Of a stretch of DNA of 64,000 nt, positions 1-64,000 are shown in pieces. Location: assembly GCA_944320785.1 (NCBI GenBank), contig CALUIR010000009.1:1-64000 (forward strand), in the 5' to 3' direction. The notes beneath the pieces were generated by a model. It was given only the letters and a program-made list of their open reading frames with translations. It ran no database searches and was not told where the DNA came from. The position numbers were made by a program, and so were the translations under genes. The first letter of the stretch is position 1. Each line of letters begins with the position of its first letter. Source of the stretch: an uncultured Bacteroidaceae bacterium (GTDB taxonomy: Bacteria; Bacteroidota; Bacteroidia; Bacteroidales; Bacteroidaceae).

Positions 1-101
1 AACTAAACTTCTCAACACCAAAAAAGGAGTTCTTCAAATTTATTTCGTAATATTGCACTTGCTGATTGACTCTGCCAACCCAGAAAAAGTGTTTGAAATA
101 T

Positions 102-131
102 TTGTGGTTTAAAAGAAAAGCAGTACTTTTG
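102..131 (+). promoter_or_regulatory. Promoter of rplM operon
   Basis: A TTG at 102-104 and TACTTTTG at 124-131 are separated by 19 bp. This matches the Bacteroidota -33/-7 consensus (TTG, about 19 bp, TAnnTTTG). Transcription would start near 138, giving a leader of about 105 nt before the GTG start of rplM. Confidence 0.75.
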
Positions 132-138
132 CAGGCCG

Positions 139-243
139 ATTATTATCTACAGATAATTAGAGATAAGCGCGTATCCTTTGCCGGAGAGGCAGGGGGCGTG
201 CGAAAATGTTTTTTAGTAGTTAACAATTTAAAAAGTTTTAAGA
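139..243 (+). ncRNA. Structured 5' leader of rplM (candidate L13 autoregulatory leader)
   Basis: The leader folds into a small hairpin (ATTATC, loop TACA, GATAAT, about 149-164) and a long stem: GCGCG 167-171 pairs with CGTGC 197-201, and CCTTTGCC 175-182 pairs with GGCAGGGG 188-195 around a GGAGA loop, with a 3-nt TAT bulge. An A/T-rich stretch then runs to the start codon. Ribosomal protein leaders upstream of L13 have been proposed for Bacteroidia. That this is the same element is inferred from position and fold, not from an alignment. Confidence 0.55.
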
Positions 244-705
244 GTGGATACTTTAAGTTACAAGACCATTTCTGCCAACCAAGCGACAGTCACCAAGGAA
301 TGGGTTGTCGTGGATGCCACCGACCAAGTGTTGGGACGTTTGGGCGCAAAGGTTGCGAAGTTGTTGAGGGGAAAGTACAAACCGAATTTTACCCCTCATG
401 TGGATTGCGGCGATAATGTAATCATTATCAATGCCGATAAGGTGAAACTGACGGGAAATAAGTGGACCGATCGCGTGTATTTGTCGTACACAGGCTATCC
501 GGGCGGGCAAAGGGAAATGACCCCGGCGCGTTTGATGGCGAAGCCGAACGGCGAAGACCGGCTTTTGCGCAAGGTGGTGAAAGGGATGCTCCCTAAGAAC
601 CGTTTGGGCGCCAAGTTGCTGCGCAACCTTTATGTGTATGCCGGGAACGAGCATAAGCATCAGGCACAGAATCCTAAAACAATAGATATAAACTTGCTTA
701 AATAA
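244..705 (+). CDS. rplM: 50S ribosomal protein L13
   Basis: This 153-residue protein is L13, an early-assembling large-subunit protein. Recognisable segments are WVVVDATDQVLGRLGAKVA near the N terminus, the GDNVIIINADKVKLTG strand and the VKGMLPKNRLG motif near residue 120. It is slightly longer than the usual 142-150 residues. The start is GTG, preceded by an A/T-rich region rather than a strong Shine-Dalgarno, as is usual in this phylum. It is first in an operon with rpsI (6 bp gap), matching the conserved L13-S9 pair, and probably shares control with the structured leader upstream. Confidence 0.97.
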   Translation: MDTLSYKTISANQATVTKEWVVVDATDQVLGRLGAKVAKLLRGKYKPNFTPHVDCGDNVIIINADKVKLTGNKWTDRVYLSYTGYPGGQREMTPARLMAKPNGEDRLLRKVVKGMLPKNRLGAKLLRNLYVYAGNEHKHQAQNPKTIDINLLK

Positions 706-711
706 GAGGGA

Positions 712-1098
712 ATGGAAATAATTAATGCATTGGGAAGACGCAAAAGCGCAGTGGCTCGTGTTTTCGTAAGCGAAGGTACAGGGAAGATTACCATCAACAA
801 GAGGGATCTTGCAGAATATTTCCCTTCGTCAATTCTCCAATATGTCGTAAAGCAGCCGTTGAACAAACTGGGCGTGGCCGAGAAGTACGACATCAAAGTG
901 AATCTGGATGGCGGAGGGTTTACCGGGCAGTCGCAGGCATTGCGGTTGGCCATCGCCCGCGCTTTGGTGAAAATCAACCCGGAAGACAAGAAAACGCTTC
1001 GGGCAGAAGGCTTCATGACCCGCGATTCACGTGCTGTGGAGCGCAAAAAACCGGGTCGTCCGAAAGCACGCCGCAGGTTCCAGTTCAGTAAACGTTAA
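712..1098 (+). CDS. rpsI: 30S ribosomal protein S9
   Basis: This 128-residue protein is S9, which reaches into the decoding centre. It begins with the family signature NALGRRKSAVARVFV and ends with the basic tail KPGRPKARRRFQFSKR, whose C-terminal arginine contacts P-site tRNA in known ribosomes. The length is standard. It follows rplM by 6 bp in the same operon. The spacer after it (1099-1242) holds a structured RNA that probably belongs to the next gene, rpsB. Confidence 0.98.
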   Translation: MEIINALGRRKSAVARVFVSEGTGKITINKRDLAEYFPSSILQYVVKQPLNKLGVAEKYDIKVNLDGGGFTGQSQALRLAIARALVKINPEDKKTLRAEGFMTRDSRAVERKKPGRPKARRRFQFSKR

Positions 1099-1242
1099 CC
1101 TCCAACGGTTATGCGCATGAGTCTTTTGTGCTGGGTAACTGCAAAAACGTTTAGTATCTAAACCGCCGGGATTTGGCAATCCGACTACCCGGCAGTTGGT
1201 TGGAGAAACAAAAAAGAATGTAAACGATTAAAGAAAGAAACA
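1099..1242 (+). ncRNA. Structured intergenic leader before rpsB (candidate S2 leader)
   Basis: The 144-bp spacer is highly foldable. CTCCAAC at 1100-1106 pairs with GTTGGAG at 1199-1205 and closes a multibranch structure. Inside are GTTTAG/CTAAAC (1149-1154 with 1158-1163) and GCCGG/CCGGC (about 1165-1193) enclosing GGATT/AATCC. An A-rich run then leads to the rpsB start. No leader peptide or terminator U-run is present. Autoregulation by S2 is known in other bacteria; this fold having that role is inference. Confidence 0.5.
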
Positions 1243-2079
1243 ATGTCAAGAACAAACTTTGAAACATTATTGGAAGCCGGATGCCATTTCGGACATCTGA
1301 AGAGAAAATGGAATCCTGCAATGGCTCCCTATATCTTTATGGAGCGCAATGGCATTCATATCATTGACCTTCATAAAACAGTTGCTAAAGTGGATGAAGC
1401 CGCTGAAGCATTGAAGCAAATTGCAAAATCGGGAAAAAGGATCCTGTTTGTTGCTACTAAAAAACAAGCGAAGCAGATTGTGGCTGAGAAAGCGGCAGCT
1501 GTGAATATGCCTTATGTGATAGAACGTTGGCCGGGCGGCATGTTGACAAATTTCCCGACCATCCGTAAGGCTGTGAAAAAAATGTCAACTATTGACAAAT
1601 TGATGAACGACGGCACTTTCGCCAATTTGTCAAAAAGAGAAATACTCCAGATTTCACGCCAACGGGCAAAGTTGGAAAAGAACCTTGGCTCGATTGCGGA
1701 TTTGACCCGCTTGCCTTCTGCTTTGTTCGTGGTGGATGTGATGAAAGAAAACATCGCTGTGCGTGAGGCAAACCGTTTGGGCATCCCTGTCTTTGCCATG
1801 GTGGATACCAATTCTGACCCCACAAATGTGGACTTTGTGATTCCGGCCAATGATGATGCCACGAAATCCATTGAAGTGATTTTGGATGCGTGCTGTGCGG
1901 CCATAGCTGAAGGCTTGGAGGAAAGGAAGGCTGAAAAGGTGGATGCAGAGGCCGCCGGTGAGGCTCCTGCGGCAAAAGGGAAAAGGAAATCTTCAAAGGC
2001 ACGTATGGACAAGGCAGAGGAGGAAGCGATAAATGCTTCTAAAGCGGCTGCATTCATACAGGAAGACGAAGAGGCTTAA
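1243..2079 (+). CDS. rpsB: 30S ribosomal protein S2
   Basis: S2 binds the back of the small subunit and is needed for recruitment of S1. Family hallmarks are the start TNFETLLEAGCHFGHLKRKWNPAM, the RWPGGMLTNF segment, and IPVFAMVDTNSDP followed by IPANDDATKSI. The core ends near residue 225. The remaining 50 residues are a low-complexity Lys/Glu/Ala tail (AEKVDAEAAGEAPAAKGKRK and following), a length extension common in Bacteroidota. The gene lies after the structured 144-bp spacer and before tsf, the near-universal rpsB-tsf order. Confidence 0.98.
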   Translation: MSRTNFETLLEAGCHFGHLKRKWNPAMAPYIFMERNGIHIIDLHKTVAKVDEAAEALKQIAKSGKRILFVATKKQAKQIVAEKAAAVNMPYVIERWPGGMLTNFPTIRKAVKKMSTIDKLMNDGTFANLSKREILQISRQRAKLEKNLGSIADLTRLPSALFVVDVMKENIAVREANRLGIPVFAMVDTNSDPTNVDFVIPANDDATKSIEVILDACCAAIAEGLEERKAEKVDAEAAGEAPAAKGKRKSSKARMDKAEEEAINASKAAAFIQEDEEA

Positions 2080-2087
2080 AGAATAAA

Positions 2088-2140
2088 GGGGGTTGCAGGC
2101 CGAAATCGGAAGTATCCGGATTTCCGGGCGGCAACTCCCC
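2088..2140 (+). other. Branched hairpin between rpsB and tsf
   Basis: GGGGGTTGC at 2088-2096 pairs with GCAACTCCC at 2131-2139 (one G-U). Two short hairpins lie inside: CCGA/TCGG at 2100-2109 and CCGG/CCGG at 2116-2127. No T-run follows, so it is not a simple terminator. It could be a processing site or a partial attenuator that sets S2 to EF-Ts levels. Confidence 0.45.
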
Positions 2141-2186
2141 GATTTGTGTTTAAACGATTTATTAACCTGATAATAATTGAGAATTT

Positions 2187-3011
2187 ATGGCTGTTAGTAT
2201 GGCAGATATTACCAAGCTCCGCAAAATGACAGGGGCGGGTATGATGGATTGTAAAAATGCGCTGACCGATGCGGAAGGCGACTTCGATAAGGCGATGAAA
2301 ATTATCCGTGAGAAAGGACAGGCCGTGGCTGCAAAACGTTCAGACCGTGAAGCTTCGGAAGGATGTGTCCTTGCAAAAGTAGATAACGGATTCGGCGCGA
2401 TGATTGCATTGAAGTGTGAAACGGATTTTGTGGCAAAGAATGAAGATTTCGTGAAACTGGCTCATGCAATATTGGATGCGGCAGTGGCCAACCGTTGCAA
2501 GACTTTGGATGAGGTGAAAAACTTGCCGTTAGGTGATACAACGGTTCAACAGGCGGTGATTGACCGAAGCGGCATTACCGGCGAAAAAATGGAATTGGAT
2601 GGCTATATGACGGTGGAAGGGCCTTCTATTTCTGTATATAACCATCAGAACAAGAATTTCCTTTGCACATTGGTGGTGTTGAACAAGGAGGTGGATCCAA
2701 AAGTAGGGCATGAAGTGGCGATGCAGGTGGCAGCCATGAATCCTATTGCTATCGATGAAAATGATGTTCCAGCTGATGTGCTGGCAAAGGAAAAAGAAAT
2801 TGCAGCAGACAAGGCTCGTCAGGAAGGCAAGCCTGAGAACATGATTGAGAAAATCGCCATGGGGCGCATTGGGAAGTTCTATAAGGAGGTTTGCTTGTTG
2901 AAGCAAGAATATATCCAAGATGCGAAATTGACAGTGGCTGATTTCTTGAAACAGGCCGACAAGGATTTGACGGTCCTTGCGTTCAAACGTTTCACCTTGC
3001 GGGCTGAATAA
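2187..3011 (+). CDS. tsf: Translation elongation factor Ts
   Basis: EF-Ts is the guanine nucleotide exchange factor for EF-Tu. The N-terminal UBA-like domain (ADITKLRKMTGAGMMDCKNAL) carries the TGAGMMDCK signature, followed by KRSDREASEG and the TDFVAKN motif of the dimerisation core. The protein is 274 residues, close to the E. coli length. It lies 107 bp after rpsB, beyond a branched hairpin, and its 3' end runs into a bidirectional terminator shared with the convergent SUI1-like gene. Confidence 0.97.
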   Translation: MAVSMADITKLRKMTGAGMMDCKNALTDAEGDFDKAMKIIREKGQAVAAKRSDREASEGCVLAKVDNGFGAMIALKCETDFVAKNEDFVKLAHAILDAAVANRCKTLDEVKNLPLGDTTVQQAVIDRSGITGEKMELDGYMTVEGPSISVYNHQNKNFLCTLVVLNKEVDPKVGHEVAMQVAAMNPIAIDENDVPADVLAKEKEIAADKARQEGKPENMIEKIAMGRIGKFYKEVCLLKQEYIQDAKLTVADFLKQADKDLTVLAFKRFTLRAE

Positions 3012-3039
3012 AGCACGTCCGTCTTGGGAAAAGAGGCAG

Positions 3040-3080
3040 AACCCGCACATCCCTTTAAGGGGGCGTGCGGGTTATTTTGT
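3040..3080. terminator. Bidirectional terminator between tsf and the SUI1-like gene
   Basis: A 9-bp perfect stem, AACCCGCAC at 3040-3048 with GTGCGGGTT at 3065-3073, has an inner CCCTTTAAGGG palindrome and is followed by TATTTTG on the plus strand. It overlaps the stop codon of the minus-strand gene. It sits where two genes converge. Confidence 0.75.
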
Positions 3081-3413
3081 TTGGGCGTATCCTTCTTTTT
3101 TGAGGAGGTTAATGACTTTATCTTTAAAATCTCCTTGAATGAGGAGAAGGCCGTTTTTGCTGCTGCCGCCAACTCCACATTGGGCTTTCAGCATTTTGCC
3201 CACTTCTTTCAATTCCTCGTCAGTGCCTTTGAAGCCGGATACGAGGGTCACCGTTTTCCCTCCCCTGTTTTTCCGCTCAATAGATACGCGGAGCTTTTGT
3301 TCGGCTTTCGGAAGGCTTTCTATGGGATTGTTTCCGCTTTCTGTTTCGTATTGGAATTCTGGATTTGTGGAATAAACAATGTTCAAGCGCTTTTTCCAAT
3401 CGTTTCCTTTCAT
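3072..3413 (-). CDS. SUI1/YciH-family translation initiation factor-like protein
   Basis: This 113-residue protein belongs to the SUI1 (eIF1/YciH) family, small RNA-binding proteins linked to start-codon discrimination. The family core is visible: LRVSIERKNRGGKTVTLVSG, then LKAQCGVGGSSKNGLLLIQG, with the conserved CGxGGS loop. The open frame could start 18 codons further upstream, but the ATG giving MKGNDWKKR is preferred because it fits the promoter at 3437-3467. It is monocistronic and convergent to tsf. Confidence 0.85.
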   Translation of the reverse strand: MKGNDWKKRLNIVYSTNPEFQYETESGNNPIESLPKAEQKLRVSIERKNRGGKTVTLVSGFKGTDEELKEVGKMLKAQCGVGGSSKNGLLLIQGDFKDKVINLLKKEGYAQTK

Positions 3414-3436
3414 TGTCCTGTCATAATTATTGCAGC

Positions 3437-3467
3437 CAAAGGTAAAGAAGAATAACGGAGCAGGCAA
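3437..3467 (-). promoter_or_regulatory. Promoter of the SUI1-like gene
   Basis: On the minus strand TACCTTTG (3444-3437) and TTG (3467-3465) are 20 bp apart, matching the Bacteroidota consensus. It would start transcription about 20 nt before the chosen ATG, supporting the shorter start. Confidence 0.65.
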
Positions 3468-3524
3468 AGAAATGTCCTCTTTCTTGCTTTTGTTTAATCT
3501 CTATTAAGCTTTTAGAGAATGAAG

Positions 3525-3554
3525 TTGCAGGTTACAAAAAAAAATGTACTTTTG
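3525..3554 (+). promoter_or_regulatory. Promoter of rex
   Basis: TTG at 3525-3527 and TACTTTTG at 3547-3554 are separated by 19 bp, an exact match to the phylum consensus. The start codon of rex is 27 bp downstream of the -7 element. Confidence 0.75.
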
Positions 3555-3580
3555 CGTGTTTCCAAATAACGCATAGGAAT

Positions 3581-4237
3581 ATGAACAACCGCTATCAGAT
3601 AAAAGCCATGGATAAAGTGCCTGAACCCACGCTTCGCAGATTGCCTTGGTATCTCTCGAATGTGAAATTGATGAGGGAAAGGGGAGAGGAATATGTTTCT
3701 TCCACTCAGATATCGAAAGAAATCAATATTGATGCTTCACAGATTGCAAAAGATTTGTCGTATGTGAATATTTCCGGAAGGACCCGGGTGGGGTACAAGG
3801 CGGATGAACTGATTCATGTATTGGAGGATTTCTTAGGCTTCACCAATATCCATAAGGCTTTTCTTTTCGGGGTGGGAAGTTTGGGCGGAGCTTTGCTGCA
3901 TGATTCTGGCTTGCGCCATTTTGGCTTGGAAATAGTGGCGGCTTTTGACATAAACCCGCTTTTGGTGGGCAGGCAATTGAATGGCATACCTATTTATCAT
4001 TCAGCAACGTTTTTTGAGAAACGGAAAGAATATGGCGTGAATATCGGCGTGCTGACCGTGCCGATTAACATTGCGCAAGAAATCACAGACAAGATGGTGG
4101 AAGGAGGCATCAAAGCGGTGTGGAACTTCACGCCTTTCAGGATACGTGTCCCGGAAAATATCGTTGTGCAAAACACTTCCTTGTATGCACATTTGGCGGT
4201 CATGTTCAATCGGTTGAATTTTAACCAAATCAAGTAA
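3581..4237 (+). CDS. rex: Redox-sensing transcriptional repressor Rex
   Basis: Rex is a homodimeric repressor that senses the NADH/NAD+ ratio and controls fermentation and respiration genes. The N-terminal winged helix (about residues 5-75: PEPTLRRLPWYLSNVKLMRE, VSSTQISKEINIDASQIAKDLSY) is followed by a Rossmann domain starting LFGVGSLGGALL (GxGxxG) and ending with the swapped C-terminal helix. The 218-residue length is normal. Its stop overlaps the next ATG by one base (TAATG), so it is probably cotranslated with the FAH-family gene. No obvious Rex operator was identified near its own promoter. Confidence 0.95.
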   Translation: MNNRYQIKAMDKVPEPTLRRLPWYLSNVKLMRERGEEYVSSTQISKEINIDASQIAKDLSYVNISGRTRVGYKADELIHVLEDFLGFTNIHKAFLFGVGSLGGALLHDSGLRHFGLEIVAAFDINPLLVGRQLNGIPIYHSATFFEKRKEYGVNIGVLTVPINIAQEITDKMVEGGIKAVWNFTPFRIRVPENIVVQNTSLYAHLAVMFNRLNFNQIK

Positions 4238-4860
4238 TGAAGATTTTTGCGGTAAGTGCGAATTATGCCGCTCGGGGGGGCAATAAAGGGAATGAAACTT
4301 CGTTTATAAGTCAAGAGGCTCCTGTGGTGTTCATGAAGCCGGATTCGGCTTTGTTGAAAGACGGGAAACCGTTTTTTATACCGGATTTCTCGGAGGATAT
4401 TTACGGTGAGGCGGAACTTGTGGTGCGCATCTGCCGTTTGGGAAAGAATATATCGCCCCGTTTTGCACATCGCTATTATGATGCTTTGACTGTGGGGATT
4501 GATTTCACGGCAAGGGATGTGTTACGGAAGTTGCAGGATGCAGGGAAACCTTGGGAAATTGCGAAAGGATTTGATGGAGCCGCTGTTGTGGGAGATTTTG
4601 TGCCGGTAGATGCTTTTCCTGACATGCAGAAGGTGAATTTCGGCTTGCAGATAGACGGGGAATGGGTGCAGCAGGGTTGTGCATCAGGCATGTTGTTCAA
4701 GGTGGATGAACTGATTGCATGGATCAGCCGTTTTTATACTTTGAAGATGGGGGATCTCCTTTTTACCGGCGCACCATCGGGGACAGGCCCGATAACGGCG
4801 GACCGGCATCTGCAAGGATATGCAGAGGGACAGAAGCTTTTGGACTTTTATGTTAGATAA
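4237..4860 (+). CDS. Fumarylacetoacetate hydrolase family protein
   Basis: This 207-residue protein has the fumarylacetoacetase C-terminal fold. The family uses a divalent metal to cleave or decarboxylate 2-oxo acids such as oxaloacetate or fumarylpyruvate. Typical segments are MKPDSALLKDGKPFFIPDF, EAELVVRICRLGKNI (metal-binding Glu), VGIDFTARDV, KGFDGAAVVGDFVP and GDLLFTGAPSGTGPI. It is a single-domain, short family member. It overlaps rex by one base; the coupling suggests a redox-linked metabolic role, but the substrate cannot be read from sequence. Confidence 0.88.
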   Translation: MKIFAVSANYAARGGNKGNETSFISQEAPVVFMKPDSALLKDGKPFFIPDFSEDIYGEAELVVRICRLGKNISPRFAHRYYDALTVGIDFTARDVLRKLQDAGKPWEIAKGFDGAAVVGDFVPVDAFPDMQKVNFGLQIDGEWVQQGCASGMLFKVDELIAWISRFYTLKMGDLLFTGAPSGTGPITADRHLQGYAEGQKLLDFYVR

Positions 4861-4877
4861 CAGATAGTTTTTTGGTT

Positions 4878-7800
4878 ATGTATATTCGTAAATATTGGAT
4901 ACAGCTTTTATATCTCGTTTTCTCACTTCCAGCGTTCAGCCAAGGTTTCATTACGTTGGATTGGGAACATCCATCGCCTGTGTACGAGGGCTTTGAAACA
5001 GTTTCTACGGATATGCCGGGCTTTGCAGGGGCTGTCTATGGGGGGAAGCCCTACCTTCCTTCTTATGTTTATACCGAAGAATTGGGGACTGATTTCTGTG
5101 AAGGTGGTTACGAGGCTGTGATTGAATACCCGGAATTTGAGCCATTGAGCAGGAAGCAGTCGGCAGCTTTGAGGAAAGCCGGTGTGCAATTGCCTGTTGA
5201 TCCGAAGGCAAAGGTCAACCTGTCTGTCACGGCAGGGGAAGGCTTCATTGCTGTGTCATTTGTTCCTTTGGTATATAGGGACGGGACTTACCAGAAGATA
5301 AAGTCTTTTAAGTTGTCTTTGCATGAAGTCGTCGGCGCTTCACGGGTGGGTCGCGCTGGAGAGGGGGGTGCAGCAGGAAGGGAATATGCCGAACATTCCG
5401 TGCTTAGTGAAGGACGATGGGTGAAGATTCGCATAAAGGATACGGGGGTTTACCAGATAACGGACGCGGAATTGGCGGGCATGGGCTTTTCTGACCCTTC
5501 CAAAGTGCGGCTTTATGGTTTCGGCGGGCGTATCCTGTCAGAGAATTTGTGTGATTATACGGTGGATGATTTGCAAGAAGTGCCTTTGTGGCGGGAGAGC
5601 GGGTCTGTCTTGTTTTATGGTTATGGGACTATCCGTTGGAAAGAGGAGGGAGGCTTGTTCGTCCATACGCAGAACCATTATTCCACGTATGGTTGTTATT
5701 TCTTGACGGAATCGGACGGAATGCCCATGGCTTTTCCGCAAGTTGCCTCTGCGGAGAGTGGAATTGCCACCACGGTGGTGAACACTTTCCCGGATTATGC
5801 CTTGCATGAAAAGGAGGCTTATGCTTGGATGGAAGGTGGCAGGCGGTTGTTTGACGACTATGATTACCGGAATGGGAATACACAGTCTTATACGTTTGAC
5901 GGTTTGTCAGGAATCACAGATGACAATGGGACGGTGACCGTGTCTTTTTCTGCCAACAGTACGGCTGCTTTCACAACGGTAGAAGCTTCAGTGAATGGGC
6001 AGGAGTTGCCAGGTGACATGGTTATCCCCATTCCGAGCAGTACTTATGCGGTGGCTGCGGCAGTGGAGAAGGATTTTGTTTGGCAAGGCACGAAGGATGA
6101 GCGGACGATTGTGTCGCTGCGGCATGTGCGGAGCAGCAATGTGTCGGGGCGTTTGGATTATATCCGCTTGAATTATACCCGGAGGTTGGCGTTGTATGAC
6201 TCGTACACGTCTTTCCGCTCTTTGGAAGACGGGAATGTCCTCTTTGCCATTGAGGGCGCCGATGCGAACACTTGTGTATGGCGTGTCTCTGACGAAGGCT
6301 ACGGGCAGATGATGGGCAGCTTGTCCGGCAGCGTTTATTCGTTTTCTTGCAACAATGAGGGGCATGACGAGTATGTCGTGGTCAACCCTAAAGGCCGTTT
6401 CAACAGCGTGGAGGTGGTGGGCGAGATTCCCAACCAGGACTTGCATGCCTTGGATGGCATTGACATGGTCATTATCACTACGCCTGATGCCGAGTTCATC
6501 AGCCAGGCACAGCGTTTAGCCGATGCCCACGAAGAATGCGATGGCTTGAAGAGCGTCGTGGTGACATCGGAGCAGGTGTATAACGAGTTTTCTTCCGGCA
6601 CGCCGGATGCCACGGCTTACCGCCGCTTCATGCGGATGCTGTATGACAAGGCGGAGGAGGGACAAGGCATCAAATACTTGCTGCTGTTCGGGGATTGTTC
6701 GTATGATAACCGCCTGTTGACATCGGCATGGTCGGTGTATTCGCAAGATGATTTCCTTTTGACCTTTGAGTCCAAGAACTCGTTCAGTTCGACGGATTCA
6801 TTTATGTATGATGACTATTTCGGCATCATGGAGGACTCCATCAACACGGATGACGTGCTTTACAATTATGCGGTCGATTTGGGCGTGGGGCGCATCCCGG
6901 CGCGCACTAATGAGGAGGCGCGGGCCGTCGTGGACAAATTGATAGCTTATATGGACAACGAAGAAGTGGGGCCGTGGAAGAACACCGTGGCTTTCCTTGG
7001 GGATGATGGCAAAAACAACCGGAACACGTCTTCCCCGGAAGGCAACATCCACATGGAACAGTCGGATGCATTGGTGGAACGAGCCTTGGAGTGCAATCCC
7101 TCCCTGTTGGTGAAAAAAGTATATTGGGATGCTTACAAGATGGAGGTCTCTGCCACGGGCGATGCTTATCCTGACGTGGAAGAGCAGGTGCAGGACTTGT
7201 TCAGGAACGGGCTGCTGTTCTTTAACTACACCGGGCATGGCGCTGCGTCGGCCATCTCGGATGAATATGTGATTACTACGGCGACTATGGACAAGTTGGT
7301 GACGGACAAGCCGCCGTTTTGGTTTACGGCGGCCTGTGACATCACGCCGGTGGACCGGATGACGACCTCGTTGGGCGAGACGGCTCTCCTGCAAGGTGCG
7401 GCCATCGGCTTGATGAGTACGGCACGCACGGTGTTTCCCTATGCGAATTGCCGGATGGATTCCGTGTTTATCCGCCATTTGTTCACCAAGACAGAGGAAG
7501 GATACTTGCGTTTGGGCGATGTAGTGCGGAAAACCCGGACGCACTTGTCGGTGGCAGGCCCTTCCACGAACAATCTGCAGTTTGTCTTTGTTGGCGACCC
7601 AGCATTGCGTTTGTCTATCCCTAGCTGCCGGGTCGTGGTGGATGAGTTCAACGGGGAGCCTGTGGACGGCACGTCTGCCCTGCCGTTGATCAAGGCCGGA
7701 AGCGTCGTGACGGTGAAGGGGCATGTGGAGGATGGCGACGGCCGTCCGCTACCGGACTTCTTCGGCACGGTTTACCCGACGATATTGGACAGTGAGGAGA

Positions 7801-8720
7801 AAGTGGTGACTTACAACAACAACGGGCTGGCGCCGGCTCCTTTTGAATATTACGACCGCACGAATACCATCTATTCGGGTAGCGACTCGATACGCGCCGG
7901 TTCCTTTGAATTCCGTTTCCCCGTGCCGATGGACATCAACTATTCGGACGAGGAGGGGCTGCTGAACCTTTATGCCGTGAATGCGGAGCGGACGGCGGAG
8001 GGGCAGGGCAATTTCACCGGCTTCCTGGTGGGGCAGACGGAGGACGGCGCGATGGACACGGATTCCGTGGGGCCGAAGATGACCATCTACCTGAACACGC
8101 CTGACTTCGTGGACGGCGCGAGGGTGAACCCGTCCCCCTACTTGATTGCGGAGTTGGAAGATGAGGACGGCATCAATGCCACTGGCAGCGGCATCGGCCA
8201 TGACATCATCGCCATGATTGACAACTCGCCGATGTACACCTATGTGTTGAACAATTATTACACCCCGGTGTTCGGGGACTACACGAGGGGGACCGTGCGC
8301 TACAGCCTGCCTGCCCTGCCTGAAGGCAAGCACCAGTTGCTTTTCCGGGCATGGGACATCAAGAACAATTCCTCGACCCAGGTCATCGACTTCGAGGTCG
8401 TGGACGGCTTGGTGGTCAGTTTGGACATCACCTGCACGGACAGCCCTGCTACCGACCATACGATGTTCATCTTGACCCACGACCGCCCGTATGCGGAGGT
8501 GGACGTCACGATATCGGTCTATGATTATGCCGGGCGCGTGTTGTGGACGCACCGGGAGACGGGCATGGCCGAAGGGAACTATTACTACGTGGATTGGGAC
8601 CTGAAGACCAACAGCGGCCAGCCGCTGGTGCCGGGCATCTACCTGTACCGGGCCACAATTTCCTCCGGCGGGAGCAAGGAAAGCACGCAGTCGAGAAAAA
8701 TCGTTGTCGTAGGGCAATAA
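4878..8720 (+). CDS. porU: Type IX secretion system sortase PorU (C25 family)
   Basis: PorU is the outer-membrane-associated gingipain-family (C25) enzyme that cleaves the C-terminal signal of type IX cargo and links cargo to A-LPS. ATG at 4878 gives a signal peptide (MYIRKYWIQLLYLVFSLPAF); an in-frame TTG six bases earlier is less likely. The peptidase domain lies about residues 500-900, with the catalytic pair in YTGHG (His787) and TAACD (Cys820). The last 90 residues form an FlgD-like Ig domain (SVYDYAGRVLW, LVPGIYLYRATI). The length of 1280 fits PorU. porV follows 50 bp downstream. GC content rises visibly from 5' to 3' along the gene. Confidence 0.93.
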   Translation: MYIRKYWIQLLYLVFSLPAFSQGFITLDWEHPSPVYEGFETVSTDMPGFAGAVYGGKPYLPSYVYTEELGTDFCEGGYEAVIEYPEFEPLSRKQSAALRKAGVQLPVDPKAKVNLSVTAGEGFIAVSFVPLVYRDGTYQKIKSFKLSLHEVVGASRVGRAGEGGAAGREYAEHSVLSEGRWVKIRIKDTGVYQITDAELAGMGFSDPSKVRLYGFGGRILSENLCDYTVDDLQEVPLWRESGSVLFYGYGTIRWKEEGGLFVHTQNHYSTYGCYFLTESDGMPMAFPQVASAESGIATTVVNTFPDYALHEKEAYAWMEGGRRLFDDYDYRNGNTQSYTFDGLSGITDDNGTVTVSFSANSTAAFTTVEASVNGQELPGDMVIPIPSSTYAVAAAVEKDFVWQGTKDERTIVSLRHVRSSNVSGRLDYIRLNYTRRLALYDSYTSFRSLEDGNVLFAIEGADANTCVWRVSDEGYGQMMGSLSGSVYSFSCNNEGHDEYVVVNPKGRFNSVEVVGEIPNQDLHALDGIDMVIITTPDAEFISQAQRLADAHEECDGLKSVVVTSEQVYNEFSSGTPDATAYRRFMRMLYDKAEEGQGIKYLLLFGDCSYDNRLLTSAWSVYSQDDFLLTFESKNSFSSTDSFMYDDYFGIMEDSINTDDVLYNYAVDLGVGRIPARTNEEARAVVDKLIAYMDNEEVGPWKNTVAFLGDDGKNNRNTSSPEGNIHMEQSDALVERALECNPSLLVKKVYWDAYKMEVSATGDAYPDVEEQVQDLFRNGLLFFNYTGHGAASAISDEYVITTATMDKLVTDKPPFWFTAACDITPVDRMTTSLGETALLQGAAIGLMSTARTVFPYANCRMDSVFIRHLFTKTEEGYLRLGDVVRKTRTHLSVAGPSTNNLQFVFVGDPALRLSIPSCRVVVDEFNGEPVDGTSALPLIKAGSVVTVKGHVEDGDGRPLPDFFGTVYPTILDSEEKVVTYNNNGLAPAPFEYYDRTNTIYSGSDSIRAGSFEFRFPVPMDINYSDEEGLLNLYAVNAERTAEGQGNFTGFLVGQTEDGAMDTDSVGPKMTIYLNTPDFVDGARVNPSPYLIAELEDEDGINATGSGIGHDIIAMIDNSPMYTYVLNNYYTPVFGDYTRGTVRYSLPALPEGKHQLLFRAWDIKNNSSTQVIDFEVVDGLVVSLDITCTDSPATDHTMFILTHDRPYAEVDVTISVYDYAGRVLWTHRETGMAEGNYYYVDWDLKTNSGQPLVPGIYLYRATISSGGSKESTQSRKIVVVGQ

Positions 8721-8770
8721 TCCGCCGCCAAAGGAGTTTATTAGTGAGGACAAGATAATACAGATAACAC

Positions 8771-9946
8771 ATGAAGAAGACGATGGTAATCGTGGCCGCC
8801 GCCCTGATGTGCGTGGTGCAGGGGGCGGGCGCAGAGGAAGTGAAGGACCAGTTCAATCCCGTGAACACGGGGGTCAACTCGTTGGGCATCGCCCCGGATG
8901 CCCGGGGAGGCGGTTTGGCCGATGTGGGCGTGGCCACCGAGCCGGACGTGAACTCGCAGTACTGGAACCCCGCCAAGTACCCCTTCACCATCAGCCGGGC
9001 GGGGCTTTCCATTTCCTACACCCCGTGGCTGCGGAAGCTGGTGAACGACATCGACCTGGCCTATGTGGCCGGCTATGTCCGCCTTGGCGACTACCAGGCC
9101 ATCAGCGCTTCCCTGCGTTATTTCTCGTTGGGCGAAGTGCCGATGACCGACGGCGAGGGCAATAACCAAGGATCCATCAAACCTTACGAGATGGCGGTGG
9201 ACGTGGCTTATTCCCGCATGCTGTCCGAGCGCTTCTCAGCTGCCGTGGCCTTGCGCTACATCTTCTCCGACTTGGCCTACCGGCAGGACGATGACACCTC
9301 GCCCGGCAACGCCTTTGCCGCTGACATTGCCCTCTACTACAACAACTACGTCATCATGGGGCAGCGGGAGTGCCTCCTTGCCTTCGGGCTGAACCTCTCC
9401 AATATCGGCAGCAAGATATCCTACGACAGCGGGGCCACGAGCGCCTTCCTGCCGACCAATTTCCGCCTGGGCGGCTCGCTGCTCATCCCCATCAACGAGT
9501 ACAACACCTTTGCCATCATGGCGGACATCAACAAGCTGATGGTGCCGACCGTGCCGCAGCAGCGCGAGGACGAGGCGGACGTGGACTACCAGGAGCGCCT
9601 CCAGCAGGAGTATTTCGACCAGTCGCCCATCAAGGGCATCTTCAAGTCGTGGAGCGACGCGCCCGGCGGGCTGAAGGAGGAGTTGCAGGAGATACAGGTG
9701 TCGGCAGGCTTCGAGTACATGTACAACAACCAGTTCTCCGTACGGGCGGGCTACCACCACGAGTCGCCCAACAAGGGCAACCGCAAGTATTTCACCGTGG
9801 GCGCGGGCTTCCGCATGAGCGTGTTCTCGCTGGACGCGGCCTATCTGGTGTCCACGGCCCAAAGCAACCCGCTGGACCAGACGTTGCGCTTCTCGCTGGC
9901 GTTCGACATGGACGGCATCCGCGACCTGTTCGGGAGGAGGCGTTGA
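8771..9946 (+). CDS. porV: Type IX secretion outer membrane protein PorV (LptO)
   Basis: PorV is a FadL-like outer membrane beta-barrel that carries cargo from the translocon to PorU. It has a signal peptide ending near AGAEE and the family N-terminal signature [20 protein letters not shown], followed by [14 protein letters not shown]. The rest alternates short amphipathic strands ([48 protein letters not shown]) and closes with a barrel strand before RDLFGRRR. At 391 residues it is normal for the family. It follows porU directly, the usual porU-porV pair, and ispF starts 2 bp after its stop. Confidence 0.94.
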
Positions 9947-9948
9947 CG

Positions 9949-10428
9949 ATGAAGGTGCGCGTGGGGATGGGATACGACGTCCACGCCCTCGTGGAGGGGC
10001 GCGAGCTGTGGCTGGGCGGCGTGCGCCTGGAGCATGACCGGGGGCTGCTGGGCCATTCCGATGCCGACGTGCTGATCCATGCCGTGTGCGACGCCTTGCT
10101 GGGCGCCGCCGGCCTGCGCGACATCGGCTTCCACTTTCCCGACACGGACCCGGCCTACGAGGGGGCGGACAGCAAGCGGCTCCTGCGGGAGACGGCGCGC
10201 CTCGTGCGCCAGGCGGGCTACGAGGTGGGCAACGTGGACGCCACCGTGTGCGCCCAGCGCCCCCGGCTGAAGGACCGAATTCCCGACATGCAGCGGGCGA
10301 TGGCCCAGACGATGGGCATCCCCGAAAGCGACGTTTCCGTGAAAGCCACCACTACCGAGCATCTCGGCTTCACCGGGCGCGAGGAGGGCATCTCGGCCTG
10401 CGCCGTGGCCCTGCTCACCCGCGAGTGA
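9949..10428 (+). CDS. ispF: 2-C-methyl-D-erythritol 2,4-cyclodiphosphate synthase
   Basis: IspF makes the cyclic diphosphate intermediate of the non-mevalonate isoprenoid pathway as a zinc-dependent trimer. At 159 residues the length is right. Motifs are [10 protein letters not shown] (zinc-binding Asp/His), [32 protein letters not shown], and the C-terminal [18 protein letters not shown]. The frame is open far upstream inside porV, but this ATG, 2 bp after the porV stop, begins exactly at the family N terminus. The gene is very GC-rich. Its downstream spacer carries a 23-bp palindromic tandem array. Confidence 0.95.
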
Positions 10429-10578
10429 GGGGGCGGGCGGCATCCGGCCGCCATCGCCGCATCCCCGCCTTGGCAGGCATAAAGCTCATTTCCCCGGCAA
10501 CCTACGTTGCATATTCCCCGTGCCATAGTCATGATGCACCTTGCGCCGACACGTCGGTGCAGGATGCACGGTAAGCAT

Positions 10579-10776
10579 CGTACAGCTTGTACGATAAGCA
10601 TCATACAGTTTGTACGGACGGCATCGTACGGTTCGTACGATAAGCATCGTACGGTTCGTACGATAAGCATCGTACAGTTTGTACGGACGGCATCGTACTG
10701 TTTGTACGATAAGCACCGTACAGTATGTACGATAAGCATCGTACTGTTTGTACGGACAGCACCGTACAGACAGCAC
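10579..10776. repeat. Array A: 23-bp tandem palindromic repeat, about 8.6 units
   Basis: Eight 23-bp units plus a 14-bp partial lie between convergent ispF and tyrA. Each unit is CGTAC-NNNNN-GTACG followed by ATAAGCAT or a GACGGCAT-type spacer. In the other register it reads GTACGAT-AAGC-ATCGTAC, so inverted half-sites alternate about every 11-12 bp. The two spacer types are interspersed irregularly. A partial GTAAGCAT precedes unit 1 at 10571. The 23-bp period is not a multiple of 3, so it is not coding. The rest of the 352-bp spacer is GC-rich without a recognisable gene. Confidence 0.9.
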
Positions 10777-10780
10777 GGGG

Positions 10781-11554
10781 CTACTTGATGTTGGCGCGGA
10801 TGCGGGCCAGGTAGCGCTTCATGCCCTCGGCGTCGCGGGCGGTGATGATGTCGAGCAGGCGCTTCAGTTCGGTGCGGATGCCCTCCACCTGTGCCGGGGT
10901 GCGGGGGTTGAAGAGGATTTCCTGCAGGAGGTAGTCGTCCTCCGAGAGGAGCCCTTGGGCGATGGCCATGTGGCGCTTGAAGGTGGTGCCGGGCGCGTCT
11001 TGGTGCTTCATGACGGCGGCGAACACGAAGGTGGACACGAAGGGGATGGACAGGGAGTAGGCCACGGTGTCGTCATGCTCCTCGAAGGTGTATTCGAAGA
11101 TGCGCAGGCGGAGCGACTGGTAGAGGTCCTTGAAGAATACCTTCCCGAGGTGGTCGCCCTCGCTGATGATGATGGCGTTCTCCTGGCTGAGGTTGCTGAG
11201 GCTGGCGAAGGTGGGCCCGAACATGGGGTGGGTGGAGACGTAGCGGAAGCCGCTGTCTTCGTAGAACCTTTTCAGCCCCGTCTTCACGGAGGCGATGTCG
11301 CTGAGGATGCATCCCCGGGGCAGCACGGGGATGACGTTGCGGAACGCCTCCAGGGTGTATTTCACGGTGGCGGCGTTGATGACGAGTTCCGGCTCGAAGT
11401 CCCTGATTTCCTCCAGCGTGGTGAAGCGGCAGGTGTTGTACACGAAGCGCAGCTGGTGGGGGTTGGTGTCATAGACGGCCGTCTCGTGCTGGAAGCTGAG
11501 CAAGTCGGTGAAGAAGGAGCCCATCTTCCCGGCCCCCAATGTCAGTATTCTCAT
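10781..11554 (-). CDS. tyrA: Prephenate dehydrogenase (tyrosine biosynthesis)
   Basis: This 257-residue enzyme oxidatively decarboxylates prephenate to 4-hydroxyphenylpyruvate. The N terminus is an NAD-binding Rossmann motif (MRILTLGAGKMGSFFTDLL). Family segments include DIASVKTGLKRFYEDSG, STHPMFGPTF (conserved His-Pro-Met-Phe-Gly) and a helical C-terminal dimerisation region (YSLSIPFVSTFVFAAV). The frame is open 52 codons upstream, but the ATG at 11554 places GAGKMG at the N terminus as expected. It is last in the minus-strand aromatic operon, 28 bp after the DAHP synthase gene. Confidence 0.92.
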   Translation of the reverse strand: MRILTLGAGKMGSFFTDLLSFQHETAVYDTNPHQLRFVYNTCRFTTLEEIRDFEPELVINAATVKYTLEAFRNVIPVLPRGCILSDIASVKTGLKRFYEDSGFRYVSTHPMFGPTFASLSNLSQENAIIISEGDHLGKVFFKDLYQSLRLRIFEYTFEEHDDTVAYSLSIPFVSTFVFAAVMKHQDAPGTTFKRHMAIAQGLLSEDDYLLQEILFNPRTPAQVEGIRTELKRLLDIITARDAEGMKRYLARIRANIK

Positions 11555-11582
11555 GTCGGCGGTGTTTAGGGGTTGGCTTTCT

Positions 11583-12644
11583 TCACTGGTTGATGATTTC
11601 CATTTGCTGGCGCACGCTTTCCTCATGCACGGCCTCGAACACTTTCTTGACGAACCCGGCGTCCATGCCGCAGGCGGCTCCCTGCGCGCCCCGCTTTTCC
11701 AGTATCTCATTGTACCGCCCGGCCTGCAGCACGGTCATGTCGTGTTCCTTCTTGAAGGTGCCTATCTCGCGGCACACCCGCATGCGCTTGGCCAGCACCT
11801 CGATGAGCGTGTTGTCGCACTCGTCAATCTGGTGTCGCAGTTCGTTGAGGTTCTCGGTGGTCTGCGTCTCCTTGCGGATGACCAGCAGGTTGAGGATATA
11901 GTCGAGGATGTCGGGGGTGACCTGCTGGGCGGCGTCGCTCCAGGCCGCGTCGGGATTGCAGTGGCTCTCTATGATGAGGCCGTCGAAGTTCAGGTCCATG
12001 GCCTGCTGGCAGAGGGAGGCGATGAGTTCCCGCTTCCCGCCGATGTGGCTGGGGTCGCAGAAGATGGGCAGCTCGGGGATGCGACGGCGCAGTTCGATGG
12101 GGATGTGCCACTGCGGCAGGTTGCGGTATATCTTCTTGTCGTAGGAACTGAAGCCCCGGTGTATGGCGGCCAGGCGGCGCAGCCCGGCGTTGTTGATGCG
12201 CTCCAGCGCGCCGATCCACAGTTCGAGGTCGGGGTTCACGGGGTTCTTCACCAGCACGGGGATGTCCACGCCCTTCAGCGCGTCGGCAATCTCCTGCACG
12301 GCGAAGGGGTTGGCCGAGGTCCTTGCCCCGATCCAGAGGAGGTCGATGCCCTGCTTCAGGGCTTCATAGACGTGCTTGGCCGTCGCCACTTCGGTGGCCA
12401 CGTACATGCCCGTCTCGCGCTTCACTTCCTTGAGCCACGCCAGCCCTTCCACGCCGACGCCCTCGAAGCCTCCGGGCTTGGTGCGGGGTTTCCAGATGCC
12501 GGCCCGGAATATCCGGATGCCTTTGGAGGCCAGTTGGCGGGCGGTCTCCATCACTTGTTTTTCTGTCTCTGCACTGCATGGGCCTGCAATGACGATAGGC
12601 CTTTTAGGCTCGATGCCGGGGAGCAAGATGGGTTCTAATTCCAT
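11583..12644 (-). CDS. Bifunctional DAHP synthase / chorismate mutase
   Basis: The N-terminal 255 residues are a class I 3-deoxy-7-phosphoheptulonate synthase (PIVIAGPCSAETEKQV, GIWKPRTKPGGFEGVG, WIGARTSANPFAVQEIADAL, KNPVNPDLELWIGALERI, DPSHIGGKRE). The last 95 residues are an AroQ-type chorismate mutase (ELRHQIDECDNTLIEVLAKRM, GTFKKEHDM). The enzyme thus covers the first step of the shikimate pathway and the branch to prephenate. ATG at 12644 gives 353 residues, usual for this fusion in Bacteroidota. The mutase domain may let prephenate control the synthase, as described for similar fusions. Confidence 0.94.
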   Translation of the reverse strand: MELEPILLPGIEPKRPIVIAGPCSAETEKQVMETARQLASKGIRIFRAGIWKPRTKPGGFEGVGVEGLAWLKEVKRETGMYVATEVATAKHVYEALKQGIDLLWIGARTSANPFAVQEIADALKGVDIPVLVKNPVNPDLELWIGALERINNAGLRRLAAIHRGFSSYDKKIYRNLPQWHIPIELRRRIPELPIFCDPSHIGGKRELIASLCQQAMDLNFDGLIIESHCNPDAAWSDAAQQVTPDILDYILNLLVIRKETQTTENLNELRHQIDECDNTLIEVLAKRMRVCREIGTFKKEHDMTVLQAGRYNEILEKRGAQGAACGMDAGFVKKVFEAVHEESVRQQMEIINQ

Positions 12645-12658
12645 GGTCGTATGCTTTT

Positions 12659-13843
12659 TTAGGGTTGTTGTTGCATTTGTTGGATGCGTCCCAGCGCCTC
12701 CCGCAAGCGTTCCTCCTTGCAGCAAAGCGAGATGCGGACGTGGCGTGCGCCGTTCGTGCCGAAGATGAACCCGGGAGTGATGAACACGCGGGCCTCGTGC
12801 AGCACCTTTTCCGTGAGCGCTTCGGCGTCGGCATAGCCGTCGGGTATCCGTCCCCATAGGAACATGCCCACTTGCCGGCTGTCGAAAGTGCATCCAAGGG
12901 CTTGCATGATGCTTTCCGCCCATTGCCTCCGTTGGCGGTACAGGCGGATGTTCATCTCCTGGTGCCACTCGGGAGGATTCTGGAGCGCCTGCGCGGCAGC
13001 CAGTTGGATGCATCGGAAGGTGCCGGAATCGATGTTGCTCTTCACCTTCAGCACCCATTCGACGAACTGCGGGTTGGAGGCGAGCATGGCCACGCGCCAT
13101 CCGGGCATGTTGTGGCTCTTGCTCATGGAGTTGAACTCGATGCAGCATTCCTTTGCCCCTTCCACGGCCAGCAGGCTGATGGGCTTGTCGTTGAGGATGA
13201 AGCTGTACGGGTTGTCGTTGACCACGACGATGCCGTGCTTTCGCGCGAAGGCGGCTAGCCGGCGGTACATCTCCATCGTGGCGTTGGCGCCGGTGGGCAT
13301 GTTGGGGTAGTTGGTCCACATCAGCTTCACGCGGCTCAAGTCCATGCGTTCCAGTCCATCGAAGTCGGGCATCCACCCGTCCTCCTCCTTCAGGTCGTAG
13401 TTCACCACCTTTGCGCCGAGCAGCTTGCTCAGCGAGGTGTAGGTGGGGTATCCGGGGTTGGGCACGAGGACTTCCTCTCCGGGGTTCACAAAGGCCAAGG
13501 TGACGTGCAGGATTCCTTCCTTCGAGCCGATGAGGGGTTGTATTTCCTTTTCGGGGTCGAGGCTCACGCCGTACCATTTCTTGTACCATTGCGCAAAGGC
13601 GTTCCGTAGTTCGGGAATGCCGATGGTGGGCTGGTAGCCATGCACGTCGGGGCGCACGGCGTTTTCGCAGAGCGTGCGTATGGTTTCTTCCGAGGGTGGC
13701 ATGTCGGGGCTGCCTATGCCCAGGCTGATGACATCCAGCCCTTCGGCGTTCATTCGTGCTATCTCTTTCAGCTTGCGTGAGAAATAGTATTCGCTCACTT
13801 CCTCCAGCCTGTTGGCCGGGCGTATGCGGTCTGTTGTTCCCAT
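12659..13843 (-). CDS. Class I/II PLP-dependent aminotransferase (aromatic operon)
   Basis: This 394-residue fold-type I aminotransferase probably carries out the final transamination to phenylalanine and tyrosine, or supplies an aspartate aminotransferase. Features are SLGIGSPDMPPSEETI, LIGSKEGILHVTLAFVNPGEEVLVPNPGYPTY split by the cofactor pocket, NYPNMPTGA, DNPYSF, and the PLP-lysine motif SMSKSHNMPGWR (Lys242, Arg250). It resembles LL-diaminopimelate/aspartate aminotransferases, so a role in lysine synthesis is an alternative. Its place between pheA and the DAHP synthase gene favours aromatic amino acids. Confidence 0.88.
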   Translation of the reverse strand: MGTTDRIRPANRLEEVSEYYFSRKLKEIARMNAEGLDVISLGIGSPDMPPSEETIRTLCENAVRPDVHGYQPTIGIPELRNAFAQWYKKWYGVSLDPEKEIQPLIGSKEGILHVTLAFVNPGEEVLVPNPGYPTYTSLSKLLGAKVVNYDLKEEDGWMPDFDGLERMDLSRVKLMWTNYPNMPTGANATMEMYRRLAAFARKHGIVVVNDNPYSFILNDKPISLLAVEGAKECCIEFNSMSKSHNMPGWRVAMLASNPQFVEWVLKVKSNIDSGTFRCIQLAAAQALQNPPEWHQEMNIRLYRQRRQWAESIMQALGCTFDSRQVGMFLWGRIPDGYADAEALTEKVLHEARVFITPGFIFGTNGARHVRISLCCKEERLREALGRIQQMQQQP

Positions 13844-13854
13844 ATTCTTGTGTG

Positions 13855-14700
13855 TTAGCAGTTGGTTTTGAATGAAGCGTATTCTCCCAGTATTTTCAGT
13901 TCCTTGGTGAGCGGTGAAATGGCGTCCAATGCCTGCCGGTAGCGAAGGTAGTCGTTGAACGTCAGGTCCACGTAGAAAAGGTATTCCCATTCCCTCCCGA
14001 TGATGGGGAGTGACTGTATTTTGGTGAGGTTCATTTTGTAGAAGGAGAGGATGGAGAGTACCTGCGAAAGGCTTCCTTCTGTGTGAGGCAGGGAGAATAC
14101 GATGCTGGCCTTATCAATGGGCGCCTCTTTGTGCCTCATTTCATCAGCCTTCCATGCGTCGGCCACGACCAAGAAGCGGGTGAAGTTGTGCTTGTTGGTT
14201 TCGATGCCTTCCTGCAGCACTTTCATTCCGTAGAGTTGTGCAGCGGCTTTCGAGCAGATGGCTGCATGCCCATGCAGGCGGTTCTTCCGGATGGTTTCGG
14301 CGCTCATGGCGGTGTCTTCCGTTTCCACGACTTTCAGCGTGGGGTGGCTGTCTAAAAAATCCCGGCATTGCATCAAGGCGATGGGATGGGAATTCACTTC
14401 GGTCAGGTTTTCCCAGCCTTCATCCGGCAGGCAGGCGAGGCAGTGCGAGATGCGTAGCTTGTATTCGCCGATGATGCGGGTGTTGCTGTCGCGCAGCAAT
14501 TCATGGTTTTGCAGGAGGCTTCCTGCAATGGTGTTTTCTATGGCCAGCATGCCGAGCGAAAGGTTGTTTTCCTTGATGTGTTTGAACACGTCGGCAAAAG
14601 TGGAGCAACATTCCAGCGTGATGTTTTCTTGGCCGAAGTAATTGTGGGCTGCAATGTCGTGGTATGACCCCAATGTCCCTTGTATGGCTACTTTTTTCAT
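13855..14700 (-). CDS. pheA: Prephenate dehydratase
   Basis: The 281-residue enzyme converts prephenate to phenylpyruvate. The catalytic domain runs about residues 1-180 (VAIQGTLGSYHDIAA, GMLAIENTIAGSL, SHPIALMQCRDFL and the conserved HNFTRFLVV). It is followed by a C-terminal ACT domain (ASIVFSLPHTEGSLSQVL, KIQSLPI) that gives phenylalanine feedback inhibition in the family. ATG at 14700 is the first start after the terminator hairpin at 14718-14745. It is the first structural gene of the operon, controlled by the leader-peptide attenuator just upstream. Confidence 0.95.
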   Translation of the reverse strand: MKKVAIQGTLGSYHDIAAHNYFGQENITLECCSTFADVFKHIKENNLSLGMLAIENTIAGSLLQNHELLRDSNTRIIGEYKLRISHCLACLPDEGWENLTEVNSHPIALMQCRDFLDSHPTLKVVETEDTAMSAETIRKNRLHGHAAICSKAAAQLYGMKVLQEGIETNKHNFTRFLVVADAWKADEMRHKEAPIDKASIVFSLPHTEGSLSQVLSILSFYKMNLTKIQSLPIIGREWEYLFYVDLTFNDYLRYRQALDAISPLTKELKILGEYASFKTNC

Positions 14701-14717
14701 GTGTATCTTTTTAGAAT

Positions 14718-14745
14718 AAAAAATCCCGCCTCGTGGAAGCGGGAT
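14718..14745 (-). terminator. Attenuator terminator of the pheA operon
   Basis: On the minus strand ATCCCGC (14745-14739) pairs with GCGGGAT (14729-14723) around a 9-nt loop and is followed by a T-run (TTTTTT, 14723-14718). The 5' arm belongs to TCCCGCTTCC (14744-14735), which can instead pair perfectly over 10 bp with GGAAGCGGGA (14802-14793) at the end of the leader peptide. The two structures are mutually exclusive. Confidence 0.88.
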
Positions 14746-14779
14746 TCTGTTGTTATTTCTTTTAATTGTTGCTATCGGT

Positions 14780-14860
14780 TTATACAACAAGTTCCCGCTT
14801 CCTCTTACTGCTAAAGTAAAAGAAATAAAAGAAGGAAAATGTATAGTTAAACGATTTCAT
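14780..14860 (-). CDS. Phe/Tyr-rich leader peptide of the pheA operon
   Basis: A 26-codon frame starts ATG at 14860, preceded by AAAGGACTGA, and ends TAA at 14780. It begins MKSFNYTFSFFYFFYF: seven Phe and three Tyr within residues 4-16, then a basic stretch and ELVV. Codons 20-23 (AGG AAG CGG GAA) contain the antiterminator strand, so a ribosome reaching the stop would mask it and let the terminator form, while stalling at Phe/Tyr codons would free it. This is the classical leader-peptide attenuation layout. The frame is too short for standard gene callers. Confidence 0.88.
   Translation of the reverse strand: MKSFNYTFSFFYFFYFSSKRKRELVV
14793..14802 (-). promoter_or_regulatory. Antiterminator strand of the pheA attenuator
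   Basis: The mRNA segment GGAAGCGGGA lies inside the leader-peptide frame and is a perfect 10-bp complement of TCCCGCTTCC at 14744-14735. When free, this longer helix should outcompete the 7-bp terminator stem. Confidence 0.82.
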
Positions 14861-14885
14861 TCAGTCCTTTTGTTTATTGATGCGG

Positions 14886-14914
14886 CAAAAATAATGAATT
14901 TATTTTAAACGCAA
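14886..14914 (-). promoter_or_regulatory. Promoter of the pheA operon
   Basis: On the minus strand TTG (14914-14912) and TATTTTTG (14893-14886) are 18 bp apart. Transcription would start near 14880, about 20 nt before the leader-peptide ATG, so the whole attenuator is inside the transcript. Confidence 0.75.
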
Positions 14915-14989
14915 GCATTTGTTCCTTTTTTTTTGATTTTAGTAGGCAATGATGCGGGGATTGCTGCTTCAAAAGCTTTTTCGATGGCC

Positions 14990-15946
14990 TTATAGCGGCA
15001 CGTTGGCATATAAGTCTTTGAAGTTGTTGAATTCCCCGCTGATGCGGTTTTCTTCTTCGGGGTTCAGTTCCATGGATTTCTTCATATCTTCGATGGAACC
15101 TTGCTTGTCGCCTTTCTGGAGCTTGGCGCGTCCGCGTTCCCGATAAGCGTCTGCGGATTGGGGCAGTGTTTCGATGGCTTCGTCGTAGCAGGCGATGGCT
15201 TCGTCTAATTTCCCTTCTTTGGCGAGCAACGTGCCGAGGTGGAGGTACGCCTGTTCACTGAACGGGTTGGCTTCAATGATGCGGGTGTAGGCATCCTGCG
15301 CTCCTTTGCTGTCTCCCTGTCTTTCTTTCAGTTGTCCTTGCAGGAACAAGGCGTTTTCATCTTCCGGATTGGCAGCCAAGATAGCTTCCACGTCTTCCTT
15401 CGCTTCCTCGTTTTGCTGCATGGCCATCAGGATTTTTGCTCTCAGCAGGCGGGCATCGGTGTAATCGTCCTTCTTTTGTATGGCTGTGGTGAGGTGGGCG
15501 ATAGCATTGAACTCGTCCTGCAACCCATGTTCAGCTTTGGCCATGAGCAGGTATGCGGCAGGATTTTCGGTTGCTTGCTCTTGGGCTTTTGTGGCGGCGT
15601 TTTTCATGTTGGTGTAATCTTCCAGCATGAAATAGACGTTTGCCAGCAAGATGTGTATGTTGCTTTCTTCCGGCCATAGGCTGGTCATTTCTTCTAATAT
15701 GGTGCGTGCTTCCTCCAGTTCATGGGTTTGGATGAGGGTGTTGGCCAAGTAGTCCATGGTCTCCATGTCTTTGCGGATGGCAAGGGCTTCGTGGAAGCAT
15801 CGTATGGCATAGTCAGCCCTGCCCATGCGCAAGGCGCGTATGCCGTCGTATTTGAATATCTCGAAATTCTTTTGGCCTTTTCTTTCTTTTTCGTCTTGCG
15901 GGCTTTCGGCCTTTCCTCCGAAGAACGATTTCAGGAAATTTGCCAT
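14990..15946 (-). CDS. Tetratricopeptide repeat protein (cytoplasmic)
   Basis: This 318-residue protein has no signal peptide and is almost entirely TPR helices: about seven repeats between residues 35 and 300, for example GIRALRMGRADYAIRCFHEA, TDARLLRAKILMAMQQNEEA, AYLHLGTLLAKEGKLDEAIA and DAYRERGRAKLQKGDKQGSI. TPRs are protein-binding scaffolds; the partner is unknown. ATG at 15946 (MANFLKSFFGGKAE) is preferred over a start 29 codons upstream because the -7 element at 15981-15988 lies just upstream. It is monocistronic, between the aromatic operon and recQ. Confidence 0.8.
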   Translation of the reverse strand: MANFLKSFFGGKAESPQDEKERKGQKNFEIFKYDGIRALRMGRADYAIRCFHEALAIRKDMETMDYLANTLIQTHELEEARTILEEMTSLWPEESNIHILLANVYFMLEDYTNMKNAATKAQEQATENPAAYLLMAKAEHGLQDEFNAIAHLTTAIQKKDDYTDARLLRAKILMAMQQNEEAKEDVEAILAANPEDENALFLQGQLKERQGDSKGAQDAYTRIIEANPFSEQAYLHLGTLLAKEGKLDEAIACYDEAIETLPQSADAYRERGRAKLQKGDKQGSIEDMKKSMELNPEEENRISGEFNNFKDLYANVPL

Positions 15947-15980
15947 ATTGGTGGTTCTTTGTTGATGTTTAATTTTGTTG

Positions 15981-15988
15981 CAAAGATA
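15981..15988 (-). promoter_or_regulatory. -7 element upstream of the TPR gene
   Basis: TATCTTTG on the minus strand matches the TAnnTTTG consensus; no good TTG lies 18-20 bp further upstream. The chosen ATG is 35 bp downstream. Confidence 0.5.
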
Positions 15989-16075
15989 GTGTTTTTTGCT
16001 GATTTGCTGTTTTCGGGTCTGGCAAAAGCGCAAAAGTGGAGAATCAGGAAGGCAAAAAGAGGGATGGCGGGCGGT

Positions 16076-17977
16076 TTACTTTTCCCGATAGGCTATCAGT
16101 CCGTCTTGGATTTCTATTTCTTCTTCTGATGACAGGAAGTTAAGTACGGTTTGTAGTTTCTTTGGCTCATAGGGCAGTTTCTCTTGGAAGGTTTCGGGAG
16201 GGATGGGGCCATCTTTCAGCATGCGCACAATATCTTCCCGTATTTGGTTGAACTCGCTTTGCTTCAACCCTGTTTCATGGCGTGAGAGGCACACGTCGCA
16301 TTGCCGGCAATCGTGGTTGTTATATTCACCGAAGTATTGCAAGAGCATGCGATTCCGGCAATATCCCGTGGAGCAGGTGTAGTGGAGCATGGCTTGGATG
16401 CGTGCGGTGTAACGTTTTTTGCGTTCTTCATAAACGGATGGGGGGATGTTCAGTCTTTGCAGGTCCACCCGCTCGCGGGTGTAAGTGATACGCGGGGTCT
16501 TTTTTTGCGGGATGTAATGGATGATTTTCCGTTGTGATAGGGAAAGGAGGATTTGATAGATTTGTTGCCGGTTCAGCCCGGTCTGCAGGGCTATGTTATT
16601 TTCATGGATATAGGCATAGTCTGTGAACACGCCAGTGTAGTTCCGCAGGATGTCCTGTATCACTTTATCCGTATTGTTGTCATTGTCGCGCAGTTTGTAC
16701 AGTTCGTCCCGGCGTAGGGTGAAAATGAGGCGGGAGGCATTCTCCTGTTCGTCCGTGTATTCGATGTATCCTGCTTGGCTGAGGATCTTCAAGGCACTGT
16801 CTGCCGGTACAGGGAGGTATTTGAATTTCCGGCAAAATTCTTCCAAGTTGAAGTCGTATGTGCATCCCTGCCCGTCGCCCATTGCCATCTGGTAATAGTA
16901 ATTGAGGTTTTCATACACATCCTTTATATAGCTTTTTTCCGGGAAAGTGTCAGCGATGCGTTTGGTGAGCGTGGTTTTGTCCGAGTTTGAGTACAGGATG
17001 ACTGAGTATGCTTTCAGGCCGTCCCGTCCGGCGCGTCCTGCTTCTTGAAAGTAGGCCTCAATGGAATCAGGCAAGTCCACGTGGATGACTAACCGCACGT
17101 CGGGCTTGTCGATTCCCATGCCGAAAGCATTTGTGGCCACAATGATGCGGTAAGTATTCTCTTGCCATTGCTGTTGCTTCAGGCTTCTTTCTTCATTGGA
17201 TAATCCGGCATGGTAGAATTGTGCCGTGATGCCTTTCTTTTGTAGCAATTCCGTTATTTCTTCCGTGCGTCTTCGGCTGCGGGCATAGATGATAGCTGAG
17301 CCGGATGTCTTTGTGAGGATGTGCAACAGTTCCCTGGTCTTATTTTCCGTTTTGCGGACAATGTACGCAAGGTTTTTCCGTTCGAAGCTCATTCGGAACA
17401 CATTTTCTTTGCGGAAATGCAGTTTGGCTTGGATGTCTTTCACGACTTCCGGGGTAGCAGTCGCGGTCAGTGCCAAGACGGGGATGCCAGGAAGCAGTTC
17501 CCTTATCTCTGCAATCTTCAGGTAGGAAGGGCGGAAGTCATATCCCCATTGTGAGATGCAATGCGACTCGTCCACGGCAATCATGTTGATGTTCATTTTG
17601 CGAAGCCGGTTGCGGAATGCATCTGTGCTTAAGCGTTCAGGGGAGATGTATAGGAATTTGTAATCTCCAAAAAGGCAATTCTCCAATTGTATGAGGGTTT
17701 CCTCATGCGTCATGCCCGAGTGGATGGCCAATGCCTTGATGTTCCTTTTCTTCAGGTTCTGCACTTGGTCTTTCATCAGGGCAATGAGCGGTGTGATGAC
17801 GATGCACATTCCCGGTTTTGCCAATGCCGGCACTTGGAATGTGATGGATTTCCCTCCTCCTGTTGGCATCAGTCCTAATGTGTCTTTCCCGGCTCCGATG
17901 CTTTCGATGATGTCTTGCTGGATATCCCGGAAAGATGTGTATCCCCAATATTGTTTGAGTATTTCGAGGTAGGTCAA
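16076..17977 (-). CDS. recQ: RecQ-family ATP-dependent DNA helicase
   Basis: This 3'-5' DNA helicase acts in recombination repair. From the proposed start the order is a helicase core with Walker A PTGGGKS (residues 38-44), DESHC box, TATATPEV, motif VI EAGRAGRDG, then the RecQ-Ct zinc-binding cysteines (CSTGYCRNRM, CRQCDVC) and a winged helix. A C-terminal HRDC domain is not evident. The frame is open further upstream with non-RecQ sequence. I place the start at TTG 17977, which overlaps the recJ stop as TTGA and gives 633 residues, suggesting translational coupling. Confidence 0.88.
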   Translation of the reverse strand: MTYLEILKQYWGYTSFRDIQQDIIESIGAGKDTLGLMPTGGGKSITFQVPALAKPGMCIVITPLIALMKDQVQNLKKRNIKALAIHSGMTHEETLIQLENCLFGDYKFLYISPERLSTDAFRNRLRKMNINMIAVDESHCISQWGYDFRPSYLKIAEIRELLPGIPVLALTATATPEVVKDIQAKLHFRKENVFRMSFERKNLAYIVRKTENKTRELLHILTKTSGSAIIYARSRRRTEEITELLQKKGITAQFYHAGLSNEERSLKQQQWQENTYRIIVATNAFGMGIDKPDVRLVIHVDLPDSIEAYFQEAGRAGRDGLKAYSVILYSNSDKTTLTKRIADTFPEKSYIKDVYENLNYYYQMAMGDGQGCTYDFNLEEFCRKFKYLPVPADSALKILSQAGYIEYTDEQENASRLIFTLRRDELYKLRDNDNNTDKVIQDILRNYTGVFTDYAYIHENNIALQTGLNRQQIYQILLSLSQRKIIHYIPQKKTPRITYTRERVDLQRLNIPPSVYEERKKRYTARIQAMLHYTCSTGYCRNRMLLQYFGEYNNHDCRQCDVCLSRHETGLKQSEFNQIREDIVRMLKDGPIPPETFQEKLPYEPKKLQTVLNFLSSEEEIEIQDGLIAYREK

Positions 17978-19704
17978 AGCACTGTTCTTTCTGTGGGTTT
18001 GATGTCTTCTATTTGCAACTGGATATCTCCACGCTTGTGGGTGTTTTCTTCGATGGTATAACAAATGTCAAAGGAACGTTTGGTCTTGATGTACCGTGCT
18101 TGCGAGCTTTGTCCGAAAGCGATTCCGTTCATGATATTGTTGGATTTGTCATCCACTAATTCCAGTTTGATGTGTTCCTGTTCACGTCCCACTACTTTGC
18201 TGGTTCCATAATCATAGACACGGGGGGTATAAAACACAGGTTTATGGTTTTCTGGCCCGAATGGGTTGAATTTCTTCAAATCCGTGAAGAAACGGTGCGT
18301 GATGTCTTTGAAATTGATTTCCGCATCAATATTGATGACCGCGCTGGTCTGTTCGGGCAGGATGTGTTGGGATACAAAGTATTCGAAGCGGCGGGCAAAC
18401 TCTTTAACGTTCTCAATTTTCATCGAAAGGCCGGCAGCATATGTGTGTCCGCCGAAGCTTTCTAACAAATCACGGCAATTTTCGATGGCTTTGTACACAT
18501 CAAAGCCGGAGACAGAACGCGCCGATCCGGTTGCCAAGTCATTGGTACGTGTGAGTACTACGGTGGGGCGGTAATAAATTTCCGTGAGTCGCGAGGCTAC
18601 GATGCCCACTACGCCTTTATGCCAATCTTCATTGTATAGGACGATGGAACGCCGGTTAGCCAATCCTTCGAGATGGTCCACAATGCGGTTGGCTTCTTCC
18701 GTCATGCTTTTGTCCAAGTCTTTCCTTGTTTCGTTGAATTGGTTGATTTGGCCGCCTTTCTCCATAGCGGCGGCAAAATCTTTTTCAGTCAGTAGGTCAA
18801 CTGCTTTTTTCCCGTTTTGTATGCGCCCGGACGCGTTGATCCGGGGACCTATTTTGAAGATGATGTCATTGATGGTGATTTCTTTCCCGTTGAGCCCGCA
18901 GATGTCGATGATGGCTTTCAGGCCGATGCTTGGGTTGGAGTTCAGTTGCTTTAGCCCATGGAAGGCGAGAATGCGGTTTTCGCCCATGATGGGTACGATG
19001 TCTGAGGCGATGCTGACGGCGGTGAGGTCAAGCAATGGCATGAGATGGTGGAAATCAATGCCATTGTTTTGCACAAATGCCTGCATGAATTTGAAGCCTA
19101 CGCCGCATCCGGACAGATGTGGATAAGGATAGGTGGAGTCAGCCCGTTTAGGGTTCAGGTTGGCCACAGCTGGTGGCAGCACGTCATCAGGGACATGGTG
19201 GTCGCAAATGATAAAGTCGATGCCTTTTTCTTTGGCATACGCCACTTCCTCCACGGCCTTTATGCCGCAGTCCAACACAATCACTAATTTCACGCCTGTT
19301 TGTTCGGCATAGTCGATGCCTTTCCGTGAAATGCCGTATCCCTCGTTGTAACGGTCGGGGATATAGTAGTCGATATTGGAGTAGAACTGCTGCAGGAACC
19401 GGTATATCAGTGCCACAGCAGTCGTTCCATCTACATCATAATCGCCATAGATGAGGATGCGTTCCTTTCTGCCCATGGCCTTGTTCAGGCGGTTGACAGC
19501 AATGTCCATGTCGTTCATCAGGAACGGGTCATGCAGGTCGCTGAGTTGCGGGCGGAAATATTTGTGTGCTTTTGTCGGCGTGTCGATGCCTCTCTTTATC
19601 AGCAAGTAGCACAATATAGGGTGAATTCCTATGTCCTTCGACAAAATTCTGCTCTCTTCTATTTCTTCATGTGTAGGAGGTTGGTAAATCCATTTTTGGT
19701 TCAT
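17974..19704 (-). CDS. recJ: Single-stranded-DNA-specific exonuclease RecJ
   Basis: RecJ is a 5'-3' ssDNA exonuclease of the DHH superfamily used in recombination and mismatch repair. Visible motifs are ILIYGDYDVDGTTA (residues 83-96), VLDCG, ICDHHVPDD (DHH at 168-170), the DHHA1 segment with SGFDVYKAIENCRDLLESFG split by FGGHTYAAGLSM, and a C-terminal OB-like region. The 576-residue length is normal. It is followed with a 4-bp TTGA overlap by recQ. RecJ and RecQ cooperate in gap processing in other bacteria, so the pair makes functional sense. Confidence 0.95.
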   Translation of the reverse strand: MNQKWIYQPPTHEEIEESRILSKDIGIHPILCYLLIKRGIDTPTKAHKYFRPQLSDLHDPFLMNDMDIAVNRLNKAMGRKERILIYGDYDVDGTTAVALIYRFLQQFYSNIDYYIPDRYNEGYGISRKGIDYAEQTGVKLVIVLDCGIKAVEEVAYAKEKGIDFIICDHHVPDDVLPPAVANLNPKRADSTYPYPHLSGCGVGFKFMQAFVQNNGIDFHHLMPLLDLTAVSIASDIVPIMGENRILAFHGLKQLNSNPSIGLKAIIDICGLNGKEITINDIIFKIGPRINASGRIQNGKKAVDLLTEKDFAAAMEKGGQINQFNETRKDLDKSMTEEANRIVDHLEGLANRRSIVLYNEDWHKGVVGIVASRLTEIYYRPTVVLTRTNDLATGSARSVSGFDVYKAIENCRDLLESFGGHTYAAGLSMKIENVKEFARRFEYFVSQHILPEQTSAVINIDAEINFKDITHRFFTDLKKFNPFGPENHKPVFYTPRVYDYGTSKVVGREQEHIKLELVDDKSNNIMNGIAFGQSSQARYIKTKRSFDICYTIEENTHKRGDIQLQIEDIKPTERTVL

Positions 19705-19910
19705 TATATATTATATTGTTTTTTCTTTTATCGAAATTGGGGGAGGATGCATTCCTTCTGCCGGGGCATTCTCCGTTTAAAGCACGTTTCAACGCTTTCA
19801 AACGGTAAAGTTACAAAAAAGAGAGTGGATGCCCCATCCTTTCTATGATTATTTTGCAAATAATAGTATTAAAGAAGAAATAGAAAAAGCCAAGAGGGCA
19901 TAGGGGCATG

Positions 19911-19947
19911 AAAAAAGCCCGTAGTTCCATGTTGGGAACCACGGGCT
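19911..19947 (-). terminator. Terminator of the ppiD-like gene
   Basis: On the minus strand AGCCCGTGGTTCC pairs with GGAACTACGGGCT (one mismatch, loop CAACAT), followed by TTTTT. It lies 19 bp after the stop at 19966 and closes the envelope operon that runs from 26.8 kb. Confidence 0.88.
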
Positions 19948-19965
19948 TGGGATACGCCGATGTGA

Positions 19966-22110
19966 TTAGAAGAACAGATAGCGTGAATCCACCACGTTGG
20001 CCTTTTGATAAAGGTCGTTGATAAAACGGCTGATGGTGCGCATCGTGTTGTTCTTGATTCTTGTTTCTTCCGTTTCTTCGTTGAAAGTCTCGTTCAATTT
20101 CCCCTTGTTGTAAACTTGCAGCATGTACACGCCAGAGTTTCCTTTGATTGGGGCTGTCAGTTGGCTGCCTTCGGTGACGGATGCGTAAGCGCCCAGCAGA
20201 GGTTCGCTGCCACGGGTTTTGGAAACGAAAGTGGGGGCTGAGAAAGTAACGTGTTTCACTGAGTCGGTCACCACGTTGTCTATGGTGTTGCATTGGTCGA
20301 AGGTTGTGACGTTTTTGGCATTGATGCCTGCCATAATTATTTCAGCCTTTTTGTCTTTGATGGCTTCGATTCTCAGCAAGCTTTCCACAGCCTCCAATGT
20401 GCGGTAGCCTTTTTTGTTGATGCCTTCCAAGGCGACAACCAGCAAGCGGTCGTTTTCTTCTCCGCAATCGTACAAAGGCGAAACTTCGCCCGGCTTGGCG
20501 GCAAATACCCATCTCAAGGCTTCGCCTGTATTGCGGACACCTCCAATGCCATGTTCTGAACTATAGAAGTCTCTCCTTTCCAAAAGCCGGTAACCATTTT
20601 CTTCTGCATTGGCTTCCAGTTCTTCTAGGGTCTGGTTGGCAGCGACGAATTGGCTGAATTTGTTATAAGCCTGGTTGTAGGTCTCTTTGCTGAATTCCAC
20701 CGGACGCTTGATGACGGCCACTTTGTATTTTCCCTCCATGGCTTTTCTGTCAAGCACTTGGATGATGACATTGCTTTGGCCTAATGGCAAGTTCGCTGTT
20801 TCTTTGATGCCTAAGTTGCAGATGGTGTTGATGTATTTCGTGTTGTCTGCATCCAATGCGGCATTTTCGTATTGCGCGGAAGTGAGCCAGTTGGCTTCTC
20901 CATTGGCGTTGTTGTATTGCTTGGCCAATGCTGCGAAGTCAGCGCCTCCCTTGATGGCATCGTAAATGCTGTCTGCCAAGGTTCTCGTCTTTTCAATATT
21001 GTCCGTGTAAACTTGGATTTGGCGGAATTGCACAGAGTCGGGCAGTGTCTTTTCGGCCAATATCTTGAATGCGTTGTAGGAGTCATCGCTTTGGTTGTAA
21101 TAAGGGCCGTAAACTTCGCCTAAGGAGACAGAGTCCATGCGGGATACCACATCGCTGGGATATGCATCTTTTGAATAGAACACATCCGCATAGGGGAATG
21201 CCGACCCTGTGGTGCGCACGAAGCTGACGTATTCCGTGGCATTTTCCAATTGGTTGGTATAGCCGGTTACTTCCTCTAATACGGCGTTTCTGTCTTCATC
21301 GCTGGGGGTTACTTGCACATCGATGTATTTGATGTTGCGGGTTTCCACGTTTTGCTTGAATTGTTCTTTCTTTTTGTTGTACAGTGTTTGCAGGTCTGAT
21401 TTTGCAATGGTTACTGTGGAGTCAGCGACAGATGAATAGGGGACAGCCGCTAAAAGCAGGTCGTATTGGTTGGTTCTTTCATCGAAAGATGCCTGTGCTT
21501 CAACCGGGTTGGAGATGATGGATTGCGCAAGCAGCGTCTGGTATTTTTCCATCAGGCGGTTCTGTCGCAGGTTCCTTTCAATGAAGTTCCAGTAGTGTTC
21601 CATCATTTGGTAATATTCTGCATACTGTGCCGGCATTTGCGTCATGTCCATCGTGGCGTAGTCGGCCAAGAATTTTTTCAATACGTCTTTGTCGAATGCG
21701 CCGGTTTGCGGGTTCCTGAAAGGTGTCTGTTGTAATATGGGGTTGGAACCTTCGTTGATGATGGCCTCAATTTCCTCATCGGGAACCGTCAAACCGATTT
21801 TTTCTGCTTCGGCATTGATCAGTTCGCTGTTGACGTAGGTTCTCCACACTTCGTCTTTCAGTTGCGAGAATTGTTCATCAGGGATGGCTGATGTACCAGA
21901 TGTGAACTTGACGATGTCGGCATATTCGTCCAGCATCTGTTGGTATTCTTGAGCCGAAAGGCTTTTCCCGTTGACCTCGCCAACGTCTTGGTTCCTTTGG
22001 TGAGGCTGAAAGACTTTCCACGCATCGCCTGCGATGAAAGCGAACAATGCGAGGCCGATAACAATGACCAACAAGGGTCCTTTGCTTCTGATTTTCTGTA
22101 ATGTTGCCAT
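19966..22110 (-). CDS. Periplasmic SurA/PpiD-type peptidyl-prolyl isomerase
   Basis: This 714-residue protein is a membrane-anchored periplasmic chaperone. It starts with a cytoplasmic tip and one transmembrane helix (residues 12-28, LLVIVIGLALFAFIAGDAW). A SurA_N-like chaperone domain follows (EVNGKSLSAQEYQQML, DEVWRTYVNSELINAEAEKIGL), then a parvulin-type rotamase region about 340-460 (QFRQIQVYTDNIEKTR, GGADFAALAKQYNN, NLPLGQSNVIIQVL) and a helical C terminus. PpiD-like proteins help newly secreted proteins leave SecYEG. It is the last gene of the gldE/lptC cluster and ends at a strong terminator. Confidence 0.88.
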   Translation of the reverse strand: MATLQKIRSKGPLLVIVIGLALFAFIAGDAWKVFQPHQRNQDVGEVNGKSLSAQEYQQMLDEYADIVKFTSGTSAIPDEQFSQLKDEVWRTYVNSELINAEAEKIGLTVPDEEIEAIINEGSNPILQQTPFRNPQTGAFDKDVLKKFLADYATMDMTQMPAQYAEYYQMMEHYWNFIERNLRQNRLMEKYQTLLAQSIISNPVEAQASFDERTNQYDLLLAAVPYSSVADSTVTIAKSDLQTLYNKKKEQFKQNVETRNIKYIDVQVTPSDEDRNAVLEEVTGYTNQLENATEYVSFVRTTGSAFPYADVFYSKDAYPSDVVSRMDSVSLGEVYGPYYNQSDDSYNAFKILAEKTLPDSVQFRQIQVYTDNIEKTRTLADSIYDAIKGGADFAALAKQYNNANGEANWLTSAQYENAALDADNTKYINTICNLGIKETANLPLGQSNVIIQVLDRKAMEGKYKVAVIKRPVEFSKETYNQAYNKFSQFVAANQTLEELEANAEENGYRLLERRDFYSSEHGIGGVRNTGEALRWVFAAKPGEVSPLYDCGEENDRLLVVALEGINKKGYRTLEAVESLLRIEAIKDKKAEIIMAGINAKNVTTFDQCNTIDNVVTDSVKHVTFSAPTFVSKTRGSEPLLGAYASVTEGSQLTAPIKGNSGVYMLQVYNKGKLNETFNEETEETRIKNNTMRTISRFINDLYQKANVVDSRYLFF

Positions 22111-22214
22111 TTAATTATGTAATTTTTAATTGTTTATTGTTTTACTCTTTTGCAAATTAGCGCACGAAGATACAAAAAATGCTGATATGCACCTATTTAT
22201 TGCTTAAAAAAATG

Positions 22215-23492
22215 TCATTCCATGACTTTGAGCTTCACCAATTCGATTTTTGTGGTCGTCATTTTGATGATTTTAAATTCGTATTGCCTGATTCTGATGA
22301 CTTCGTGCAGCTTTGGAATGTTCTGGTATTGGTTCAGTATCAAGCCTCCTATGGTTTGGTAATCATCAGATTCCGGCAATCCCAAGTTGAACATTTCGTT
22401 GATTTTCTCTATTTCCAGGCGTGCGGAAAGAAGATATTCGTGGGGAGCCGTCTGCTTGGCGGTGTAAGAAGTCGTGTCGTGTTCGTCTTCAATGTCCCCG
22501 AATATTTCTTCCACCAAATCTTCCAGGGACACCAAGCCGGATGTGCCTCCGAATTCATCCACCACGATGGCCAATGTTTTTTTCTTTTGCATGAACAGTT
22601 GCAGCAGCTTGTGTGCCGGCATGGTTTCTGGCACAATGGGGATTTGCTGTATCCGGTCGGTCCATTTTTCCGGTGCGCGGAACATTTCGGCCGAATGGAT
22701 GTAGCCCACGATATTGTCGATATTGTCTTTGCATACAATGATTTTGGATATTCCTGATTCTATGAACTTGGCTTTCAGTTCCTCGATGCTGGCTTGCTCC
22801 TTCACGGCCACGATTTCGGTCCTGGGAATCATGCAGTCTTTGATTTTCACATTTGAGAAGTCGAGCGCGTTTTGGAATATTCGCACATCTTCGTTGACGC
22901 CTTCTTCGTTGGCGTTTTCAATGCTGTTTTGGATGAGGTGGTCCAAGTCTATTTTCGTGAATGCCTTTTCGGTGGCTTCTTTGTCGATTTTCACGCGGAA
23001 TAATTTCAGGATGAGCCGTGACAAGGCAGACATGGATTTGGAAACCGGGCGGAGTATCTTATAAAAGAAATAGAGCGGCAAGGCGGATGCTTTCAGCGAC
23101 AAGTTGGGGTTTGCCTTGCAAATGATTTGGGGGATGAGCCTTCCGGCAACTAATATGACGAAGGCGGCAATGGCGGTTTGCACGATGGCGAGCAACCATG
23201 CCGGACGGATGGCTTGGGACACAGGGGCTTGCTGGAGGTATTGTGTTATCAGGATGCAATGGGCGATCAAGGCTATGCTGTAGCCGGTTATCATGACGGA
23301 GATGAATGTGTTGGGGGCTTTTAAGAAAGTGTCGAGGATGCGCGTAGGCAGGCTGCCTTCTTTTTTGTTCATCTCGAACCGCAGTTGGTCGAAAGAGATG
23401 AAAGCAGCTTCCATTCCGGAGAAGAAGGCGGCAAAGAGAATGGTGATGGCAATATATATTATAATGAGCGGGTCCATGATGTGTGGGGTCAT
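22215..23492 (-). CDS. CNNM/CBS/CorC_HlyC membrane protein, GldE-like
   Basis: The 425-residue protein has an N-terminal CNNM domain with about four hydrophobic segments (LIIIYIAITILFAAFFSGMEAAFI split by a Ser-Gly-Met-Glu motif, ISVMITGYSIALIAHCILI, LLAIVQTAIAAFVILVAG). Two CBS modules (MIPRTEIVAV onward, about 220-340) and a CorC_HlyC domain with GGTSGLVSLEDLVEEIFGDI follow. Such proteins are linked to Mg/Co export; in Bacteroidota this subgroup is usually named GldE, after gliding/type IX secretion genes. Its start overlaps the lptC stop by 4 bp. Which role applies here cannot be read. Confidence 0.82.
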   Translation of the reverse strand: MTPHIMDPLIIIYIAITILFAAFFSGMEAAFISFDQLRFEMNKKEGSLPTRILDTFLKAPNTFISVMITGYSIALIAHCILITQYLQQAPVSQAIRPAWLLAIVQTAIAAFVILVAGRLIPQIICKANPNLSLKASALPLYFFYKILRPVSKSMSALSRLILKLFRVKIDKEATEKAFTKIDLDHLIQNSIENANEEGVNEDVRIFQNALDFSNVKIKDCMIPRTEIVAVKEQASIEELKAKFIESGISKIIVCKDNIDNIVGYIHSAEMFRAPEKWTDRIQQIPIVPETMPAHKLLQLFMQKKKTLAIVVDEFGGTSGLVSLEDLVEEIFGDIEDEHDTTSYTAKQTAPHEYLLSARLEIEKINEMFNLGLPESDDYQTIGGLILNQYQNIPKLHEVIRIRQYEFKIIKMTTTKIELVKLKVME

Positions 23493-24112
23493 TTTGAGGT
23501 TCCGATAGTGTCGGCGGCAAGGGTGTCCTGCGGCGTTTCATCAATTGGGAAAATGCCTCCGCTGTTGCGGATGACGTATTGTGTCAGTTGTTGGTTGGAT
23601 TCAAAGCCATAGCCGGTGATGATGTTTTCCGTTTGTTCTATCCGTATGTATTTGTCTGAATATACTTTTTGCGTGGATTGGTTCCAGAACAGTTGCTGTG
23701 TGTCGAATTTTTCGCCTTTCCGGTTTTGGATAAAGACGTTGCTTCTCAGTTCCCACAGTTTTTCTTTTTCATAATAATAGGCGGTGTCGGCTTTTATGCT
23801 GGCCTCTATTTGCATCAGGGAGTCGAATTGTTCCAGATAGACCCCCTTTTCAAACGCCCAGTATGGAGGTTTCTTCCGGTCGAATATGTCCCATTCCTCT
23901 GCGATGAGGCGGTATTTGATGATGCCTGAGTCGGAGATCAGCGTGTTTACGCCCAATGTCTTCATGCCGGGCAGGGAATCACGTTCGAGGATGGCTTCGC
24001 CCAACTCCTTGTCTTTGCCGGTGCATGACGTGTGGGATAAAAACAGCATAACAATTGCCAATGCGGCAATTGTTATGCTTATGGATGCATGTTTCACGCG
24101 ATGTTCAGGCAT
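23489..24112 (-). CDS. lptC: LPS export protein LptC
   Basis: LptC passes lipopolysaccharide from the LptBFG transporter to periplasmic LptA. The 207-residue protein has an N-terminal hydrophobic anchor with a lipobox-like cysteine (AIVMLFLSHTSC). It continues with a beta-jellyroll: KYRLIAEEWDIFDRKKPPYWAFEKGVYLEQ, LWELRSNVFIQNRKGEKFDTQQLFWN, ITGYGFESNQ (quoted here as separate strands). It is shorter on identity than proteobacterial LptC but typical for Bacteroidota. The 4-bp overlap with the GldE-like gene indicates an operon. Six more codons separate its start from the TPR gene stop. Confidence 0.85.
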   Translation of the reverse strand: MPEHRVKHASISITIAALAIVMLFLSHTSCTGKDKELGEAILERDSLPGMKTLGVNTLISDSGIIKYRLIAEEWDIFDRKKPPYWAFEKGVYLEQFDSLMQIEASIKADTAYYYEKEKLWELRSNVFIQNRKGEKFDTQQLFWNQSTQKVYSDKYIRIEQTENIITGYGFESNQQLTQYVIRNSGGIFPIDETPQDTLAADTIGTSK

Positions 24113-24121
24113 ACATGCGGT

Positions 24122-25477
24122 TTATCGGATGATGGTGGATTCCCCGATCCAACCGCCGATGGTGACTGAATCCCCCTTCTTGAGGTTGAGGAAGAAAAGG
24201 TCTTCTGTCTTGGGCAAGTGCGCGGAATAGGAATTGATGAGGTTTTGTGCTTCCTCTGCGCAGCTGGGATCCACGTTCTTTGCGCGTTGCAGCTTGTCGA
24301 TGGCCAAGAAGTAGGTGCATCTGTTCAGTGCCGGTTCTTCGCTCCAGTTGGGGCTTGCCGCATACATTTGCGCAATCAGGATGTAAGGTGCGCCTTTTGT
24401 CGGATCCAGCGCGATGGATTGTTGTGCGTATTGCCTTGCTTTCGAATAGCTTTTCACCGATGTCAGCATGGCGGCGGCGTTGTAGGCATATTCGCCTCTT
24501 TTCACGCTGTCTTTCTCCAAGCTGATTGCTTCATCCATGAATTTGATGACATCATCCGTGTTTTCTTTCTTGAATGCATTGTAAGCGCATCCCACGGCTG
24601 TTTCTGCCGACGGGCTGAGTTGGTGTGCATACAGTGCTGCGGTGGCGTATGCTTCTTGGTCCTGGCAGTTGAGCATCTTCATCACTTTGATGACGTTGTT
24701 CAGGTATTCCAAGTTGCTCTTGTTTTCTTCCACTTTCGAGCCATATACGGATTGCAGCATGTCGCAATCGGCGGCGCCGCTGTTCACCAAGTAAGCGTCC
24801 AAGTTTTCTTTTACCACTTCGTAGCGTTTCTTGTCTTTGGCGTTAGCGGCTTTCTCTACGGCTTCATCCGTGTATTGGCTGGCAAACAGGTAGTCTTGGA
24901 TGAACTGTTCGCGGTAGGCTTCGTCTTTTTTGAGTTTCTGCGCGGCCACATCCATGAATTCCTGCATCACGTAGTATTCAGAGTTGTACGTGTCCAGTTC
25001 GATGGCCTCTTTGAAAAGCGCGTAGGCTTGGTTGAGGTCTTTGCCGCCCATGGTGTAGTAGTCGTGGGCTTTCAGTCCTACGATGGAGCCTTTTGTGCTG
25101 GGCTTTTTCACCAATTTGTTCAGTTGGTCCAAGTATTGGAGGCGTTGGTCGTGAACTTTCATCAGTTCATCGAAATAAGCCTGTTTCTTTGTGGCGTCCT
25201 TTTCGTTTTCGATGAGCCAGCGCAGGATTTTCGCGCCGTTCGTGTAGGTTCCTACTTGTGCAATGGGAGCTTCTGTGAATACGGCTTTCCAAGGCTCGTA
25301 AGCGTCTTTGAAGTTGTCTGTTTTCACATACTCTGTGTAGATGCTGATGTTTCTCAGGCATCTGATGCTGTCTTCGCCATGGCCGAATCGGGAGCCATCT
25401 TCAACGCCTTTCTGCGCGAAGGATGTCGTCATTCCTGCGCAGACGATGGCAAGTGCTAAAAAAACTTTCTTTTTCAT
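24122..25477 (-). CDS. Periplasmic tetratricopeptide repeat protein
   Basis: This 451-residue protein has a signal peptide (MKKKVFLALAIVCAGMTTSF, cleaved near AQK) and TPR-like helices throughout. The clearest are AYALFKEAIELDTYNSEYY, YAYNAAAMLTSVKSYSKARQ and APYILIAQMYAASPNW. It ends with a conserved tail containing FFLNLKKGDSVTIGGWIGES. The start at 25477 is preferred over one 15 codons earlier because it begins the signal peptide. It sits between lptC and an outer membrane barrel gene, a common order in Bacteroidales, suggesting an envelope assembly role; the exact function is unknown. Confidence 0.8.
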   Translation of the reverse strand: MKKKVFLALAIVCAGMTTSFAQKGVEDGSRFGHGEDSIRCLRNISIYTEYVKTDNFKDAYEPWKAVFTEAPIAQVGTYTNGAKILRWLIENEKDATKKQAYFDELMKVHDQRLQYLDQLNKLVKKPSTKGSIVGLKAHDYYTMGGKDLNQAYALFKEAIELDTYNSEYYVMQEFMDVAAQKLKKDEAYREQFIQDYLFASQYTDEAVEKAANAKDKKRYEVVKENLDAYLVNSGAADCDMLQSVYGSKVEENKSNLEYLNNVIKVMKMLNCQDQEAYATAALYAHQLSPSAETAVGCAYNAFKKENTDDVIKFMDEAISLEKDSVKRGEYAYNAAAMLTSVKSYSKARQYAQQSIALDPTKGAPYILIAQMYAASPNWSEEPALNRCTYFLAIDKLQRAKNVDPSCAEEAQNLINSYSAHLPKTEDLFFLNLKKGDSVTIGGWIGESTIIR

Positions 25478-25506
25478 TGTATAAATATTTAATTCATGTT
25501 GTCCGT

Positions 25507-26772
25507 TTATTCTACTCTCCATTTTGCAAACCAGCGTTCGTTGAATGTGAGGCCGATGCTCAGCCGCAGGTAATTTTCTTCCAACAGGGTGCCTTGGTTT
25601 TCAGGTTTCACTTTAATGTATTGCGCTGCCACGTTTAGTATCGATTTGTTCTGGAAAATGGGCAGCCCGAATCCGGCGGATACGCCGAATTCGTTGGCGC
25701 TGTTCCCGTCAGCCATCTTGGCGTAGGAGTTGGCGAAATAGGCTCCTGCCCGGTATTTGATGCGGCTGAAATAGTTCCGCTTGAAGGGATTGGGGAGGTA
25801 TTCCACGCCTACGGCGTATTTGGAGCGGTCGTTCAATTGGTGGGTTCTGCTGAAATACCGTGCGTCTTCCCACTTCTGGAGGCTGTAGTCGAACCCTACG
25901 GTCAGTTGGTTGTTGTGGCAGTATCCGGCGCCTATGCCGAAGCTGTGCGGAAGGTCGAACTGGTATCCTGCTTCGTTCACGATGCCTTGGATGGCGGTGT
26001 AGGATTCATTGTTCAGCTTGTGTTTCAATGAATAGACGGCGCCAAGGGTCAGGTGGTCCTTCGTGCCGATGTCTTGCGTGTATTGGAGGCCGAAGTCGAT
26101 TTTGTAGTCCTTTACCTTCACGTAGTTCTCTTTGTAGGAAATGTCGAACGATGCGTCGGAGAAACTCACCTGCGTGGCTTGCGTGATGGAGCCGAACAGG
26201 TAGGAGGCGTTGAAGCCGACGGAAAGGTTGTCGATGATTTTCACGCCCATGCCTAAGAATATTTGTGTCAGTCCGCCGTTGCCTGCATAGGTGTGGTAGG
26301 CGCTGAGGCTGGTATGGCCGGGGCTTTGCATGGTGCTTTCCGTGCTGATGTTGTATCCCACGCTGCTGAACGGCAGGATGCCGATGGTCATTCCCAGCCC
26401 TTTGTGGAGGCGGAACTGCATGGCGATGTAATCAAAGCTGGTGTTCTTTGCATTGATTTTGGCATTGCCGTCACTCAAATTGGTGTTCTGGAAAGAAAGT
26501 CCTCCGTCAAAGAGGAAAGTCAGTGAATCGATGGCGGTGTAGGAGGCTGGATTGGCTGTATTGATTTGTGAGCCGTTGCGCAACCCGTATGCGATTCCTC
26601 CCATGGCTGTGTTGTCGCCCATGGTTTGCCCGGACAATAGCCCCCATCCGTATCGCGTGTAAGGCGAATTGGTATTGGGCGAAGAACCGCTTTCCCCGCT
26701 GCTCTGCGCCAAGACGTGGGTGGCAAGGCATGCCATTGAGAATGCGCAAAGTATCTTTTTATATAAAGTCAT
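25507..26772 (-). CDS. Outer membrane beta-barrel protein (FadL/OMPP1-like)
   Basis: The 421-residue protein has a signal peptide ending at VLAQSS, then an N-terminal plug-like segment (NSPYTRYGWGLLSGQTMGDNTAMGG and PASYTAIDSLTFLFDGG as separate parts) and about fourteen alternating strands, closing with YLRLSIGLTFNERWFAKWRVE shortened at the end. The NPAS motif and barrel pattern resemble FadL-type transporters. It is the first gene of the operon running to the PpiD-like gene. An imperfect -7 element (CATCTTTG, minus strand, around 26823-26830) lies upstream. Substrate unknown. Confidence 0.75.
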   Translation of the reverse strand: MTLYKKILCAFSMACLATHVLAQSSGESGSSPNTNSPYTRYGWGLLSGQTMGDNTAMGGIAYGLRNGSQINTANPASYTAIDSLTFLFDGGLSFQNTNLSDGNAKINAKNTSFDYIAMQFRLHKGLGMTIGILPFSSVGYNISTESTMQSPGHTSLSAYHTYAGNGGLTQIFLGMGVKIIDNLSVGFNASYLFGSITQATQVSFSDASFDISYKENYVKVKDYKIDFGLQYTQDIGTKDHLTLGAVYSLKHKLNNESYTAIQGIVNEAGYQFDLPHSFGIGAGYCHNNQLTVGFDYSLQKWEDARYFSRTHQLNDRSKYAVGVEYLPNPFKRNYFSRIKYRAGAYFANSYAKMADGNSANEFGVSAGFGLPIFQNKSILNVAAQYIKVKPENQGTLLEENYLRLSIGLTFNERWFAKWRVE

Positions 26773-27140
26773 CGTAACTAGCTATTCTGTTTTGTTCTTT
26801 CTTCCCGGAAAGAAATTGTTTGCAAAGATGCTACTTTTTATGCTTGTATCAAAAGAAATTCCCTTGCGTGCCGTTAAAAAAACAAAACGGCGTGCCGTCG
26901 TCGCCTGTTTTTGCGCTTCCCCTCCTCTTTTTCCTTTGTTCAGGGCGTTGGTTGTTGCGGCGGTGTTTCATCTTTTCTCTGGCCGCCGGGCTTCTTTGCC
27001 AGCCTTTTCCCCGTGCCTGTTTTTTGCGCAGGCCGGATGCCGTGGGCGTGGCGCGGGATTTTCATGGGTGTTTTGTTGGGACATTGGAAAGTTTTTGGGG
27101 AGTCTTCCGCATGTTTGCCTGAGATCATCAGGAACAATTT

Positions 27141-27211
27141 CCAAGACGATTACTAATCGTATCCGCTTACGATTACTAATCGTATGGCCTGACGATTACT
27201 AATCGTCTTGG
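27141..27211. repeat. Array B: 23-bp tandem palindromic repeat, three units
   Basis: Three identical 15-bp palindromes ACGATTA-C-TAATCGT start at 27146, 27169 and 27192, separated by 8-bp spacers ATCCGCTT and ATGGCCTG. The set is bracketed by CCAAG (27141) and CTTGG (27207), which extend the outer palindrome arms. In the alternative register TAATCGTA and TACGATTA pair across the first spacer. Same architecture as arrays A and C-E, unrelated sequence. Confidence 0.92.
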
Positions 27212-27327
27212 AAAAAGCCTGTGGCGGGCAAGCGGATATTCCAAGCGGGAATCTGCCGCCGGCCTTCTCTTTCCGTTTAAAAAATGGAATATTTGGCGGG
27301 AGTTTCCTGTATATGGGGATATTTGTT

Positions 27328-27335
27328 TACCTTTG
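27328..27335 (+). promoter_or_regulatory. -7 element upstream of lnb
   Basis: TACCTTTG matches the TAnnTTTG consensus and lies 36 bp before the ATG. No clear TTG is placed 18-20 bp upstream. Confidence 0.5.
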
Positions 27336-27370
27336 CCGCCTGTAAAATAGGAATGTGAGGCTTCTTTGCC

Positions 27371-28567
27371 ATGCTTATGCGGAAATACAAAATATTGCTG
27401 GGGCTTTGCGCTTGCCTGTGGGCCGTGCAAGGCTTTCCTTTGAGGGCAGCTTCGGCCGATTCGTTGCGTTTCAGCCTGCTGACCTGTTCCCCTGGGGCAG
27501 AAATCTATGCTTTGTTCGGCCACACCGCCTTGCGCTATGAGAACCTTCGCACGGGGACGGACGTGGTGTTCAACTATGGCATGTTCAGTTTCAATGCGCC
27601 GCATTTCATCTGGCGCTTTGTCAAGGGAGACACGCATTACATGTTAGGTGTCAATTCGTTTGATGACTTCCAGGCTGAGTACATGGAGCGCGGGTCCGTG
27701 GTTTACGGGCAGGAGCTTCTGCTGTCGCCTTCTGAGAAAAGAAAGCTGGCGGGATTCCTGTCGTGGAACAGCCGCCCGGAGAACCGCACGTACTTGTATA
27801 ACTTCTTTTACGACAATTGCACGACCCGTGCGCGTGACTGCATCGAGGGCAATGTGCAGGGGACGGTGTCTTATCGGGAAGCGGGAAAGACCCTGTCGTT
27901 CCGTGATATTGTGCATGAACATACCGTGGACCATGAATGGGCATGCTTTGGGATAGACTTTTGCTTGGGCAGCCCGGCAGACGAACCGATACCGCCACGT
28001 TTGCAGATGTTTGCGCCGTTCCACCTGATGCATGCGGTGGATTCGGCCTACGTGACGGATGCCTCCACGGGGGAGGAGCGGCATCTGGCGCGCCCGTCTG
28101 CGCCGGTGGTACGCCCGCTTGTGCGGACGGACCATGCAGAACATTATTGGCTGACCCCTTTGCAGGCGGCATGGATGCTGTTTTTCATCGTAGCTTTGAT
28201 CAGTGTGCATGGTTTCTTGCGCGATAAATGTTACGCCGGGCTGGATGCCTTGTTGTTTGGCGCGGCGGGCTTGGCGGGATGCGTCATCGCTTTCTTGGCG
28301 TTTTTCTCCATCCATCCGGCGGTGTCGCCCAATTACCTGTTGTGTGTGTTCCATCCTCTCCACCTGTTGTTCCTGCCTGTGCTGCTATGCCGTCCGGCGA
28401 GAAGGATGCGGGATGGCTATCATGGGGCGAACTTCCTTGTTTTAACACTTTTTATTGTGCTTTTCGGCTGTTTCCCGCAAGAATTTAACTTGGCGGTGTT
28501 ACCTTTGGCCGCAAGTTTGTGGTTCCGTTCCGCAAGCCACGTGGCGTTGATGTATAAAGAAAGATAA
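27371..28567 (+). CDS. lnb: Lipoprotein N-acyltransferase Lnb (DUF4105)
   Basis: The 398-residue protein has a signal peptide (ILLGLCACLWAVQGFPLRAA), an N-terminal periplasmic DUF4105 domain (about 30-240) and about five C-terminal membrane helices. In the periplasmic domain, CSPGAEIYALFGHTALRY and FFYDNCTTRARDCIEG carry the conserved His and Cys typical of a thiol acyltransferase/protease fold. DUF4105 was recently identified as the Bacteroides lipoprotein N-acyltransferase Lnb, which adds the third acyl chain. A second ATG six bases downstream (27377) is also possible. The next gene starts immediately after its stop. Confidence 0.82.
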   Translation: MLMRKYKILLGLCACLWAVQGFPLRAASADSLRFSLLTCSPGAEIYALFGHTALRYENLRTGTDVVFNYGMFSFNAPHFIWRFVKGDTHYMLGVNSFDDFQAEYMERGSVVYGQELLLSPSEKRKLAGFLSWNSRPENRTYLYNFFYDNCTTRARDCIEGNVQGTVSYREAGKTLSFRDIVHEHTVDHEWACFGIDFCLGSPADEPIPPRLQMFAPFHLMHAVDSAYVTDASTGEERHLARPSAPVVRPLVRTDHAEHYWLTPLQAAWMLFFIVALISVHGFLRDKCYAGLDALLFGAAGLAGCVIAFLAFFSIHPAVSPNYLLCVFHPLHLLFLPVLLCRPARRMRDGYHGANFLVLTLFIVLFGCFPQEFNLAVLPLAASLWFRSASHVALMYKER

Positions 28568-30172
28568 ATGAGAGAACGTTTGCTGACATCTTTAATTACG
28601 GCTTTGGCCATCTCGGGGTTGCCTGCCCAGACGTTGCCTCCGGTCCCTAAGCTGGTGGTCGGGTTGACGATTGACCAGTTGCGCGCGGATTACATGGAAG
28701 CATTTTCCCCGTTGTACGGCGAGAAAGGCTTCAAGCGCTTGTGGAAAGAAGGGCGTGCTTACATCGATGCGGAATATGGTTTCGCGGCGATAGACAAGGC
28801 ATCGGCTTTGGCGGCGGTTTACACCGGGGCGATGCCGGGCATCAACGGCATTATTGCGGAAAACTGGATAGACCGGGCTACGGGGCGTGCGGTGGATTGC
28901 GTGGAAGATCCCGGCTTCATGGGCATTTACACGGATGAGGCCACGTCGGCGGCTGCGGTGTTGTCCTCCACGCTGACGGATGAGTTGAAGGCCGGCACGC
29001 AAGGGCGGGCATACGTTTATTCCATCGCTCCTTCCCGCGAGGCGGCAGTCATTGCCGCCGGGCACGCCGGCGACGGCGCATTCTGGCTGAACGATGCCAC
29101 GGGAAAATGGTGCGGGACGACTTATTATTCCGAATTCCCTTATTGGCTGACCCGCTATAATGACGAGCAGGGAGTGGACAAGCGCATCGGCGACAGGGTG
29201 TGGGAACCGTTGCTGCCTGCGGAAAAATATGTGTTCTTGTCCTCTGAATGGAGGCAGGATTATTTCAGGCATGTGTTCAAAGACTTCAGGGGAGGCGCTT
29301 ACCGTGAGTTCAAGACATCGCCGTTTGTCAATGAGGAAGTCAACCGCGTGGCGGCGGAATGCCTTTGCAACAGCCCGATGGGCGATGACGACGTCCCGGA
29401 CTTCCTGGCATTGTCTTATTATGCCGGGAATTATGCTCACAAGTCAGTGATGGAAGCCCCCATGGAGTTGCAGGACGCGTATGTGCGTTTGGACAGGAGC
29501 CTTGCGGAACTTCTGGACCTGATAGACCAGGAAGTGGGCCTGCGCAACACGTTGTTTTTCATCGTTTCCACCGGCTATGCCGATGCCGATGCCCAGGATT
29601 TGGCCAAATACAGGATTCCTTCGGGCCAGTTCTACCCGGAACGCTGCGCGGCTTTGCTCAACATGTACCTGAATGCTATCTATGGCGAGGGGCTTTTCGT
29701 GGAGGCGTACCATGGCTCCCAAATCTACCTGGACCATGAAGTGATTGAAAAGAAGCAGCTGGACCTGCCGGAGGTCATCGGCAAGTCTGCGGATTTCCTG
29801 ATCCAGTTCAGCGGGGTCAACGAGGTTTACACGGCCTACCGTTTGCTGCTGGGCGCATGGACGCCGGAAGTTTACCGGGTGAGGAACGCTTTCCACCGGG
29901 AACGTTCGGGCGACTTGTGGGTGGATGTGCTGCCCGGATGGACGGTGGTGCAGGAGAAAGCTGAGGACACGGAAGTGGTCCGCAAGTCTTGCATGCCCGC
30001 TCCGCTTCTGTTCTTCGGATGGGATGTAAAGCCCGGCGTTGTCCGTACGCCGGTAAATATCAGCCGCTTGGCACCGTCCGTGGCCGGCATGATGCGCATC
30101 CGGGCGCCCAATGCATGCTCTGCCCGCCCTTTGGAAGACATGCAGGCAAATAAGCCGGTTGGCTTGCCGTAA
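28568..30172 (+). CDS. Alkaline-phosphatase-fold protein, probably catalytically inactive
   Basis: The 534-residue exported protein (signal peptide to about GLPAQ) follows the PafA-type alkaline phosphatase layout: TIDQLRADYMEAFSPLYGEKG, VYTGAMPGINGIIAENW, LQDAYVRLDRSLAELLDLID. The family's catalytic and metal residues are largely gone. Where PafA-like enzymes have a Thr nucleophile with GPGHA it reads AAIDKASALAAV. The usual D(Y)xGH is SYYAGNY, the DHG ligand motif is STGYADAD, and the C-terminal HG-type His motif is CMPAPLLFFG. Only the first Asp (TIDQ) is kept. It lies between lnb and secA and may act as a binding or scaffold protein. Confidence 0.75.
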   Translation: MRERLLTSLITALAISGLPAQTLPPVPKLVVGLTIDQLRADYMEAFSPLYGEKGFKRLWKEGRAYIDAEYGFAAIDKASALAAVYTGAMPGINGIIAENWIDRATGRAVDCVEDPGFMGIYTDEATSAAAVLSSTLTDELKAGTQGRAYVYSIAPSREAAVIAAGHAGDGAFWLNDATGKWCGTTYYSEFPYWLTRYNDEQGVDKRIGDRVWEPLLPAEKYVFLSSEWRQDYFRHVFKDFRGGAYREFKTSPFVNEEVNRVAAECLCNSPMGDDDVPDFLALSYYAGNYAHKSVMEAPMELQDAYVRLDRSLAELLDLIDQEVGLRNTLFFIVSTGYADADAQDLAKYRIPSGQFYPERCAALLNMYLNAIYGEGLFVEAYHGSQIYLDHEVIEKKQLDLPEVIGKSADFLIQFSGVNEVYTAYRLLLGAWTPEVYRVRNAFHRERSGDLWVDVLPGWTVVQEKAEDTEVVRKSCMPAPLLFFGWDVKPGVVRTPVNISRLAPSVAGMMRIRAPNACSARPLEDMQANKPVGLP

Positions 30173-30188
30173 AGTCGCTTTTTTGAAT

Positions 30189-30196
30189 TATTTTTG
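30189..30196 (+). promoter_or_regulatory. -7 element upstream of secA
   Basis: TATTTTTG fits the TAnnTTTG consensus 41 bp before the secA ATG. The nearest TTG upstream is about 22 bp away, slightly too far, so strength is uncertain. Confidence 0.45.
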
Positions 30197-30236
30197 CAAC
30201 AGATTAATTTTTAACCGATAATAAACAGATTACATA

Positions 30237-33200
30237 ATGGGATTTAATGATTTTTTAAGTAAGATATTCGGGAACAAGTCCACCCGCGACATGAAAGAGA
30301 TACAACCGTGGGTGGAAAAGATAAAGGCGGTTTACCCGGAAATCGAGAAGCTGGACAACGACGGGCTCCGGGCAAAGACGCAGGAACTGAAGGAAAAAAT
30401 CCGGGAGTCGGCAGCCGGGGAACAGGCGCAGATAGACCAATTGAAGGCCAGCGTGGAAGCCACGGAACTGGAGGACCGCGAAGCATTGTTTGCCAAAATC
30501 GACAAATTGGAGAAAGAAGTGCTGGAAAAATACGAGACGGCGCTGAATGAAGTATTGCCGGAAGCCTTTGCCATTGTGAAGGACACGGCCCGCCGGTTTG
30601 CGGAGAACGAGGAAATCGTGGTGACGGCCACGGATTTCGATCGTGAACTGGCTGCCACAAAGGACTTTGTGCGCATCGAGGGTGACAAGGCCATTTACCG
30701 GAACCATTGGATGGCAGGAGGTAATGAAATCACGTGGAACATGGTGCATTACGATGTGCAGTTGTTCGGCGGCGTGGTGCTTCACCAAGGAAAGATTGCG
30801 GAAATGGCGACCGGCGAAGGAAAGACATTGGTGGCCACACTGCCGGTGTTCCTCAACGCATTGACGGGAAACGGCGTGCATGTCGTCACCGTGAACGACT
30901 ACCTTTCCAAACGTGACTCCGAATGGATGGGGCCTCTTTACATGTTCCACGGCTTGAGCGTGGACTGCATCGACAAGCACAAGCCTAATTCGGAGGAACG
31001 CAGGAAGGCTTACATGGCGGACATCACTTTCGGCACCAACAATGAGTTCGGCTTCGATTACCTGCGCGACAACATGGCCATCAGCCCGAAAGACTTGGTG
31101 CAGCGGCAACATAACTACGCCATTGTCGATGAGGTGGACTCCGTGCTGATTGACGATGCCCGCACGCCGTTGATTATTTCCGGCCCCGTCCCGAAAGGGG
31201 AGGACCAATTGTTCGAGCAACTCCGCCCGTTGGTAGAACGCTTGGTGGGCGCACAAAAGACATTGGCCACCAAATTCTTGACAGACGCGAAACGCCTGAT
31301 TGCTTCAGAAGACAAGAAAGAACAGGAAGAAGGCTTCCTCGCCCTCTACCGCAGCCATAAGGCTTTGCCGAAAAACAAAGCGCTGATCAAGTTCCTGAGC
31401 GAGCCGGGCATCAAGGCCGGCATGCTCAAGACGGAAGAAATCTACATGGAGCAGAACAACAAGCGGATGCCGGAAGCGGTGGAACCGTTGTATTTCGTGA
31501 TTGACGAGAAGCTGAACAGCGTGGACCTGACGGACAAAGGCGTGGACCTGATTACCGGCAATTCGGAGGATCCCACCTTGTTTGTCCTGCCGGACATCAC
31601 GTCGGAACTTTCTGCCTTGGAGAATGAAACCGGTTTGACGCCGGATGAGAAACTGGCAAAGAAAGACGAACTGCTCACCAATTACGCCATCAAGTCCGAA
31701 CGGGTGCATACCATCAACCAATTGCTGAAGGCATACACGATGTTCGAGAAAGACGATGAATATGTGGTGATTGACGGCCAAGTGAAAATCGTGGACGAGC
31801 AGACGGGCCGCATCATGGAAGGCCGCCGCTATTCCGACGGCCTCCATCAAGCCATCGAAGCCAAGGAGCGCGTGAAAGTGGAAGCGGCCACGCAGACCTT
31901 TGCCACGATTACCTTGCAGAACTATTTCCGCATGTACCATAAGCTGGCCGGCATGACGGGTACGGCGGAGACGGAAGCTGGCGAGTTTTGGGACATCTAT
32001 AAGCTGGACGTGGTGGTGATTCCCACGAACCGCCCCATTGCCCGCATCGACATGAACGACCGTGTTTACAAGACGAAGCGCGAGAAATACAAGGCGGTCA
32101 TCGAGGAGATTGAGAAAATGGTTGAAGCCGGCCGCCCGGTGCTGGTGGGCACCACTTCGGTGGAAATATCCGAAATGTTGAGCAAGATGCTGGACATGCG
32201 GAAGATAGAACACAACGTGCTGAACGCGAAGTTGCACCAGAAAGAAGCCGAGATTGTGGCGCAGGCCGGGCAAAAGAGCATTGTGACCATCGCTACCAAC
32301 ATGGCAGGCCGTGGAACCGACATCAAGCTGAGCCCTGAAGTGCGCGAGGCCGGAGGCTTGGCCATCATCGGGACGGAGCGGCACGAGTCGCGCCGGGTTG
32401 ACCGCCAGTTGCGCGGACGTGCCGGTCGTCAGGGCGACCCGGGCTCGTCAGTGTTCTTCGTTTCTTTGGAAGACGACCTGATGCGCCTGTTTTCTTCCGA
32501 CCGCATTGCCAGCGTGATGGACAAATTGGGCTTCAAGGAAGGCGAGATGATTGAGCATAAGATGATATCCAACTCCATTGAGCGGGCACAGAAGAAGGTG
32601 GAGGAGAACAACTTCGGCATCCGCAAACGCTTGCTGGAGTACGATGACGTGATGAACAAGCAGCGCGTGGTCATCTACACGAAACGCCGCCATGCGCTGA
32701 TGGGCGAACGCATCGGCATGGATATCGTCAACATGATTTGGGAACGTTGCGACAATGCCGTCATGAACAATGATTACGAAGGGGCCAAGATGGACATACT
32801 GCAAGTGCTGGCCATGGAAGCGCCCTTCACGGAAGAAGATTTCCGCAATGAGAAACGCGAGGCATTGGTGGACAAGACTTTTGCGGCAGCGATGGAGAAC
32901 TTCAAGCGGAAAACGGAACGCTTGGCGCAGATTGCCAACCCGGTCATCAAGCAAGTGTATGAGAACCAAGGGCAGATGTACGAGAACATCCTGATTCCGA
33001 TTACCGACGGCAAGCGCATCTACAACATCCCGTGCAACCTGAAGGCGGCTTACGAGAGCGAAAGCAAGGAAGTGGTGAAGTCGTTTGAGAAGGCCATCCT
33101 GCTGCACACCATCGACGAGGCTTGGAAAGAGAACCTCCGCGAGTTGGACGAACTGAAACATTCCGTGCAGAACGCCAGCTATGAGCAGAAAGACCCGCTG

Positions 33201-33536
33201 CTGATTTACAAGTTGGAATCGGTGAACTTGTTCGACGCGATGGTGAACCGCATCAACAACCAGACGGTCTCCGTCTTGATGCGCGGGCAGATACCAGTGC
33301 AGCAGCAACAGCCCGGCCAAGTGCGCGAGGCTGCGCCGGAACCTGCACGCCCCCGGCAACAATATCATGAAGAAAAGCGCGACTTGAACGACCCCGCCCA
33401 GCAGCATGCGGCAGGAAGGGACACGCGCGAAGTGAAGCGCGAGCCGATCCGTGTGGAGAAAACCGTGGGGCGCAACGACCCCTGCCCGTGCGGCAGCGGC
33501 AAGAAGTTCAAGAATTGCCACGGGCGGAACATGTAG
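30237..33536 (+). CDS. secA: Preprotein translocase subunit SecA
   Basis: SecA is the ATPase motor that drives proteins through SecYEG. The 1099-residue length is typical for Bacteroidota, which carry insertions relative to E. coli (901). Visible are Walker A MATGEGKT (190-197), [30 protein letters not shown], the DEVDS box, [26 protein letters not shown], and the C-terminal zinc motif [14 protein letters not shown] that binds SecB or the ribosome. An insertion of about 100 residues lies after [16 protein letters not shown]. It is preceded by lnb and the inactive phosphatase gene and ends at a hairpin terminator. Confidence 0.97.
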
Positions 33537-33573
33537 CGCATGGGCAGTTTGTCCTAGAGATGATAAATATGCC

Positions 33574-33607
33574 AATAGCCCCGCAGCAGTATTGTTGCGG
33601 GGCTATT
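33574..33607. terminator. Bidirectional hairpin after secA
   Basis: A perfect 12-bp stem, AATAGCCCCGCA at 33574-33585 with TGCGGGGCTATT at 33596-33607, has a 10-nt loop. It lies between convergent secA and the FMN-reductase gene; the T-rich flank (GTTTATC) is short. Confidence 0.75.
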
Positions 33608-33671
33608 GTTTATCGTTGGCAGGGAATGCTGATGGTGGATTTGCCTTGTCGCGGGGCAGCATGGATGACCA

Positions 33672-34208
33672 TCAGATGTTTTTCCCCATCTCGTAGGCTT
33701 CCTTCAGCGCGGGGTGGTCTTCTATTTCCCCGGCTTCGTTGACGCCTCCGGCGAACACCGTGCCGGCCAGGCGGGCTTTCTCGAAGCATTCTATCCAGCC
33801 GCCGAGGCCGTTGATGGCGCGTTCCGGCGTGCGGGCTTCTTCATCGGCAGCGGAAGTGAGCAGGTAGATGTCGCGGAAGCGGTAGTCGCCGCCGAACAGC
33901 GGGTTGGCCCGGTCGAGCAATGTTTTCAGTTGCCCGCTCAGTTCATAATAGTAAATAGGTGTGGCAAAGGCGATGGCATCCGCGCCGTGCATCTTCTGCA
34001 CGATGGCGGGCGCATCGTCGGCGATGGCGCACTTCCGGGTCTTCTGGCAGGCGAGGCATCCTTTGCAGAAGCGGAGGTCCTTGCCTTTCAGAGAGATGGT
34101 TTCCACGTTGTGCCCGGCCTCTGCCGCGCCTTGGGCAAAGGCTTCCGCCAGCGCGTCGGAGTTGCTCCCCGGGCGCAGGCTGGAGGTGATGACGATTACT
34201 TTCTTCAT
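33672..34208 (-). CDS. NADPH-dependent FMN reductase / flavodoxin-fold protein
   Basis: This 178-residue protein has the flavodoxin-like fold of iron-sulfur flavoproteins and FMN reductases. Motifs are the phosphate loop VITSSLRPGSNSDAL, CKGCLACQKTRKC (three cysteines in CxxC spacing), AFATPIYYYELSGQLKTLLDR and the C-terminal AGTVFAGGVNEAG. The cysteine pattern is common in this subgroup and may be redox-active. The upstream-open frame is rejected in favour of ATG 34208, which starts the first beta strand. It is monocistronic and divergent from the DUF4199 gene, with arrays C and C' in the promoter spacer. Confidence 0.85.
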   Translation of the reverse strand: MKKVIVITSSLRPGSNSDALAEAFAQGAAEAGHNVETISLKGKDLRFCKGCLACQKTRKCAIADDAPAIVQKMHGADAIAFATPIYYYELSGQLKTLLDRANPLFGGDYRFRDIYLLTSAADEEARTPERAINGLGGWIECFEKARLAGTVFAGGVNEAGEIEDHPALKEAYEMGKNI

Positions 34209-34327
34209 GTGTTGATGCTTTTTAAATTGGTTTTGACGGCGCGAATTTATGCATTTCTCCGATAGGGCGGATGCCGGGGCGGCCTGATTCTGTAAATAGG
34301 GTACAAATGTCCGTGATTTGTGCCAGG

Positions 34328-34415
34328 CCTGCCCGCATGGAAACTTCCGCCTGCTGCGGGGGATGCTTCGGCTTGCCCGTGTGGAAAGTCCCGTCCAGGC
34401 GGGTGGAAAGTTCAT
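34328..34415. repeat. Array C': degenerate 22-bp tandem repeat, about four units
   Basis: Four successive 22-bp blocks start near 34328, 34350, 34372 and 34394. Blocks 1 and 3 share TGCCCG-rTGGAAA, block 4 shares GGAAAGT, and block 2 is diverged. GC-rich half-sites (GCCCG, CGGGC, GCGGG) alternate in orientation. It abuts array C. The reading is less certain than for the other arrays. Confidence 0.5.
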
Positions 34416-34497
34416 CCTCAGCCTAAGGATGTGCATCTTTAGGTTAAGGATGTGTATCTCTAGCCTAAGGATACGCATCTTCAGGCTAAGGATACAG
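34414..34497. repeat. Array C: 21-bp tandem palindromic repeat, four units
   Basis: Four 21-bp units start at 34414, 34435, 34456 and 34477. Each is a 17-bp imperfect palindrome ATC(C/T)T..AAGGAT plus a 4-nt spacer (GTGC, GTGT, ACGC, ACAG). Across the spacer CTAAGGAT-GTGC-ATCTTTAG also pairs, so half-sites alternate about every 10.5 bp. It lies in a 429-bp spacer between divergent genes; the only other element seen there is a -7 box at 34605. Confidence 0.85.
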
Positions 34498-34604
34498 AAG
34501 TTGGCCGCATGGACCGGGTTTGTTTCCCGCATGGCTGGAAGAATGCGGCGGGGCGGTTTGTATTTTTTTCAAAGCGAAATGGGCAGGCTTAACTGGAAAT
34601 ATGC

Positions 34605-34612
34605 TACTTTTG
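34605..34612 (+). promoter_or_regulatory. -7 element upstream of the DUF4199 gene
   Basis: TACTTTTG is an exact consensus match 26 bp before the ATG at 34638. No TTG at the right distance upstream. Confidence 0.55.
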
Positions 34613-34637
34613 CACGCGATAGACATTGGCAGGCGAT

Positions 34638-35186
34638 ATGAATGCGACGCAAAATCTGATGTACCGTTGCGCCATGCAGTACGGCACGTGCATGGGCGTG
34701 TTCTGGATAGGGAAGTTCATTTTGTTCCCGTTGGGCTTCAGGATGCCTTTCCTTTCATTGGCTTTCATGGTGCTGACCTTGGCGGTGCCTTTTCTGGCCT
34801 ATTACTACGCCCGCACCTACCGGGACCGTTTCAGCGGGGGTGCCATCCGCTTTTCGCAGGCGTGGGTGTTCACGGCCTTGGTGTATGTCTATGCCGCGTT
34901 GCTGGCGGCGGTGGCCCATTTCGTGTATTTCCAGTTCATCGACCAAGGGTTCGTCCTGAATGCTTGCATGGAGATGCTGGAACAGCAGAAGGGCTTCAGC
35001 GCGGAGATGGACGCGCAGGTGGCCCTGTTGCAGGAGGCGTTGGGCGAGGTGGACTTGTCGCCCATTGGCATCACCATGCAGTTGTTCTCCTCCAACGTGA
35101 TGTACGGCAGCATCTTGGCGGTGCCGGTCGCCCTCCTGGTGATGCGGAAGGCGGGGAAGGAGCCTGCCCCGCAGAGTAATGAATGA
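34638..35186 (+). CDS. DUF4199 integral membrane protein
   Basis: The 182-residue protein has four hydrophobic segments (about 12-35 GVFWIGKFILFPLGF, 40-57 LAFMVLTLAVPFLAYYY, 75-100 AWVFTALVYVYAALLAAVAH, 150-172 GSILAVPVALLVM) and no signal peptide, matching DUF4199 membrane proteins of Bacteroidota. Function is unknown. The start is ATG 34638; an in-frame TTG four codons earlier is less likely. It is followed by a glycosyltransferase gene 20 bp away, a very common neighbour pair in the order, suggesting a shared envelope role. Confidence 0.82.
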   Translation: MNATQNLMYRCAMQYGTCMGVFWIGKFILFPLGFRMPFLSLAFMVLTLAVPFLAYYYARTYRDRFSGGAIRFSQAWVFTALVYVYAALLAAVAHFVYFQFIDQGFVLNACMEMLEQQKGFSAEMDAQVALLQEALGEVDLSPIGITMQLFSSNVMYGSILAVPVALLVMRKAGKEPAPQSNE

Positions 35187-35205
35187 ATAAAAGATAATGT
35201 GAGGT

Positions 35206-36159
35206 ATGGATATATCCGTTGTTGTGCCTTTGTATAATGAGGAAGAGTCGCTCCCGGAACTGTGCGCGTGGATAGAGCGGGTGATGCAGGCGAACGGCTT
35301 TGCTTACGAAGTGGTATTCGTGGACGATGGCAGCACGGACCGTTCTTGGGAGGTGATAGAGCGGTTGCGCGCACAGGACCCTTGCGTGAGGGGCGTCAAG
35401 TTCCGCAGGAATTACGGGAAGTCCCCGGCGTTGTATTGCGGTTTCGAGCGGGCGAAGGGCGATGTGGTCATCACGATGGATGCTGACCTGCAGGACAGCC
35501 CCGACGAGATTCCTGCGCTTTACCGCATGGTCAAGGAGGAAGGCTACGACTTGGTGTCGGGCTGGAAGCAGAAACGCTACGACCCGCCTTCGAAGACCAT
35601 CCCGACCAAGTTGTTCAACGCCACGGCACGGGCCATTTCGGGCATCCACAACCTGCATGATTTCAATTGCGGCTTGAAGGCTTACCGCCGCGAAGTGGTG
35701 AAGAATATCGAAGTATATGGCGAGATGCACCGTTACATCCCTTACTTGGCGAAGAATGCCGGTTTCACCCGCATCGGCGAGAAGGTGGTGCATCACCAGG
35801 CGCGCAAGTTCGGCAAGACGAAGTTCGGCGGGCTGAACCGTTTCTTCAACGGTTATATCGACTTGGTGTCCCTGTGGTTCCTGTCCAAATTCGGCAAGAA
35901 ACCGATGCACATCTTCGGTTTCCTCGGCTCGCTGATGTTCCTGATAGGCTTTTTCGCTGTCATCGCAGTGGGCGTGTCCAAGCTTTATGCCTTGCGCCAC
36001 GGGCAGCCTTACATCCTGGTGACCGATTCCCCTTATTTCTACATTGCTTTGACGATGATGCTGCTGGGCACGCAACTGTTCTTGGCGGGCTTTGTCAGCG
36101 AACTGGTCGTGCGCAACGCGCCGGAACGCAATAATTACAAGATAGAAAAAGAACTTTGA
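35206..36159 (+). CDS. Glycosyltransferase family 2 (polyprenyl-phosphate type)
   Basis: The 317-residue protein has a GT-A domain (residues 1-230) with ISVVVPLYNEEESLPEL, VVFVDDGSTDRSWEV, the DxD motif MDADLQDSPDEIP, and SGIHNLHDFNCGLKAYRREV. Two C-terminal membrane helices follow (HIFGFLGSLMFLIGFFAVIA, FYIALTMMLLGTQLFLAGF). This layout is that of DPM1/ArnC/GtrB enzymes that load a sugar onto undecaprenyl phosphate at the cytoplasmic face. The sugar is unknown. Its TGA overlaps the next ATG (TGATG), so the following gene is probably coupled. Confidence 0.9.
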   Translation: MDISVVVPLYNEEESLPELCAWIERVMQANGFAYEVVFVDDGSTDRSWEVIERLRAQDPCVRGVKFRRNYGKSPALYCGFERAKGDVVITMDADLQDSPDEIPALYRMVKEEGYDLVSGWKQKRYDPPSKTIPTKLFNATARAISGIHNLHDFNCGLKAYRREVVKNIEVYGEMHRYIPYLAKNAGFTRIGEKVVHHQARKFGKTKFGGLNRFFNGYIDLVSLWFLSKFGKKPMHIFGFLGSLMFLIGFFAVIAVGVSKLYALRHGQPYILVTDSPYFYIALTMMLLGTQLFLAGFVSELVVRNAPERNNYKIEKEL

Positions 36160-36665
36160 TGGAAATGAAGTACCGCCCTGTTGCCCGTTTTGCCGGCATT
36201 GCCCTTGCAGGCTGTTTCCTTGGGATGCTGCCTTTGGCCTTTTCCGCTTGTTCGGAAAGTGATTGCTCGTTGAGCGGGCGGCCTTCCGTTCGATTCGCGT
36301 TCGTGAATAGCCTGGACCATGCGCCGGTCAGCCTGTTCGACTCTTTGACGGTGACCGCACTCGGCACGGATTCTGTCTTGGTAAACCGCGAGCGGGGCAT
36401 CGACCATCTTACCTTGCCTTTGGACTACTCGGCAGGCACGACCACCTTCGTGCTGCATTACAGCCGTTTCTTGCGTGACACCATCACTGTGGCGCACACC
36501 AACCATCCTCACTTCATCTCGATAGATTGCGGCATCAGCATGTTCTATCATCTGGATGGTTTGGAACATACCTCTATCCTGTTAGACTCCATCCAGTTGG
36601 TAAACCCGGATATTGATGACAATGAAAAGAACAATTACCGCATATATTATACTCCTGACGAGTAG
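36159..36665 (+). CDS. DUF6452-like envelope protein
   Basis: This 168-residue protein has an N-terminal hydrophobic export segment (AGIALAGCFLGMLPLAFSAC) with two cysteines; the second, in AFSAC, could be a lipobox. The remainder is predicted beta-rich (SVRFAFVNSLDHAPVSLFDSLTV split across strands, DTITVAHTNHPHFISIDCG). It resembles Bacteroidales proteins annotated DUF6452, always placed before a DUF6048 gene. Function unknown. It starts inside the TGA of the glycosyltransferase, and its end overlaps the next gene by 44 bp. Confidence 0.7.
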   Translation: MEMKYRPVARFAGIALAGCFLGMLPLAFSACSESDCSLSGRPSVRFAFVNSLDHAPVSLFDSLTVTALGTDSVLVNRERGIDHLTLPLDYSAGTTTFVLHYSRFLRDTITVAHTNHPHFISIDCGISMFYHLDGLEHTSILLDSIQLVNPDIDDNEKNNYRIYYTPDE

Positions 36666-37305
36666 CCTGCTGATGCCGCTGCATGCCCAGCGTGAAGCTC
36701 CACTGGCGGACACCACGGCGGTGGCAGCACCTTTGTATGGCGGTTTGTCGGTGAGCGCCGATGTATTTGGCGTGATTGGCAGTTTCGTGCTTAATGACTA
36801 CTTGAGCGCGGAGGTGGCATTGAACGCCGACTTCAAGAACCTGTTTTTCCCGGTGGTGGAGTTGGGCTTCGGCACCATGGACCTTACGGACGACACTTAT
36901 TTTATCCATTACAAGTCGGCGGCGCCGTATGCCCGCATCGGTTTGGACTATAACCTGATGGCGAAGAAGCAGACGGCTAACTTCCTGTTTGCAGGAGTAC
37001 GCTATGGCTTTTCATCCTTCAAATATGATGTCTCCGCTCCCGACCTTCATGACGAGGTATGGGGAGGCACGCTTCCTTTCCGTTATTCTGGCATCCGTTC
37101 GAGCGCACATTGGCTTGAAATGCTTCTTGGCATCAAGGTGAAGATTGTGAAGAACTTCTTCATGGGCTGGACGGCACGCTTCAAGTTCCGTTTTTCGGCC
37201 AAGGAGACGCTGAACACGACCCCGTGGTACATTCCCGGTTATGGCGACAACAAGTCGTCCAACTTCGGTTTCACCTATAATTTCATTTATAAACTTCCTT
37301 TTTAG
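36622..37305 (+). CDS. DUF6048-like outer membrane protein
   Basis: A 227-residue exported protein: signal peptide MKRTITAYIILLTSSLLMPL cleaved near LHAQ, then alternating amphipathic strands (YLSAEVALNADFKNLFFPVV, APYARIGLDYNLMAK, WTARFKFRFSAKE, FGFTYNFIYKLPF) ending in an aromatic residue, as expected for an outer membrane barrel. It resembles DUF6048 proteins. Several starts (TTG 36613, ATG 36616, ATG 36622) exist; the last begins a proper signal peptide. It overlaps the DUF6452-like gene, so the two are probably translated together. Confidence 0.72.
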   Translation: MKRTITAYIILLTSSLLMPLHAQREAPLADTTAVAAPLYGGLSVSADVFGVIGSFVLNDYLSAEVALNADFKNLFFPVVELGFGTMDLTDDTYFIHYKSAAPYARIGLDYNLMAKKQTANFLFAGVRYGFSSFKYDVSAPDLHDEVWGGTLPFRYSGIRSSAHWLEMLLGIKVKIVKNFFMGWTARFKFRFSAKETLNTTPWYIPGYGDNKSSNFGFTYNFIYKLPF

Positions 37306-37308
37306 CAA

Positions 37309-37881
37309 ATGACAGTTTTAGAGATTTGGTTGATAGCCGTGAGTTTGGCGATGGATTGTTTGGCGGTATCCATCGCAAGCGGCATTTCCATGAAGAAAAT
37401 CAGATGGCGGGTGATGCTGTGTGCCGCTTTCTCCTTCGGTTTTTTCCAAGCGCTGATGCCTTTCTTGGGCTGGTTGGGCGCCAGCCGTTTCAGCCATCTG
37501 ATAGAGCAGGTGGATCATTGGATTGCCTTTGGCCTGCTCCTTTTCTTGGGCGGCAAGATGGTTCTGGAAAGTTTCAAGAAAGACGATTGCAAGCACGATT
37601 ACAATTTGGCGAATCCCAAGGTGCTGTTGGCCTTGTCTGTGGCCACGAGCATCGATGCTTTGGCCGTTGGGGTTACTTTTGCATTCTTGGGCATGAACGA
37701 TGTGCAGGCAATTTTGCTCCCGGTCTTGGTTATCGGCTTGGTGGCTTTTGCATTGTCGATGGCAGGTTTGCTTTTCGGCGTGTTCTTTGGCTGCCGCTAC
37801 CGGCTTCGGATGGAGTTGTGGGGCGGCTTGGTGTTGATGGCCATTGGCGTGAAGATATTGGTAGAACATTTGTTTTTTTAA
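37309..37881 (+). CDS. mntP: Putative manganese efflux pump MntP
   Basis: MntP exports excess Mn2+ across the inner membrane. The 190-residue protein has six membrane helices in two three-helix halves. Each half begins with the family's acidic motif: SLAMDCLAVSIASGI (residues 12-26) and ATSIDALAVGVTFAFLG (about 112-128), whose aspartates bind the metal. Length and topology are normal. It lies 3 bp after the DUF6048-like gene and 13 bp before apbE. No Mn-sensing yybP-ykoY riboswitch is visible upstream. Confidence 0.92.
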   Translation: MTVLEIWLIAVSLAMDCLAVSIASGISMKKIRWRVMLCAAFSFGFFQALMPFLGWLGASRFSHLIEQVDHWIAFGLLLFLGGKMVLESFKKDDCKHDYNLANPKVLLALSVATSIDALAVGVTFAFLGMNDVQAILLPVLVIGLVAFALSMAGLLFGVFFGCRYRLRMELWGGLVLMAIGVKILVEHLFF

Positions 37882-37894
37882 TGGCAGATAGCTT

Positions 37895-38908
37895 ATGGGA
37901 AAGAGGAATATGAAATGGCAGTGGTTTGTCCTTCTGCTTTTTGTCGTAGCCACTGTTTTGATTTTAAGGCGGAACAGTGTGTTCCAGACGGATGAAGGCT
38001 TTGTGTTTGGCACGGTGTACCACATTACCTATCAATCGTCCGGCAACTTGAAAGCGGAGATAGAGGCAGAGTTGAAGAAGGTGGATGCCTCTTTGTCTCC
38101 TTTCAACCCGGCATCCGTGATATCCCGTGTCAACCGCAATGAAGAAGTGCAGGTTGACACGTTTTTCGCCACTGTGTTCCGCCGTTCGGAAGAAATCGCT
38201 CAAGAGACCGGCGGTTGCTTCGACATCACCGTTGCTCCTTTGGTCAACGCATGGGGCTTCGGATTCAAGGAAAGCGTGTTCCCGGACTCTGCCATGATTG
38301 ACAGCCTGCTTGATATGGTAGGTTATGGAAAAGTGTGTTTGCAGGATGGGCGGGTGGTGAAATCCGATTCCCGCATGATGCTGGATTGCAGTGCGATTGC
38401 CAAAGGGTTCGGGTGCGATGCCGTGGCACGTTTGTTGGATAGGAAAGGCATTTCCAATTATATGGTGGAGATAGGCGGTGAAGTGGTGGTGAAAGGACGT
38501 AACCCCAAGAGGGATTTGTGGCGCATCGGAATCAGTAAGCCGATAGAAGATTCATTGGCCGTCAATCAAGATTTGCAGGTTGTGCTGGAAATTACGGATG
38601 CCGGTATGGCCACTTCCGGCAATTACCGTAACTTTTACTACAAAGGAGGGAAAAGGTATGCGCATACGATTGACCCAGAGGATGGTTACCCGGTGGAGCA
38701 TAGCCTGCTGTCGGCTACGGTGATTGCGCCGGATTGCATGACTGCCGATGCGTATGCGACATCGTTCATGGTGATGGGGTTGGAGAAAGCCAAGGCGTTT
38801 GCCGAATCCAATCCGGCCATTGATGCTTATTTTATTTACGAGGATGAGCAAGGCAACCTGAAAACCTGTTTCACTGAGGGCATGGAGAAATATATTGCCG
38901 GATGGTGA
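37895..38908 (+). CDS. apbE: FAD:protein FMN transferase ApbE
   Basis: ApbE attaches FMN to a threonine of periplasmic flavoproteins such as NqrB, NqrC and RnfG. The 337-residue protein has an N-terminal signal anchor (WFVLLLFVVATVLIL) and the family motifs VDASLSPFNPASVISRVN, ALVN-like APLVNAWGFGF, DCSAIAKGFGCDAVARLL, VEIGGEVVVKG and the C-terminal YAHTIDPEDGYPVEHSLLS with TADAYATSFMVMG. The final gene of the plus-strand cluster, it converges on miaA with only 7 bp between the stops and no clear terminator. Confidence 0.95.
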   Translation: MGKRNMKWQWFVLLLFVVATVLILRRNSVFQTDEGFVFGTVYHITYQSSGNLKAEIEAELKKVDASLSPFNPASVISRVNRNEEVQVDTFFATVFRRSEEIAQETGGCFDITVAPLVNAWGFGFKESVFPDSAMIDSLLDMVGYGKVCLQDGRVVKSDSRMMLDCSAIAKGFGCDAVARLLDRKGISNYMVEIGGEVVVKGRNPKRDLWRIGISKPIEDSLAVNQDLQVVLEITDAGMATSGNYRNFYYKGGKRYAHTIDPEDGYPVEHSLLSATVIAPDCMTADAYATSFMVMGLEKAKAFAESNPAIDAYFIYEDEQGNLKTCFTEGMEKYIAGW

Positions 38909-38915
38909 ATCCGAT

Positions 38916-39833
38916 TTACAAGCGTTGGCGGATGAAGCGGAGAATATCTTCCGTTTGTTCGGGGTGAAACCATGTGATGGCCTCGTCACGTTTGAACCAA
39001 GTCATCTGCTTGCGGGAATAGATGCGTGTGTTTTGCTTTATTTTTTCAATGGCGAAAGGCAGGTTCCATTCTCCGTCAAAGTATTTGAACAGTTCTTTGT
39101 AGCCTACGGTGTTGAGTGAATTCAAGTGTTTGTAGGGGTAAACTTTTTGGGCTTCTTCTAATAATCCTTCTTGCATCATGGTTTCAACCCTTTGGTTGAT
39201 CTGGGCGTACAATTCTTCGCGGGGACGCGTCAGCCCGATTTTCACGATGCGGAATGGTCTTGCTTTGGCGGATTGCGTGCGGAAAGAAGTATAGGTCCGC
39301 CCCGTCATATAGCATATTTCTAATGCATGCATGATTCGTTTAGGATTCTTAGGATCGACAATCTTGTAATATTCAGGGTCTAATAGGCGCAGTTCGCTGC
39401 GTAGGTATTCTAACCCCTTTTCTTGGTATCTGTCAATGACGGATTTCCGGGTTTCGTTGTCAACGGTGGGTATGTCGTCAATGCCTTTGCAGATGGCATC
39501 GATGTACATCATGGAACCTCCTGAAAGGAGCATTATGTTTCTTGCTTGGAATGATTCCTGCAAGAGTTTCAACACATCTTGTTCATATTGGGCTGCATTG
39601 TAATAATCGAATATCGATAAAGATCCGACGAAGTGGTGTCTGACCCTTTTTAATTGCTCTTTGCTAGGAGCGGCAGTGCCTATTGGAATTTCCTTGTAGA
39701 TTTGCCGGGAGTCTGAGGAAATGATTTCAGCCTGCAATTGTTCTGCCAAGTACAGGCTGAGTTCCGTCTTTCCTACGCCGGTCGGTCCTAACAGGACGAT
39801 TAATGCGGGGCAGCTAGTATCTGTCTTCCTCAT
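38916..39833 (-). CDS. miaA: tRNA dimethylallyltransferase MiaA
   Basis: MiaA adds a dimethylallyl group to A37 of tRNAs that read UNN codons. The 305-residue protein starts with the P-loop [14 protein letters not shown] (Gly16-Thr23), followed by [20 protein letters not shown], the family segment [20 protein letters not shown], and [20 protein letters not shown] with [18 protein letters not shown]. It is a normal-length enzyme. Its start overlaps the end of the pRiA4b ORF-3-like gene by 20 bp, implying cotranslation. Confidence 0.96.
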
Positions 39834-40368
39834 AGGGATTGCCGCCGTTGCCTAAATCATATCCGTCCGGGTCGATTTCTTCTGTGTCATAGTCTTGGTC
39901 GCCATAGAAGTTCTCTCCAAGGTCTTCTGTGGACATGTTGTTGCCCGTTATTTCGTCGAAGTCGATGGTTTGGGCAGGCGGGTTTCCTTCCTGTTTGGAG
40001 CAGATGGCATGCTTGAGGCTTTTTCCTGTGATGATTTCAGACAATTCGATGAAGAATACCCGTTCGGCCAAAGGGTCGAATACATAGATCAGCTTTTGTT
40101 TTTCATCTTCTAAAAGTTCATTGAGCCGGGTCTCTTTCATGATCCATATGTCTTCTTCCGAACTGCTTCCCATGTCTTCGAGGGTGATTTCTTTTTCTTT
40201 TTCCCAATCATCATCGCAGATGAAAAACGAAGTCATCTGGTCGTTTTTGTAACCCACTGATTTCAGTATCACTTCGTGGAAATCGAAGAAAGTGGCCTCT
40301 GAGTCTATTTGTATTTCCCTCATGAAGTCGTCCACTTCATCGGATATCATTGTAAATCTGTATATCAT
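39814..40368 (-). CDS. pRiA4b ORF-3-like (IS1096 passenger TnpR family) protein
   Basis: The 184-residue protein matches the pRiA4b ORF-3 family: an N-terminal half with [40 protein letters not shown] and a central acidic loop with [20 protein letters not shown]. The last 45 residues are strongly acidic ([20 protein letters not shown]) and likely disordered. The family is named from plasmid and transposon passengers, but there is no transposase, inverted repeat or base-composition break here. In Bacteroidales it appears as a resident gene next to miaA and lpxA. Function unknown. Confidence 0.8.
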
Positions 40369-40388
40369 ATATTTATATTATTGTTTTT

Positions 40389-41156
40389 TTATCGTATGAT
40401 GCCTCTTTCAGAATTGCTGATGAAGGAGGTGATGTAACGGATGTCCTCGGTGTCAGGAAGCTGCGATTTTATTTCATGCAGGGCATCTGACGTATTCAGT
40501 CCGCTTTGATAGATAAGACGGTAGGCATTATGTATATTCTCGATACGCTCGTTGCTGAATCCTCTCCGGCGCAGTCCCACGATGTTGATGCCGCAATAAG
40601 CGATAGGCTCGCGCCCGGCAATGATGAAGGGCGGGACATCCTTGCTGGAGCGTGAACCGCCTTGTATCATGACGTATCCTCCCACGCGGCAGAACTGATG
40701 TATGAGGACGGCTCCGCTGATGATGGCGTTGTCATCGATGACGATCTCCCCTGCTATCTTGGTGGCGTTGCCGATGATGCACCCGTTGCCGACATGTGCG
40801 TCATGTGCCACATGCACGCCTTCCATGAGCAGGTTGTTGTTGCCAACGATGGTCTTGCCTTTGGCTGCAGTGCCACGGTTGATGGTCACGTTTTCACGGA
40901 TGAGGTTGTTGTCGCCCACTTCAGCGGTGGTCTCCTCGCCTTTGAATTTCAGGTCTTGGGGAACGGCGCCGATGACGGCACCGGGGAATATGGTGTTGCC
41001 ATTCCCGATGCGTGTACCGTACAGGATGTTTACGTTTGGCATGATTTTGTTGTTGTCGCCAATGACAACGTTCCTGTCAATGAAGACAAAAGGGCCTATC
41101 TCCACGTTGTTGCCAATCTGCGCCTCTGGATGTATGTATGCTAAAGGACTGATCAT
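40389..41156 (-). CDS. lpxA: UDP-N-acetylglucosamine acyltransferase LpxA
   Basis: LpxA catalyses the first step of lipid A synthesis, acylating UDP-GlcNAc at the 3 position. The 255-residue protein is a left-handed beta-helix made of hexapeptide repeats (YIHPEAQIGNNVEIGPFVFI, NTIFPGAVIGAVPQDLKFKG) with the catalytic His in VHVAHDAHVGNGCIIGN, then a helical C-terminal domain (GLRRRGFSNERIENIHNAYR). It follows lpxC/fabZ by 2 bp in the order lpxD, lpxC/fabZ, lpxA. Confidence 0.96.
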   Translation of the reverse strand: MISPLAYIHPEAQIGNNVEIGPFVFIDRNVVIGDNNKIMPNVNILYGTRIGNGNTIFPGAVIGAVPQDLKFKGEETTAEVGDNNLIRENVTINRGTAAKGKTIVGNNNLLMEGVHVAHDAHVGNGCIIGNATKIAGEIVIDDNAIISGAVLIHQFCRVGGYVMIQGGSRSSKDVPPFIIAGREPIAYCGINIVGLRRRGFSNERIENIHNAYRLIYQSGLNTSDALHEIKSQLPDTEDIRYITSFISNSERGIIR

Positions 41157-41158
41157 TG

Positions 41159-42544
41159 TTATTTGTTTTTGATGATTTGTGCCATGAATTCGGCTTCACA
41201 AACTATTTTTTCTCCTACAAAGACATATCCTTTCATCGTGGAGATGCCTCTCCTCATGGGTGCCAGCAATTCTAAACGGAATACCAGCGTGTCGCCGGGA
41301 ACTACTTTTTGCCGGAATTTCACGCCATCGATTTTCATGAAATAGGTGGAGTACCTTTCGGGTTCTTCTACTGAGTTGAGGACCAGCAACCCGCCCACCT
41401 GTGCCATGGCTTCCACTTGAAGCACGCCTGGCATCACGGGTTCTTGCGGGAAGTGGCCTTGGAAGAAAGGTTCGTTCACGGTGATGTTTTTTACGCCGAC
41501 GATATGGTTAGGGCCTAATTCGATGATTTTGTCAACTAGCAGGAACGGGTAACGGTGAGGCAACAGTTCGCGGATGCGGTTGATGTCCATGACGGGTGCT
41601 TGGTTGCAATTGTAAACGGGCGCCTGTATCTCGTGGAGGCGGATTTCTTTCCGCATCTGGCGTGCGAACTTGTTGTTGATGGTGTGTCCCGGGCGTGTGG
41701 CGATGATGCGCCCTTTGATGGGGCGTCCAATCAGTGCCAAGTCGCCGATGATGTCGAGCAGCTTGTGGCGTGCGGGTTCATTGCTCCAGACGAGAGGCTT
41801 ATGGTTGATGTATCCTAATTGGCGTGCATCCATGTGGGGGACTCCCATCACGTCAGCCAGCTTGTCGAAACTTTCCTGCGGCATTTGCCTTTCGTAAATG
41901 ACGATGGCGTTGTCGAGGTCGCCTCCTTTTATCAGCCCGGCTTTCAGCAGGGGTTCAATGTCGCGCACGAAGACGAAGGTGCGGCTTCCAGCGATTTCTT
42001 CAGGGAAATCGGCCATGTCCTCCAGCGTGGCGAACTGGCTGGGAAGGATGGTGGAGTCGTATGAGATGAGCGTGTTGATGCTGAAATTGTCATCGGGCAG
42101 CACGATGATGGACGAGCCGGTGGCTTCGTCTTTGATTTCTATCTTCGACTTGATGATGTAGAAGTCCTTGACAGCGGCTTGTTCTTCGATGCCGGCATCC
42201 TTTATCTGCTCCACGTATTGGATGGCGCTTCCGTCAAGGATGGGGAATTCGGGACCGTCCACTTGTATCAGGCAGTTGTCGATGCCGAAGGCGTAGAGTG
42301 CCGCCATGGCGTGTTCAACGGTGCTGACTTTCGCATCTCCTTTCGCTAAAACAGTGCCACGTGTGGTGTCCACCACGTTGTCGGCAACGGCATCGATGAT
42401 GGGTTGCCCTTCAAGGTCGGTCCGTTGGATTTTGTATCCATGGTTATCCGGTGCCGGGTTGAAGGTGACGGTGAGGTCAAGTCCGGTATGGAGTCCTTTC
42501 CCGCTTAATGAAAAGCTGTTCTTTAGTGTCTTTTGTTTTAACAT
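41159..42544 (-). CDS. lpxC/fabZ: Bifunctional LpxC deacetylase / FabZ dehydratase
   Basis: A 461-residue fusion. Residues 1-305 are LpxC, the zinc deacetylase that commits UDP-acyl-GlcNAc to lipid A (KNSFSLSGKGLHTGLDLTV, EHAMAALYAFGIDNC, EPARHKLLDIIGDLALIG with zinc ligands). Residues about 315-461 are FabZ, the 3-hydroxyacyl-ACP dehydratase (LLPHRYPFLLVDKIIELG, FQGHFPQEPVMPG with catalytic His364, VEAMAQVGG). The fusion is characteristic of Bacteroidota and balances hydroxyacyl-ACP use between lipid A and fatty acids. It lies 4 bp after lpxD and 2 bp before lpxA. Confidence 0.96.
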   Translation of the reverse strand: MLKQKTLKNSFSLSGKGLHTGLDLTVTFNPAPDNHGYKIQRTDLEGQPIIDAVADNVVDTTRGTVLAKGDAKVSTVEHAMAALYAFGIDNCLIQVDGPEFPILDGSAIQYVEQIKDAGIEEQAAVKDFYIIKSKIEIKDEATGSSIIVLPDDNFSINTLISYDSTILPSQFATLEDMADFPEEIAGSRTFVFVRDIEPLLKAGLIKGGDLDNAIVIYERQMPQESFDKLADVMGVPHMDARQLGYINHKPLVWSNEPARHKLLDIIGDLALIGRPIKGRIIATRPGHTINNKFARQMRKEIRLHEIQAPVYNCNQAPVMDINRIRELLPHRYPFLLVDKIIELGPNHIVGVKNITVNEPFFQGHFPQEPVMPGVLQVEAMAQVGGLLVLNSVEEPERYSTYFMKIDGVKFRQKVVPGDTLVFRLELLAPMRRGISTMKGYVFVGEKIVCEAEFMAQIIKNK

Positions 42545-42548
42545 GAGC

Positions 42549-43592
42549 TTATTGGTTGTTTATTTGTTTTTTCAGTTCTTCTATTTCTTTCTGGAGGTTG
42601 TTGAGGGTGGCATACATTTCGGGCAGTTTCTTGAACACGATGGAGGAACGTGCGAAGTTCTTTGCCTCGATGGCAGGCGAGCCTTGGATGGTGTTGCCGG
42701 GCTTCACGCTTCCGGCGATGCCGGCTTGTGCGCCGGTGATGACATGGTCGCCTACGGTGATGTGCCCGGCCACGCCTACTTGCCCGCCGAACATGCACCA
42801 TTGGCCGATTTTTGCCGAGCCGGCCACGCCCACTTGCGAGGCCATGACGGTGTTGTTGCCTACTTCCACGTTGTGGGCTATCTGCACGAGGTTGTCCAGT
42901 TTCACGCCTTCGTGTACGATGGTGGCTCCCATGGTGGCGCGGTCCACGCAGGTGTTGGCGCCTATTTCCACGTTGTCTTCGATGATGACGATGCCGATTT
43001 GTGGTATCTTGTCGTAGCCGGAGGCGGTGGGCGCGAACCCGAAGCCGTCGGCGCCGATGGTGCAGCCGGAGTGGAGGATGCAATGGCTACCTACGCGGCA
43101 GTCGTGGTAAACGCTGACGTTGGCGTTGAGGATGGTGCCGTTGCCTATCTTGGCTCGGTCGCCGACGGTGGCATGGGGGTAGAGCATGGCGCGGTCGCCT
43201 ATTTCGGCATGTTCGCCGACGTAGGCGAAGGGCGCGATGTACACGTCTTTACCGATTTTGGCGGTAGGTTCGATGAAGGCGAGGGGGTGGATGCCGGTCT
43301 TCCGGGGCTTGCTTTGCTCGTAGAGGGTGAGCAGGCGGGCCAGGCTGTCGTAGGCGTTGTCCACTTTGATGAGGGTGGCTTTCACTTCCTGCTCGGGGGT
43401 GAAGTCTTTGTTGACCAGCACGATGGTGGACTGGGTGGTGTAGATGTAGGGGGCGTATTTGGGGTTGGCCAGGAAGGAGATGGCTCCGGGGATGCCTTCT
43501 TCTATTTTTGCGAATGTATGCACTGTGGCGTTTTCGTCCCCGATGATTTCACCGTGGATGAAGGCTGCGATTTGCTTAGCTGAGAATTCCAT
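42549..43592 (-). CDS. lpxD: UDP-3-O-acylglucosamine N-acyltransferase LpxD
   Basis: LpxD adds the second hydroxyacyl chain in lipid A synthesis. The 347-residue protein has an N-terminal uridine-binding domain ([40 protein letters not shown]), then hexapeptide repeats forming a left-handed beta-helix from about 110 ([20 protein letters not shown]) with the catalytic His in [19 protein letters not shown], and a C-terminal coiled helix ([20 protein letters not shown]). It begins the lpxD-lpxC/fabZ-lpxA operon, 121 bp after the HD hydrolase gene. Confidence 0.96.
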
Positions 43593-43713
43593 GATATGTT
43601 ACGTTTACGTTATACGGACATTGCGTTGGCATGTCTTATGAAAGAATGTTGCAAATTACGTGTTTTTTTTTGATATACCCGCACTTGCGGGGCAAAAAAT
43701 CACTTGCTGCCGC

Positions 43714-44934
43714 CTATCTGAGGTAACATAGGTAGTGTTTTGTGGCCTTTTGGGACAGAAGGGAGATGTTGAACATGTCGGACGCGTCGGCGATGTTCTT
43801 GATGCTGCCGTCTTTGTAGAGGATGTCGATGCTGTCGTCGGCGGGGTTGTACATGTTCTTCTCTATTTGCGGGGTGGCCACGAAGTAGCGGGCTTCTTCG
43901 GTGGTGATGCCGAGGCGGCGGCTGATGTTTTCCTGCAGTTGGCGGATGCGCTGGGGGCTGGCAGGCTCGGCGGTGGCTTCTACTTTGAAGAGGCGGCGGT
44001 TGATGATGCCGCTGGCGAGGGTGGAAAGGACTTTGTCGGGATACGTAGCCCACGTTTTCAGCGCGGCCCAGATGTCGCTGTCGTCCAGTTGGAGGTATTG
44101 GCGGAGGCATTCCGGCTCGGCCAGGAAGCGTTCGCGGGTGATGTCGTTGGCGAGGAAGTATCGCAGGGCGGGGGTGGCGAAAAGGGCGTGGCCTTGCCGC
44201 GTGAGTTCCTTGGCGCGGAGGAGGGCGTGGACGAGCATGCGCTCGCAGGCCACGGAGGTCTTGTGGAGATATACTTGCCAGTACATGAGGCGGCGGGCGG
44301 TGAGGAAGTTCTCGATGGAGTAGATGCCTTTGGACTCGACGACGAGGCGGTCGTCGCGCACGTCGAGCATCTGTATGATGCGGGCGGAGCCGATGTTGCC
44401 TTCGATGACGCCGGTGTAGAAGCTGTCGCGGCGCAGGTAGTCGAGGCGGTCCATGTCGAGCTGGCCGCTGACGAGTTGGTGGAGGAAGCGCTTGGGGTAT
44501 CCGTCGCGGAAGATTTGGATGGCGAGCGTGAGCCGCCCGCCCATTTCCCGGTTCATCTGCTGCATGATGAGCAGGGAGATGTCTTCGTGGGAGATGCCGC
44601 AGGCGAGGGTGTCTTCCAGCACGTGCGAGAAGGGGCCGTGGCCCACGTCGTGGAGGAGGATGGCGGCTTGCACGGCTTCGGCTTCGCTGTCGAAGATGAA
44701 GTTGCCTTTGGCGGCGAGGTGCTTGAGGGCTTCGGTGGTGAGGTGGAAGGCGCCTAAGGAGTGCTGGAAGCGGGTGTGCTGTGCGCCGGGATAGACCACG
44801 GACGAGAGGCCCATCTGGTGGATGCGGCTGAGGCGCTGCATGGCGGGGTGCTGCAGCAGGTCGTAGAGCAGTCCTTTCGGCACTTTGATGAACCCGAACA
44901 CGGGGTCGTTGATGATTTTGCTTTCTTGCGGCAT
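43714..44934 (-). CDS. HD-domain phosphohydrolase (dGTPase-like)
   Basis: The 406-residue protein is an HD superfamily metal-dependent phosphohydrolase. Ligands are visible in YPGAQHTRFQHSLGAFHL (His53, His58) and QAAILLHDVGHGPFSHVLED (His95-Asp96), with SGQLDMDRLDYLRRDSFYTG further on, a hallmark of the dGTP triphosphohydrolase/SAMHD1-like branch. A nucleotide substrate is likely, but the exact one is unknown. Array D lies between this gene's start and the DUF6078-like gene. lpxD follows downstream, so the two may be cotranscribed. Confidence 0.87.
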   Translation of the reverse strand: MPQESKIINDPVFGFIKVPKGLLYDLLQHPAMQRLSRIHQMGLSSVVYPGAQHTRFQHSLGAFHLTTEALKHLAAKGNFIFDSEAEAVQAAILLHDVGHGPFSHVLEDTLACGISHEDISLLIMQQMNREMGGRLTLAIQIFRDGYPKRFLHQLVSGQLDMDRLDYLRRDSFYTGVIEGNIGSARIIQMLDVRDDRLVVESKGIYSIENFLTARRLMYWQVYLHKTSVACERMLVHALLRAKELTRQGHALFATPALRYFLANDITRERFLAEPECLRQYLQLDDSDIWAALKTWATYPDKVLSTLASGIINRRLFKVEATAEPASPQRIRQLQENISRRLGITTEEARYFVATPQIEKNMYNPADDSIDILYKDGSIKNIADASDMFNISLLSQKATKHYLCYLR

Positions 44935-44989
44935 GAGGATGGCTTATGTTTGGGTAAAACTTGGGAATTTCTCTATGGCAGATGGTTTG

Positions 44990-45110
44990 TTTTGGCGGGC
45001 CAAAATCTCAATTTGACGGGCCAAAATCCCAATTTGACGTGTCAAAATCGGAATTTGACGTGTCGAAATCGGAATTTGGCGTGTCAAACCGGCAATCTGC
45101 ACGGCAGGAT
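44990..45110. repeat. Array D: 21-bp tandem palindromic repeat, about six units
   Basis: Six 21-bp units start at 44990, 45011, 45032, 45053, 45074 and 45095. Unit 1 core is the perfect palindrome TTTTGGC-GG-GCCAAAA; unit 3 is TTTGAC-GT-GTCAAA. Both arms have changed together (GGC/GCC to GAC/GTC), and unit 2 is the intermediate (GAC/GCC). Spacers are TCTCA, TCCCA or TCGGA. Across the spacer GTCAAA and TTTGAC also pair. The period is a multiple of 3, so it produces spurious heptad frames on both strands. Confidence 0.92.
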
Positions 45111-45139
45111 GCATTGGCTTGCTTGCAAGTTCTACAAAT

Positions 45140-45589
45140 TCACCAAAGCACGCTGGTCTCGTAACCATCATATTGGGGTTCAACGCCCGGCACGTATTTG
45201 CTGAACACTTCTGCGATGGCTTGCTGTTCTTTTGGCGTGACGGGGTGTGTCCCTTTCCTGCATGTGAAGAACCTGTATTGGCTCGAAAAGCAGCCGATTA
45301 CTTTGGAACGCAGCATTTCCACCTTCCCTGCGGGAACGTTGTCGAACAGGCGCGTCATGCCCCTTGCGAGGCGCACGGGCGCGCTGTCGCGGTAGAAGGG
45401 GCATCCTTCTTCCCCGGCGTTGCGCGCGATGTTGGGGTTGAGGGCATGGATTTCCACCGGGGATGCGGCCCCGCCCTCCTCCAGCATGCGGGCGGCGATG
45501 GCGCGCAGGCAGGTGCTTTTGCGGGGGCATGCCTCGTTGCCCGCGAGGCAGTGCAGGTAGTTGTAGGGGAGGTCTTGGTATTGTGCCAT
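45140..45589 (-). CDS. DUF6078-like cysteine-rich protein
   Basis: A 149-residue protein with several cysteines: LPYNYLHCLAGNEACPRKST with a following CLRA, EEGCPFYRD, and IGCFSSQYRFFTCRKGTHPV. It has no signal peptide. It resembles Bacteroidales DUF6078 proteins of unknown function; the spaced cysteines could bind metal. The last part KEQQAIAEVFSKYVPGVEPQ is a conserved C terminus. ATG 45589, 13 bp after the pyrF stop, is chosen over an upstream start that lies inside pyrF. It is the last gene of this minus-strand cluster before array D. Confidence 0.72.
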   Translation of the reverse strand: MAQYQDLPYNYLHCLAGNEACPRKSTCLRAIAARMLEEGGAASPVEIHALNPNIARNAGEEGCPFYRDSAPVRLARGMTRLFDNVPAGKVEMLRSKVIGCFSSQYRFFTCRKGTHPVTPKEQQAIAEVFSKYVPGVEPQYDGYETSVLW

Positions 45590-45602
45590 GGCTGCTGCGG
45601 TT

Positions 45603-46433
45603 TCAGGGTTGGAAGATGGCCTTGAGCTGCGCCGCCATCTGCTGCTGCACTTCCTGCGCGGCTTGGCGGGCGGCCTCGGCGAAATCGCGTCCTTGGCCGG
45701 CATAGATGATGGCGCGGCTGGAGTTGACGATGAGGCCGCATTCCGGGGTCATGCCGTAGCGGCACACCTCCTCCAGCGAGCCTCCCTGCGCGCCCACGCC
45801 GGGCACGAGCAGGAAGTGGCGCGGGGCGATGCGGCGGATGTCCTCGAACATGCGCCCTTGCGTGGCGCCCACGACGTACATCATCCGTCCGTTGTCTGCC
45901 CAGGCCTGGCTCTTGCGCAGCACTTTCTCGAAGAGGCGTTCGCCCTGCGCGTCCTCCTCCAACTGGAAGTCGCGCGAGCCTTTGTTCGATGTCAGCGCCA
46001 GGAGGATGGCCCACGTGCCGTCATGCGTGAGGAAGGGCGTCACGCTGTCCTCCCCCATGTAGGGCGCCACGGTGACGGCGTCCACCTTCAGGTCCTCGAA
46101 GAACGAGCGGGCGTACATGGCCGAGGTGTTGCCGATGTCGCCGCGTTTCGCGTCGGCGATGATGAACTGGTCGGGGTAGCGGTCGCGGATGTAGCGCACG
46201 GTCTTTTCCAGCGCCTGCCACCCCTTCACGCCGAGGCATTCGTAGAAAGCCAAGTTGGGCTTGTAGGCGATGCAATAAGGCGCCGTCGCGTCGATGACGG
46301 CGCGGTTGAAGGCGAACACCGGGTCCTCCTCCGCGAGCAAGTGTTGGGGAATCTTCCGGATGTCCGTGTCCAGCCCCACGCAGAGGAATGTCTGCTTGCG
46401 CCGGATGTTGTCAATGAGTTGTTGCTTGTCCAT
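45603..46433 (-). CDS. pyrF: Orotidine 5'-phosphate decarboxylase
   Basis: PyrF makes UMP, the last step of pyrimidine synthesis. The 276-residue protein is of the longer (type 2) subfamily. It shows [17 protein letters not shown], the active-site [18 protein letters not shown] (Asp94, Lys96, Asp99), [14 protein letters not shown] and [14 protein letters not shown] (phosphate-binding Gly-Gly). It is downstream of the DUF4153 gene by 26 bp in a run of purine, pyrimidine and translation genes. Confidence 0.95.
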
Positions 46434-46459
46434 GATGATGTGATATTAGAAAGTTCCTT

Positions 46460-48166
46460 TTACTTGTATTCAGCATTGTGGTAAACATACCCGTCCACCC
46501 TCACTTCCGCTTCCGGCAGGAAGCGGAAGCCCGAATCCGTCTCTGCCGCCGCCTGGCGGGCGTAGAAGCCGGTCAGCAGGAAGAAGTTGCCCCGGCATGT
46601 CCGCAGCAGGGGAGGCGGCAGCGTGCCGTGTTGGTCGAGGCTGCTGAGCGTGCCGAGGGGGATGCTGAGCGTGTCCCGCATATCTTCCAAGGGGATGCAA
46701 AGGGCAAGGCTGTCCGTCCTGCCGGTTGCGTTGACGCGGGTGCAGTAGCGGTAGCTTTGCGGCATGGCTATGGTATAACTGCGTGGCTCATAGTAGGAAT
46801 AAGAATGCTCCGTGGCGACCGTGTCCTTTCCATTTGGGGCATGCAGGCTGAAGTCGGTGATGCCCGTCACCAAGTCTCCCGTGCTTTCTGGGCCATAGAG
46901 GCCGTCTAAGTACTTGAGCTTGCTGTTCACACGTTCCGCTTCCTCGCGGGGAGCGGCGGAGACCCATGCTTCATATTGCTCCTCCGTCAGCGGCAAGGCG
47001 CGCCCGCCTTGTTGCAAGGCCGCTTCCACTTCGTTGCGCAGCGCGTTCCGCACGATGCCGGCGTAATTCACCGGCAACACGGATGTCAGCAGGAAGATGA
47101 GGGAGAAGGAGATGGGAATCCAGCTGATGCGCCGCCCCCGCCCCGCAATAAGGCCGATGCACACGGCGTAGAACCACAGGTTGAGCGTGGCCAGGTACAA
47201 GCGGTTGACGGTGATGCCGTAGTCCATGAAGCGGCGGCCGATGCCCACCGTCATTAGCGCCAGCAGGGGCAGTGCCAAGGCCGGAAGCCAGCGCATTGCC
47301 TGTCCCGCCATCCGGCTTCCTTTGGCGATGCGGGCGGGGTAAAGTCCCGTAACGATGCCGGTGCAGAGTGCCATGAGTGCCACCACTAACCACGACACCC
47401 ACCCGTTGGGCAGTTCCCAGCGGATCAGTATGCGGGCGGCATAAACGTACAGCACCAGCAGGTAGCCTCCCGCCAAGGGCAGGAACAAGTAGCGGATGAT
47501 GCCGTTGAGAAAGGCGTTGGAGCGCGGCAGGCGGTCGTGCTTTTCCTCTCCTTGCGGCAGCAGGCCGAGGAACATCAGCAGGGGGAGCGTCACGCAGCAC
47601 ACGACGCCCGTGCAAAGGTAACACTTCGCGTCAATGCTTGCCCCGAAAAGCTGTTCCACGGAAAGCATCAGCAGGCTTATTCCTGCGTACATGATTGTCC
47701 CCACGATGAGGGTCGTGATGCCTGTGCCTGTCGTGGCCAAGGTGAAGTGCCATGCCGGGATGTCGTCCTTTTCGCGGAAGAACGGCAGGAAGAATACGGA
47801 CAACCCGATGGCCAACACTCCGGCTGCATGGGCAATGCTGATGCCGATGGTGCCGCTTCCTTCAATATGGCAATAAAGGTAGAACGCGTCAATGGCTAGC
47901 AATGCCTGTGCGATGGCCTGCACGATGACGGCTGTCCGACGTTTCACCTCTTCTCCCCACAGGTGCAGGCTCAACGAAAGCACCGTGCCGACAGAAAAGT
48001 AATAGCCTAATGCCCATAGCAGGCGGTCGTTGCCCTTGTCCCCGAAGATGGTGTAAGACAGGTAGGCGGTCAGTGCCAGCACGAATGCCACTGCCATAGG
48101 GAAACGCATGGCGCATCGGCGGAACGAATCGCCCAAGCTGCGGAAGAAAGAGGAAAGTCGTTGCAT
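46460..48166 (-). CDS. DUF4153 integral membrane protein
   Basis: The 568-residue protein has about ten membrane helices in residues 20-375 (FPMAVAFVLALTAYLSYTIF, GIITTLIVGTIMYAGISLLML-like segments, WVSWLVVALMALCTGIVTGL, LALPLLALMTVGIG). A soluble C-terminal domain of about 190 residues follows (YEAWVSAAPREEAERVNSKL, TDFSLHAPNGKDTVATEHSY). This matches DUF4153 proteins, uncharacterised multipass proteins common in Bacteroidota. Location between prfA and pyrF is a common order and gives no direct clue to function. Confidence 0.82.
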   Translation of the reverse strand: MQRLSSFFRSLGDSFRRCAMRFPMAVAFVLALTAYLSYTIFGDKGNDRLLWALGYYFSVGTVLSLSLHLWGEEVKRRTAVIVQAIAQALLAIDAFYLYCHIEGSGTIGISIAHAAGVLAIGLSVFFLPFFREKDDIPAWHFTLATTGTGITTLIVGTIMYAGISLLMLSVEQLFGASIDAKCYLCTGVVCCVTLPLLMFLGLLPQGEEKHDRLPRSNAFLNGIIRYLFLPLAGGYLLVLYVYAARILIRWELPNGWVSWLVVALMALCTGIVTGLYPARIAKGSRMAGQAMRWLPALALPLLALMTVGIGRRFMDYGITVNRLYLATLNLWFYAVCIGLIAGRGRRISWIPISFSLIFLLTSVLPVNYAGIVRNALRNEVEAALQQGGRALPLTEEQYEAWVSAAPREEAERVNSKLKYLDGLYGPESTGDLVTGITDFSLHAPNGKDTVATEHSYSYYEPRSYTIAMPQSYRYCTRVNATGRTDSLALCIPLEDMRDTLSIPLGTLSSLDQHGTLPPPLLRTCRGNFFLLTGFYARQAAAETDSGFRFLPEAEVRVDGYVYHNAEYK

Positions 48167-48194
48167 GTTTATGGATTAATGGATGATGTAAGTG

Positions 48195-49304
48195 TCACAA
48201 TTCGCTTTCTTTCAGCCGTTCCGCATTCTCAGCCACAATGAGGTGGTCGATGCAATCCTGGATGTCGCCGTCCATGAAAGCGGCCAGGTTGTAAATGGTG
48301 TAGTTGATGCGGTGGTCAGTGATGCGCCCTTGCGGGTAGTTGTAGGTGCGGATTTTGGCCGAACGGTCACCGGTGCTGACCATCGTTTTGCGCTTCGAGG
48401 CAATGTCGTCGATGTACTTCTGATGCTCCTTGTCGTAAATGAAGGTGCGGAGGCGCGCCAAAGCCCGTTCTTTGTTCTTGGGTTGGTCGCGTGTTTCCGT
48501 GCATTCGATGAGGATTTCCTCCACCACGCCCGTGTTGGGGTTCTTCCAGTTATAACGCAGGCGCACGCCGCTCTCCACCTTGTTGACGTTCTGTCCGCCC
48601 GCGCCGCCGCTGCGGAAGGTATCCCACTTGATTTCGCCCTCGTTGATTTCCACATCGAACGGTTCGGCTTCGGGCAATACGGCCACGGAGGCCGCCGAGG
48701 TATGCACCCGTCCTTGCGTTTCTGTGGCAGGGACACGCTGCACACGGTGTACGCCTGACTCATATTTCAGCGTGCCATACACTTTCTCGCCCGTCACGGA
48801 GCAGATGATTTCCTTGAAACCGCCTGCTGCGCCTTCGTTGGCACTGGACACTTCTAACTTCCAGCCTTTCGACTCGCAGTATTTTGCGTACATGCGGAAC
48901 AGGTCGCCGGCAAAGATGGCAGCCTCGTCGCCTCCCGTGCCGCCCCGGATTTCGAGGATGGCGTTGCGGTCGTCCTGGGGGTCGGCGGGGATGAGCAGCA
49001 GTTTGATTTCCTCCTCCAGTTCCGGGATGCGTGCTTCGCAGGCGGCAGCTTCTTCGCGGGCCATTTCCTTCATCTCCGGGTCGCTCTCGTTCATCATGGC
49101 CTTGGCTTCCTCCAACCCGTTCAGGCATTGTTGGTATTCCTTGCGTGCCTTCATCAGGTCGCTCAGTTCCTTGTATTCCTTGGTGAGTTTCACATAGCGT
49201 TTCTGGTCGGCGATGACGGCAGGGTCGGTGATGAGGGTTGATACCTCCTCAAAGCGGGCCAGCAGGCTGTCGAGCTTGTCTAATAAGGTGTTGTTTCCAG
49301 CCAT
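48195..49304 (-). CDS. prfA: Peptide chain release factor 1
   Basis: RF1 ends translation at UAA and UAG. The 369-residue protein has the stop-codon-reading PxT motif VPATETQGR (Pro192-Thr194) and the catalytic GGQ loop SGGAGGQNVNKVES (Gly236-Gln238), which contacts the peptidyl transferase centre. PxT rather than SPF identifies RF1. The C-terminal SAKIRTYNYPQGRITDHRIN is also typical. It lies 3 bp after purM and 28 bp before the DUF4153 gene. Confidence 0.97.
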   Translation of the reverse strand: MAGNNTLLDKLDSLLARFEEVSTLITDPAVIADQKRYVKLTKEYKELSDLMKARKEYQQCLNGLEEAKAMMNESDPEMKEMAREEAAACEARIPELEEEIKLLLIPADPQDDRNAILEIRGGTGGDEAAIFAGDLFRMYAKYCESKGWKLEVSSANEGAAGGFKEIICSVTGEKVYGTLKYESGVHRVQRVPATETQGRVHTSAASVAVLPEAEPFDVEINEGEIKWDTFRSGGAGGQNVNKVESGVRLRYNWKNPNTGVVEEILIECTETRDQPKNKERALARLRTFIYDKEHQKYIDDIASKRKTMVSTGDRSAKIRTYNYPQGRITDHRINYTIYNLAAFMDGDIQDCIDHLIVAENAERLKESEL

Positions 49305-49307
49305 GGC

Positions 49308-50480
49308 TCATTTGTATTTGAATTCTCCGAATTCGCTGCGGATAATCAGTTCCCGTTTGCTGCTCTCCTCGATGTGGCCGATGACCTGCGCGTCGATATT
49401 GAACGACTTGGAGATGGCGATGGCCTCCTCGGCATGTTCCGGCGACAGGTAAATTTCCAGGCGATGTCCCATGTTGAACACCTTGTACATCTCCTCCCAA
49501 TCCGTGCCGCTTTGCTCCTTGATGGTGCGGAAAAGGGGCGGCACGGGGAAGAGGTTGTCCTTGATGACGCGGCAGTTGTCGCCCACGAAGTGCAGCACCT
49601 TGGTTTGTGCGCCACCTGAACAATGCACCATGCCGTGGATTTGCGGGCGGAGCGCGTCGAGCAGCTTCTTTGCCACCGGGGCGTAAGTGCGGGTGGGGGA
49701 AAGCACCAATTTGCCGGCATCGAGCGGCGAGCCTTCCACGGCATCCGTCAGATGGAGTTTTCCGCTGTACACCAATTCTTCGGGTACGGCATGGTCGTAG
49801 CTTTCAGGATATTTCCCGGCTAAGTATTTGGCGAATACATCGTGGCGTGCGCTGGTCAGCCCGTTGCTGCCCATGCCGCCGTTGTATTCCTTCTCATAAG
49901 TGGCTTGCCCGTAGGAAGCTAATCCTACAACCACATCGCCCGGGCGGATGTTGGCATTGTCAATCACGTCGGCTCGCTTCATACGGCAGGTTACGGTGCT
50001 GTCCACGATGATGGTGCGCACCAAGTCGCCCACATCGGCCGTCTCGCCGCCCGTGGCATATACGCCGACTCCCATGCCGCGAAGTTCTGCCAATAGTTCG
50101 TCTGTCCCGTTGATGATGGCCGAGATGACCTCGCCTGGCACGAGCAGTTTGTTGCGCCCGATGGTGGAAGAAACCAAGATGTTATTTACGGCTCCCACGC
50201 AAAGCAGGTCATCGATGTTCATGATGAGTGCGTCCTGTGCAATGCCTTTCCAAACTGACAGGTCACCCGTTTCTTTCCAGTACAGGTAAGCTAACGATGA
50301 TTTCGTTCCTGCGCCGTCTGCATGCATGATGTTGCAATACTCCGGGTCTCCGCCCAAGATGTCCGGGATGATTTTGCAGAACGCTTTCGGGAAGATGCCT
50401 TTGTCAATGTTCTTAATGGCGTTGTGGACATCTTCTTTGGATGCTGAAACGCCGCGTTGCATGTATCGCTGGTTGTTCAT
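49308..50480 (-). CDS. purM: Phosphoribosylformylglycinamidine cyclo-ligase
   Basis: PurM (AIR synthase) closes the imidazole ring in purine synthesis using ATP. The 390-residue protein is a longer, Bacteroidota-type member. Motifs are HADGAGTKSSLAYLYWKETG (Asp/Gly substrate loop), NIDDLLCVGAVNNILVSSTI, ATGGETADVGDLV and VVGLASYGQATYEKEYNGGMGSNGLTS, read as adjacent segments. A -7 element at 50525-50532 lies 45 bp before the ATG, giving it its own promoter inside the end of the preceding hydrolase gene. Confidence 0.93.
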   Translation of the reverse strand: MNNQRYMQRGVSASKEDVHNAIKNIDKGIFPKAFCKIIPDILGGDPEYCNIMHADGAGTKSSLAYLYWKETGDLSVWKGIAQDALIMNIDDLLCVGAVNNILVSSTIGRNKLLVPGEVISAIINGTDELLAELRGMGVGVYATGGETADVGDLVRTIIVDSTVTCRMKRADVIDNANIRPGDVVVGLASYGQATYEKEYNGGMGSNGLTSARHDVFAKYLAGKYPESYDHAVPEELVYSGKLHLTDAVEGSPLDAGKLVLSPTRTYAPVAKKLLDALRPQIHGMVHCSGGAQTKVLHFVGDNCRVIKDNLFPVPPLFRTIKEQSGTDWEEMYKVFNMGHRLEIYLSPEHAEEAIAISKSFNIDAQVIGHIEESSKRELIIRSEFGEFKYK

Positions 50481-50524
50481 ACTTTATATAATGATGGTAA
50501 GATAATATTCTTGTATTCAATTTG

Positions 50525-50532
50525 CAAAGGTA
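50525..50532 (-). promoter_or_regulatory. -7 element upstream of purM
   Basis: TACCTTTG on the minus strand is an exact consensus match 45 bp before the purM ATG, just downstream of the hydrolase stop codon. No properly spaced TTG was found. Confidence 0.5.
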
Positions 50533-50544
50533 CTTCATTTGTCT

Positions 50545-51495
50545 TTAAGGGATGTATTTGCCTACAAAGTTTTTCACGGTTTCTGTGTATTCCGACGGAT
50601 TGTCTTTGTAGGACATGGCATGCACGGACGTAGGAGCTATCCAAAGTTCTTTGGGTTCCGGCTTGGCACGGTATAGTTCATGCACCATCCATGTGGGAAC
50701 GAAAGTGTCTGTTTCTCCATGGATAAAAAGCATGGGTTTTCTGCATTTTGCAACCTGCTTGAGGGCAGAGGCTTCGCGGAAGCTCCATCCGTAGCGTATC
50801 TTGCATAAGGCGTTGGTGGCATGCATCAAGGGGAATGGCGGCAGGCCGAATGATTCTTTCAGTTGGTGGGCAAATTCATCCCATACGCTGGTGTATCCGC
50901 AATCTTCCACGTAGCATCTGACGGAAGCGGGTTGCGGTTCCCCGGACACCATCATGGTGGTGGCGGCTCCCATGGAAATGCCATGGACGACAATCCGTGC
51001 GGTGTCTCCATAAAGGGCGTTGGCCACGTTGAGCCATTGCAACACGTCCAGCCTGTCGTGCCAGCCCATTTGGATGTATCCGCCTTGGCTGAGGCCGGTG
51101 TTCCTCAAGTCCGGCAGCAGGATGTTATAGCCTAGTTCTTTATGATACAGGTAGCCTATCATGAACATCCGTATGGCGTTGTCCGTGTAGCCGTGTATGA
51201 TGACAGCTGTTTTGCCGGTGGGACGGGCAGCTTTCGCATGGAAGGCGTGCAGCATCATGCCGTCTTTGGCGTGGATGAATGTGTCTTTCAAGGCGTTTGC
51301 CTGCTTCAGGCTGTCAACCCATGGTTTGAGATACGGGTATTGGCTGTACATGTATTGGTAGGACCCTTCGATGTCTTTGCCTCGGTTTTGCGGTTTCAAG
51401 GAGAAATCAAGCAGGTAGAAACTGCCCGCAATGATGCTTCCTACAAGGATGGCAAAGACGATGGCCGTGTAGGTGAATAGCGTTTTATGTTTCAT
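50545..51495 (-). CDS. Alpha/beta hydrolase, membrane-anchored
   Basis: The 316-residue protein has an N-terminal membrane anchor (TYTAIVFAILVGSIIAGSFYLL) and an alpha/beta hydrolase domain. TAVIIHGYTDNAIRM holds the oxyanion HG, IVVHGISMGAATTMM is the nucleophile elbow (G-I-S-M-G, Ser), and the C terminus has IHGETDTFVPTWM (Asp) and PTSVHAMSYKDNPSEY (His), completing a catalytic triad. It likely acts outside the cytoplasm on an ester or peptide; substrate unknown. It overlaps aroE by 4 bp. Confidence 0.87.
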   Translation of the reverse strand: MKHKTLFTYTAIVFAILVGSIIAGSFYLLDFSLKPQNRGKDIEGSYQYMYSQYPYLKPWVDSLKQANALKDTFIHAKDGMMLHAFHAKAARPTGKTAVIIHGYTDNAIRMFMIGYLYHKELGYNILLPDLRNTGLSQGGYIQMGWHDRLDVLQWLNVANALYGDTARIVVHGISMGAATTMMVSGEPQPASVRCYVEDCGYTSVWDEFAHQLKESFGLPPFPLMHATNALCKIRYGWSFREASALKQVAKCRKPMLFIHGETDTFVPTWMVHELYRAKPEPKELWIAPTSVHAMSYKDNPSEYTETVKNFVGKYIP

Positions 51496-52232
51496 TTGTT
51501 CCAGATTTCCCAGCTGGCAATGGCTTGCAGCAATAACATTTCAAGTCCGTTTTTCACGATGGCTTTGTGTGCCGCTCCTTCTTTTAGGAAAGTGGTGCGC
51601 TCCGGATTGTATATCAGGTCATAGAGCAGATGGGAGGAGGTAAGGCAGTCGTAGGGTATGCTGGGGCAACGGCCTGTGTCGGGGAACATGCCTACGGGTG
51701 TGCAGTTGACGATGACCTTATGCCGCTCCATGATTTCAGGTGTCAAGTCTCCGTAGGTGAGCATGCCGTTTTTGGCTTGGCGTGTCACGTACATGGGGGT
51801 GATGCCTAATTGCTGCAGCCCGTGGCAGATGGCTTTGGCGGCTCCTCCGGTGCCTAATACCAAGGCGTGGGTGTGGTGCGGTTCCAGCAGGGGTTCTATG
51901 GAACGAGTGAATCCGATGATGTCGGAATTGAAACCTGTGAGCTTGGTTTTCCCTTTTGGACGGGTGATTTTTATCACGTTGACAGCACCGATGGCTTTTG
52001 CGGCCTTGTCAATGTCGTCCAAGAACGGGATGATTTCTTCCTTGTAGGGGATGGTGACATTCAGTCCTCGCAGGGTCGGGTTTTCTTCGATGATGGCCGG
52101 GAAATCCTTGATGGCGGGAATCTCGAAGTTTTCATAGCGGGCATCGATGTTTTCCGCCCTGAATTTCTCGTTAAAGAAATCTTTGGAGAAGGAATGCTTG
52201 AGCGGAAATCCGATTAAACCATATTTATCCAT
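51492..52232 (-). CDS. aroE: Shikimate dehydrogenase
   Basis: AroE reduces 3-dehydroshikimate with NADPH in the shikimate pathway. The 246-residue protein has the substrate-binding start YGLIGFPLKHSFSKDFFNEK, the catalytic Lys/Asp region LRGLNVTIPYKEEIIPFLDD, the Rossmann loop LVLGTGGAAKAICHGLQQLG and INCTPVGMFP-like VNCTPVGMFPDTGRCP. The length is slightly short of the usual 270. It supplies chorismate for the aromatic operon at 11-14.7 kb but is not attenuated. It overlaps the hydrolase gene by 4 bp. Confidence 0.94.
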   Translation of the reverse strand: MDKYGLIGFPLKHSFSKDFFNEKFRAENIDARYENFEIPAIKDFPAIIEENPTLRGLNVTIPYKEEIIPFLDDIDKAAKAIGAVNVIKITRPKGKTKLTGFNSDIIGFTRSIEPLLEPHHTHALVLGTGGAAKAICHGLQQLGITPMYVTRQAKNGMLTYGDLTPEIMERHKVIVNCTPVGMFPDTGRCPSIPYDCLTSSHLLYDLIYNPERTTFLKEGAAHKAIVKNGLEMLLLQAIASWEIWNK

Positions 52233-52257
52233 AGTTTGAATAGTTGATGTGTTTTGA

Positions 52258-52995
52258 TTATTTCTTTGCCATATAAAAAGTACAGATGCCGAATGTGAGC
52301 CGTTTGAAGGCTACGTTCCTGAATCCGGCCTTTTGAATGATGCCTTGCATGTGTTCTCCTTGCGGGAAAGCCTTTATGGAGTCGGGCAGATAATGGTAAG
52401 CGTGGTTGTCTTTGGAAAACATCTTGCCGACAGCCGGGATGACGGATCGTGAGTAGAGGCGGTAAAGTTGCTTCATGGGGAAGTGTTCTGGGGTGGAGAG
52501 TTCCAAGATGGCGAGGACTCCGCTTGGGGAAAGCACGCGGTGGATTTCGGACAGGGCTTTGTCCAAGTCCTCGAAGTTGCGGATGCCGAACGCCACGGTG
52601 GCTGCGTCAAAGCTTCCATCGGGGAAGGTCAGTGATGTGCAGTCTTCTTTTTTGAAGCTGATTTGTTTGTTGAACCCGGCTTTCCGTGCTTTTTCTTTGC
52701 CGATTTGCATCATGCCTTCCGATATGTCAGTGGCAGCCAATGTGTCGGGATGCAGCATTTTGCAGGCGAGGATGGCGAAGTCGCCTGTGCCGGTGGCCAC
52801 GTCCATGATGCGCCGTGGATGGAACTGTTCTAGCCAACGGATGGCTTTGCGCCTCCATGCTTTGTCGATGCCTAGTGACAGGAGGTGGTTCAGCCCGTCG
52901 TAAGTGGGCGCAATGTGGTTGAACATCCTTTCCACTTGGATGCTCTTTTTTTCTTCGGCGTTGTAAGGTTTGACGTTTTCTTGCGGGTATCTCAT
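52258..52995 (-). CDS. menG: Demethylmenaquinone methyltransferase
   Basis: This UbiE/MenG methyltransferase uses SAM to finish menaquinone. The 245-residue protein has [20 protein letters not shown], the SAM motif [38 protein letters not shown] and [19 protein letters not shown]. In an anaerobic Bacteroidales strain menaquinone would be the substrate rather than ubiquinone. It lies 62 bp after purC; TACCTTTG within the last codons of purC (53070-53063, minus) could serve as its own -7 element. Confidence 0.94.
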
Positions 52996-53057
52996 TTTGT
53001 TTACGATATAGAAATGGGGTGGAAGGACAGGGATAACGGCCTTTCACCCCATTGGGC

Positions 53058-54002
53058 TTATTTGCAAAGGTATTCTTTCACGTTGTTTTCGATGCGTGCA
53101 GACAGATTGTCGGTAGAAGCCTCTGCAAATTTCTCACCGGTGATGTGTTCATACAGTTCCATGTAGCGTTCGCTGATGGAACGGATGATTTCATCGGTCA
53201 TTTCGGGGACTTGCTGTCCTTCTTTGCCTTGGAATCCGTTGTCCATCAGCCATTCACGGACGAATTCCTTGGACAGTTGCTTCTGTGCTTCTCCTTTCTC
53301 GAAGCGTTCTTGGTAGCCTTCGGCATAGAAGTATCGGCTGGAGTCGGGGGTGTGTATCTCGTCCATCAGGTAGATTTCGCCGTTGTGTTTCCCGAATTCG
53401 TACTTGGTGTCCACCAATATCAGCCCGCGTTTGGCGGCGATTTCTGTGCCGCGTTGGAACAAGGCTAAGGTGTACTTTTCCAGCAAGGCGTATTCTTCCG
53501 GCGTGGCCAATCCTTTGGCGAGGATTTCTTCTTTGGAGATGTCTTCGTCGTGGAGTCCCATTTCGGCTTTGGTAGTGGGGGTGATGATGGGTTCGGGGAA
53601 TTTCTGGTTTTCACGCATGCCTTCGGGAAGCTTCACGCCGCATATTTCCCTTACGCCGTTCTTGTAGGCACGCCATGCGCTTCCGCAGAGGTAGCCTCTG
53701 ACAATCATTTCCACTGGGAATCCTTGGCACAGCACGCCAATGGTGACCATCGGATCGGGAGTGGCCAGTTTCCAGTTCGGGCAGATGTCGGTGGTGGCAT
53801 CGAGGAATTTGGCGGCTATCTGGTTCAACATCTGTCCTTTGTAGGGGATGCCTTTGGGCAAGACGACATCGAAGGCCGAGATGCGGTCGGTGGCCACCAT
53901 GACGAGTTTCTGGTTGCCGATGTTGTACACATCGCGCACTTTCCCGTGGTACACGCTCTGTTGTCCCGGAAAGTTGTAGTCTGTTCTGGTTAATGCTTTC
54001 AT
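53058..54002 (-). CDS. purC: Phosphoribosylaminoimidazole-succinocarboxamide synthase
   Basis: PurC joins aspartate to CAIR in purine synthesis. The 314-residue protein is the long bacterial/eukaryote-like form. Motifs are [12 protein letters not shown] and [21 protein letters not shown], read as separate parts, [19 protein letters not shown], and [20 protein letters not shown] with [12 protein letters not shown]. Its start overlaps the phoH stop by 4 bp, so the pair is cotranslated. Confidence 0.96.
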
Positions 54003-54982
54003 ATCTTTTTAGTTGGAGTTTGTTGTTTTTCCCGTTCTGCTTTTCTCTCTGCTTCATGCCGTTCGTACGCTTCGACGATGCGGGTCACCAACTTGTGGCG
54101 CACGATGTCTTTTTGGTTCAGTTCGATGAAGCTGATGCCTTTCACGCCCTTCAGGATTTTCAGGGCTTGCACCAGCCCGGAAGTTTGCGAGGCGGGAAGG
54201 TCGATTTGGGTCATGTCGCCGGTGATAATCATTTTCGTGTTCATGCCCATGCGGGTGAGGAACATTTTGATTTGGGCGGGCGTGGTGTTTTGCGCTTCGT
54301 CGAGGATGACGACGGCATCGTTCAGCGTGCGTCCCCTCATGAAGGCCAAGGGGGCTATCTGGATGATGTTTGTTTCCATGTATTCCTTCAGCTTGTTGGC
54401 CGGGATCATGTCTTGCAGGGCGTCGTAGAGCGGCTGCAGGTAAGGGTCTATCTTGTCTTTCATGTCGCCGGGCAGGAATCCTAATTTTTCTCCCGCTTCC
54501 ACTGCCGGGCGGCTGAGGATGATTTTCTTTTTTTCCTTGTTTTTCAGGGCGCGGACGGCTAGCGCGATGGCGGTGTAGGTCTTCCCGGAGCCTGCCGGCC
54601 CCACGGCGAACACCATGTCGTCCCGCCGGAAGCTTTCTGCCAGCTTCCGTTGGTTGGCGCTCCTTGGGAGTATCGGCCTGCCGCTGACGCTGAACACGAT
54701 GACGTCGCCGTTGTCCCCAGCTTGCGGCGTTTCGCCTTTGACGAGGCTGATGATGGCTTCTTCATCGATAGCGTTGTATTGCACGCAGTGTTGTTCGATT
54801 TTGAGGATGCTTTCCTCGAAGGCGCACATTTCTTCTTCGTCGCCCATCACTTTGATGACATTGCCTCTTGCCACGATTCTCAGTTTGGGAAACAATGCTT
54901 TGATGAGTTGGATGTTGGCGTTGTTCACGCCGTAGAAGACCACCGGGTCTACATCTTCCAGTACGATATGCTTTTCTATCAT
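53999..54982 (-). CDS. phoH: PhoH-family ATPase
   Basis: The 327-residue protein is a PhoH-like ATPase/RNA-associated protein. It has an N-terminal KH-like/PIN-linker region ([20 protein letters not shown]), Walker [18 protein letters not shown] (Gly128-Thr135), [20 protein letters not shown] (Walker B) and [20 protein letters not shown]. Roles proposed for the family include RNA processing and ribosome-linked stress response. It is the first gene of the phoH-purC-menG-aroE run, with a candidate promoter element at 55044-55051. Confidence 0.93.
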
Positions 54983-55043
54983 GGATTGCCTTTTTTCCCT
55001 TTGCTTTGTATGGTTTTTCCAGGGGGTGTTCCTGAAATTGCCG

Positions 55044-55051
55044 CAAATTTA
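55044..55051 (-). promoter_or_regulatory. -7 element upstream of phoH
   Basis: TAAATTTG on the minus strand matches TAnnTTTG, 62 bp before the phoH ATG in the 295-bp spacer with the divergent DUF5715 gene. No TTG at the usual distance. Confidence 0.45.
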
Positions 55052-55240
55052 GTCAATCGTTTTGGATTGTCCTGTCTTTTGCAGGTGTTTTTTGCGTGGA
55101 GGGGACTTCTATCCGTGCGGGTGTTTTGCCGTTTTCATGCGGGATGTTGGGGCGAACTTTCCTTGCGGGCGGGGAGCGGGGTTGTGGTAATTTGTTTTAA
55201 ACTTGCCTCCGGGTTCGTGCCGGCAATGGCATTTTTGGGC

Positions 55241-55248
55241 TATCTTTG
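55241..55248 (+). promoter_or_regulatory. -7 element upstream of the DUF5715 gene
   Basis: TATCTTTG is an exact consensus match 30 bp before the ATG at 55278; the -33 region is weak. The spacer between this and phoH holds nothing else recognisable. Confidence 0.5.
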
Positions 55249-55277
55249 CCGGGTGAATCGGAAAATCTTTCAGGACA

Positions 55278-55958
55278 ATGGTTAGAAAATGGGTCTATGC
55301 GGGGGTGCTGGCCTTGGCAGTGGCAGCCTGCTGTTCGTGCGGCGGCCGGGGGACGGCAGAGGCCGCGCCGGCGGGCGTAGCGGAACCCCGCGCGGTGTAC
55401 AATAAGATTTTAGGCGTGCGCAATTTCCAGCGGACGTTCAACGACAGGAACGACGTGCATCTCTCGGCGGCGGTGGCGAAGGGCATCACGCCGTTGGGGG
55501 ACCGCGAGGAGGCCGCATCGGCGGCGGAACGCCTTTTGCGGATTGCCCCGAACGGTTATTATGCGATGGATTCGCTGGCGCACTCCATCCCTTATTTGGT
55601 GCCGTCGGCAAGCGTGCTGCTCACCAAGATAGGCGGCAATTTCCAAGACTCTTTGGCAGCCAAGGGCTTGCCGGAACACCGCATCATCGTGACTTCCGTG
55701 CTGCGCACCAAGCGCGACGCGCAAAGGCTGAGCCGCCGCAATGTGAACGCCACGCTGAACTCGGCCCATTTCTACGGCACGACGTTCGACGTGAGCTACC
55801 GCCGCTTTGAGCCGGCGGACACGGCGGCAGCCGCTGCCGACCCGTGGAAGCTGAAGATGGTGCTGGCGGAGGTGTTGCGCGACCTGCGGAAGAAGGAGTG
55901 GTGCTACATCAAGTATGAAGTGAAACAAGGGTGTTTCCACATCACCACCCGCTTGTAG
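55278..55958 (+). CDS. DUF5715-family lipoprotein
   Basis: The 226-residue protein has a lipoprotein-like signal ([20 protein letters not shown]) with cysteines at the end of the hydrophobic core. The mature part includes [40 protein letters not shown] and [20 protein letters not shown]. The HxxGxxxDVSY arrangement resembles D,D-carboxypeptidase (VanY/peptidase M15) folds, so a peptidoglycan-binding or zinc peptidase role is possible; DUF5715 is the nearest named family. It is followed 14 bp downstream by truA. Confidence 0.72.
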
Positions 55959-55972
55959 GAGGGGCAGGGCGC

Positions 55973-56725
55973 ATGCAACGGTATTTCATGGAACTTTCTT
56001 ATGACGGGCGGGGCTACCATGGCTGGCAGGTGCAGCCTAACGGCGCGAGCGTGCAGGGATGCGTGGCCGGGGCGTTGTCGCTGCTGCTTCGGGCGGAGAC
56101 CGAGGTGGTGGGCGCGGGGCGGACGGACGCAGGGGTGCATGCCGCCCGCATGGTGGCGCATTTCGACAGCGGCGAGGCATTCGACCCCGCTTGGCTGGCC
56201 GCGAAGCTGAACCGCCTCTTGCCGCCGGACATCGCCGTGCAGGGCATCCGGCGGGTGCGGGAGGGGGCGCACGCCCGCTTCGATGCCCTGTCGCGCACGT
56301 ACCAGTACCATGTGGCGACGGCGAAGCAGCCTTTCCTCCGCGACCGGGCATGGCGCGTGGCGCCCGGCCTTGACTTCGGGCGGATGAACGAGGCGGCGGC
56401 GCTGCTGCGGGAATATGCGGACTTCACCAGCTTCAGCAAGCTGCACACGGACGTGAAGACGAACAATTGCCGCGTGACGCAGGCGGAATGGGCGCAGGAA
56501 GGGGAGGCGGAGTGGGTGTTCACGATACGCGCCGACCGCTTCCTGCGCAACATGGTGCGGGCCGTCGTGGGGACGTTGGCCGACGTGGGACGGGGCCGCT
56601 TGGACGCGGACGGCTTCCGGGCCGTCATCGAGGCGAAGGACCGCTGCCGGGCAGGCAGTTCGGCGCCGGCCCACGGGCTGTTCCTGGTGGATGTGGAATA
56701 CCCGGCGGACATTTATATAGGATAG
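55973..56725 (+). CDS. truA: tRNA pseudouridine(38-40) synthase TruA
   Basis: TruA makes pseudouridine at positions 38-40 of the anticodon arm. The 250-residue protein begins [20 protein letters not shown] and contains the catalytic Asp in [35 protein letters not shown], and [20 protein letters not shown]. The frame is open 14 codons further upstream; the ATG at 55973 fits the family N terminus. The gene is extremely GC-rich (45 of 60 bases at 56041-56100) although it is a conserved housekeeping gene. Confidence 0.95.
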
Positions 56726-56736
56726 GAGAGGGAGAC

Positions 56737-57636
56737 ATGTGGTTGCTTCTGGCTTTTCTTTCGGCGGCCTTGCTGGGGTTCTACGACGTGTTCAAGAAGG
56801 AGTCGCTCCGGGACAACGCCGTGATTCCCGTGCTGTTCCTCAACACGTTGTTCTCCACCCTTTTGTTCCTGCCCTTCATCGTGGTGTCGGCGCGGGTGCC
56901 GGGCGTGCTGGAGGGGACGCTGTTTTACGTGCCGCAGGCCGGGTGGGACGTCCACCGCTTCATCGTGCTGAAGTCGGCCTTGGTGCTGTCCTCGTGGGTG
57001 TTCGGCTACTTCGGGATGAAGCATCTGCCGCTGACCATCGTGGGCCCCATCAATGCGACGAGGCCGGTGATGGTGCTGGTCGGCGCGATGGCGGTATTCG
57101 GCGAGCGGCTCAACCTGTGGCAGTGGGCGGGCGTGGCGCTGGCCGTGGCTTCGTTCTTCCTGCTAAGCCGTTCGGGGCGGAAGGAGGGCATCGACTTCGC
57201 GCACAACCGTTGGGTGGTGTTCGTGGTGCTGGCGGCGTTGCTGGGGGCGGCGAGCGGGTTGTACGACAAGTACCTGATGGGGCGCTTCGACCGCATGGCG
57301 GTGCAGGCATGGTACAATGTTTACCAGCTGCCGATGATGGGGGCGGCGCTGCTGGCCTTGTGGCTGCCGTCGCGGCGGCGGACGACGCCGTTCCGCTGGG
57401 ACTGGTGCATCCTGCTGATATCGCTCTTCCTCAGCGCGGCGGACTTCGTGTACTTTTACGCCCTTTCCTTGGAGGGGTCGATGATTTCCATCGTGTCGAT
57501 GGTGCGGCGGGGCAGCGTGGTGGTGTCGTTCCTGTGCGGGGCGTTGCTGTTCCGTGAAAAGAATTTAAAAAGCAAGGCCGTGGACCTTCTGCTGGTGTTA
57601 ATAGGGATGATATGCTTATATTTGGGGTCAAAATGA
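56737..57636 (+). CDS. EamA/DMT-family transporter
   Basis: The 299-residue protein has ten membrane helices in two five-helix repeats, as in drug/metabolite transporters: LLLAFLSAALLGFYDVFKKE, IPVLFLNTLFSTLLFLPFIV, GPINATRPVMVLVGAMAVFG in the first half, VVFVVLAALLGAASGLYDKY, WCILLISLFLSAADFVYFYA and VVSFLCGALLFREKNLKSKA in the second. The substrate is unknown. The ATG 12 bp after truA is chosen; the frame is open further upstream within truA. Its TGA overlaps the next ATG (ATGA). Confidence 0.88.
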   Translation: MWLLLAFLSAALLGFYDVFKKESLRDNAVIPVLFLNTLFSTLLFLPFIVVSARVPGVLEGTLFYVPQAGWDVHRFIVLKSALVLSSWVFGYFGMKHLPLTIVGPINATRPVMVLVGAMAVFGERLNLWQWAGVALAVASFFLLSRSGRKEGIDFAHNRWVVFVVLAALLGAASGLYDKYLMGRFDRMAVQAWYNVYQLPMMGAALLALWLPSRRRTTPFRWDWCILLISLFLSAADFVYFYALSLEGSMISIVSMVRRGSVVVSFLCGALLFREKNLKSKAVDLLLVLIGMICLYLGSK

Positions 57637-58283
57637 AAGAGCGTATGAAAAGGTTTTTGCTGGCCATGCTTTGCGTGGCCGTTTTTGCCGGGGGGCGGGC
57701 GCAGACGATGGGGGAGCTGTTCGTGGCGATGCCCGACTCGTTGCTGCCGGCCTTCACGAAGAATGACCGGGCGGACTTCGTGGATTTCCTCGCGGCCGGC
57801 ATGCGGGCCCGGGTGAAGGACAAGTTCGGCCGGGTGGCGGAGATGCGGGCGTTGGCCGCCGACTACCTGCTGCTGGAGACATCTTCGGCCTCCACGCTGG
57901 AGATGAAGCTGCTGCAGGCGGACGACAGCACGCGCGTCATCGCGGCGGCCACCACGTGGCGCGGCCCGGCGGAGGACAGCCGCCTGGACTTCTACACGAC
58001 GGCGTGGGAGCCGCTGCCCGCCGACAGTTTCATCGCCCTGCCCGTGCTGGACGACTTCCTGCTGCGGGGCGACTCCATCGACACGGCGCGGCGCGACGCC
58101 GCCTTGCTGCGGGCGGACATCTTCCTGCTGCGGGCTTCGCTGCCGGCGGACGCGGCGGCGGTGGATTTCACGTATGCCACGCCGGATTACATGGACGAGG
58201 AGTCGGCGCGGGCCTTGCGCCCCTTCCTGGCCGGGAAGCCGGTGCGCTACGAATGGATTGACGGACGTTTCATCAAACAATGA
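57633..58283 (+). CDS. DUF3256-family exported protein
   Basis: The 216-residue protein has a signal peptide (MKRFLLAMLCVAVFAGGRAQ) and conserved segments LFVAMPDSLLPAFTKNDRAD, FVDFLAAGMRARVKDKFGRV and VDFTYATPDYMDEESARALR. It matches DUF3256, a Bacteroidales-specific exported family of unknown function. The ATG at 57633 overlaps the transporter stop (ATGA); an upstream ATG at 57612 and a downstream one at 57645 are alternatives. The next gene starts 7 bp after its stop. Confidence 0.8.
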   Translation: MKERMKRFLLAMLCVAVFAGGRAQTMGELFVAMPDSLLPAFTKNDRADFVDFLAAGMRARVKDKFGRVAEMRALAADYLLLETSSASTLEMKLLQADDSTRVIAAATTWRGPAEDSRLDFYTTAWEPLPADSFIALPVLDDFLLRGDSIDTARRDAALLRADIFLLRASLPADAAAVDFTYATPDYMDEESARALRPFLAGKPVRYEWIDGRFIKQ

Positions 58284-58290
58284 CAGAGAT

Positions 58291-59322
58291 ATGAGGAGAA
58301 GTTTCGAAAGAATGTGGGCAACCCTCCTGTGCGCGGCGGCCATCTGCATGGCGGCCACGGCGCAGGCCCAGGCGCCCGCCGGCTATTACGACGGGACGGA
58401 GGGGAAAAGCGGCGCGGCGCTGAAGACGGCGCTCTCCCGCATCATCAGCGACCACGAGCAGCGGTCGTACAAGCAGCTGTGGACGGATTTCCTGCAGACA
58501 GACCGGCGGAGCGACGGCAGCGTGTGGGACATGTACTCCTCCACCACCGTCTTCGCCTTCCAGGACGACCAGTGCGGCAACTACCACGAGGAGGGCGATT
58601 GCTACAACCGCGAGCATTCCATGCCGAAAAGCTGGTTCAACGACGCGTACCCGATGTACACGGACCTGTTCCACCTCTACCCGACGGACGGCTATGTGAA
58701 CAACCGCCGGGGCAATTACCCCTTCGGCGAGACGCGGGGCGAGCGCTACCAGTCGGAGGAGGGATACAGCAAGCTGGGCAACTGCACCTATCCGGGCTAC
58801 TCAGGCATCGTGTTCGAGCCGGCCGACGAGTACAAGGGCGATTTTGCCCGCACGTATTTCTACATGGTGACGTGCTACGAGAACCGTGTGTCCTCGTGGG
58901 ACAGCGACATGCTCAACGGCACGGCCTATCCCGCCTTCACCGCGTGGGCCGAGGAGATGCTCCTCGAATGGAGCCGCGAGGACCCCGTGAGCCAGAAGGA
59001 GGTGGACCGCAACGAGGCCGTTTACCGCATCCAGGGCAACCGCAACCCCTTCATCGACCTTCGCGGGCTGGAGGAGTACGTGTGGGGCAACCGCAAGGAT
59101 GAGCCGTTCGGGCCCACCGGGGTGGACCGGCTGGCCGGCTGCGCGTTCAGCGTGCGGGCCGAGGGCGGGCAGCTCGTCATCCAGTCCGGCGCGGAGGCTG
59201 TCGTCCCCGTGTACGACGTGGTGGGCCGCCTGGTGCGGCGCGTGCATGTCGCAGCGGGCGAGACGCGCGTGTCCCTGCCCCCCGGCATCTACCTCGTGGC
59301 GCGGCACAAGGTGGCCCTCTGA
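58291..59322 (+). CDS. Secreted endonuclease I with type IX sorting domain
   Basis: The 343-residue nuclease has a signal peptide cleaved near AQAQA and an endonuclease I domain about residues 30-250. YNREHSMPKSWFNDAYPMYT carries the REHSMPKSW metal/catalytic motif, followed by DLFHLYPTDGYVNNRRGN. The last 65 residues look like a type IX C-terminal sorting domain (type A): VVPVYDVVGRLVRRVHV and VSLPPGIYLVARHKVAL, with the GR and GIYLV signatures. Together with porU/porV it is probably cargo released or anchored at the cell surface. It likely digests extracellular DNA and RNA. A strong terminator follows. Confidence 0.88.
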   Translation: MRRSFERMWATLLCAAAICMAATAQAQAPAGYYDGTEGKSGAALKTALSRIISDHEQRSYKQLWTDFLQTDRRSDGSVWDMYSSTTVFAFQDDQCGNYHEEGDCYNREHSMPKSWFNDAYPMYTDLFHLYPTDGYVNNRRGNYPFGETRGERYQSEEGYSKLGNCTYPGYSGIVFEPADEYKGDFARTYFYMVTCYENRVSSWDSDMLNGTAYPAFTAWAEEMLLEWSREDPVSQKEVDRNEAVYRIQGNRNPFIDLRGLEEYVWGNRKDEPFGPTGVDRLAGCAFSVRAEGGQLVIQSGAEAVVPVYDVVGRLVRRVHVAAGETRVSLPPGIYLVARHKVAL

Positions 59323-59364
59323 GGCCGCCGGGCAGCCTGCCTGCCGTCACCAAGAGCCATAAGG

Positions 59365-59394
59365 AAGGCGGCGCAACCCCTTGCGCCGCCTTTT
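59365..59394 (+). terminator. Terminator of the endonuclease I operon
   Basis: A perfect 12-bp stem, AAGGCGGCGCAA at 59365-59376 with TTGCGCCGCCTT at 59381-59392, loop CCCC, continues into TTTT. It ends the plus-strand run from the DUF5715 gene and can act in both directions. Confidence 0.88.
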
Positions 59395-59444
59395 CCATGC
59401 CCCTGCGGGGGCGTTTTTCAGGAAATATTACTGCCACCCTGACG

Positions 59445-59566
59445 GGACCATAATCCCGTCGAAAATGGATACGCATCCCGTCGAAAATGGATACGCATCC
59501 ATTTTGAAAAAGATACGTATCCATTTTGAACGGGACACGCATCCGTTTTGCAGGGGATGCGCGTCC
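59445..59566. repeat. Array E: 22-bp tandem palindromic repeat, six units
   Basis: Cores of the form GGATACGCATCC recur every 22 bp, at 59445, 59467, 59489, 59511, 59533 and 59555. Outer arms come in two pairs, GACGGG/CCCGTC (first core) and AAATGG/CCATTT (third core). The second core is a hybrid with one arm of each type. It lies between the two convergent nuclease genes, in a 351-bp spacer that otherwise holds only the two terminators. Confidence 0.9.
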
Positions 59567-59606
59567 TGCCGCAAGCCCCTCCGCCGCCCCTCCCGCCGGG
59601 GCAGGC

Positions 59607-59640
59607 AAAAAGAGAGGGCGCGCCCGGCAGGCACGCCCTC
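59607..59640 (-). terminator. Terminator of the DRGH nuclease gene
   Basis: On the minus strand GAGGGCG (59640-59634) pairs with CGCCCTC (59620-59614), followed by TCTTTTT. It lies 34 bp after the stop at 59674. Confidence 0.72.
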
Positions 59641-59673
59641 ATGCGATGCTTCGTCCCCTGCGCGGGATGCGCG

Positions 59674-60636
59674 TCACTGCAGCCCCGGCCACGCGGAGAG
59701 GTTGAGCAGCTGCTCCACGCTGTCCTCCACCCGGTCGGGCAGGTTGCAGAAGAAGTCGATGCCTGTCTCCTCTTCCAATTGGTCGATGGTCATGGCAAAC
59801 TCGCTGAAGCGGTAAGGCCGTTGGTAGGCGGCTTTGCGTTGCTCCAAGCAGAAAGCGATGGCGCGGTACTGGAACTGCTGGTTGGCCGCGTTCCATTTCT
59901 TGCTGAGCAAGGCCATGTAGTAGTAGCGCGGCATGACGTTCGTTCCCGGCTCGCTGAGGGTCATGCCCCGGCTGATGGTGCCGCCTTTTGCCACAAACAA
60001 TGTGTCCGTGCCGTTGTTGTACGTGCGGCCCCAGTCCTGCACCACTCCTTCCAGTGCCGCCCATATCTGTTGGTTGAAGGCAGAGTATTGGGGCGACATG
60101 TTGGTGAAATAGAAGGTTTGCTCGTTGGCCTCGCGGGAGTATTGCCGGTCTTCCGATGCGCAGAGGTGCCCCCGGTCGATGCCGTCGTTGCCTCCCGTGC
60201 CGAAGTCATCGTTGTTGCTTTGCAGGCTGCTGCCCAATGCCGGGTCGGCTTTGAACTTTCCTGTGCGGCCCACGCCCGCATCTTTTGCCGTGGTGGCGTC
60301 GAATGTGAAGGCCACCCAGCGGGGATGGCGCACGTCCGTGGCCTGCTCCACACTGAAGCTGACCACCGTGCGGCCGTTTTCTTGCGTGGTGTGGGGGATG
60401 AACTCCGATGCTTCGTCGTTCGAGAGGCGCGGCACTTCCAAGCGGCGCATGTAGGGGTTCGATGCCGGGTTGGCGTTCATGTTGCCCGCAGGCGTGGTCT
60501 CCGTTTGCCCGTCGCCGCCTCCTTCGTGGCCGTTCTCGGGCTCATCGCCGCCGCATGCCGCGACGGCCATGGCCATTGCCGCCGCGCAAGCCCAGGCGGC
60601 GGCCAGCCGCCCCGCCCGTGTGAAAACTTTCCTCAT
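59674..60636 (-). CDS. Lipoprotein DNA/RNA non-specific endonuclease (DRGH type)
   Basis: The 320-residue protein is a Serratia-type nuclease. The signal ends in a lipobox (MAMAVAAC, Cys28) followed by GGDEPENG, an acidic start typical of surface-exposed Bacteroidota lipoproteins. The catalytic DRGH box is in NDGIDRGHLCASEDRQYS, and the metal-binding Asn region is FYFTNMSPQYSAFNQQIWAA. It degrades DNA and RNA without sequence specificity. ATG 60636 is chosen because it begins the signal peptide. It is convergent to the secreted endonuclease I, with array E between. Confidence 0.9.
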   Translation of the reverse strand: MRKVFTRAGRLAAAWACAAAMAMAVAACGGDEPENGHEGGGDGQTETTPAGNMNANPASNPYMRRLEVPRLSNDEASEFIPHTTQENGRTVVSFSVEQATDVRHPRWVAFTFDATTAKDAGVGRTGKFKADPALGSSLQSNNDDFGTGGNDGIDRGHLCASEDRQYSREANEQTFYFTNMSPQYSAFNQQIWAALEGVVQDWGRTYNNGTDTLFVAKGGTISRGMTLSEPGTNVMPRYYYMALLSKKWNAANQQFQYRAIAFCLEQRKAAYQRPYRFSEFAMTIDQLEEETGIDFFCNLPDRVEDSVEQLLNLSAWPGLQ

Positions 60637-60718
60637 GATGCTGCCAGATGCAAGAAAAGTGCATCGGCGGCGGATGCCCGCCCTCCAACGCACTTTTCGT
60701 ATGATGTAAAAATAGGGT

Positions 60719-60973
60719 TTATTTTTTCTTTCTGTCGCCGTAGCGGTTCAAGAACTTGTCCACGCGCCCGGCCGTGTCCACCAGCTTCGATTTGCCGGTG
60801 TAGAAAGGATGCGACGTGCTGGAGATTTCCAGCTTGACCAACGGGTAAGTCTCGCCCTCAAATTCAACAGTGTCCTTCGTGGCGCAAGTGGAGCGCGACA
60901 GGAACATGTCGCCGTTCGACATGTCCTTGAACACCACCGGGCGGTAAGATTCTGGATGGATTCCTTTTTTCAT
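60719..60973 (-). CDS. rpmE2: 50S ribosomal protein L31 type B
   Basis: The 84-residue protein is the zinc-independent form of L31: [40 protein letters not shown] and [20 protein letters not shown]. The CxxC pairs of type A L31 are absent. Type B proteins are usually used when zinc is scarce, but many Bacteroidota carry only this form. It is monocistronic with a consensus promoter at 61053-61082. Confidence 0.96.
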
Positions 60974-61052
60974 ATCAGTATGCTTTAGTTGTTATATTCC
61001 TCTTTCCTATCGTGGCAACTTGAAAAGTGCAATGCGCTTTTTAAAGCGGTTG

Positions 61053-61082
61053 CAAAGATACGGCTTTTGTTTTTACTGGCAA
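61053..61082 (-). promoter_or_regulatory. Promoter of rpmE2
   Basis: On the minus strand TTG (61082-61080) and TATCTTTG (61060-61053) are 19 bp apart, an exact match to the Bacteroidota consensus. The transcript would have a leader of about 70 nt containing a CGCTTT/AAAGCG hairpin. Confidence 0.78.
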
Positions 61083-61226
61083 ATCTTTTCGGGAAAAAAT
61101 CGCTTTTTCCCCCGCGCCGCCTCCCTTTGCGCCCCGCCGCCGCGCGCCTTCCGCCCTCCCCCGGGAGGGGGAAAGCAACGGCACGGCACGCTGTCCGCGC
61201 CGCGCCGTGATGCATTCCGGAAAGGA

Positions 61227-62741
61227 TTATTCCGCGTAATGGATGGTCATCGACACGATGCGGAGCTGGGTCGCAGCCCCGCTCCCCGTGTTGGCGTTCG
61301 TGATGGTGAGGCTGCTGGCCGATGCGCCCGAAAGGGTGATGGTGGCCCCGTCCGCGCTGATGCTCCCGCTTGTCGCCGTCAACTTGCCCGAAGCATTGTA
61401 GGTCGTCCCTTGGTATTCATCGCAATGGAGCGTGACCCCGGTGACCGTCTTTTCGGAAGTGATGGTCATCGTGTTGCTGGGGTACATGCGTATCGAGCCG
61501 TCGCCGGCAGCATAGAACGCGGGTACATTCCGCCCGCCGCCGCCGTCAAAGCTCAGCACCGTCCCGTCCGTCAAAGGCAAGGTGGTGAGTTCAGTGTCAT
61601 TAGCCAAGCCGAAGGCACTGGCTGCCACCGTGATGCTGTTGCCTTCCACTTCTCCTCCGGGTTGGGGATCGCCGCCGGTTTCACCGCCTTCACCGCCGCC
61701 TTGTTCGCCGCCGCCCACCTCGCTGGTCGTGCCATTCAAGGAATAGATTTGGCTTCCTGTTGAGATTTCCGGCGTTGAATAGAACAAAGTAAGCGCACCG
61801 TAAACAATCACCTCATCGCCCACCTTGATTTGGTCGGCAGCGGTGAACTTCTCGCCGCCAAGGTAGTAACCGCGATACACTTCCAGTTGGCCGTTCGTGT
61901 TGCCATCATCGGAAATGAAATAGGTGGCATTGCCAAAATCCGGTGCAACTTCATCAATTTGCGAGATGATGCCTTTTACATACACCTTATCGTTGGTGTA
62001 AGAGCCGTTGGCGATGATGCTCTGCGCTTCGGCCACCGTGTACGGATTTTCTGCCGTGCCGCCTTCCGGATTGTCCGGGTTGTCGGTATCTTCGCCGGTG
62101 CCTTCAGCCATTTTGAAGTTCTGCACTTCCCAAGTGGACGAGAAGCTGGCGTCGCAAGTGTGGCGCAATGCAACGGTGATGGCCGTGTTGCCTTCGCCGA
62201 TGTAAGCGGCAGGAATGCTGATATTGCCCGCGCTTTCAAAGTTGAATCCGTCTGAGCCGCTTCCGGCACCGTTGTTGACTCCATCATAGCTGATGGGCAG
62301 CACCTCCCAGTTGGCGGTGTTCACATCGCCCGCATAGTCCTTGCTGATGACCAATTGGTTGTTGTCGGAGATGCTTCCTCGTTCGTATTCAAGGGCATGG
62401 TCGAAAGTGATGTACGCCCCGGTGGATGCGCTTAAGTCGATGGTTGGTGATACCAAATAAGTAATGCCTGCTTGGTTCTCCTTTTGGCCGTCTCCGTCAT
62501 AGTCTTGAAAGCCCGTGATGCAGGCACTCTTGTAATCGATTGTCCAGCTTAAGTTGCCTTGTGCTGAGATGCTGGTGAACGATCCAAGGCTGGTGCTGAA
62601 TGTCTCGTCAATATAAACGCCTTCCTCTGTCTCGCCATCGTCCATGCCGGGGATGTCGTAAGGCGCGGGGACATCGCTACATGCGTTGAATGCCAATGCG
62701 GCAAATATCACGAAAATGAAAGAATTGAGAATCTTTTTCAT
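61227..62741 (-). CDS. Surface lipoprotein with jellyroll and OB-fold domains
   Basis: A 504-residue lipoprotein (FVIFAALAFNAC, Cys21). Residues about 40-215 form a choice-of-anchor/cleaved-adhesin type jellyroll (YLVSPTIDLSASTGAYITFD, TAITVALRHTCDASFSSTWE). Residues 230-340 form an OB-fold-like nucleic-acid-binding domain (NDKVYVKGIISQIDEVAPDF, QIKVGDEVIVYGALTLFYST). A Gly/Glu-rich linker (GGGEQGGGEGGETGGDPQPG) leads to a C-terminal beta domain (ITLSGASASSLTITNANTGS). It follows the TonB receptor and DUF5689 genes and may be the substrate-binding surface partner; nucleic acid is a plausible ligand but not proven. Confidence 0.75.
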   Translation of the reverse strand: MKKILNSFIFVIFAALAFNACSDVPAPYDIPGMDDGETEEGVYIDETFSTSLGSFTSISAQGNLSWTIDYKSACITGFQDYDGDGQKENQAGITYLVSPTIDLSASTGAYITFDHALEYERGSISDNNQLVISKDYAGDVNTANWEVLPISYDGVNNGAGSGSDGFNFESAGNISIPAAYIGEGNTAITVALRHTCDASFSSTWEVQNFKMAEGTGEDTDNPDNPEGGTAENPYTVAEAQSIIANGSYTNDKVYVKGIISQIDEVAPDFGNATYFISDDGNTNGQLEVYRGYYLGGEKFTAADQIKVGDEVIVYGALTLFYSTPEISTGSQIYSLNGTTSEVGGGEQGGGEGGETGGDPQPGGEVEGNSITVAASAFGLANDTELTTLPLTDGTVLSFDGGGGRNVPAFYAAGDGSIRMYPSNTMTITSEKTVTGVTLHCDEYQGTTYNASGKLTATSGSISADGATITLSGASASSLTITNANTGSGAATQLRIVSMTIHYAE

Positions 62742-62761
62742 AAGTCTAAGTATTTTCTTGT

Positions 62762-63613
62762 TTATTTATTGATTTCGATATCGTTAAGGGTTCTCACGGT
62801 GAGCTGCCACGTGTCGCGGTAGCGTCCCAGGATGCCGGTGATGTTCAGCGATCCTTGCGGGATGACGTCGAGGGCAAAGTTGGCATACGAGCTGGTGCGC
62901 ATCACCAATGTTTTGTTATCGCTGAAGCGGATGGTGCGCTCCACGGCGTTGCTGTTCACCACATCCTCCTCCGGGGCGATCTGTGTTTCGCCGTCTGCCT
63001 CGTCGATGGTCACGTTGTGCATCTCCACGAGGAACGGCGCGTCGTCCTGGCTGTTGGCATTGAGCCATGCGCCGTCTATCACGATGGGTTCCAACTCGTC
63101 GTAAGTGGTTTGCGGGCGGTTGAGGATGCGCACGTGGCTTTCCCACGTGAACGATGGCATGCGCCCTATCTGGTAAGTGGCGCGATCTGAGTTGTAATAC
63201 ATGGTGCCTATCTGTGCCTGCTGCCCGTAGCCCCCGATGTAGAGGTCCGTGCAGTCGATGGCCACCATCTGCCCGACCGGGCAGTTGGCGTACAGCCCCG
63301 TGTTGTCGATGCTGATGACGATGGCGCCGCTTTCGTCGCCCACAATCAGTTGCTTGTAGAGGTTGCCGCTCTCGTCGTCGCCGATGACCACTCCCTTGAT
63401 GATGGTTCCCTCGTCGATGGGGGCGTAGCCGCTGTTGGAGATGGTGGAAGCGTGCAGGTCCTTCAGTTCGCCGATGCTGATGGTGCGTTGCTCCGGGATG
63501 TAATTGTTGCCGAACGCGTTGTAGATGTTCGGGTCGTCGAATTGGTCGGCACACGATGCCATTCCGATGAGGAGCGCCAATCCGGCGGTCAGTTTTGATA
63601 TGGTCTTGTTCAT
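62762..63613 (-). CDS. DUF5689-family surface lipoprotein
   Basis: The 283-residue lipoprotein starts with a lipobox (LALLIGMASC, Cys21) followed by ADQFDDPN, acidic as in surface-exported lipoproteins. The body matches DUF5689: SIGELKDLHASTISNSGYAP, EGTIIKGVVIGDDESGNLYK, GAIVISIDNTGLYANCPVGQ and a C-terminal LNITGILGRYRDTWQLTVRT, which looks like an OB-fold. These proteins are regularly encoded beside a TonB receptor, as here (38-bp gap). The function is unknown; a ligand-binding partner of the receptor is likely. Confidence 0.8.
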   Translation of the reverse strand: MNKTISKLTAGLALLIGMASCADQFDDPNIYNAFGNNYIPEQRTISIGELKDLHASTISNSGYAPIDEGTIIKGVVIGDDESGNLYKQLIVGDESGAIVISIDNTGLYANCPVGQMVAIDCTDLYIGGYGQQAQIGTMYYNSDRATYQIGRMPSFTWESHVRILNRPQTTYDELEPIVIDGAWLNANSQDDAPFLVEMHNVTIDEADGETQIAPEEDVVNSNAVERTIRFSDNKTLVMRTSSYANFALDVIPQGSLNITGILGRYRDTWQLTVRTLNDIEINK

Positions 63614-63651
63614 ATTGTTCCTGTTTATATCTTTATCAGTTATTTGCAATG

Positions 63652-64000
63652 TTAGAAACGGAATCCCAAGTTCAGGAAAGCGTTGCATCTGGATGCGTAG
63701 TAATACTTGGAGTTGCGCGAGAACACGTAGGCACGAGCCGATCCGTCGTCGTAAGAGTCGTCGCGGTTTTGCTCATATCCCCCGGTGCGCATGTCGGTAT
63801 TGTTCAACAGGTTGTTGATGTTCAGGTTGATGCTGAGGCTTTTCCCGTCCTTCAGGCGGATGTATTTTCCGATGGATACGTCCATCATGAAGCCGCCGTC
63901 CAATTCTTCCTGTTCGGGGATGCTGGCGTTCACTAAGTTGCCTTGGTCATCTACTTCGCCTCCGTAGCGTTTCAGCACGGAGCCCAAGCGGCGGTAGGTG
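63652..64000 (-). CDS. TonB-dependent receptor, C-terminal part (cut by window end)
   Basis: Only the last 115 or so residues are in the window; the gene continues beyond 64000. The visible segment is the end of a 22-strand outer membrane barrel: IRLKDGKSLSINLNINNLLN with the LNxNNLLN signature of TonB receptors, then SKYYYASRCNAFLNLGFRF ending in the terminal aromatic residue. It would import a nutrient too large for porins. It is first in the cluster with the DUF5689 and OB-fold lipoproteins. Confidence 0.85.
   Translation of the reverse strand, partial: TYRRLGSVLKRYGGEVDDQGNLVNASIPEQEELDGGFMMDVSIGKYIRLKDGKSLSINLNINNLLNNTDMRTGGYEQNRDDSYDDGSARAYVFSRNSKYYYASRCNAFLNLGFRF

Follow-up and report, generated by a model that had tools for sequence, protein, structure and literature searches.

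Palindromic arrays in the window

The window, a 64-kb stretch of DNA from an uncultured Bacteroidaceae bacterium, contained five tandem arrays of palindromic units, designated A to E (Table 1). An earlier note on this DNA had described the same five arrays, and the analysis confirmed their existence, their palindromy and their 21-23-bp units. The ends first read lay within about 12 bp of the TRF limits, except the 3' end of array D (45110), which had been placed 22 bp too far. All five arrays were intergenic, as first reported, with the gap orientations given in Table 1 for A, B, D and E. The divergent setting claimed for array C holds if the DUF4199 gene identified by Pfam starts near 34626; by the gene caller, a weak and probably spurious minus-strand ORF (34604-34768) makes this gap co-directional, and it was filed so in the orientation tally. 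Searches of the window found no known RNA family at Rfam gathering thresholds and no tRNA.

Table 1. Arrays, palindromic sites and gene settings in the window (array coordinates from TRF, overlapping rows merged).
Feature	Position	Strand	Unit	Sites or family	Gene setting	Source
YgbB gene	9949-10428	+			borders the array A gap	
Array A	10568..10769	.	23 bp, 8.8 copies	GTACGAT..ATCGTAC palindromes	convergent gap	TRF
PDH_N gene	10781-11554	-			borders the array A gap	
Array B gap	26737..27376	.		flanking arms TTTCCAAG / CTTGGAAA adjoin outer palindromes	divergent gap	
Array B	27145-27206	.	23 bp, 2.7 copies			TRF
Array B palindromes	27146-27160, 27169-27183, 27192-27206		15 bp, spacers 8 bp	ACGATTACTAATCGT x3		
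Array C	34413-34495	.	21 bp	ATCYTTAGnCTAARGAT		TRF
Array D	44991..45088	.	21 bp	TTTGACnnGTCAAA	co-directional gap 44935-45139	TRF
Array E	59453..59566	.	22 bp	GGATRCGCATCC-ATTTT	convergent gap 59323-59673	TRF

Array A was also reported by TRF as a 69-bp higher-order repeat of three units each. Two terminator-like stem-loops, judged by eye only, flanked array E. Half-sites had been placed on one face of the helix; this stood for the 21-bp arrays and failed at 23 bp, where successive sites are rotated by ~68 degrees (arithmetic, assuming 10.5 bp per turn). The alternation of half-sites every 10.5-11.5 bp and the pairing of units in either register follow from periodicity plus palindromy and add no further evidence.

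Abundance, dispersed families and site structure

Noncoding arrays were counted at TRF scores of at least 50 and periods of 10-60. A 595-kb sample of the window's own genome, which takes in the window and loci picked for their arrays, contained 61.7 kb of noncoding DNA with 47 arrays of 20-24 bp and one array of any other period. Shuffled intergenic sequence, named beforehand as the refuting control, yielded 0 arrays in one round of dinucleotide shuffling. An unselected sample of 280 kb, made up of the opening 20 kb from each of 14 further contigs, contained 20 arrays of 20-24 bp, two of which were placed inside genes. The circular self-complementarity of the unit consensus was 0.681, against 0.519 with letters shuffled (z 17.4). 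The arrays are an abundant class of intergenic palindromes with 21-23-bp units.

Noncoding samples analyzed by TRF revealed the class in Bacteroidaceae in general, so that the expectation of a class recognisable by its geometry was borne out across the family. It was nearly absent from samples of seven other Bacteroidales families (one array), and no array of the class turned up in noncoding DNA sampled from other orders, other classes and E. coli. Within Bacteroidaceae, palindromicity was high at periods of 20-24 (z 9.2, n 53) and not at 15-19 and 25-30 (z -1.4, n 12). Genomes G006 and G010 contained only three and two arrays, with palindromicity no higher than in shuffles.

The five arrays belonged to several dispersed intergenic families with a step of 21, 22 or 23 bp depending on the family. 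The claim that each array has its own sequence did not survive, as all five had relatives elsewhere in the genome (for example, a second family A array at G000:C36:3390-3534 and a relative of array E at G000:C13:542-648, G000 being the window's own genome); the contrast drawn with REP/BIME elements, which share sequence across a genome, fails at genome level. Identity with an already described repeat family had been named as a refutation: dispersed families do exist, yet no published description of them was found in the open-licence literature. Family B, ACGATTANTAATCGT with any centre base, had 119 exact sites in G000, 76 in the sister species (G001) and none in 10 other Bacteroidaceae genomes, and the reversed-pattern control had none in all 12. 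Family C, ATCCTTAGNCTAAGGAT with at most one mismatch, had 87 sites in G000, two in G001 and none in the other 10. Exact family D sites numbered 12 in G000, 6 in G001, 14 in G009 and one each in two other genomes; its control pattern had one site in each of three genomes.

The step was 23 in every multi-site family B array examined, and 16 of 22 sampled G000 loci contained exactly three sites. In G000, core identity was 0.98 within and 0.96 between arrays, and spacer identity was 0.43 both within and between; in G001, cores gave 0.92 and 0.94, and spacers 0.12 and 0.51, respectively. Amplification of palindromes by replication, one of the origins first proposed, thus finds no support as the only cause, since the G000 spacers were equally alike within and between arrays and the G001 spacers less alike within. 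Whole-unit gain and loss does occur in arrays. In seven orthologous G000/G001 arrays, identity was 0.976 for cores (centre base omitted, and ascertained by a search allowing at most two mismatches), 0.526 for spacers at their best register and 0.714 for fourfold sites. Family B combined constrained half-sites with variable spacers of fixed length. Among sampled sites with at most one mismatch, the centre base was C or G in 62 of 62 in one species and A or T in 34 of 34 in its sister. Family B spacers carried some constraint of their own. Copying or homogenisation could also produce core constraint.

Independence of the two palindrome halves was assessed in family C using 51 sites in arrays with steps of 21 or 42 bp (scrambled-palindrome control, 0). 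At position 4 both halves were changed in 11 sites, the left only in 13, the right only in 12 and neither in 15 (p 1); no remaining position fell below p 0.2 for joint change. A laxer set of 68 sites (at most four mismatches) leaned to joint change at positions 6 and 7 (p 0.025 and 0.02), but its scrambled control (mean 26.6, maximum 59) suggests many chance matches, and the lean was gone in the in-array set. Family B at up to four mismatches was uninformative, being swamped by chance matches (202 sites versus 191 in the control). Across 37 arrays, arms paired at 6.29 of 8 positions within a unit versus 6.22 with the arm of another unit (p about 0.2), where full compensation would give a difference of about 1.2. 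Since the halves vary independently, hairpins are unlikely to be the selected feature. Local hairpin selection was rejected, with no clear within-unit pairing excess, and the arrays of family C showed none. A single long hairpin spanning each array was also rejected as a general rule: global symmetry across 66 arrays was lower than in unit-permuted versions (31.3 versus 33.6, Wilcoxon p 0.007), and four of the 66 reached p <= 0.1. Arrays C and E do fold as a single long hairpin, and RNA folding of the arrays is strong (z -4 to -10), as it is by construction in palindromic repeats. Neither the arm compensation nor the gene-end position of intrinsic terminators or RNA hairpins was found. Intrinsic curvature was also rejected, A/T autocorrelation at half the step being weak and inconsistent.

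These comparisons bear on two alternatives. In the first, a RAYT (Y1) transposase would have dispersed REP/BIME-like elements that function as hairpins; these would likewise be dispersed intergenic palindromes in many copies and all orientations, of the same sequence within a genome and species-specific. The arrays differ from them in their fixed two-turn step and independent halves without compensation between arms, and no Y1_Tnp (PF01797) match was found in this genus (draft genomes, G000 and G001 being 84-85% complete) or elsewhere among G000, G001, G003, G004, G006-G010 and G012; we consider this origin very improbable. A functionless mutational by-product, in which units of 21-23 bp are amplified through slippage and the correction of palindromes, would account for exact differences of two units (42 bp) and one unit (23 bp) and for the 69-bp repeat in array A. 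It is improbable given that, as sampled, the class is largely confined to a single bacterial family, that arrays with periods of 15-19 and 25-30 were not palindromic there, that family B spacers were not duplicated along with cores and that arm-to-arm correction was absent.

Recurrence in other genera and MITE-like copies

The family B core with its 23-bp step (at most one mismatch) occurred in 7 of 399 Bacteroidaceae genomes belonging to three genera. In other genera the recurrence was patchy and the surroundings differed. In g23, the sites lay inside a MITE-like repeat of ~200 bp with imperfect inverted ends. Four copies were examined: both arms were common to all, lengths were 179-203 bp, and the inverted ends around GTCTGAAAA/TTTTCAGAC matched at 15-19 of 28 positions. 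One copy was shorter by exactly one 23-bp unit. Direct repeats flanked two of the four copies (CCCCATATTGT and AAAAAGAT; 11 and 8 bp), random flank pairs sharing an exact 8-mer in 1.1% of cases; the other two had no flanking direct repeat beyond a 6-mer. At least once, an apparent small mobile element spread the arrays, and in g23 a purely selfish element is possible.

Such copies speak for reading the arrays at large as non-autonomous MITEs with an internal minisatellite, in which a transposase would act on terminal inverted repeats, the palindromes would be cargo or transposase sites, and effects on neighbours (such as promoter activity) would be accidental at most. BrickBuilt of Porphyromonas gingivalis offers a precedent, with 23-nt intergenic units (PMC4596501) and a consensus that proved palindromic here. 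Against this reading, similarity among seven g14 loci stopped about 20 bp outside the array, and an automatic search for inverted ends with target duplication found none there or at the four g23 loci; in the window's genus, the arms of family B loci were only loosely alike, and two loci lacking B in G001 showed no clean empty site. Terminal inverted repeats were seen neither in that genus nor in the seven g14 loci. Spacers diverged and cores did not, and arrays of different sequence occupied orthologous gaps. As a general account it is possible but unlikely.

A viral or plasmid origin was rejected: viral contigs contained no exact family B pair, a plasmid search with family B had no match, and a phage search with array A had no match. 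No shared candidate for a binding protein was evident among 31 of the 42 listed genes flanking family B elements, or among 20 genes at or near these elements in g14 and g23.

Position among genes and the putative binding sites

Array gaps represented every gene orientation, and genes adjoining arrays had no evident common theme. Arrays were rarer than random within 100 bp on the start side (0.12 versus 0.29), and stop codons showed neither array enrichment nor terminator bias. The doubt first voiced about a plain terminator or promoter role is upheld by these positions. They also weigh against operators of ordinary transcription factors with several sites per promoter: dimer-like sites at 21-23 bp and the divergent orientation of part of the gaps would suit them, but arrays also lie in convergent gaps, avoid gene starts and adjoin functionally mixed genes, which leaves operators quite improbable.

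Positional sharing of arrays between the two species was above chance. Among 65 orthologous gaps, arrays were present in both species in 6, in one only in 4 and 9, and in neither in 46 (Fisher p 0.007); the window itself supplies three of the six shared gaps, and some of the G001 sample had been picked for its B sites. Arrays at orthologous gaps were mostly of different sequence in the two species.

The best-fitting reading, to which we give an even chance, is that these are putative dimer-type protein sites in dispersed arrays, set two helical turns apart, with mobile elements accounting for part of their spread. The earlier note had listed sites for an oligomerising DNA-binding protein among its options, and this fits where terminator and promoter roles fit neither positions nor orientations. 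Each palindrome would be recognised as double-stranded DNA by a putative sequence-specific protein that binds as a symmetric dimer, and the constant step would allow adjacent dimers to sit side by side. Instead of serving as promoter operators or terminators, the sites would have a role indifferent to gene orientation, such as chromosome structure or insulation; the protein, its oligomerisation and this role are what we infer from the arrays. The copies themselves are dispersed, whole units come and go, sequences turn over genome-wide from one species to the next, and in at least one genus a MITE-like repeat carried the copies as they spread. The ACGATTAnTAATCGT triple is a concrete bait for fishing out the putative protein.

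A broader proposal, which we regard as doubtful, is a lineage-specific 'address system' of Bacteroidaceae: several putative oligomerising proteins, each with its own palindrome, would occupy two-turn arrays in recurring intergenic places, with place and step persisting, the word replaced genome-wide between species and word-plus-step specificities moving between genera. 

The family-wide rule (a step of 21-23 bp, palindromic, with words turning over) provides a simple detector and a natural series in which to study how numerous sites switch specificity in concert. Descriptions of intergenic repeats in this major gut-bacterial group seem few.

Cooperative dimer-site arrays are known from ArgR boxes and MetJ met boxes, helix-phased palindromes of variable site number; the present arrays differ in being spread over numerous intergenic loci of every orientation, most of them not close to start codons. 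SlmA, Noc and MatP sites are short palindromes dispersed over the chromosome, independent of gene orientation, with one site sequence per system. Unlike these, several families occur here, with triples at a fixed step and a putative binding protein.

The closest known systems are BrickBuilt and REP/BIME. BrickBuilt is reported to be intergenic in every case, with 23-nt units in tandem and no spacer between them, strain-variable unit number, inverted-repeat ends, a long leader and a long tail, bidirectional promoter activity in some segments and repeats predicted to form long stem-loops (PMC4596501). The arrays resemble BrickBuilt in order (Bacteroidales) and in tandem intergenic 23-nt units, which hold for families A and B (the remaining families have 21 or 22 bp). 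They differ in having several families per genome with steps of 21, 22 and 23 bp, against one family reported only from one species, and in copies of the window's genus in which no such ends were seen. The BrickBuilt unit, AGAYCATARTATCCTCTCRTRTG, differed from families A-F when compared by eye. BrickBuilt, reported as a one-species element, is placed here in a possible wider class; its consensus was palindromic at 16 of 23 positions, a value reached by 1.3% of shuffles.

Abundance and distribution of the arrays

All five arrays described in the earlier note (A and B with 23-bp, C and D with 21-bp, and E with 22-bp units) were detected by tandem repeat finder (TRF) at nearly the coordinates it gave, and gene calls placed all five between genes, as it had claimed. 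The genome carrying them (G000) is a 2.57-Mb draft, 84% complete, and the window covers bases 1–64000 of its contig C9. Its sampled noncoding DNA (594,626 bp) contained 47 TRF arrays of 20–24 bp vs. one of any other period between 10 and 60 bp; noncoding DNA of a sister species, G001, contained 29 vs. five (433,797 bp), with both samples including loci picked for arrays. In an unselected set, made up of the first 20 kb from each of 14 further G000 contigs, there were 20 arrays, two of them within genes. The possibility that shuffled sequence might give similar arrays was not borne out: one dinucleotide shuffle each of the G000 and G001 noncoding DNA yielded none. Identical 7-mer pairs in G000 numbered 226, 158, and 447 at lags of 21, 22, and 23, and about eight at each other lag. 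The five arrays are members of a class rather than oddities.

Three further Bacteroidaceae showed a 7-mer pair peak at lag 22 (191, 48, and 30 pairs). TRF counts in these genomes were small (4, 2, and 3 arrays of 20–24 bp vs. 6, 2, and 2 others), and palindromicity was clear in the first alone (z 5.3, 0.5, and 0.6). No comparable peak was found in 120–150 kb samples from seven other Bacteroidales families, six genomes of other orders, seven genomes of other classes, or Escherichia coli K-12 (3.3, 4.3, 0.7, and 0.3 pairs per lag at 21–23, respectively; baseline at other lags 1.1–2.0). Of 93 arrays lying outside called genes in 80 organism-named loci, 53 had 20–24-bp units, spread over 32 of the loci. 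These were palindromic (z 9.2) and 12 arrays with periods of 15–19 and 25–30 bp were not (z −1.4). Arrays of 20–24 bp occurred in 10 of 34 loci from isolates (status judged from titles), so the class is not merely a draft-assembly artefact. The class defined by geometry that the earlier note proposed is real and extends across the Bacteroidaceae. Some 21-bp and probably also 14-bp Bacteroidaceae arrays are, by eye, heptamer repeats, which form a separate class and can enter the counts (see table).

Coordinates of individual features
Feature	Sequence	Position	Remark
PorU (T9SS sortase), then PorV	window	4872-9946	type IX secretion genes, left of array A
Array A	window	10568-10767	higher-order repeat, 69 bp long and built from three 23-bp units (TRF score 316), satellite-DNA-like
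Array E with flanking stem-loops	window	59365-59640	two terminator-like, GC-rich stem-loops, by eye
Heptamer-type array	L013	6148-6204	by eye
Heptamer-type array	L030	3915-3955	by eye
Heptamer-type array	L059	4076-4122	by eye
Heptamer-type array	L061	789-830	by eye
Heptamer-type array	L066	5952-5991	by eye
Gene with phage-integrase SAM-like domain (Phage_int_SAM_5)	L305	1779-2624	adjoins one g23 family B element

Sequence families and the anatomy of family B

The arrays had been thought to share no sequence. This was wrong at genome level: only one array of each kind falls inside the window, which is what the note's author saw, and every array has relatives elsewhere in G000. The family B palindrome, with any centre base, had 119 exact sites in G000, 76 in G001, and none in ten other Bacteroidaceae; a reversed-pattern control gave zero matches. 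Family C had 87 sites (≤1 mismatch) and family D 12 exact sites in G000. Family A had a second array (contig C36; both in convergent gaps) and family E a related one (contig C13). Clustering of 54 arrays from the G000 sample by common 9-mers, which is coarse because clusters chain, gave three large groups (20, 18, and 9); all three included arrays from convergent, divergent, and co-directional gaps.

Three B sites were present in 16 of 22 sampled G000 loci, with a 23-bp step in all cases measured and 8-bp spacers. Core identity within and between arrays was 0.98 and 0.96 in G000 and 0.92 and 0.94 in G001. Spacer identity was 0.43 both within and between arrays in G000, and 0.12 within vs. 0.51 between in G001, because in most cases one of the G001 spacers matches or nearly matches ACACGTGT. 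Spacers retained an outline: A or C first, and GC or CG in the middle. In seven orthologous G000/G001 arrays, identity was 0.976 for cores (without the centre base, from a search allowing two mismatches) and 0.526 for spacers at best register; an eighth pair was left out, its match coinciding with loci that had been assigned before. Identity at fourfold-degenerate sites was 0.714 (35,514 sites, 238 genes). Among sampled sites with ≤1 mismatch, the centre base was C or G in every one of the 62 from G000 and A or T in every one of the 34 from G001. Two B sites and spacer ACACGTGT often formed one near-perfect 38-bp palindrome in G001; G000 spacers were mostly different. Arms adjoining some B arrays carried the additional word AAACCTTnnAAGGTTT. 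B arrays often lay inside longer, looser 21–22-bp arrays with CAAAACCTTGGAAGGTTTTGC or TTTTACnnGTAAAA words, forming compound arrays (G000/G001 flanks, L214–L230 and L186–L198).

Pairs of B palindromes at the 23-bp step (≤1 mismatch) occurred in seven of 399 Bacteroidaceae genomes: G000 (77), G001 (58), three genomes of a second genus, g14 (28, 6, and 5), and two of a third, g23 (9 and 1). The remaining listed g14 and g23 members had none. The typical element at seven g14 loci had one to three B palindromes in its middle, set off by about 9 bp on each side from ATATAACTGC on the left and GCAGTTATAT on the right; some arms deviated, and similarity between loci ended at the element. At four g23 loci the g14 core and arms lay within a 179–203-bp repeat that has imperfect inverted ends. 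Of these copies, one was shorter by exactly one unit, and direct repeats of 11 and 8 bp surrounded two of the four. The same word and step thus occupy different contexts, once a MITE-like element.

Array positions between species

Among 65 orthologous G000/G001 gaps (≥100 bp in both), arrays were present in both species at six, in G000 only at four, in G001 only at nine, and in neither at 46 (Fisher p 0.007); three of the six shared gaps are in the window, and the G001 sample was partly picked for B sites. At five of the six, the arrays had no common 8-mer. In several gaps the flanks aligned as far as the arrays and the arrays themselves did not. In one gap G000 has three units and G001 a single one, and the two differ by exactly 42 bp. 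When 23 B loci of G000 were compared with G001, a B array lay where predicted at eight and was missing there at four; 11 lacked coverage in G001.

The closest relatives of the PDH_N gene adjoining array A came from uncultured Bacteroides and named Bacteroidaceae. The stretch 0.6–1.7 kb upstream of this gene held a 21–22-bp array in 16 of 78 Bacteroidaceae loci (15 at 22 bp; TRF score limit 36), one of which (L030) looks heptameric. Sequences differed among loci, most arrays lay near −1.1 kb, and the three with gene calls occupied the same co-directional gap. The stretch also held 12 arrays of 10–18 bp and four of 26–60 bp. Near SecA, two of five other genera had 20–24-bp arrays, indicating that array places are not kept throughout the Bacteroidaceae.

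Hairpins, proposed double-stranded sites, and known relatives

Selection for hairpins predicts that a change in one arm goes together with a matching change in the opposite arm of the same unit. For 68 family C sites (≤4 mismatches), a set with a high scrambled control (mean 26.6, maximum 59), the test for joint arm change returned p 0.8 for the most variable position and 0.025 and 0.02 for two others. Among the 51 sites located in arrays with 21/42-bp steps (control 0), the position that varied most was changed in both arms in 11, in the left alone in 13, in the right alone in 12, and in neither in 15 (p 1); p was at least 0.2 at every other position. Across 37 arrays, pairing was 6.29 of 8 within the unit vs. 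6.22 with another unit (p about 0.2); under full compensation the two values should lie about 1.2 apart. Hairpins are unlikely to be under selection, since neither the in-array sites nor the 37 arrays showed clear compensation between arms. This independence of the arms matches the prediction for independent half-sites on double-stranded DNA.

Arrays were rarer than random within 100 bp of gene starts (0.12 vs. 0.29 in G000; 0.11 vs. 0.27 in G001) and were not enriched at stops. Termination near array E may do without the array, given its two flanking stem-loops.

The most likely reading of the arrays is a set of putative protein sites of dimer type, spaced by two helical turns, that are dispersed and in part mobile and may have a chromosome-level role. 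No description of the class was found in the open-licence literature. The closest described relative is BrickBuilt, a 23-nt minisatellite/MITE of P. gingivalis (PMC4596501). By our computation its consensus is likewise palindromic (16/23, reached by 1.3% of shuffles).
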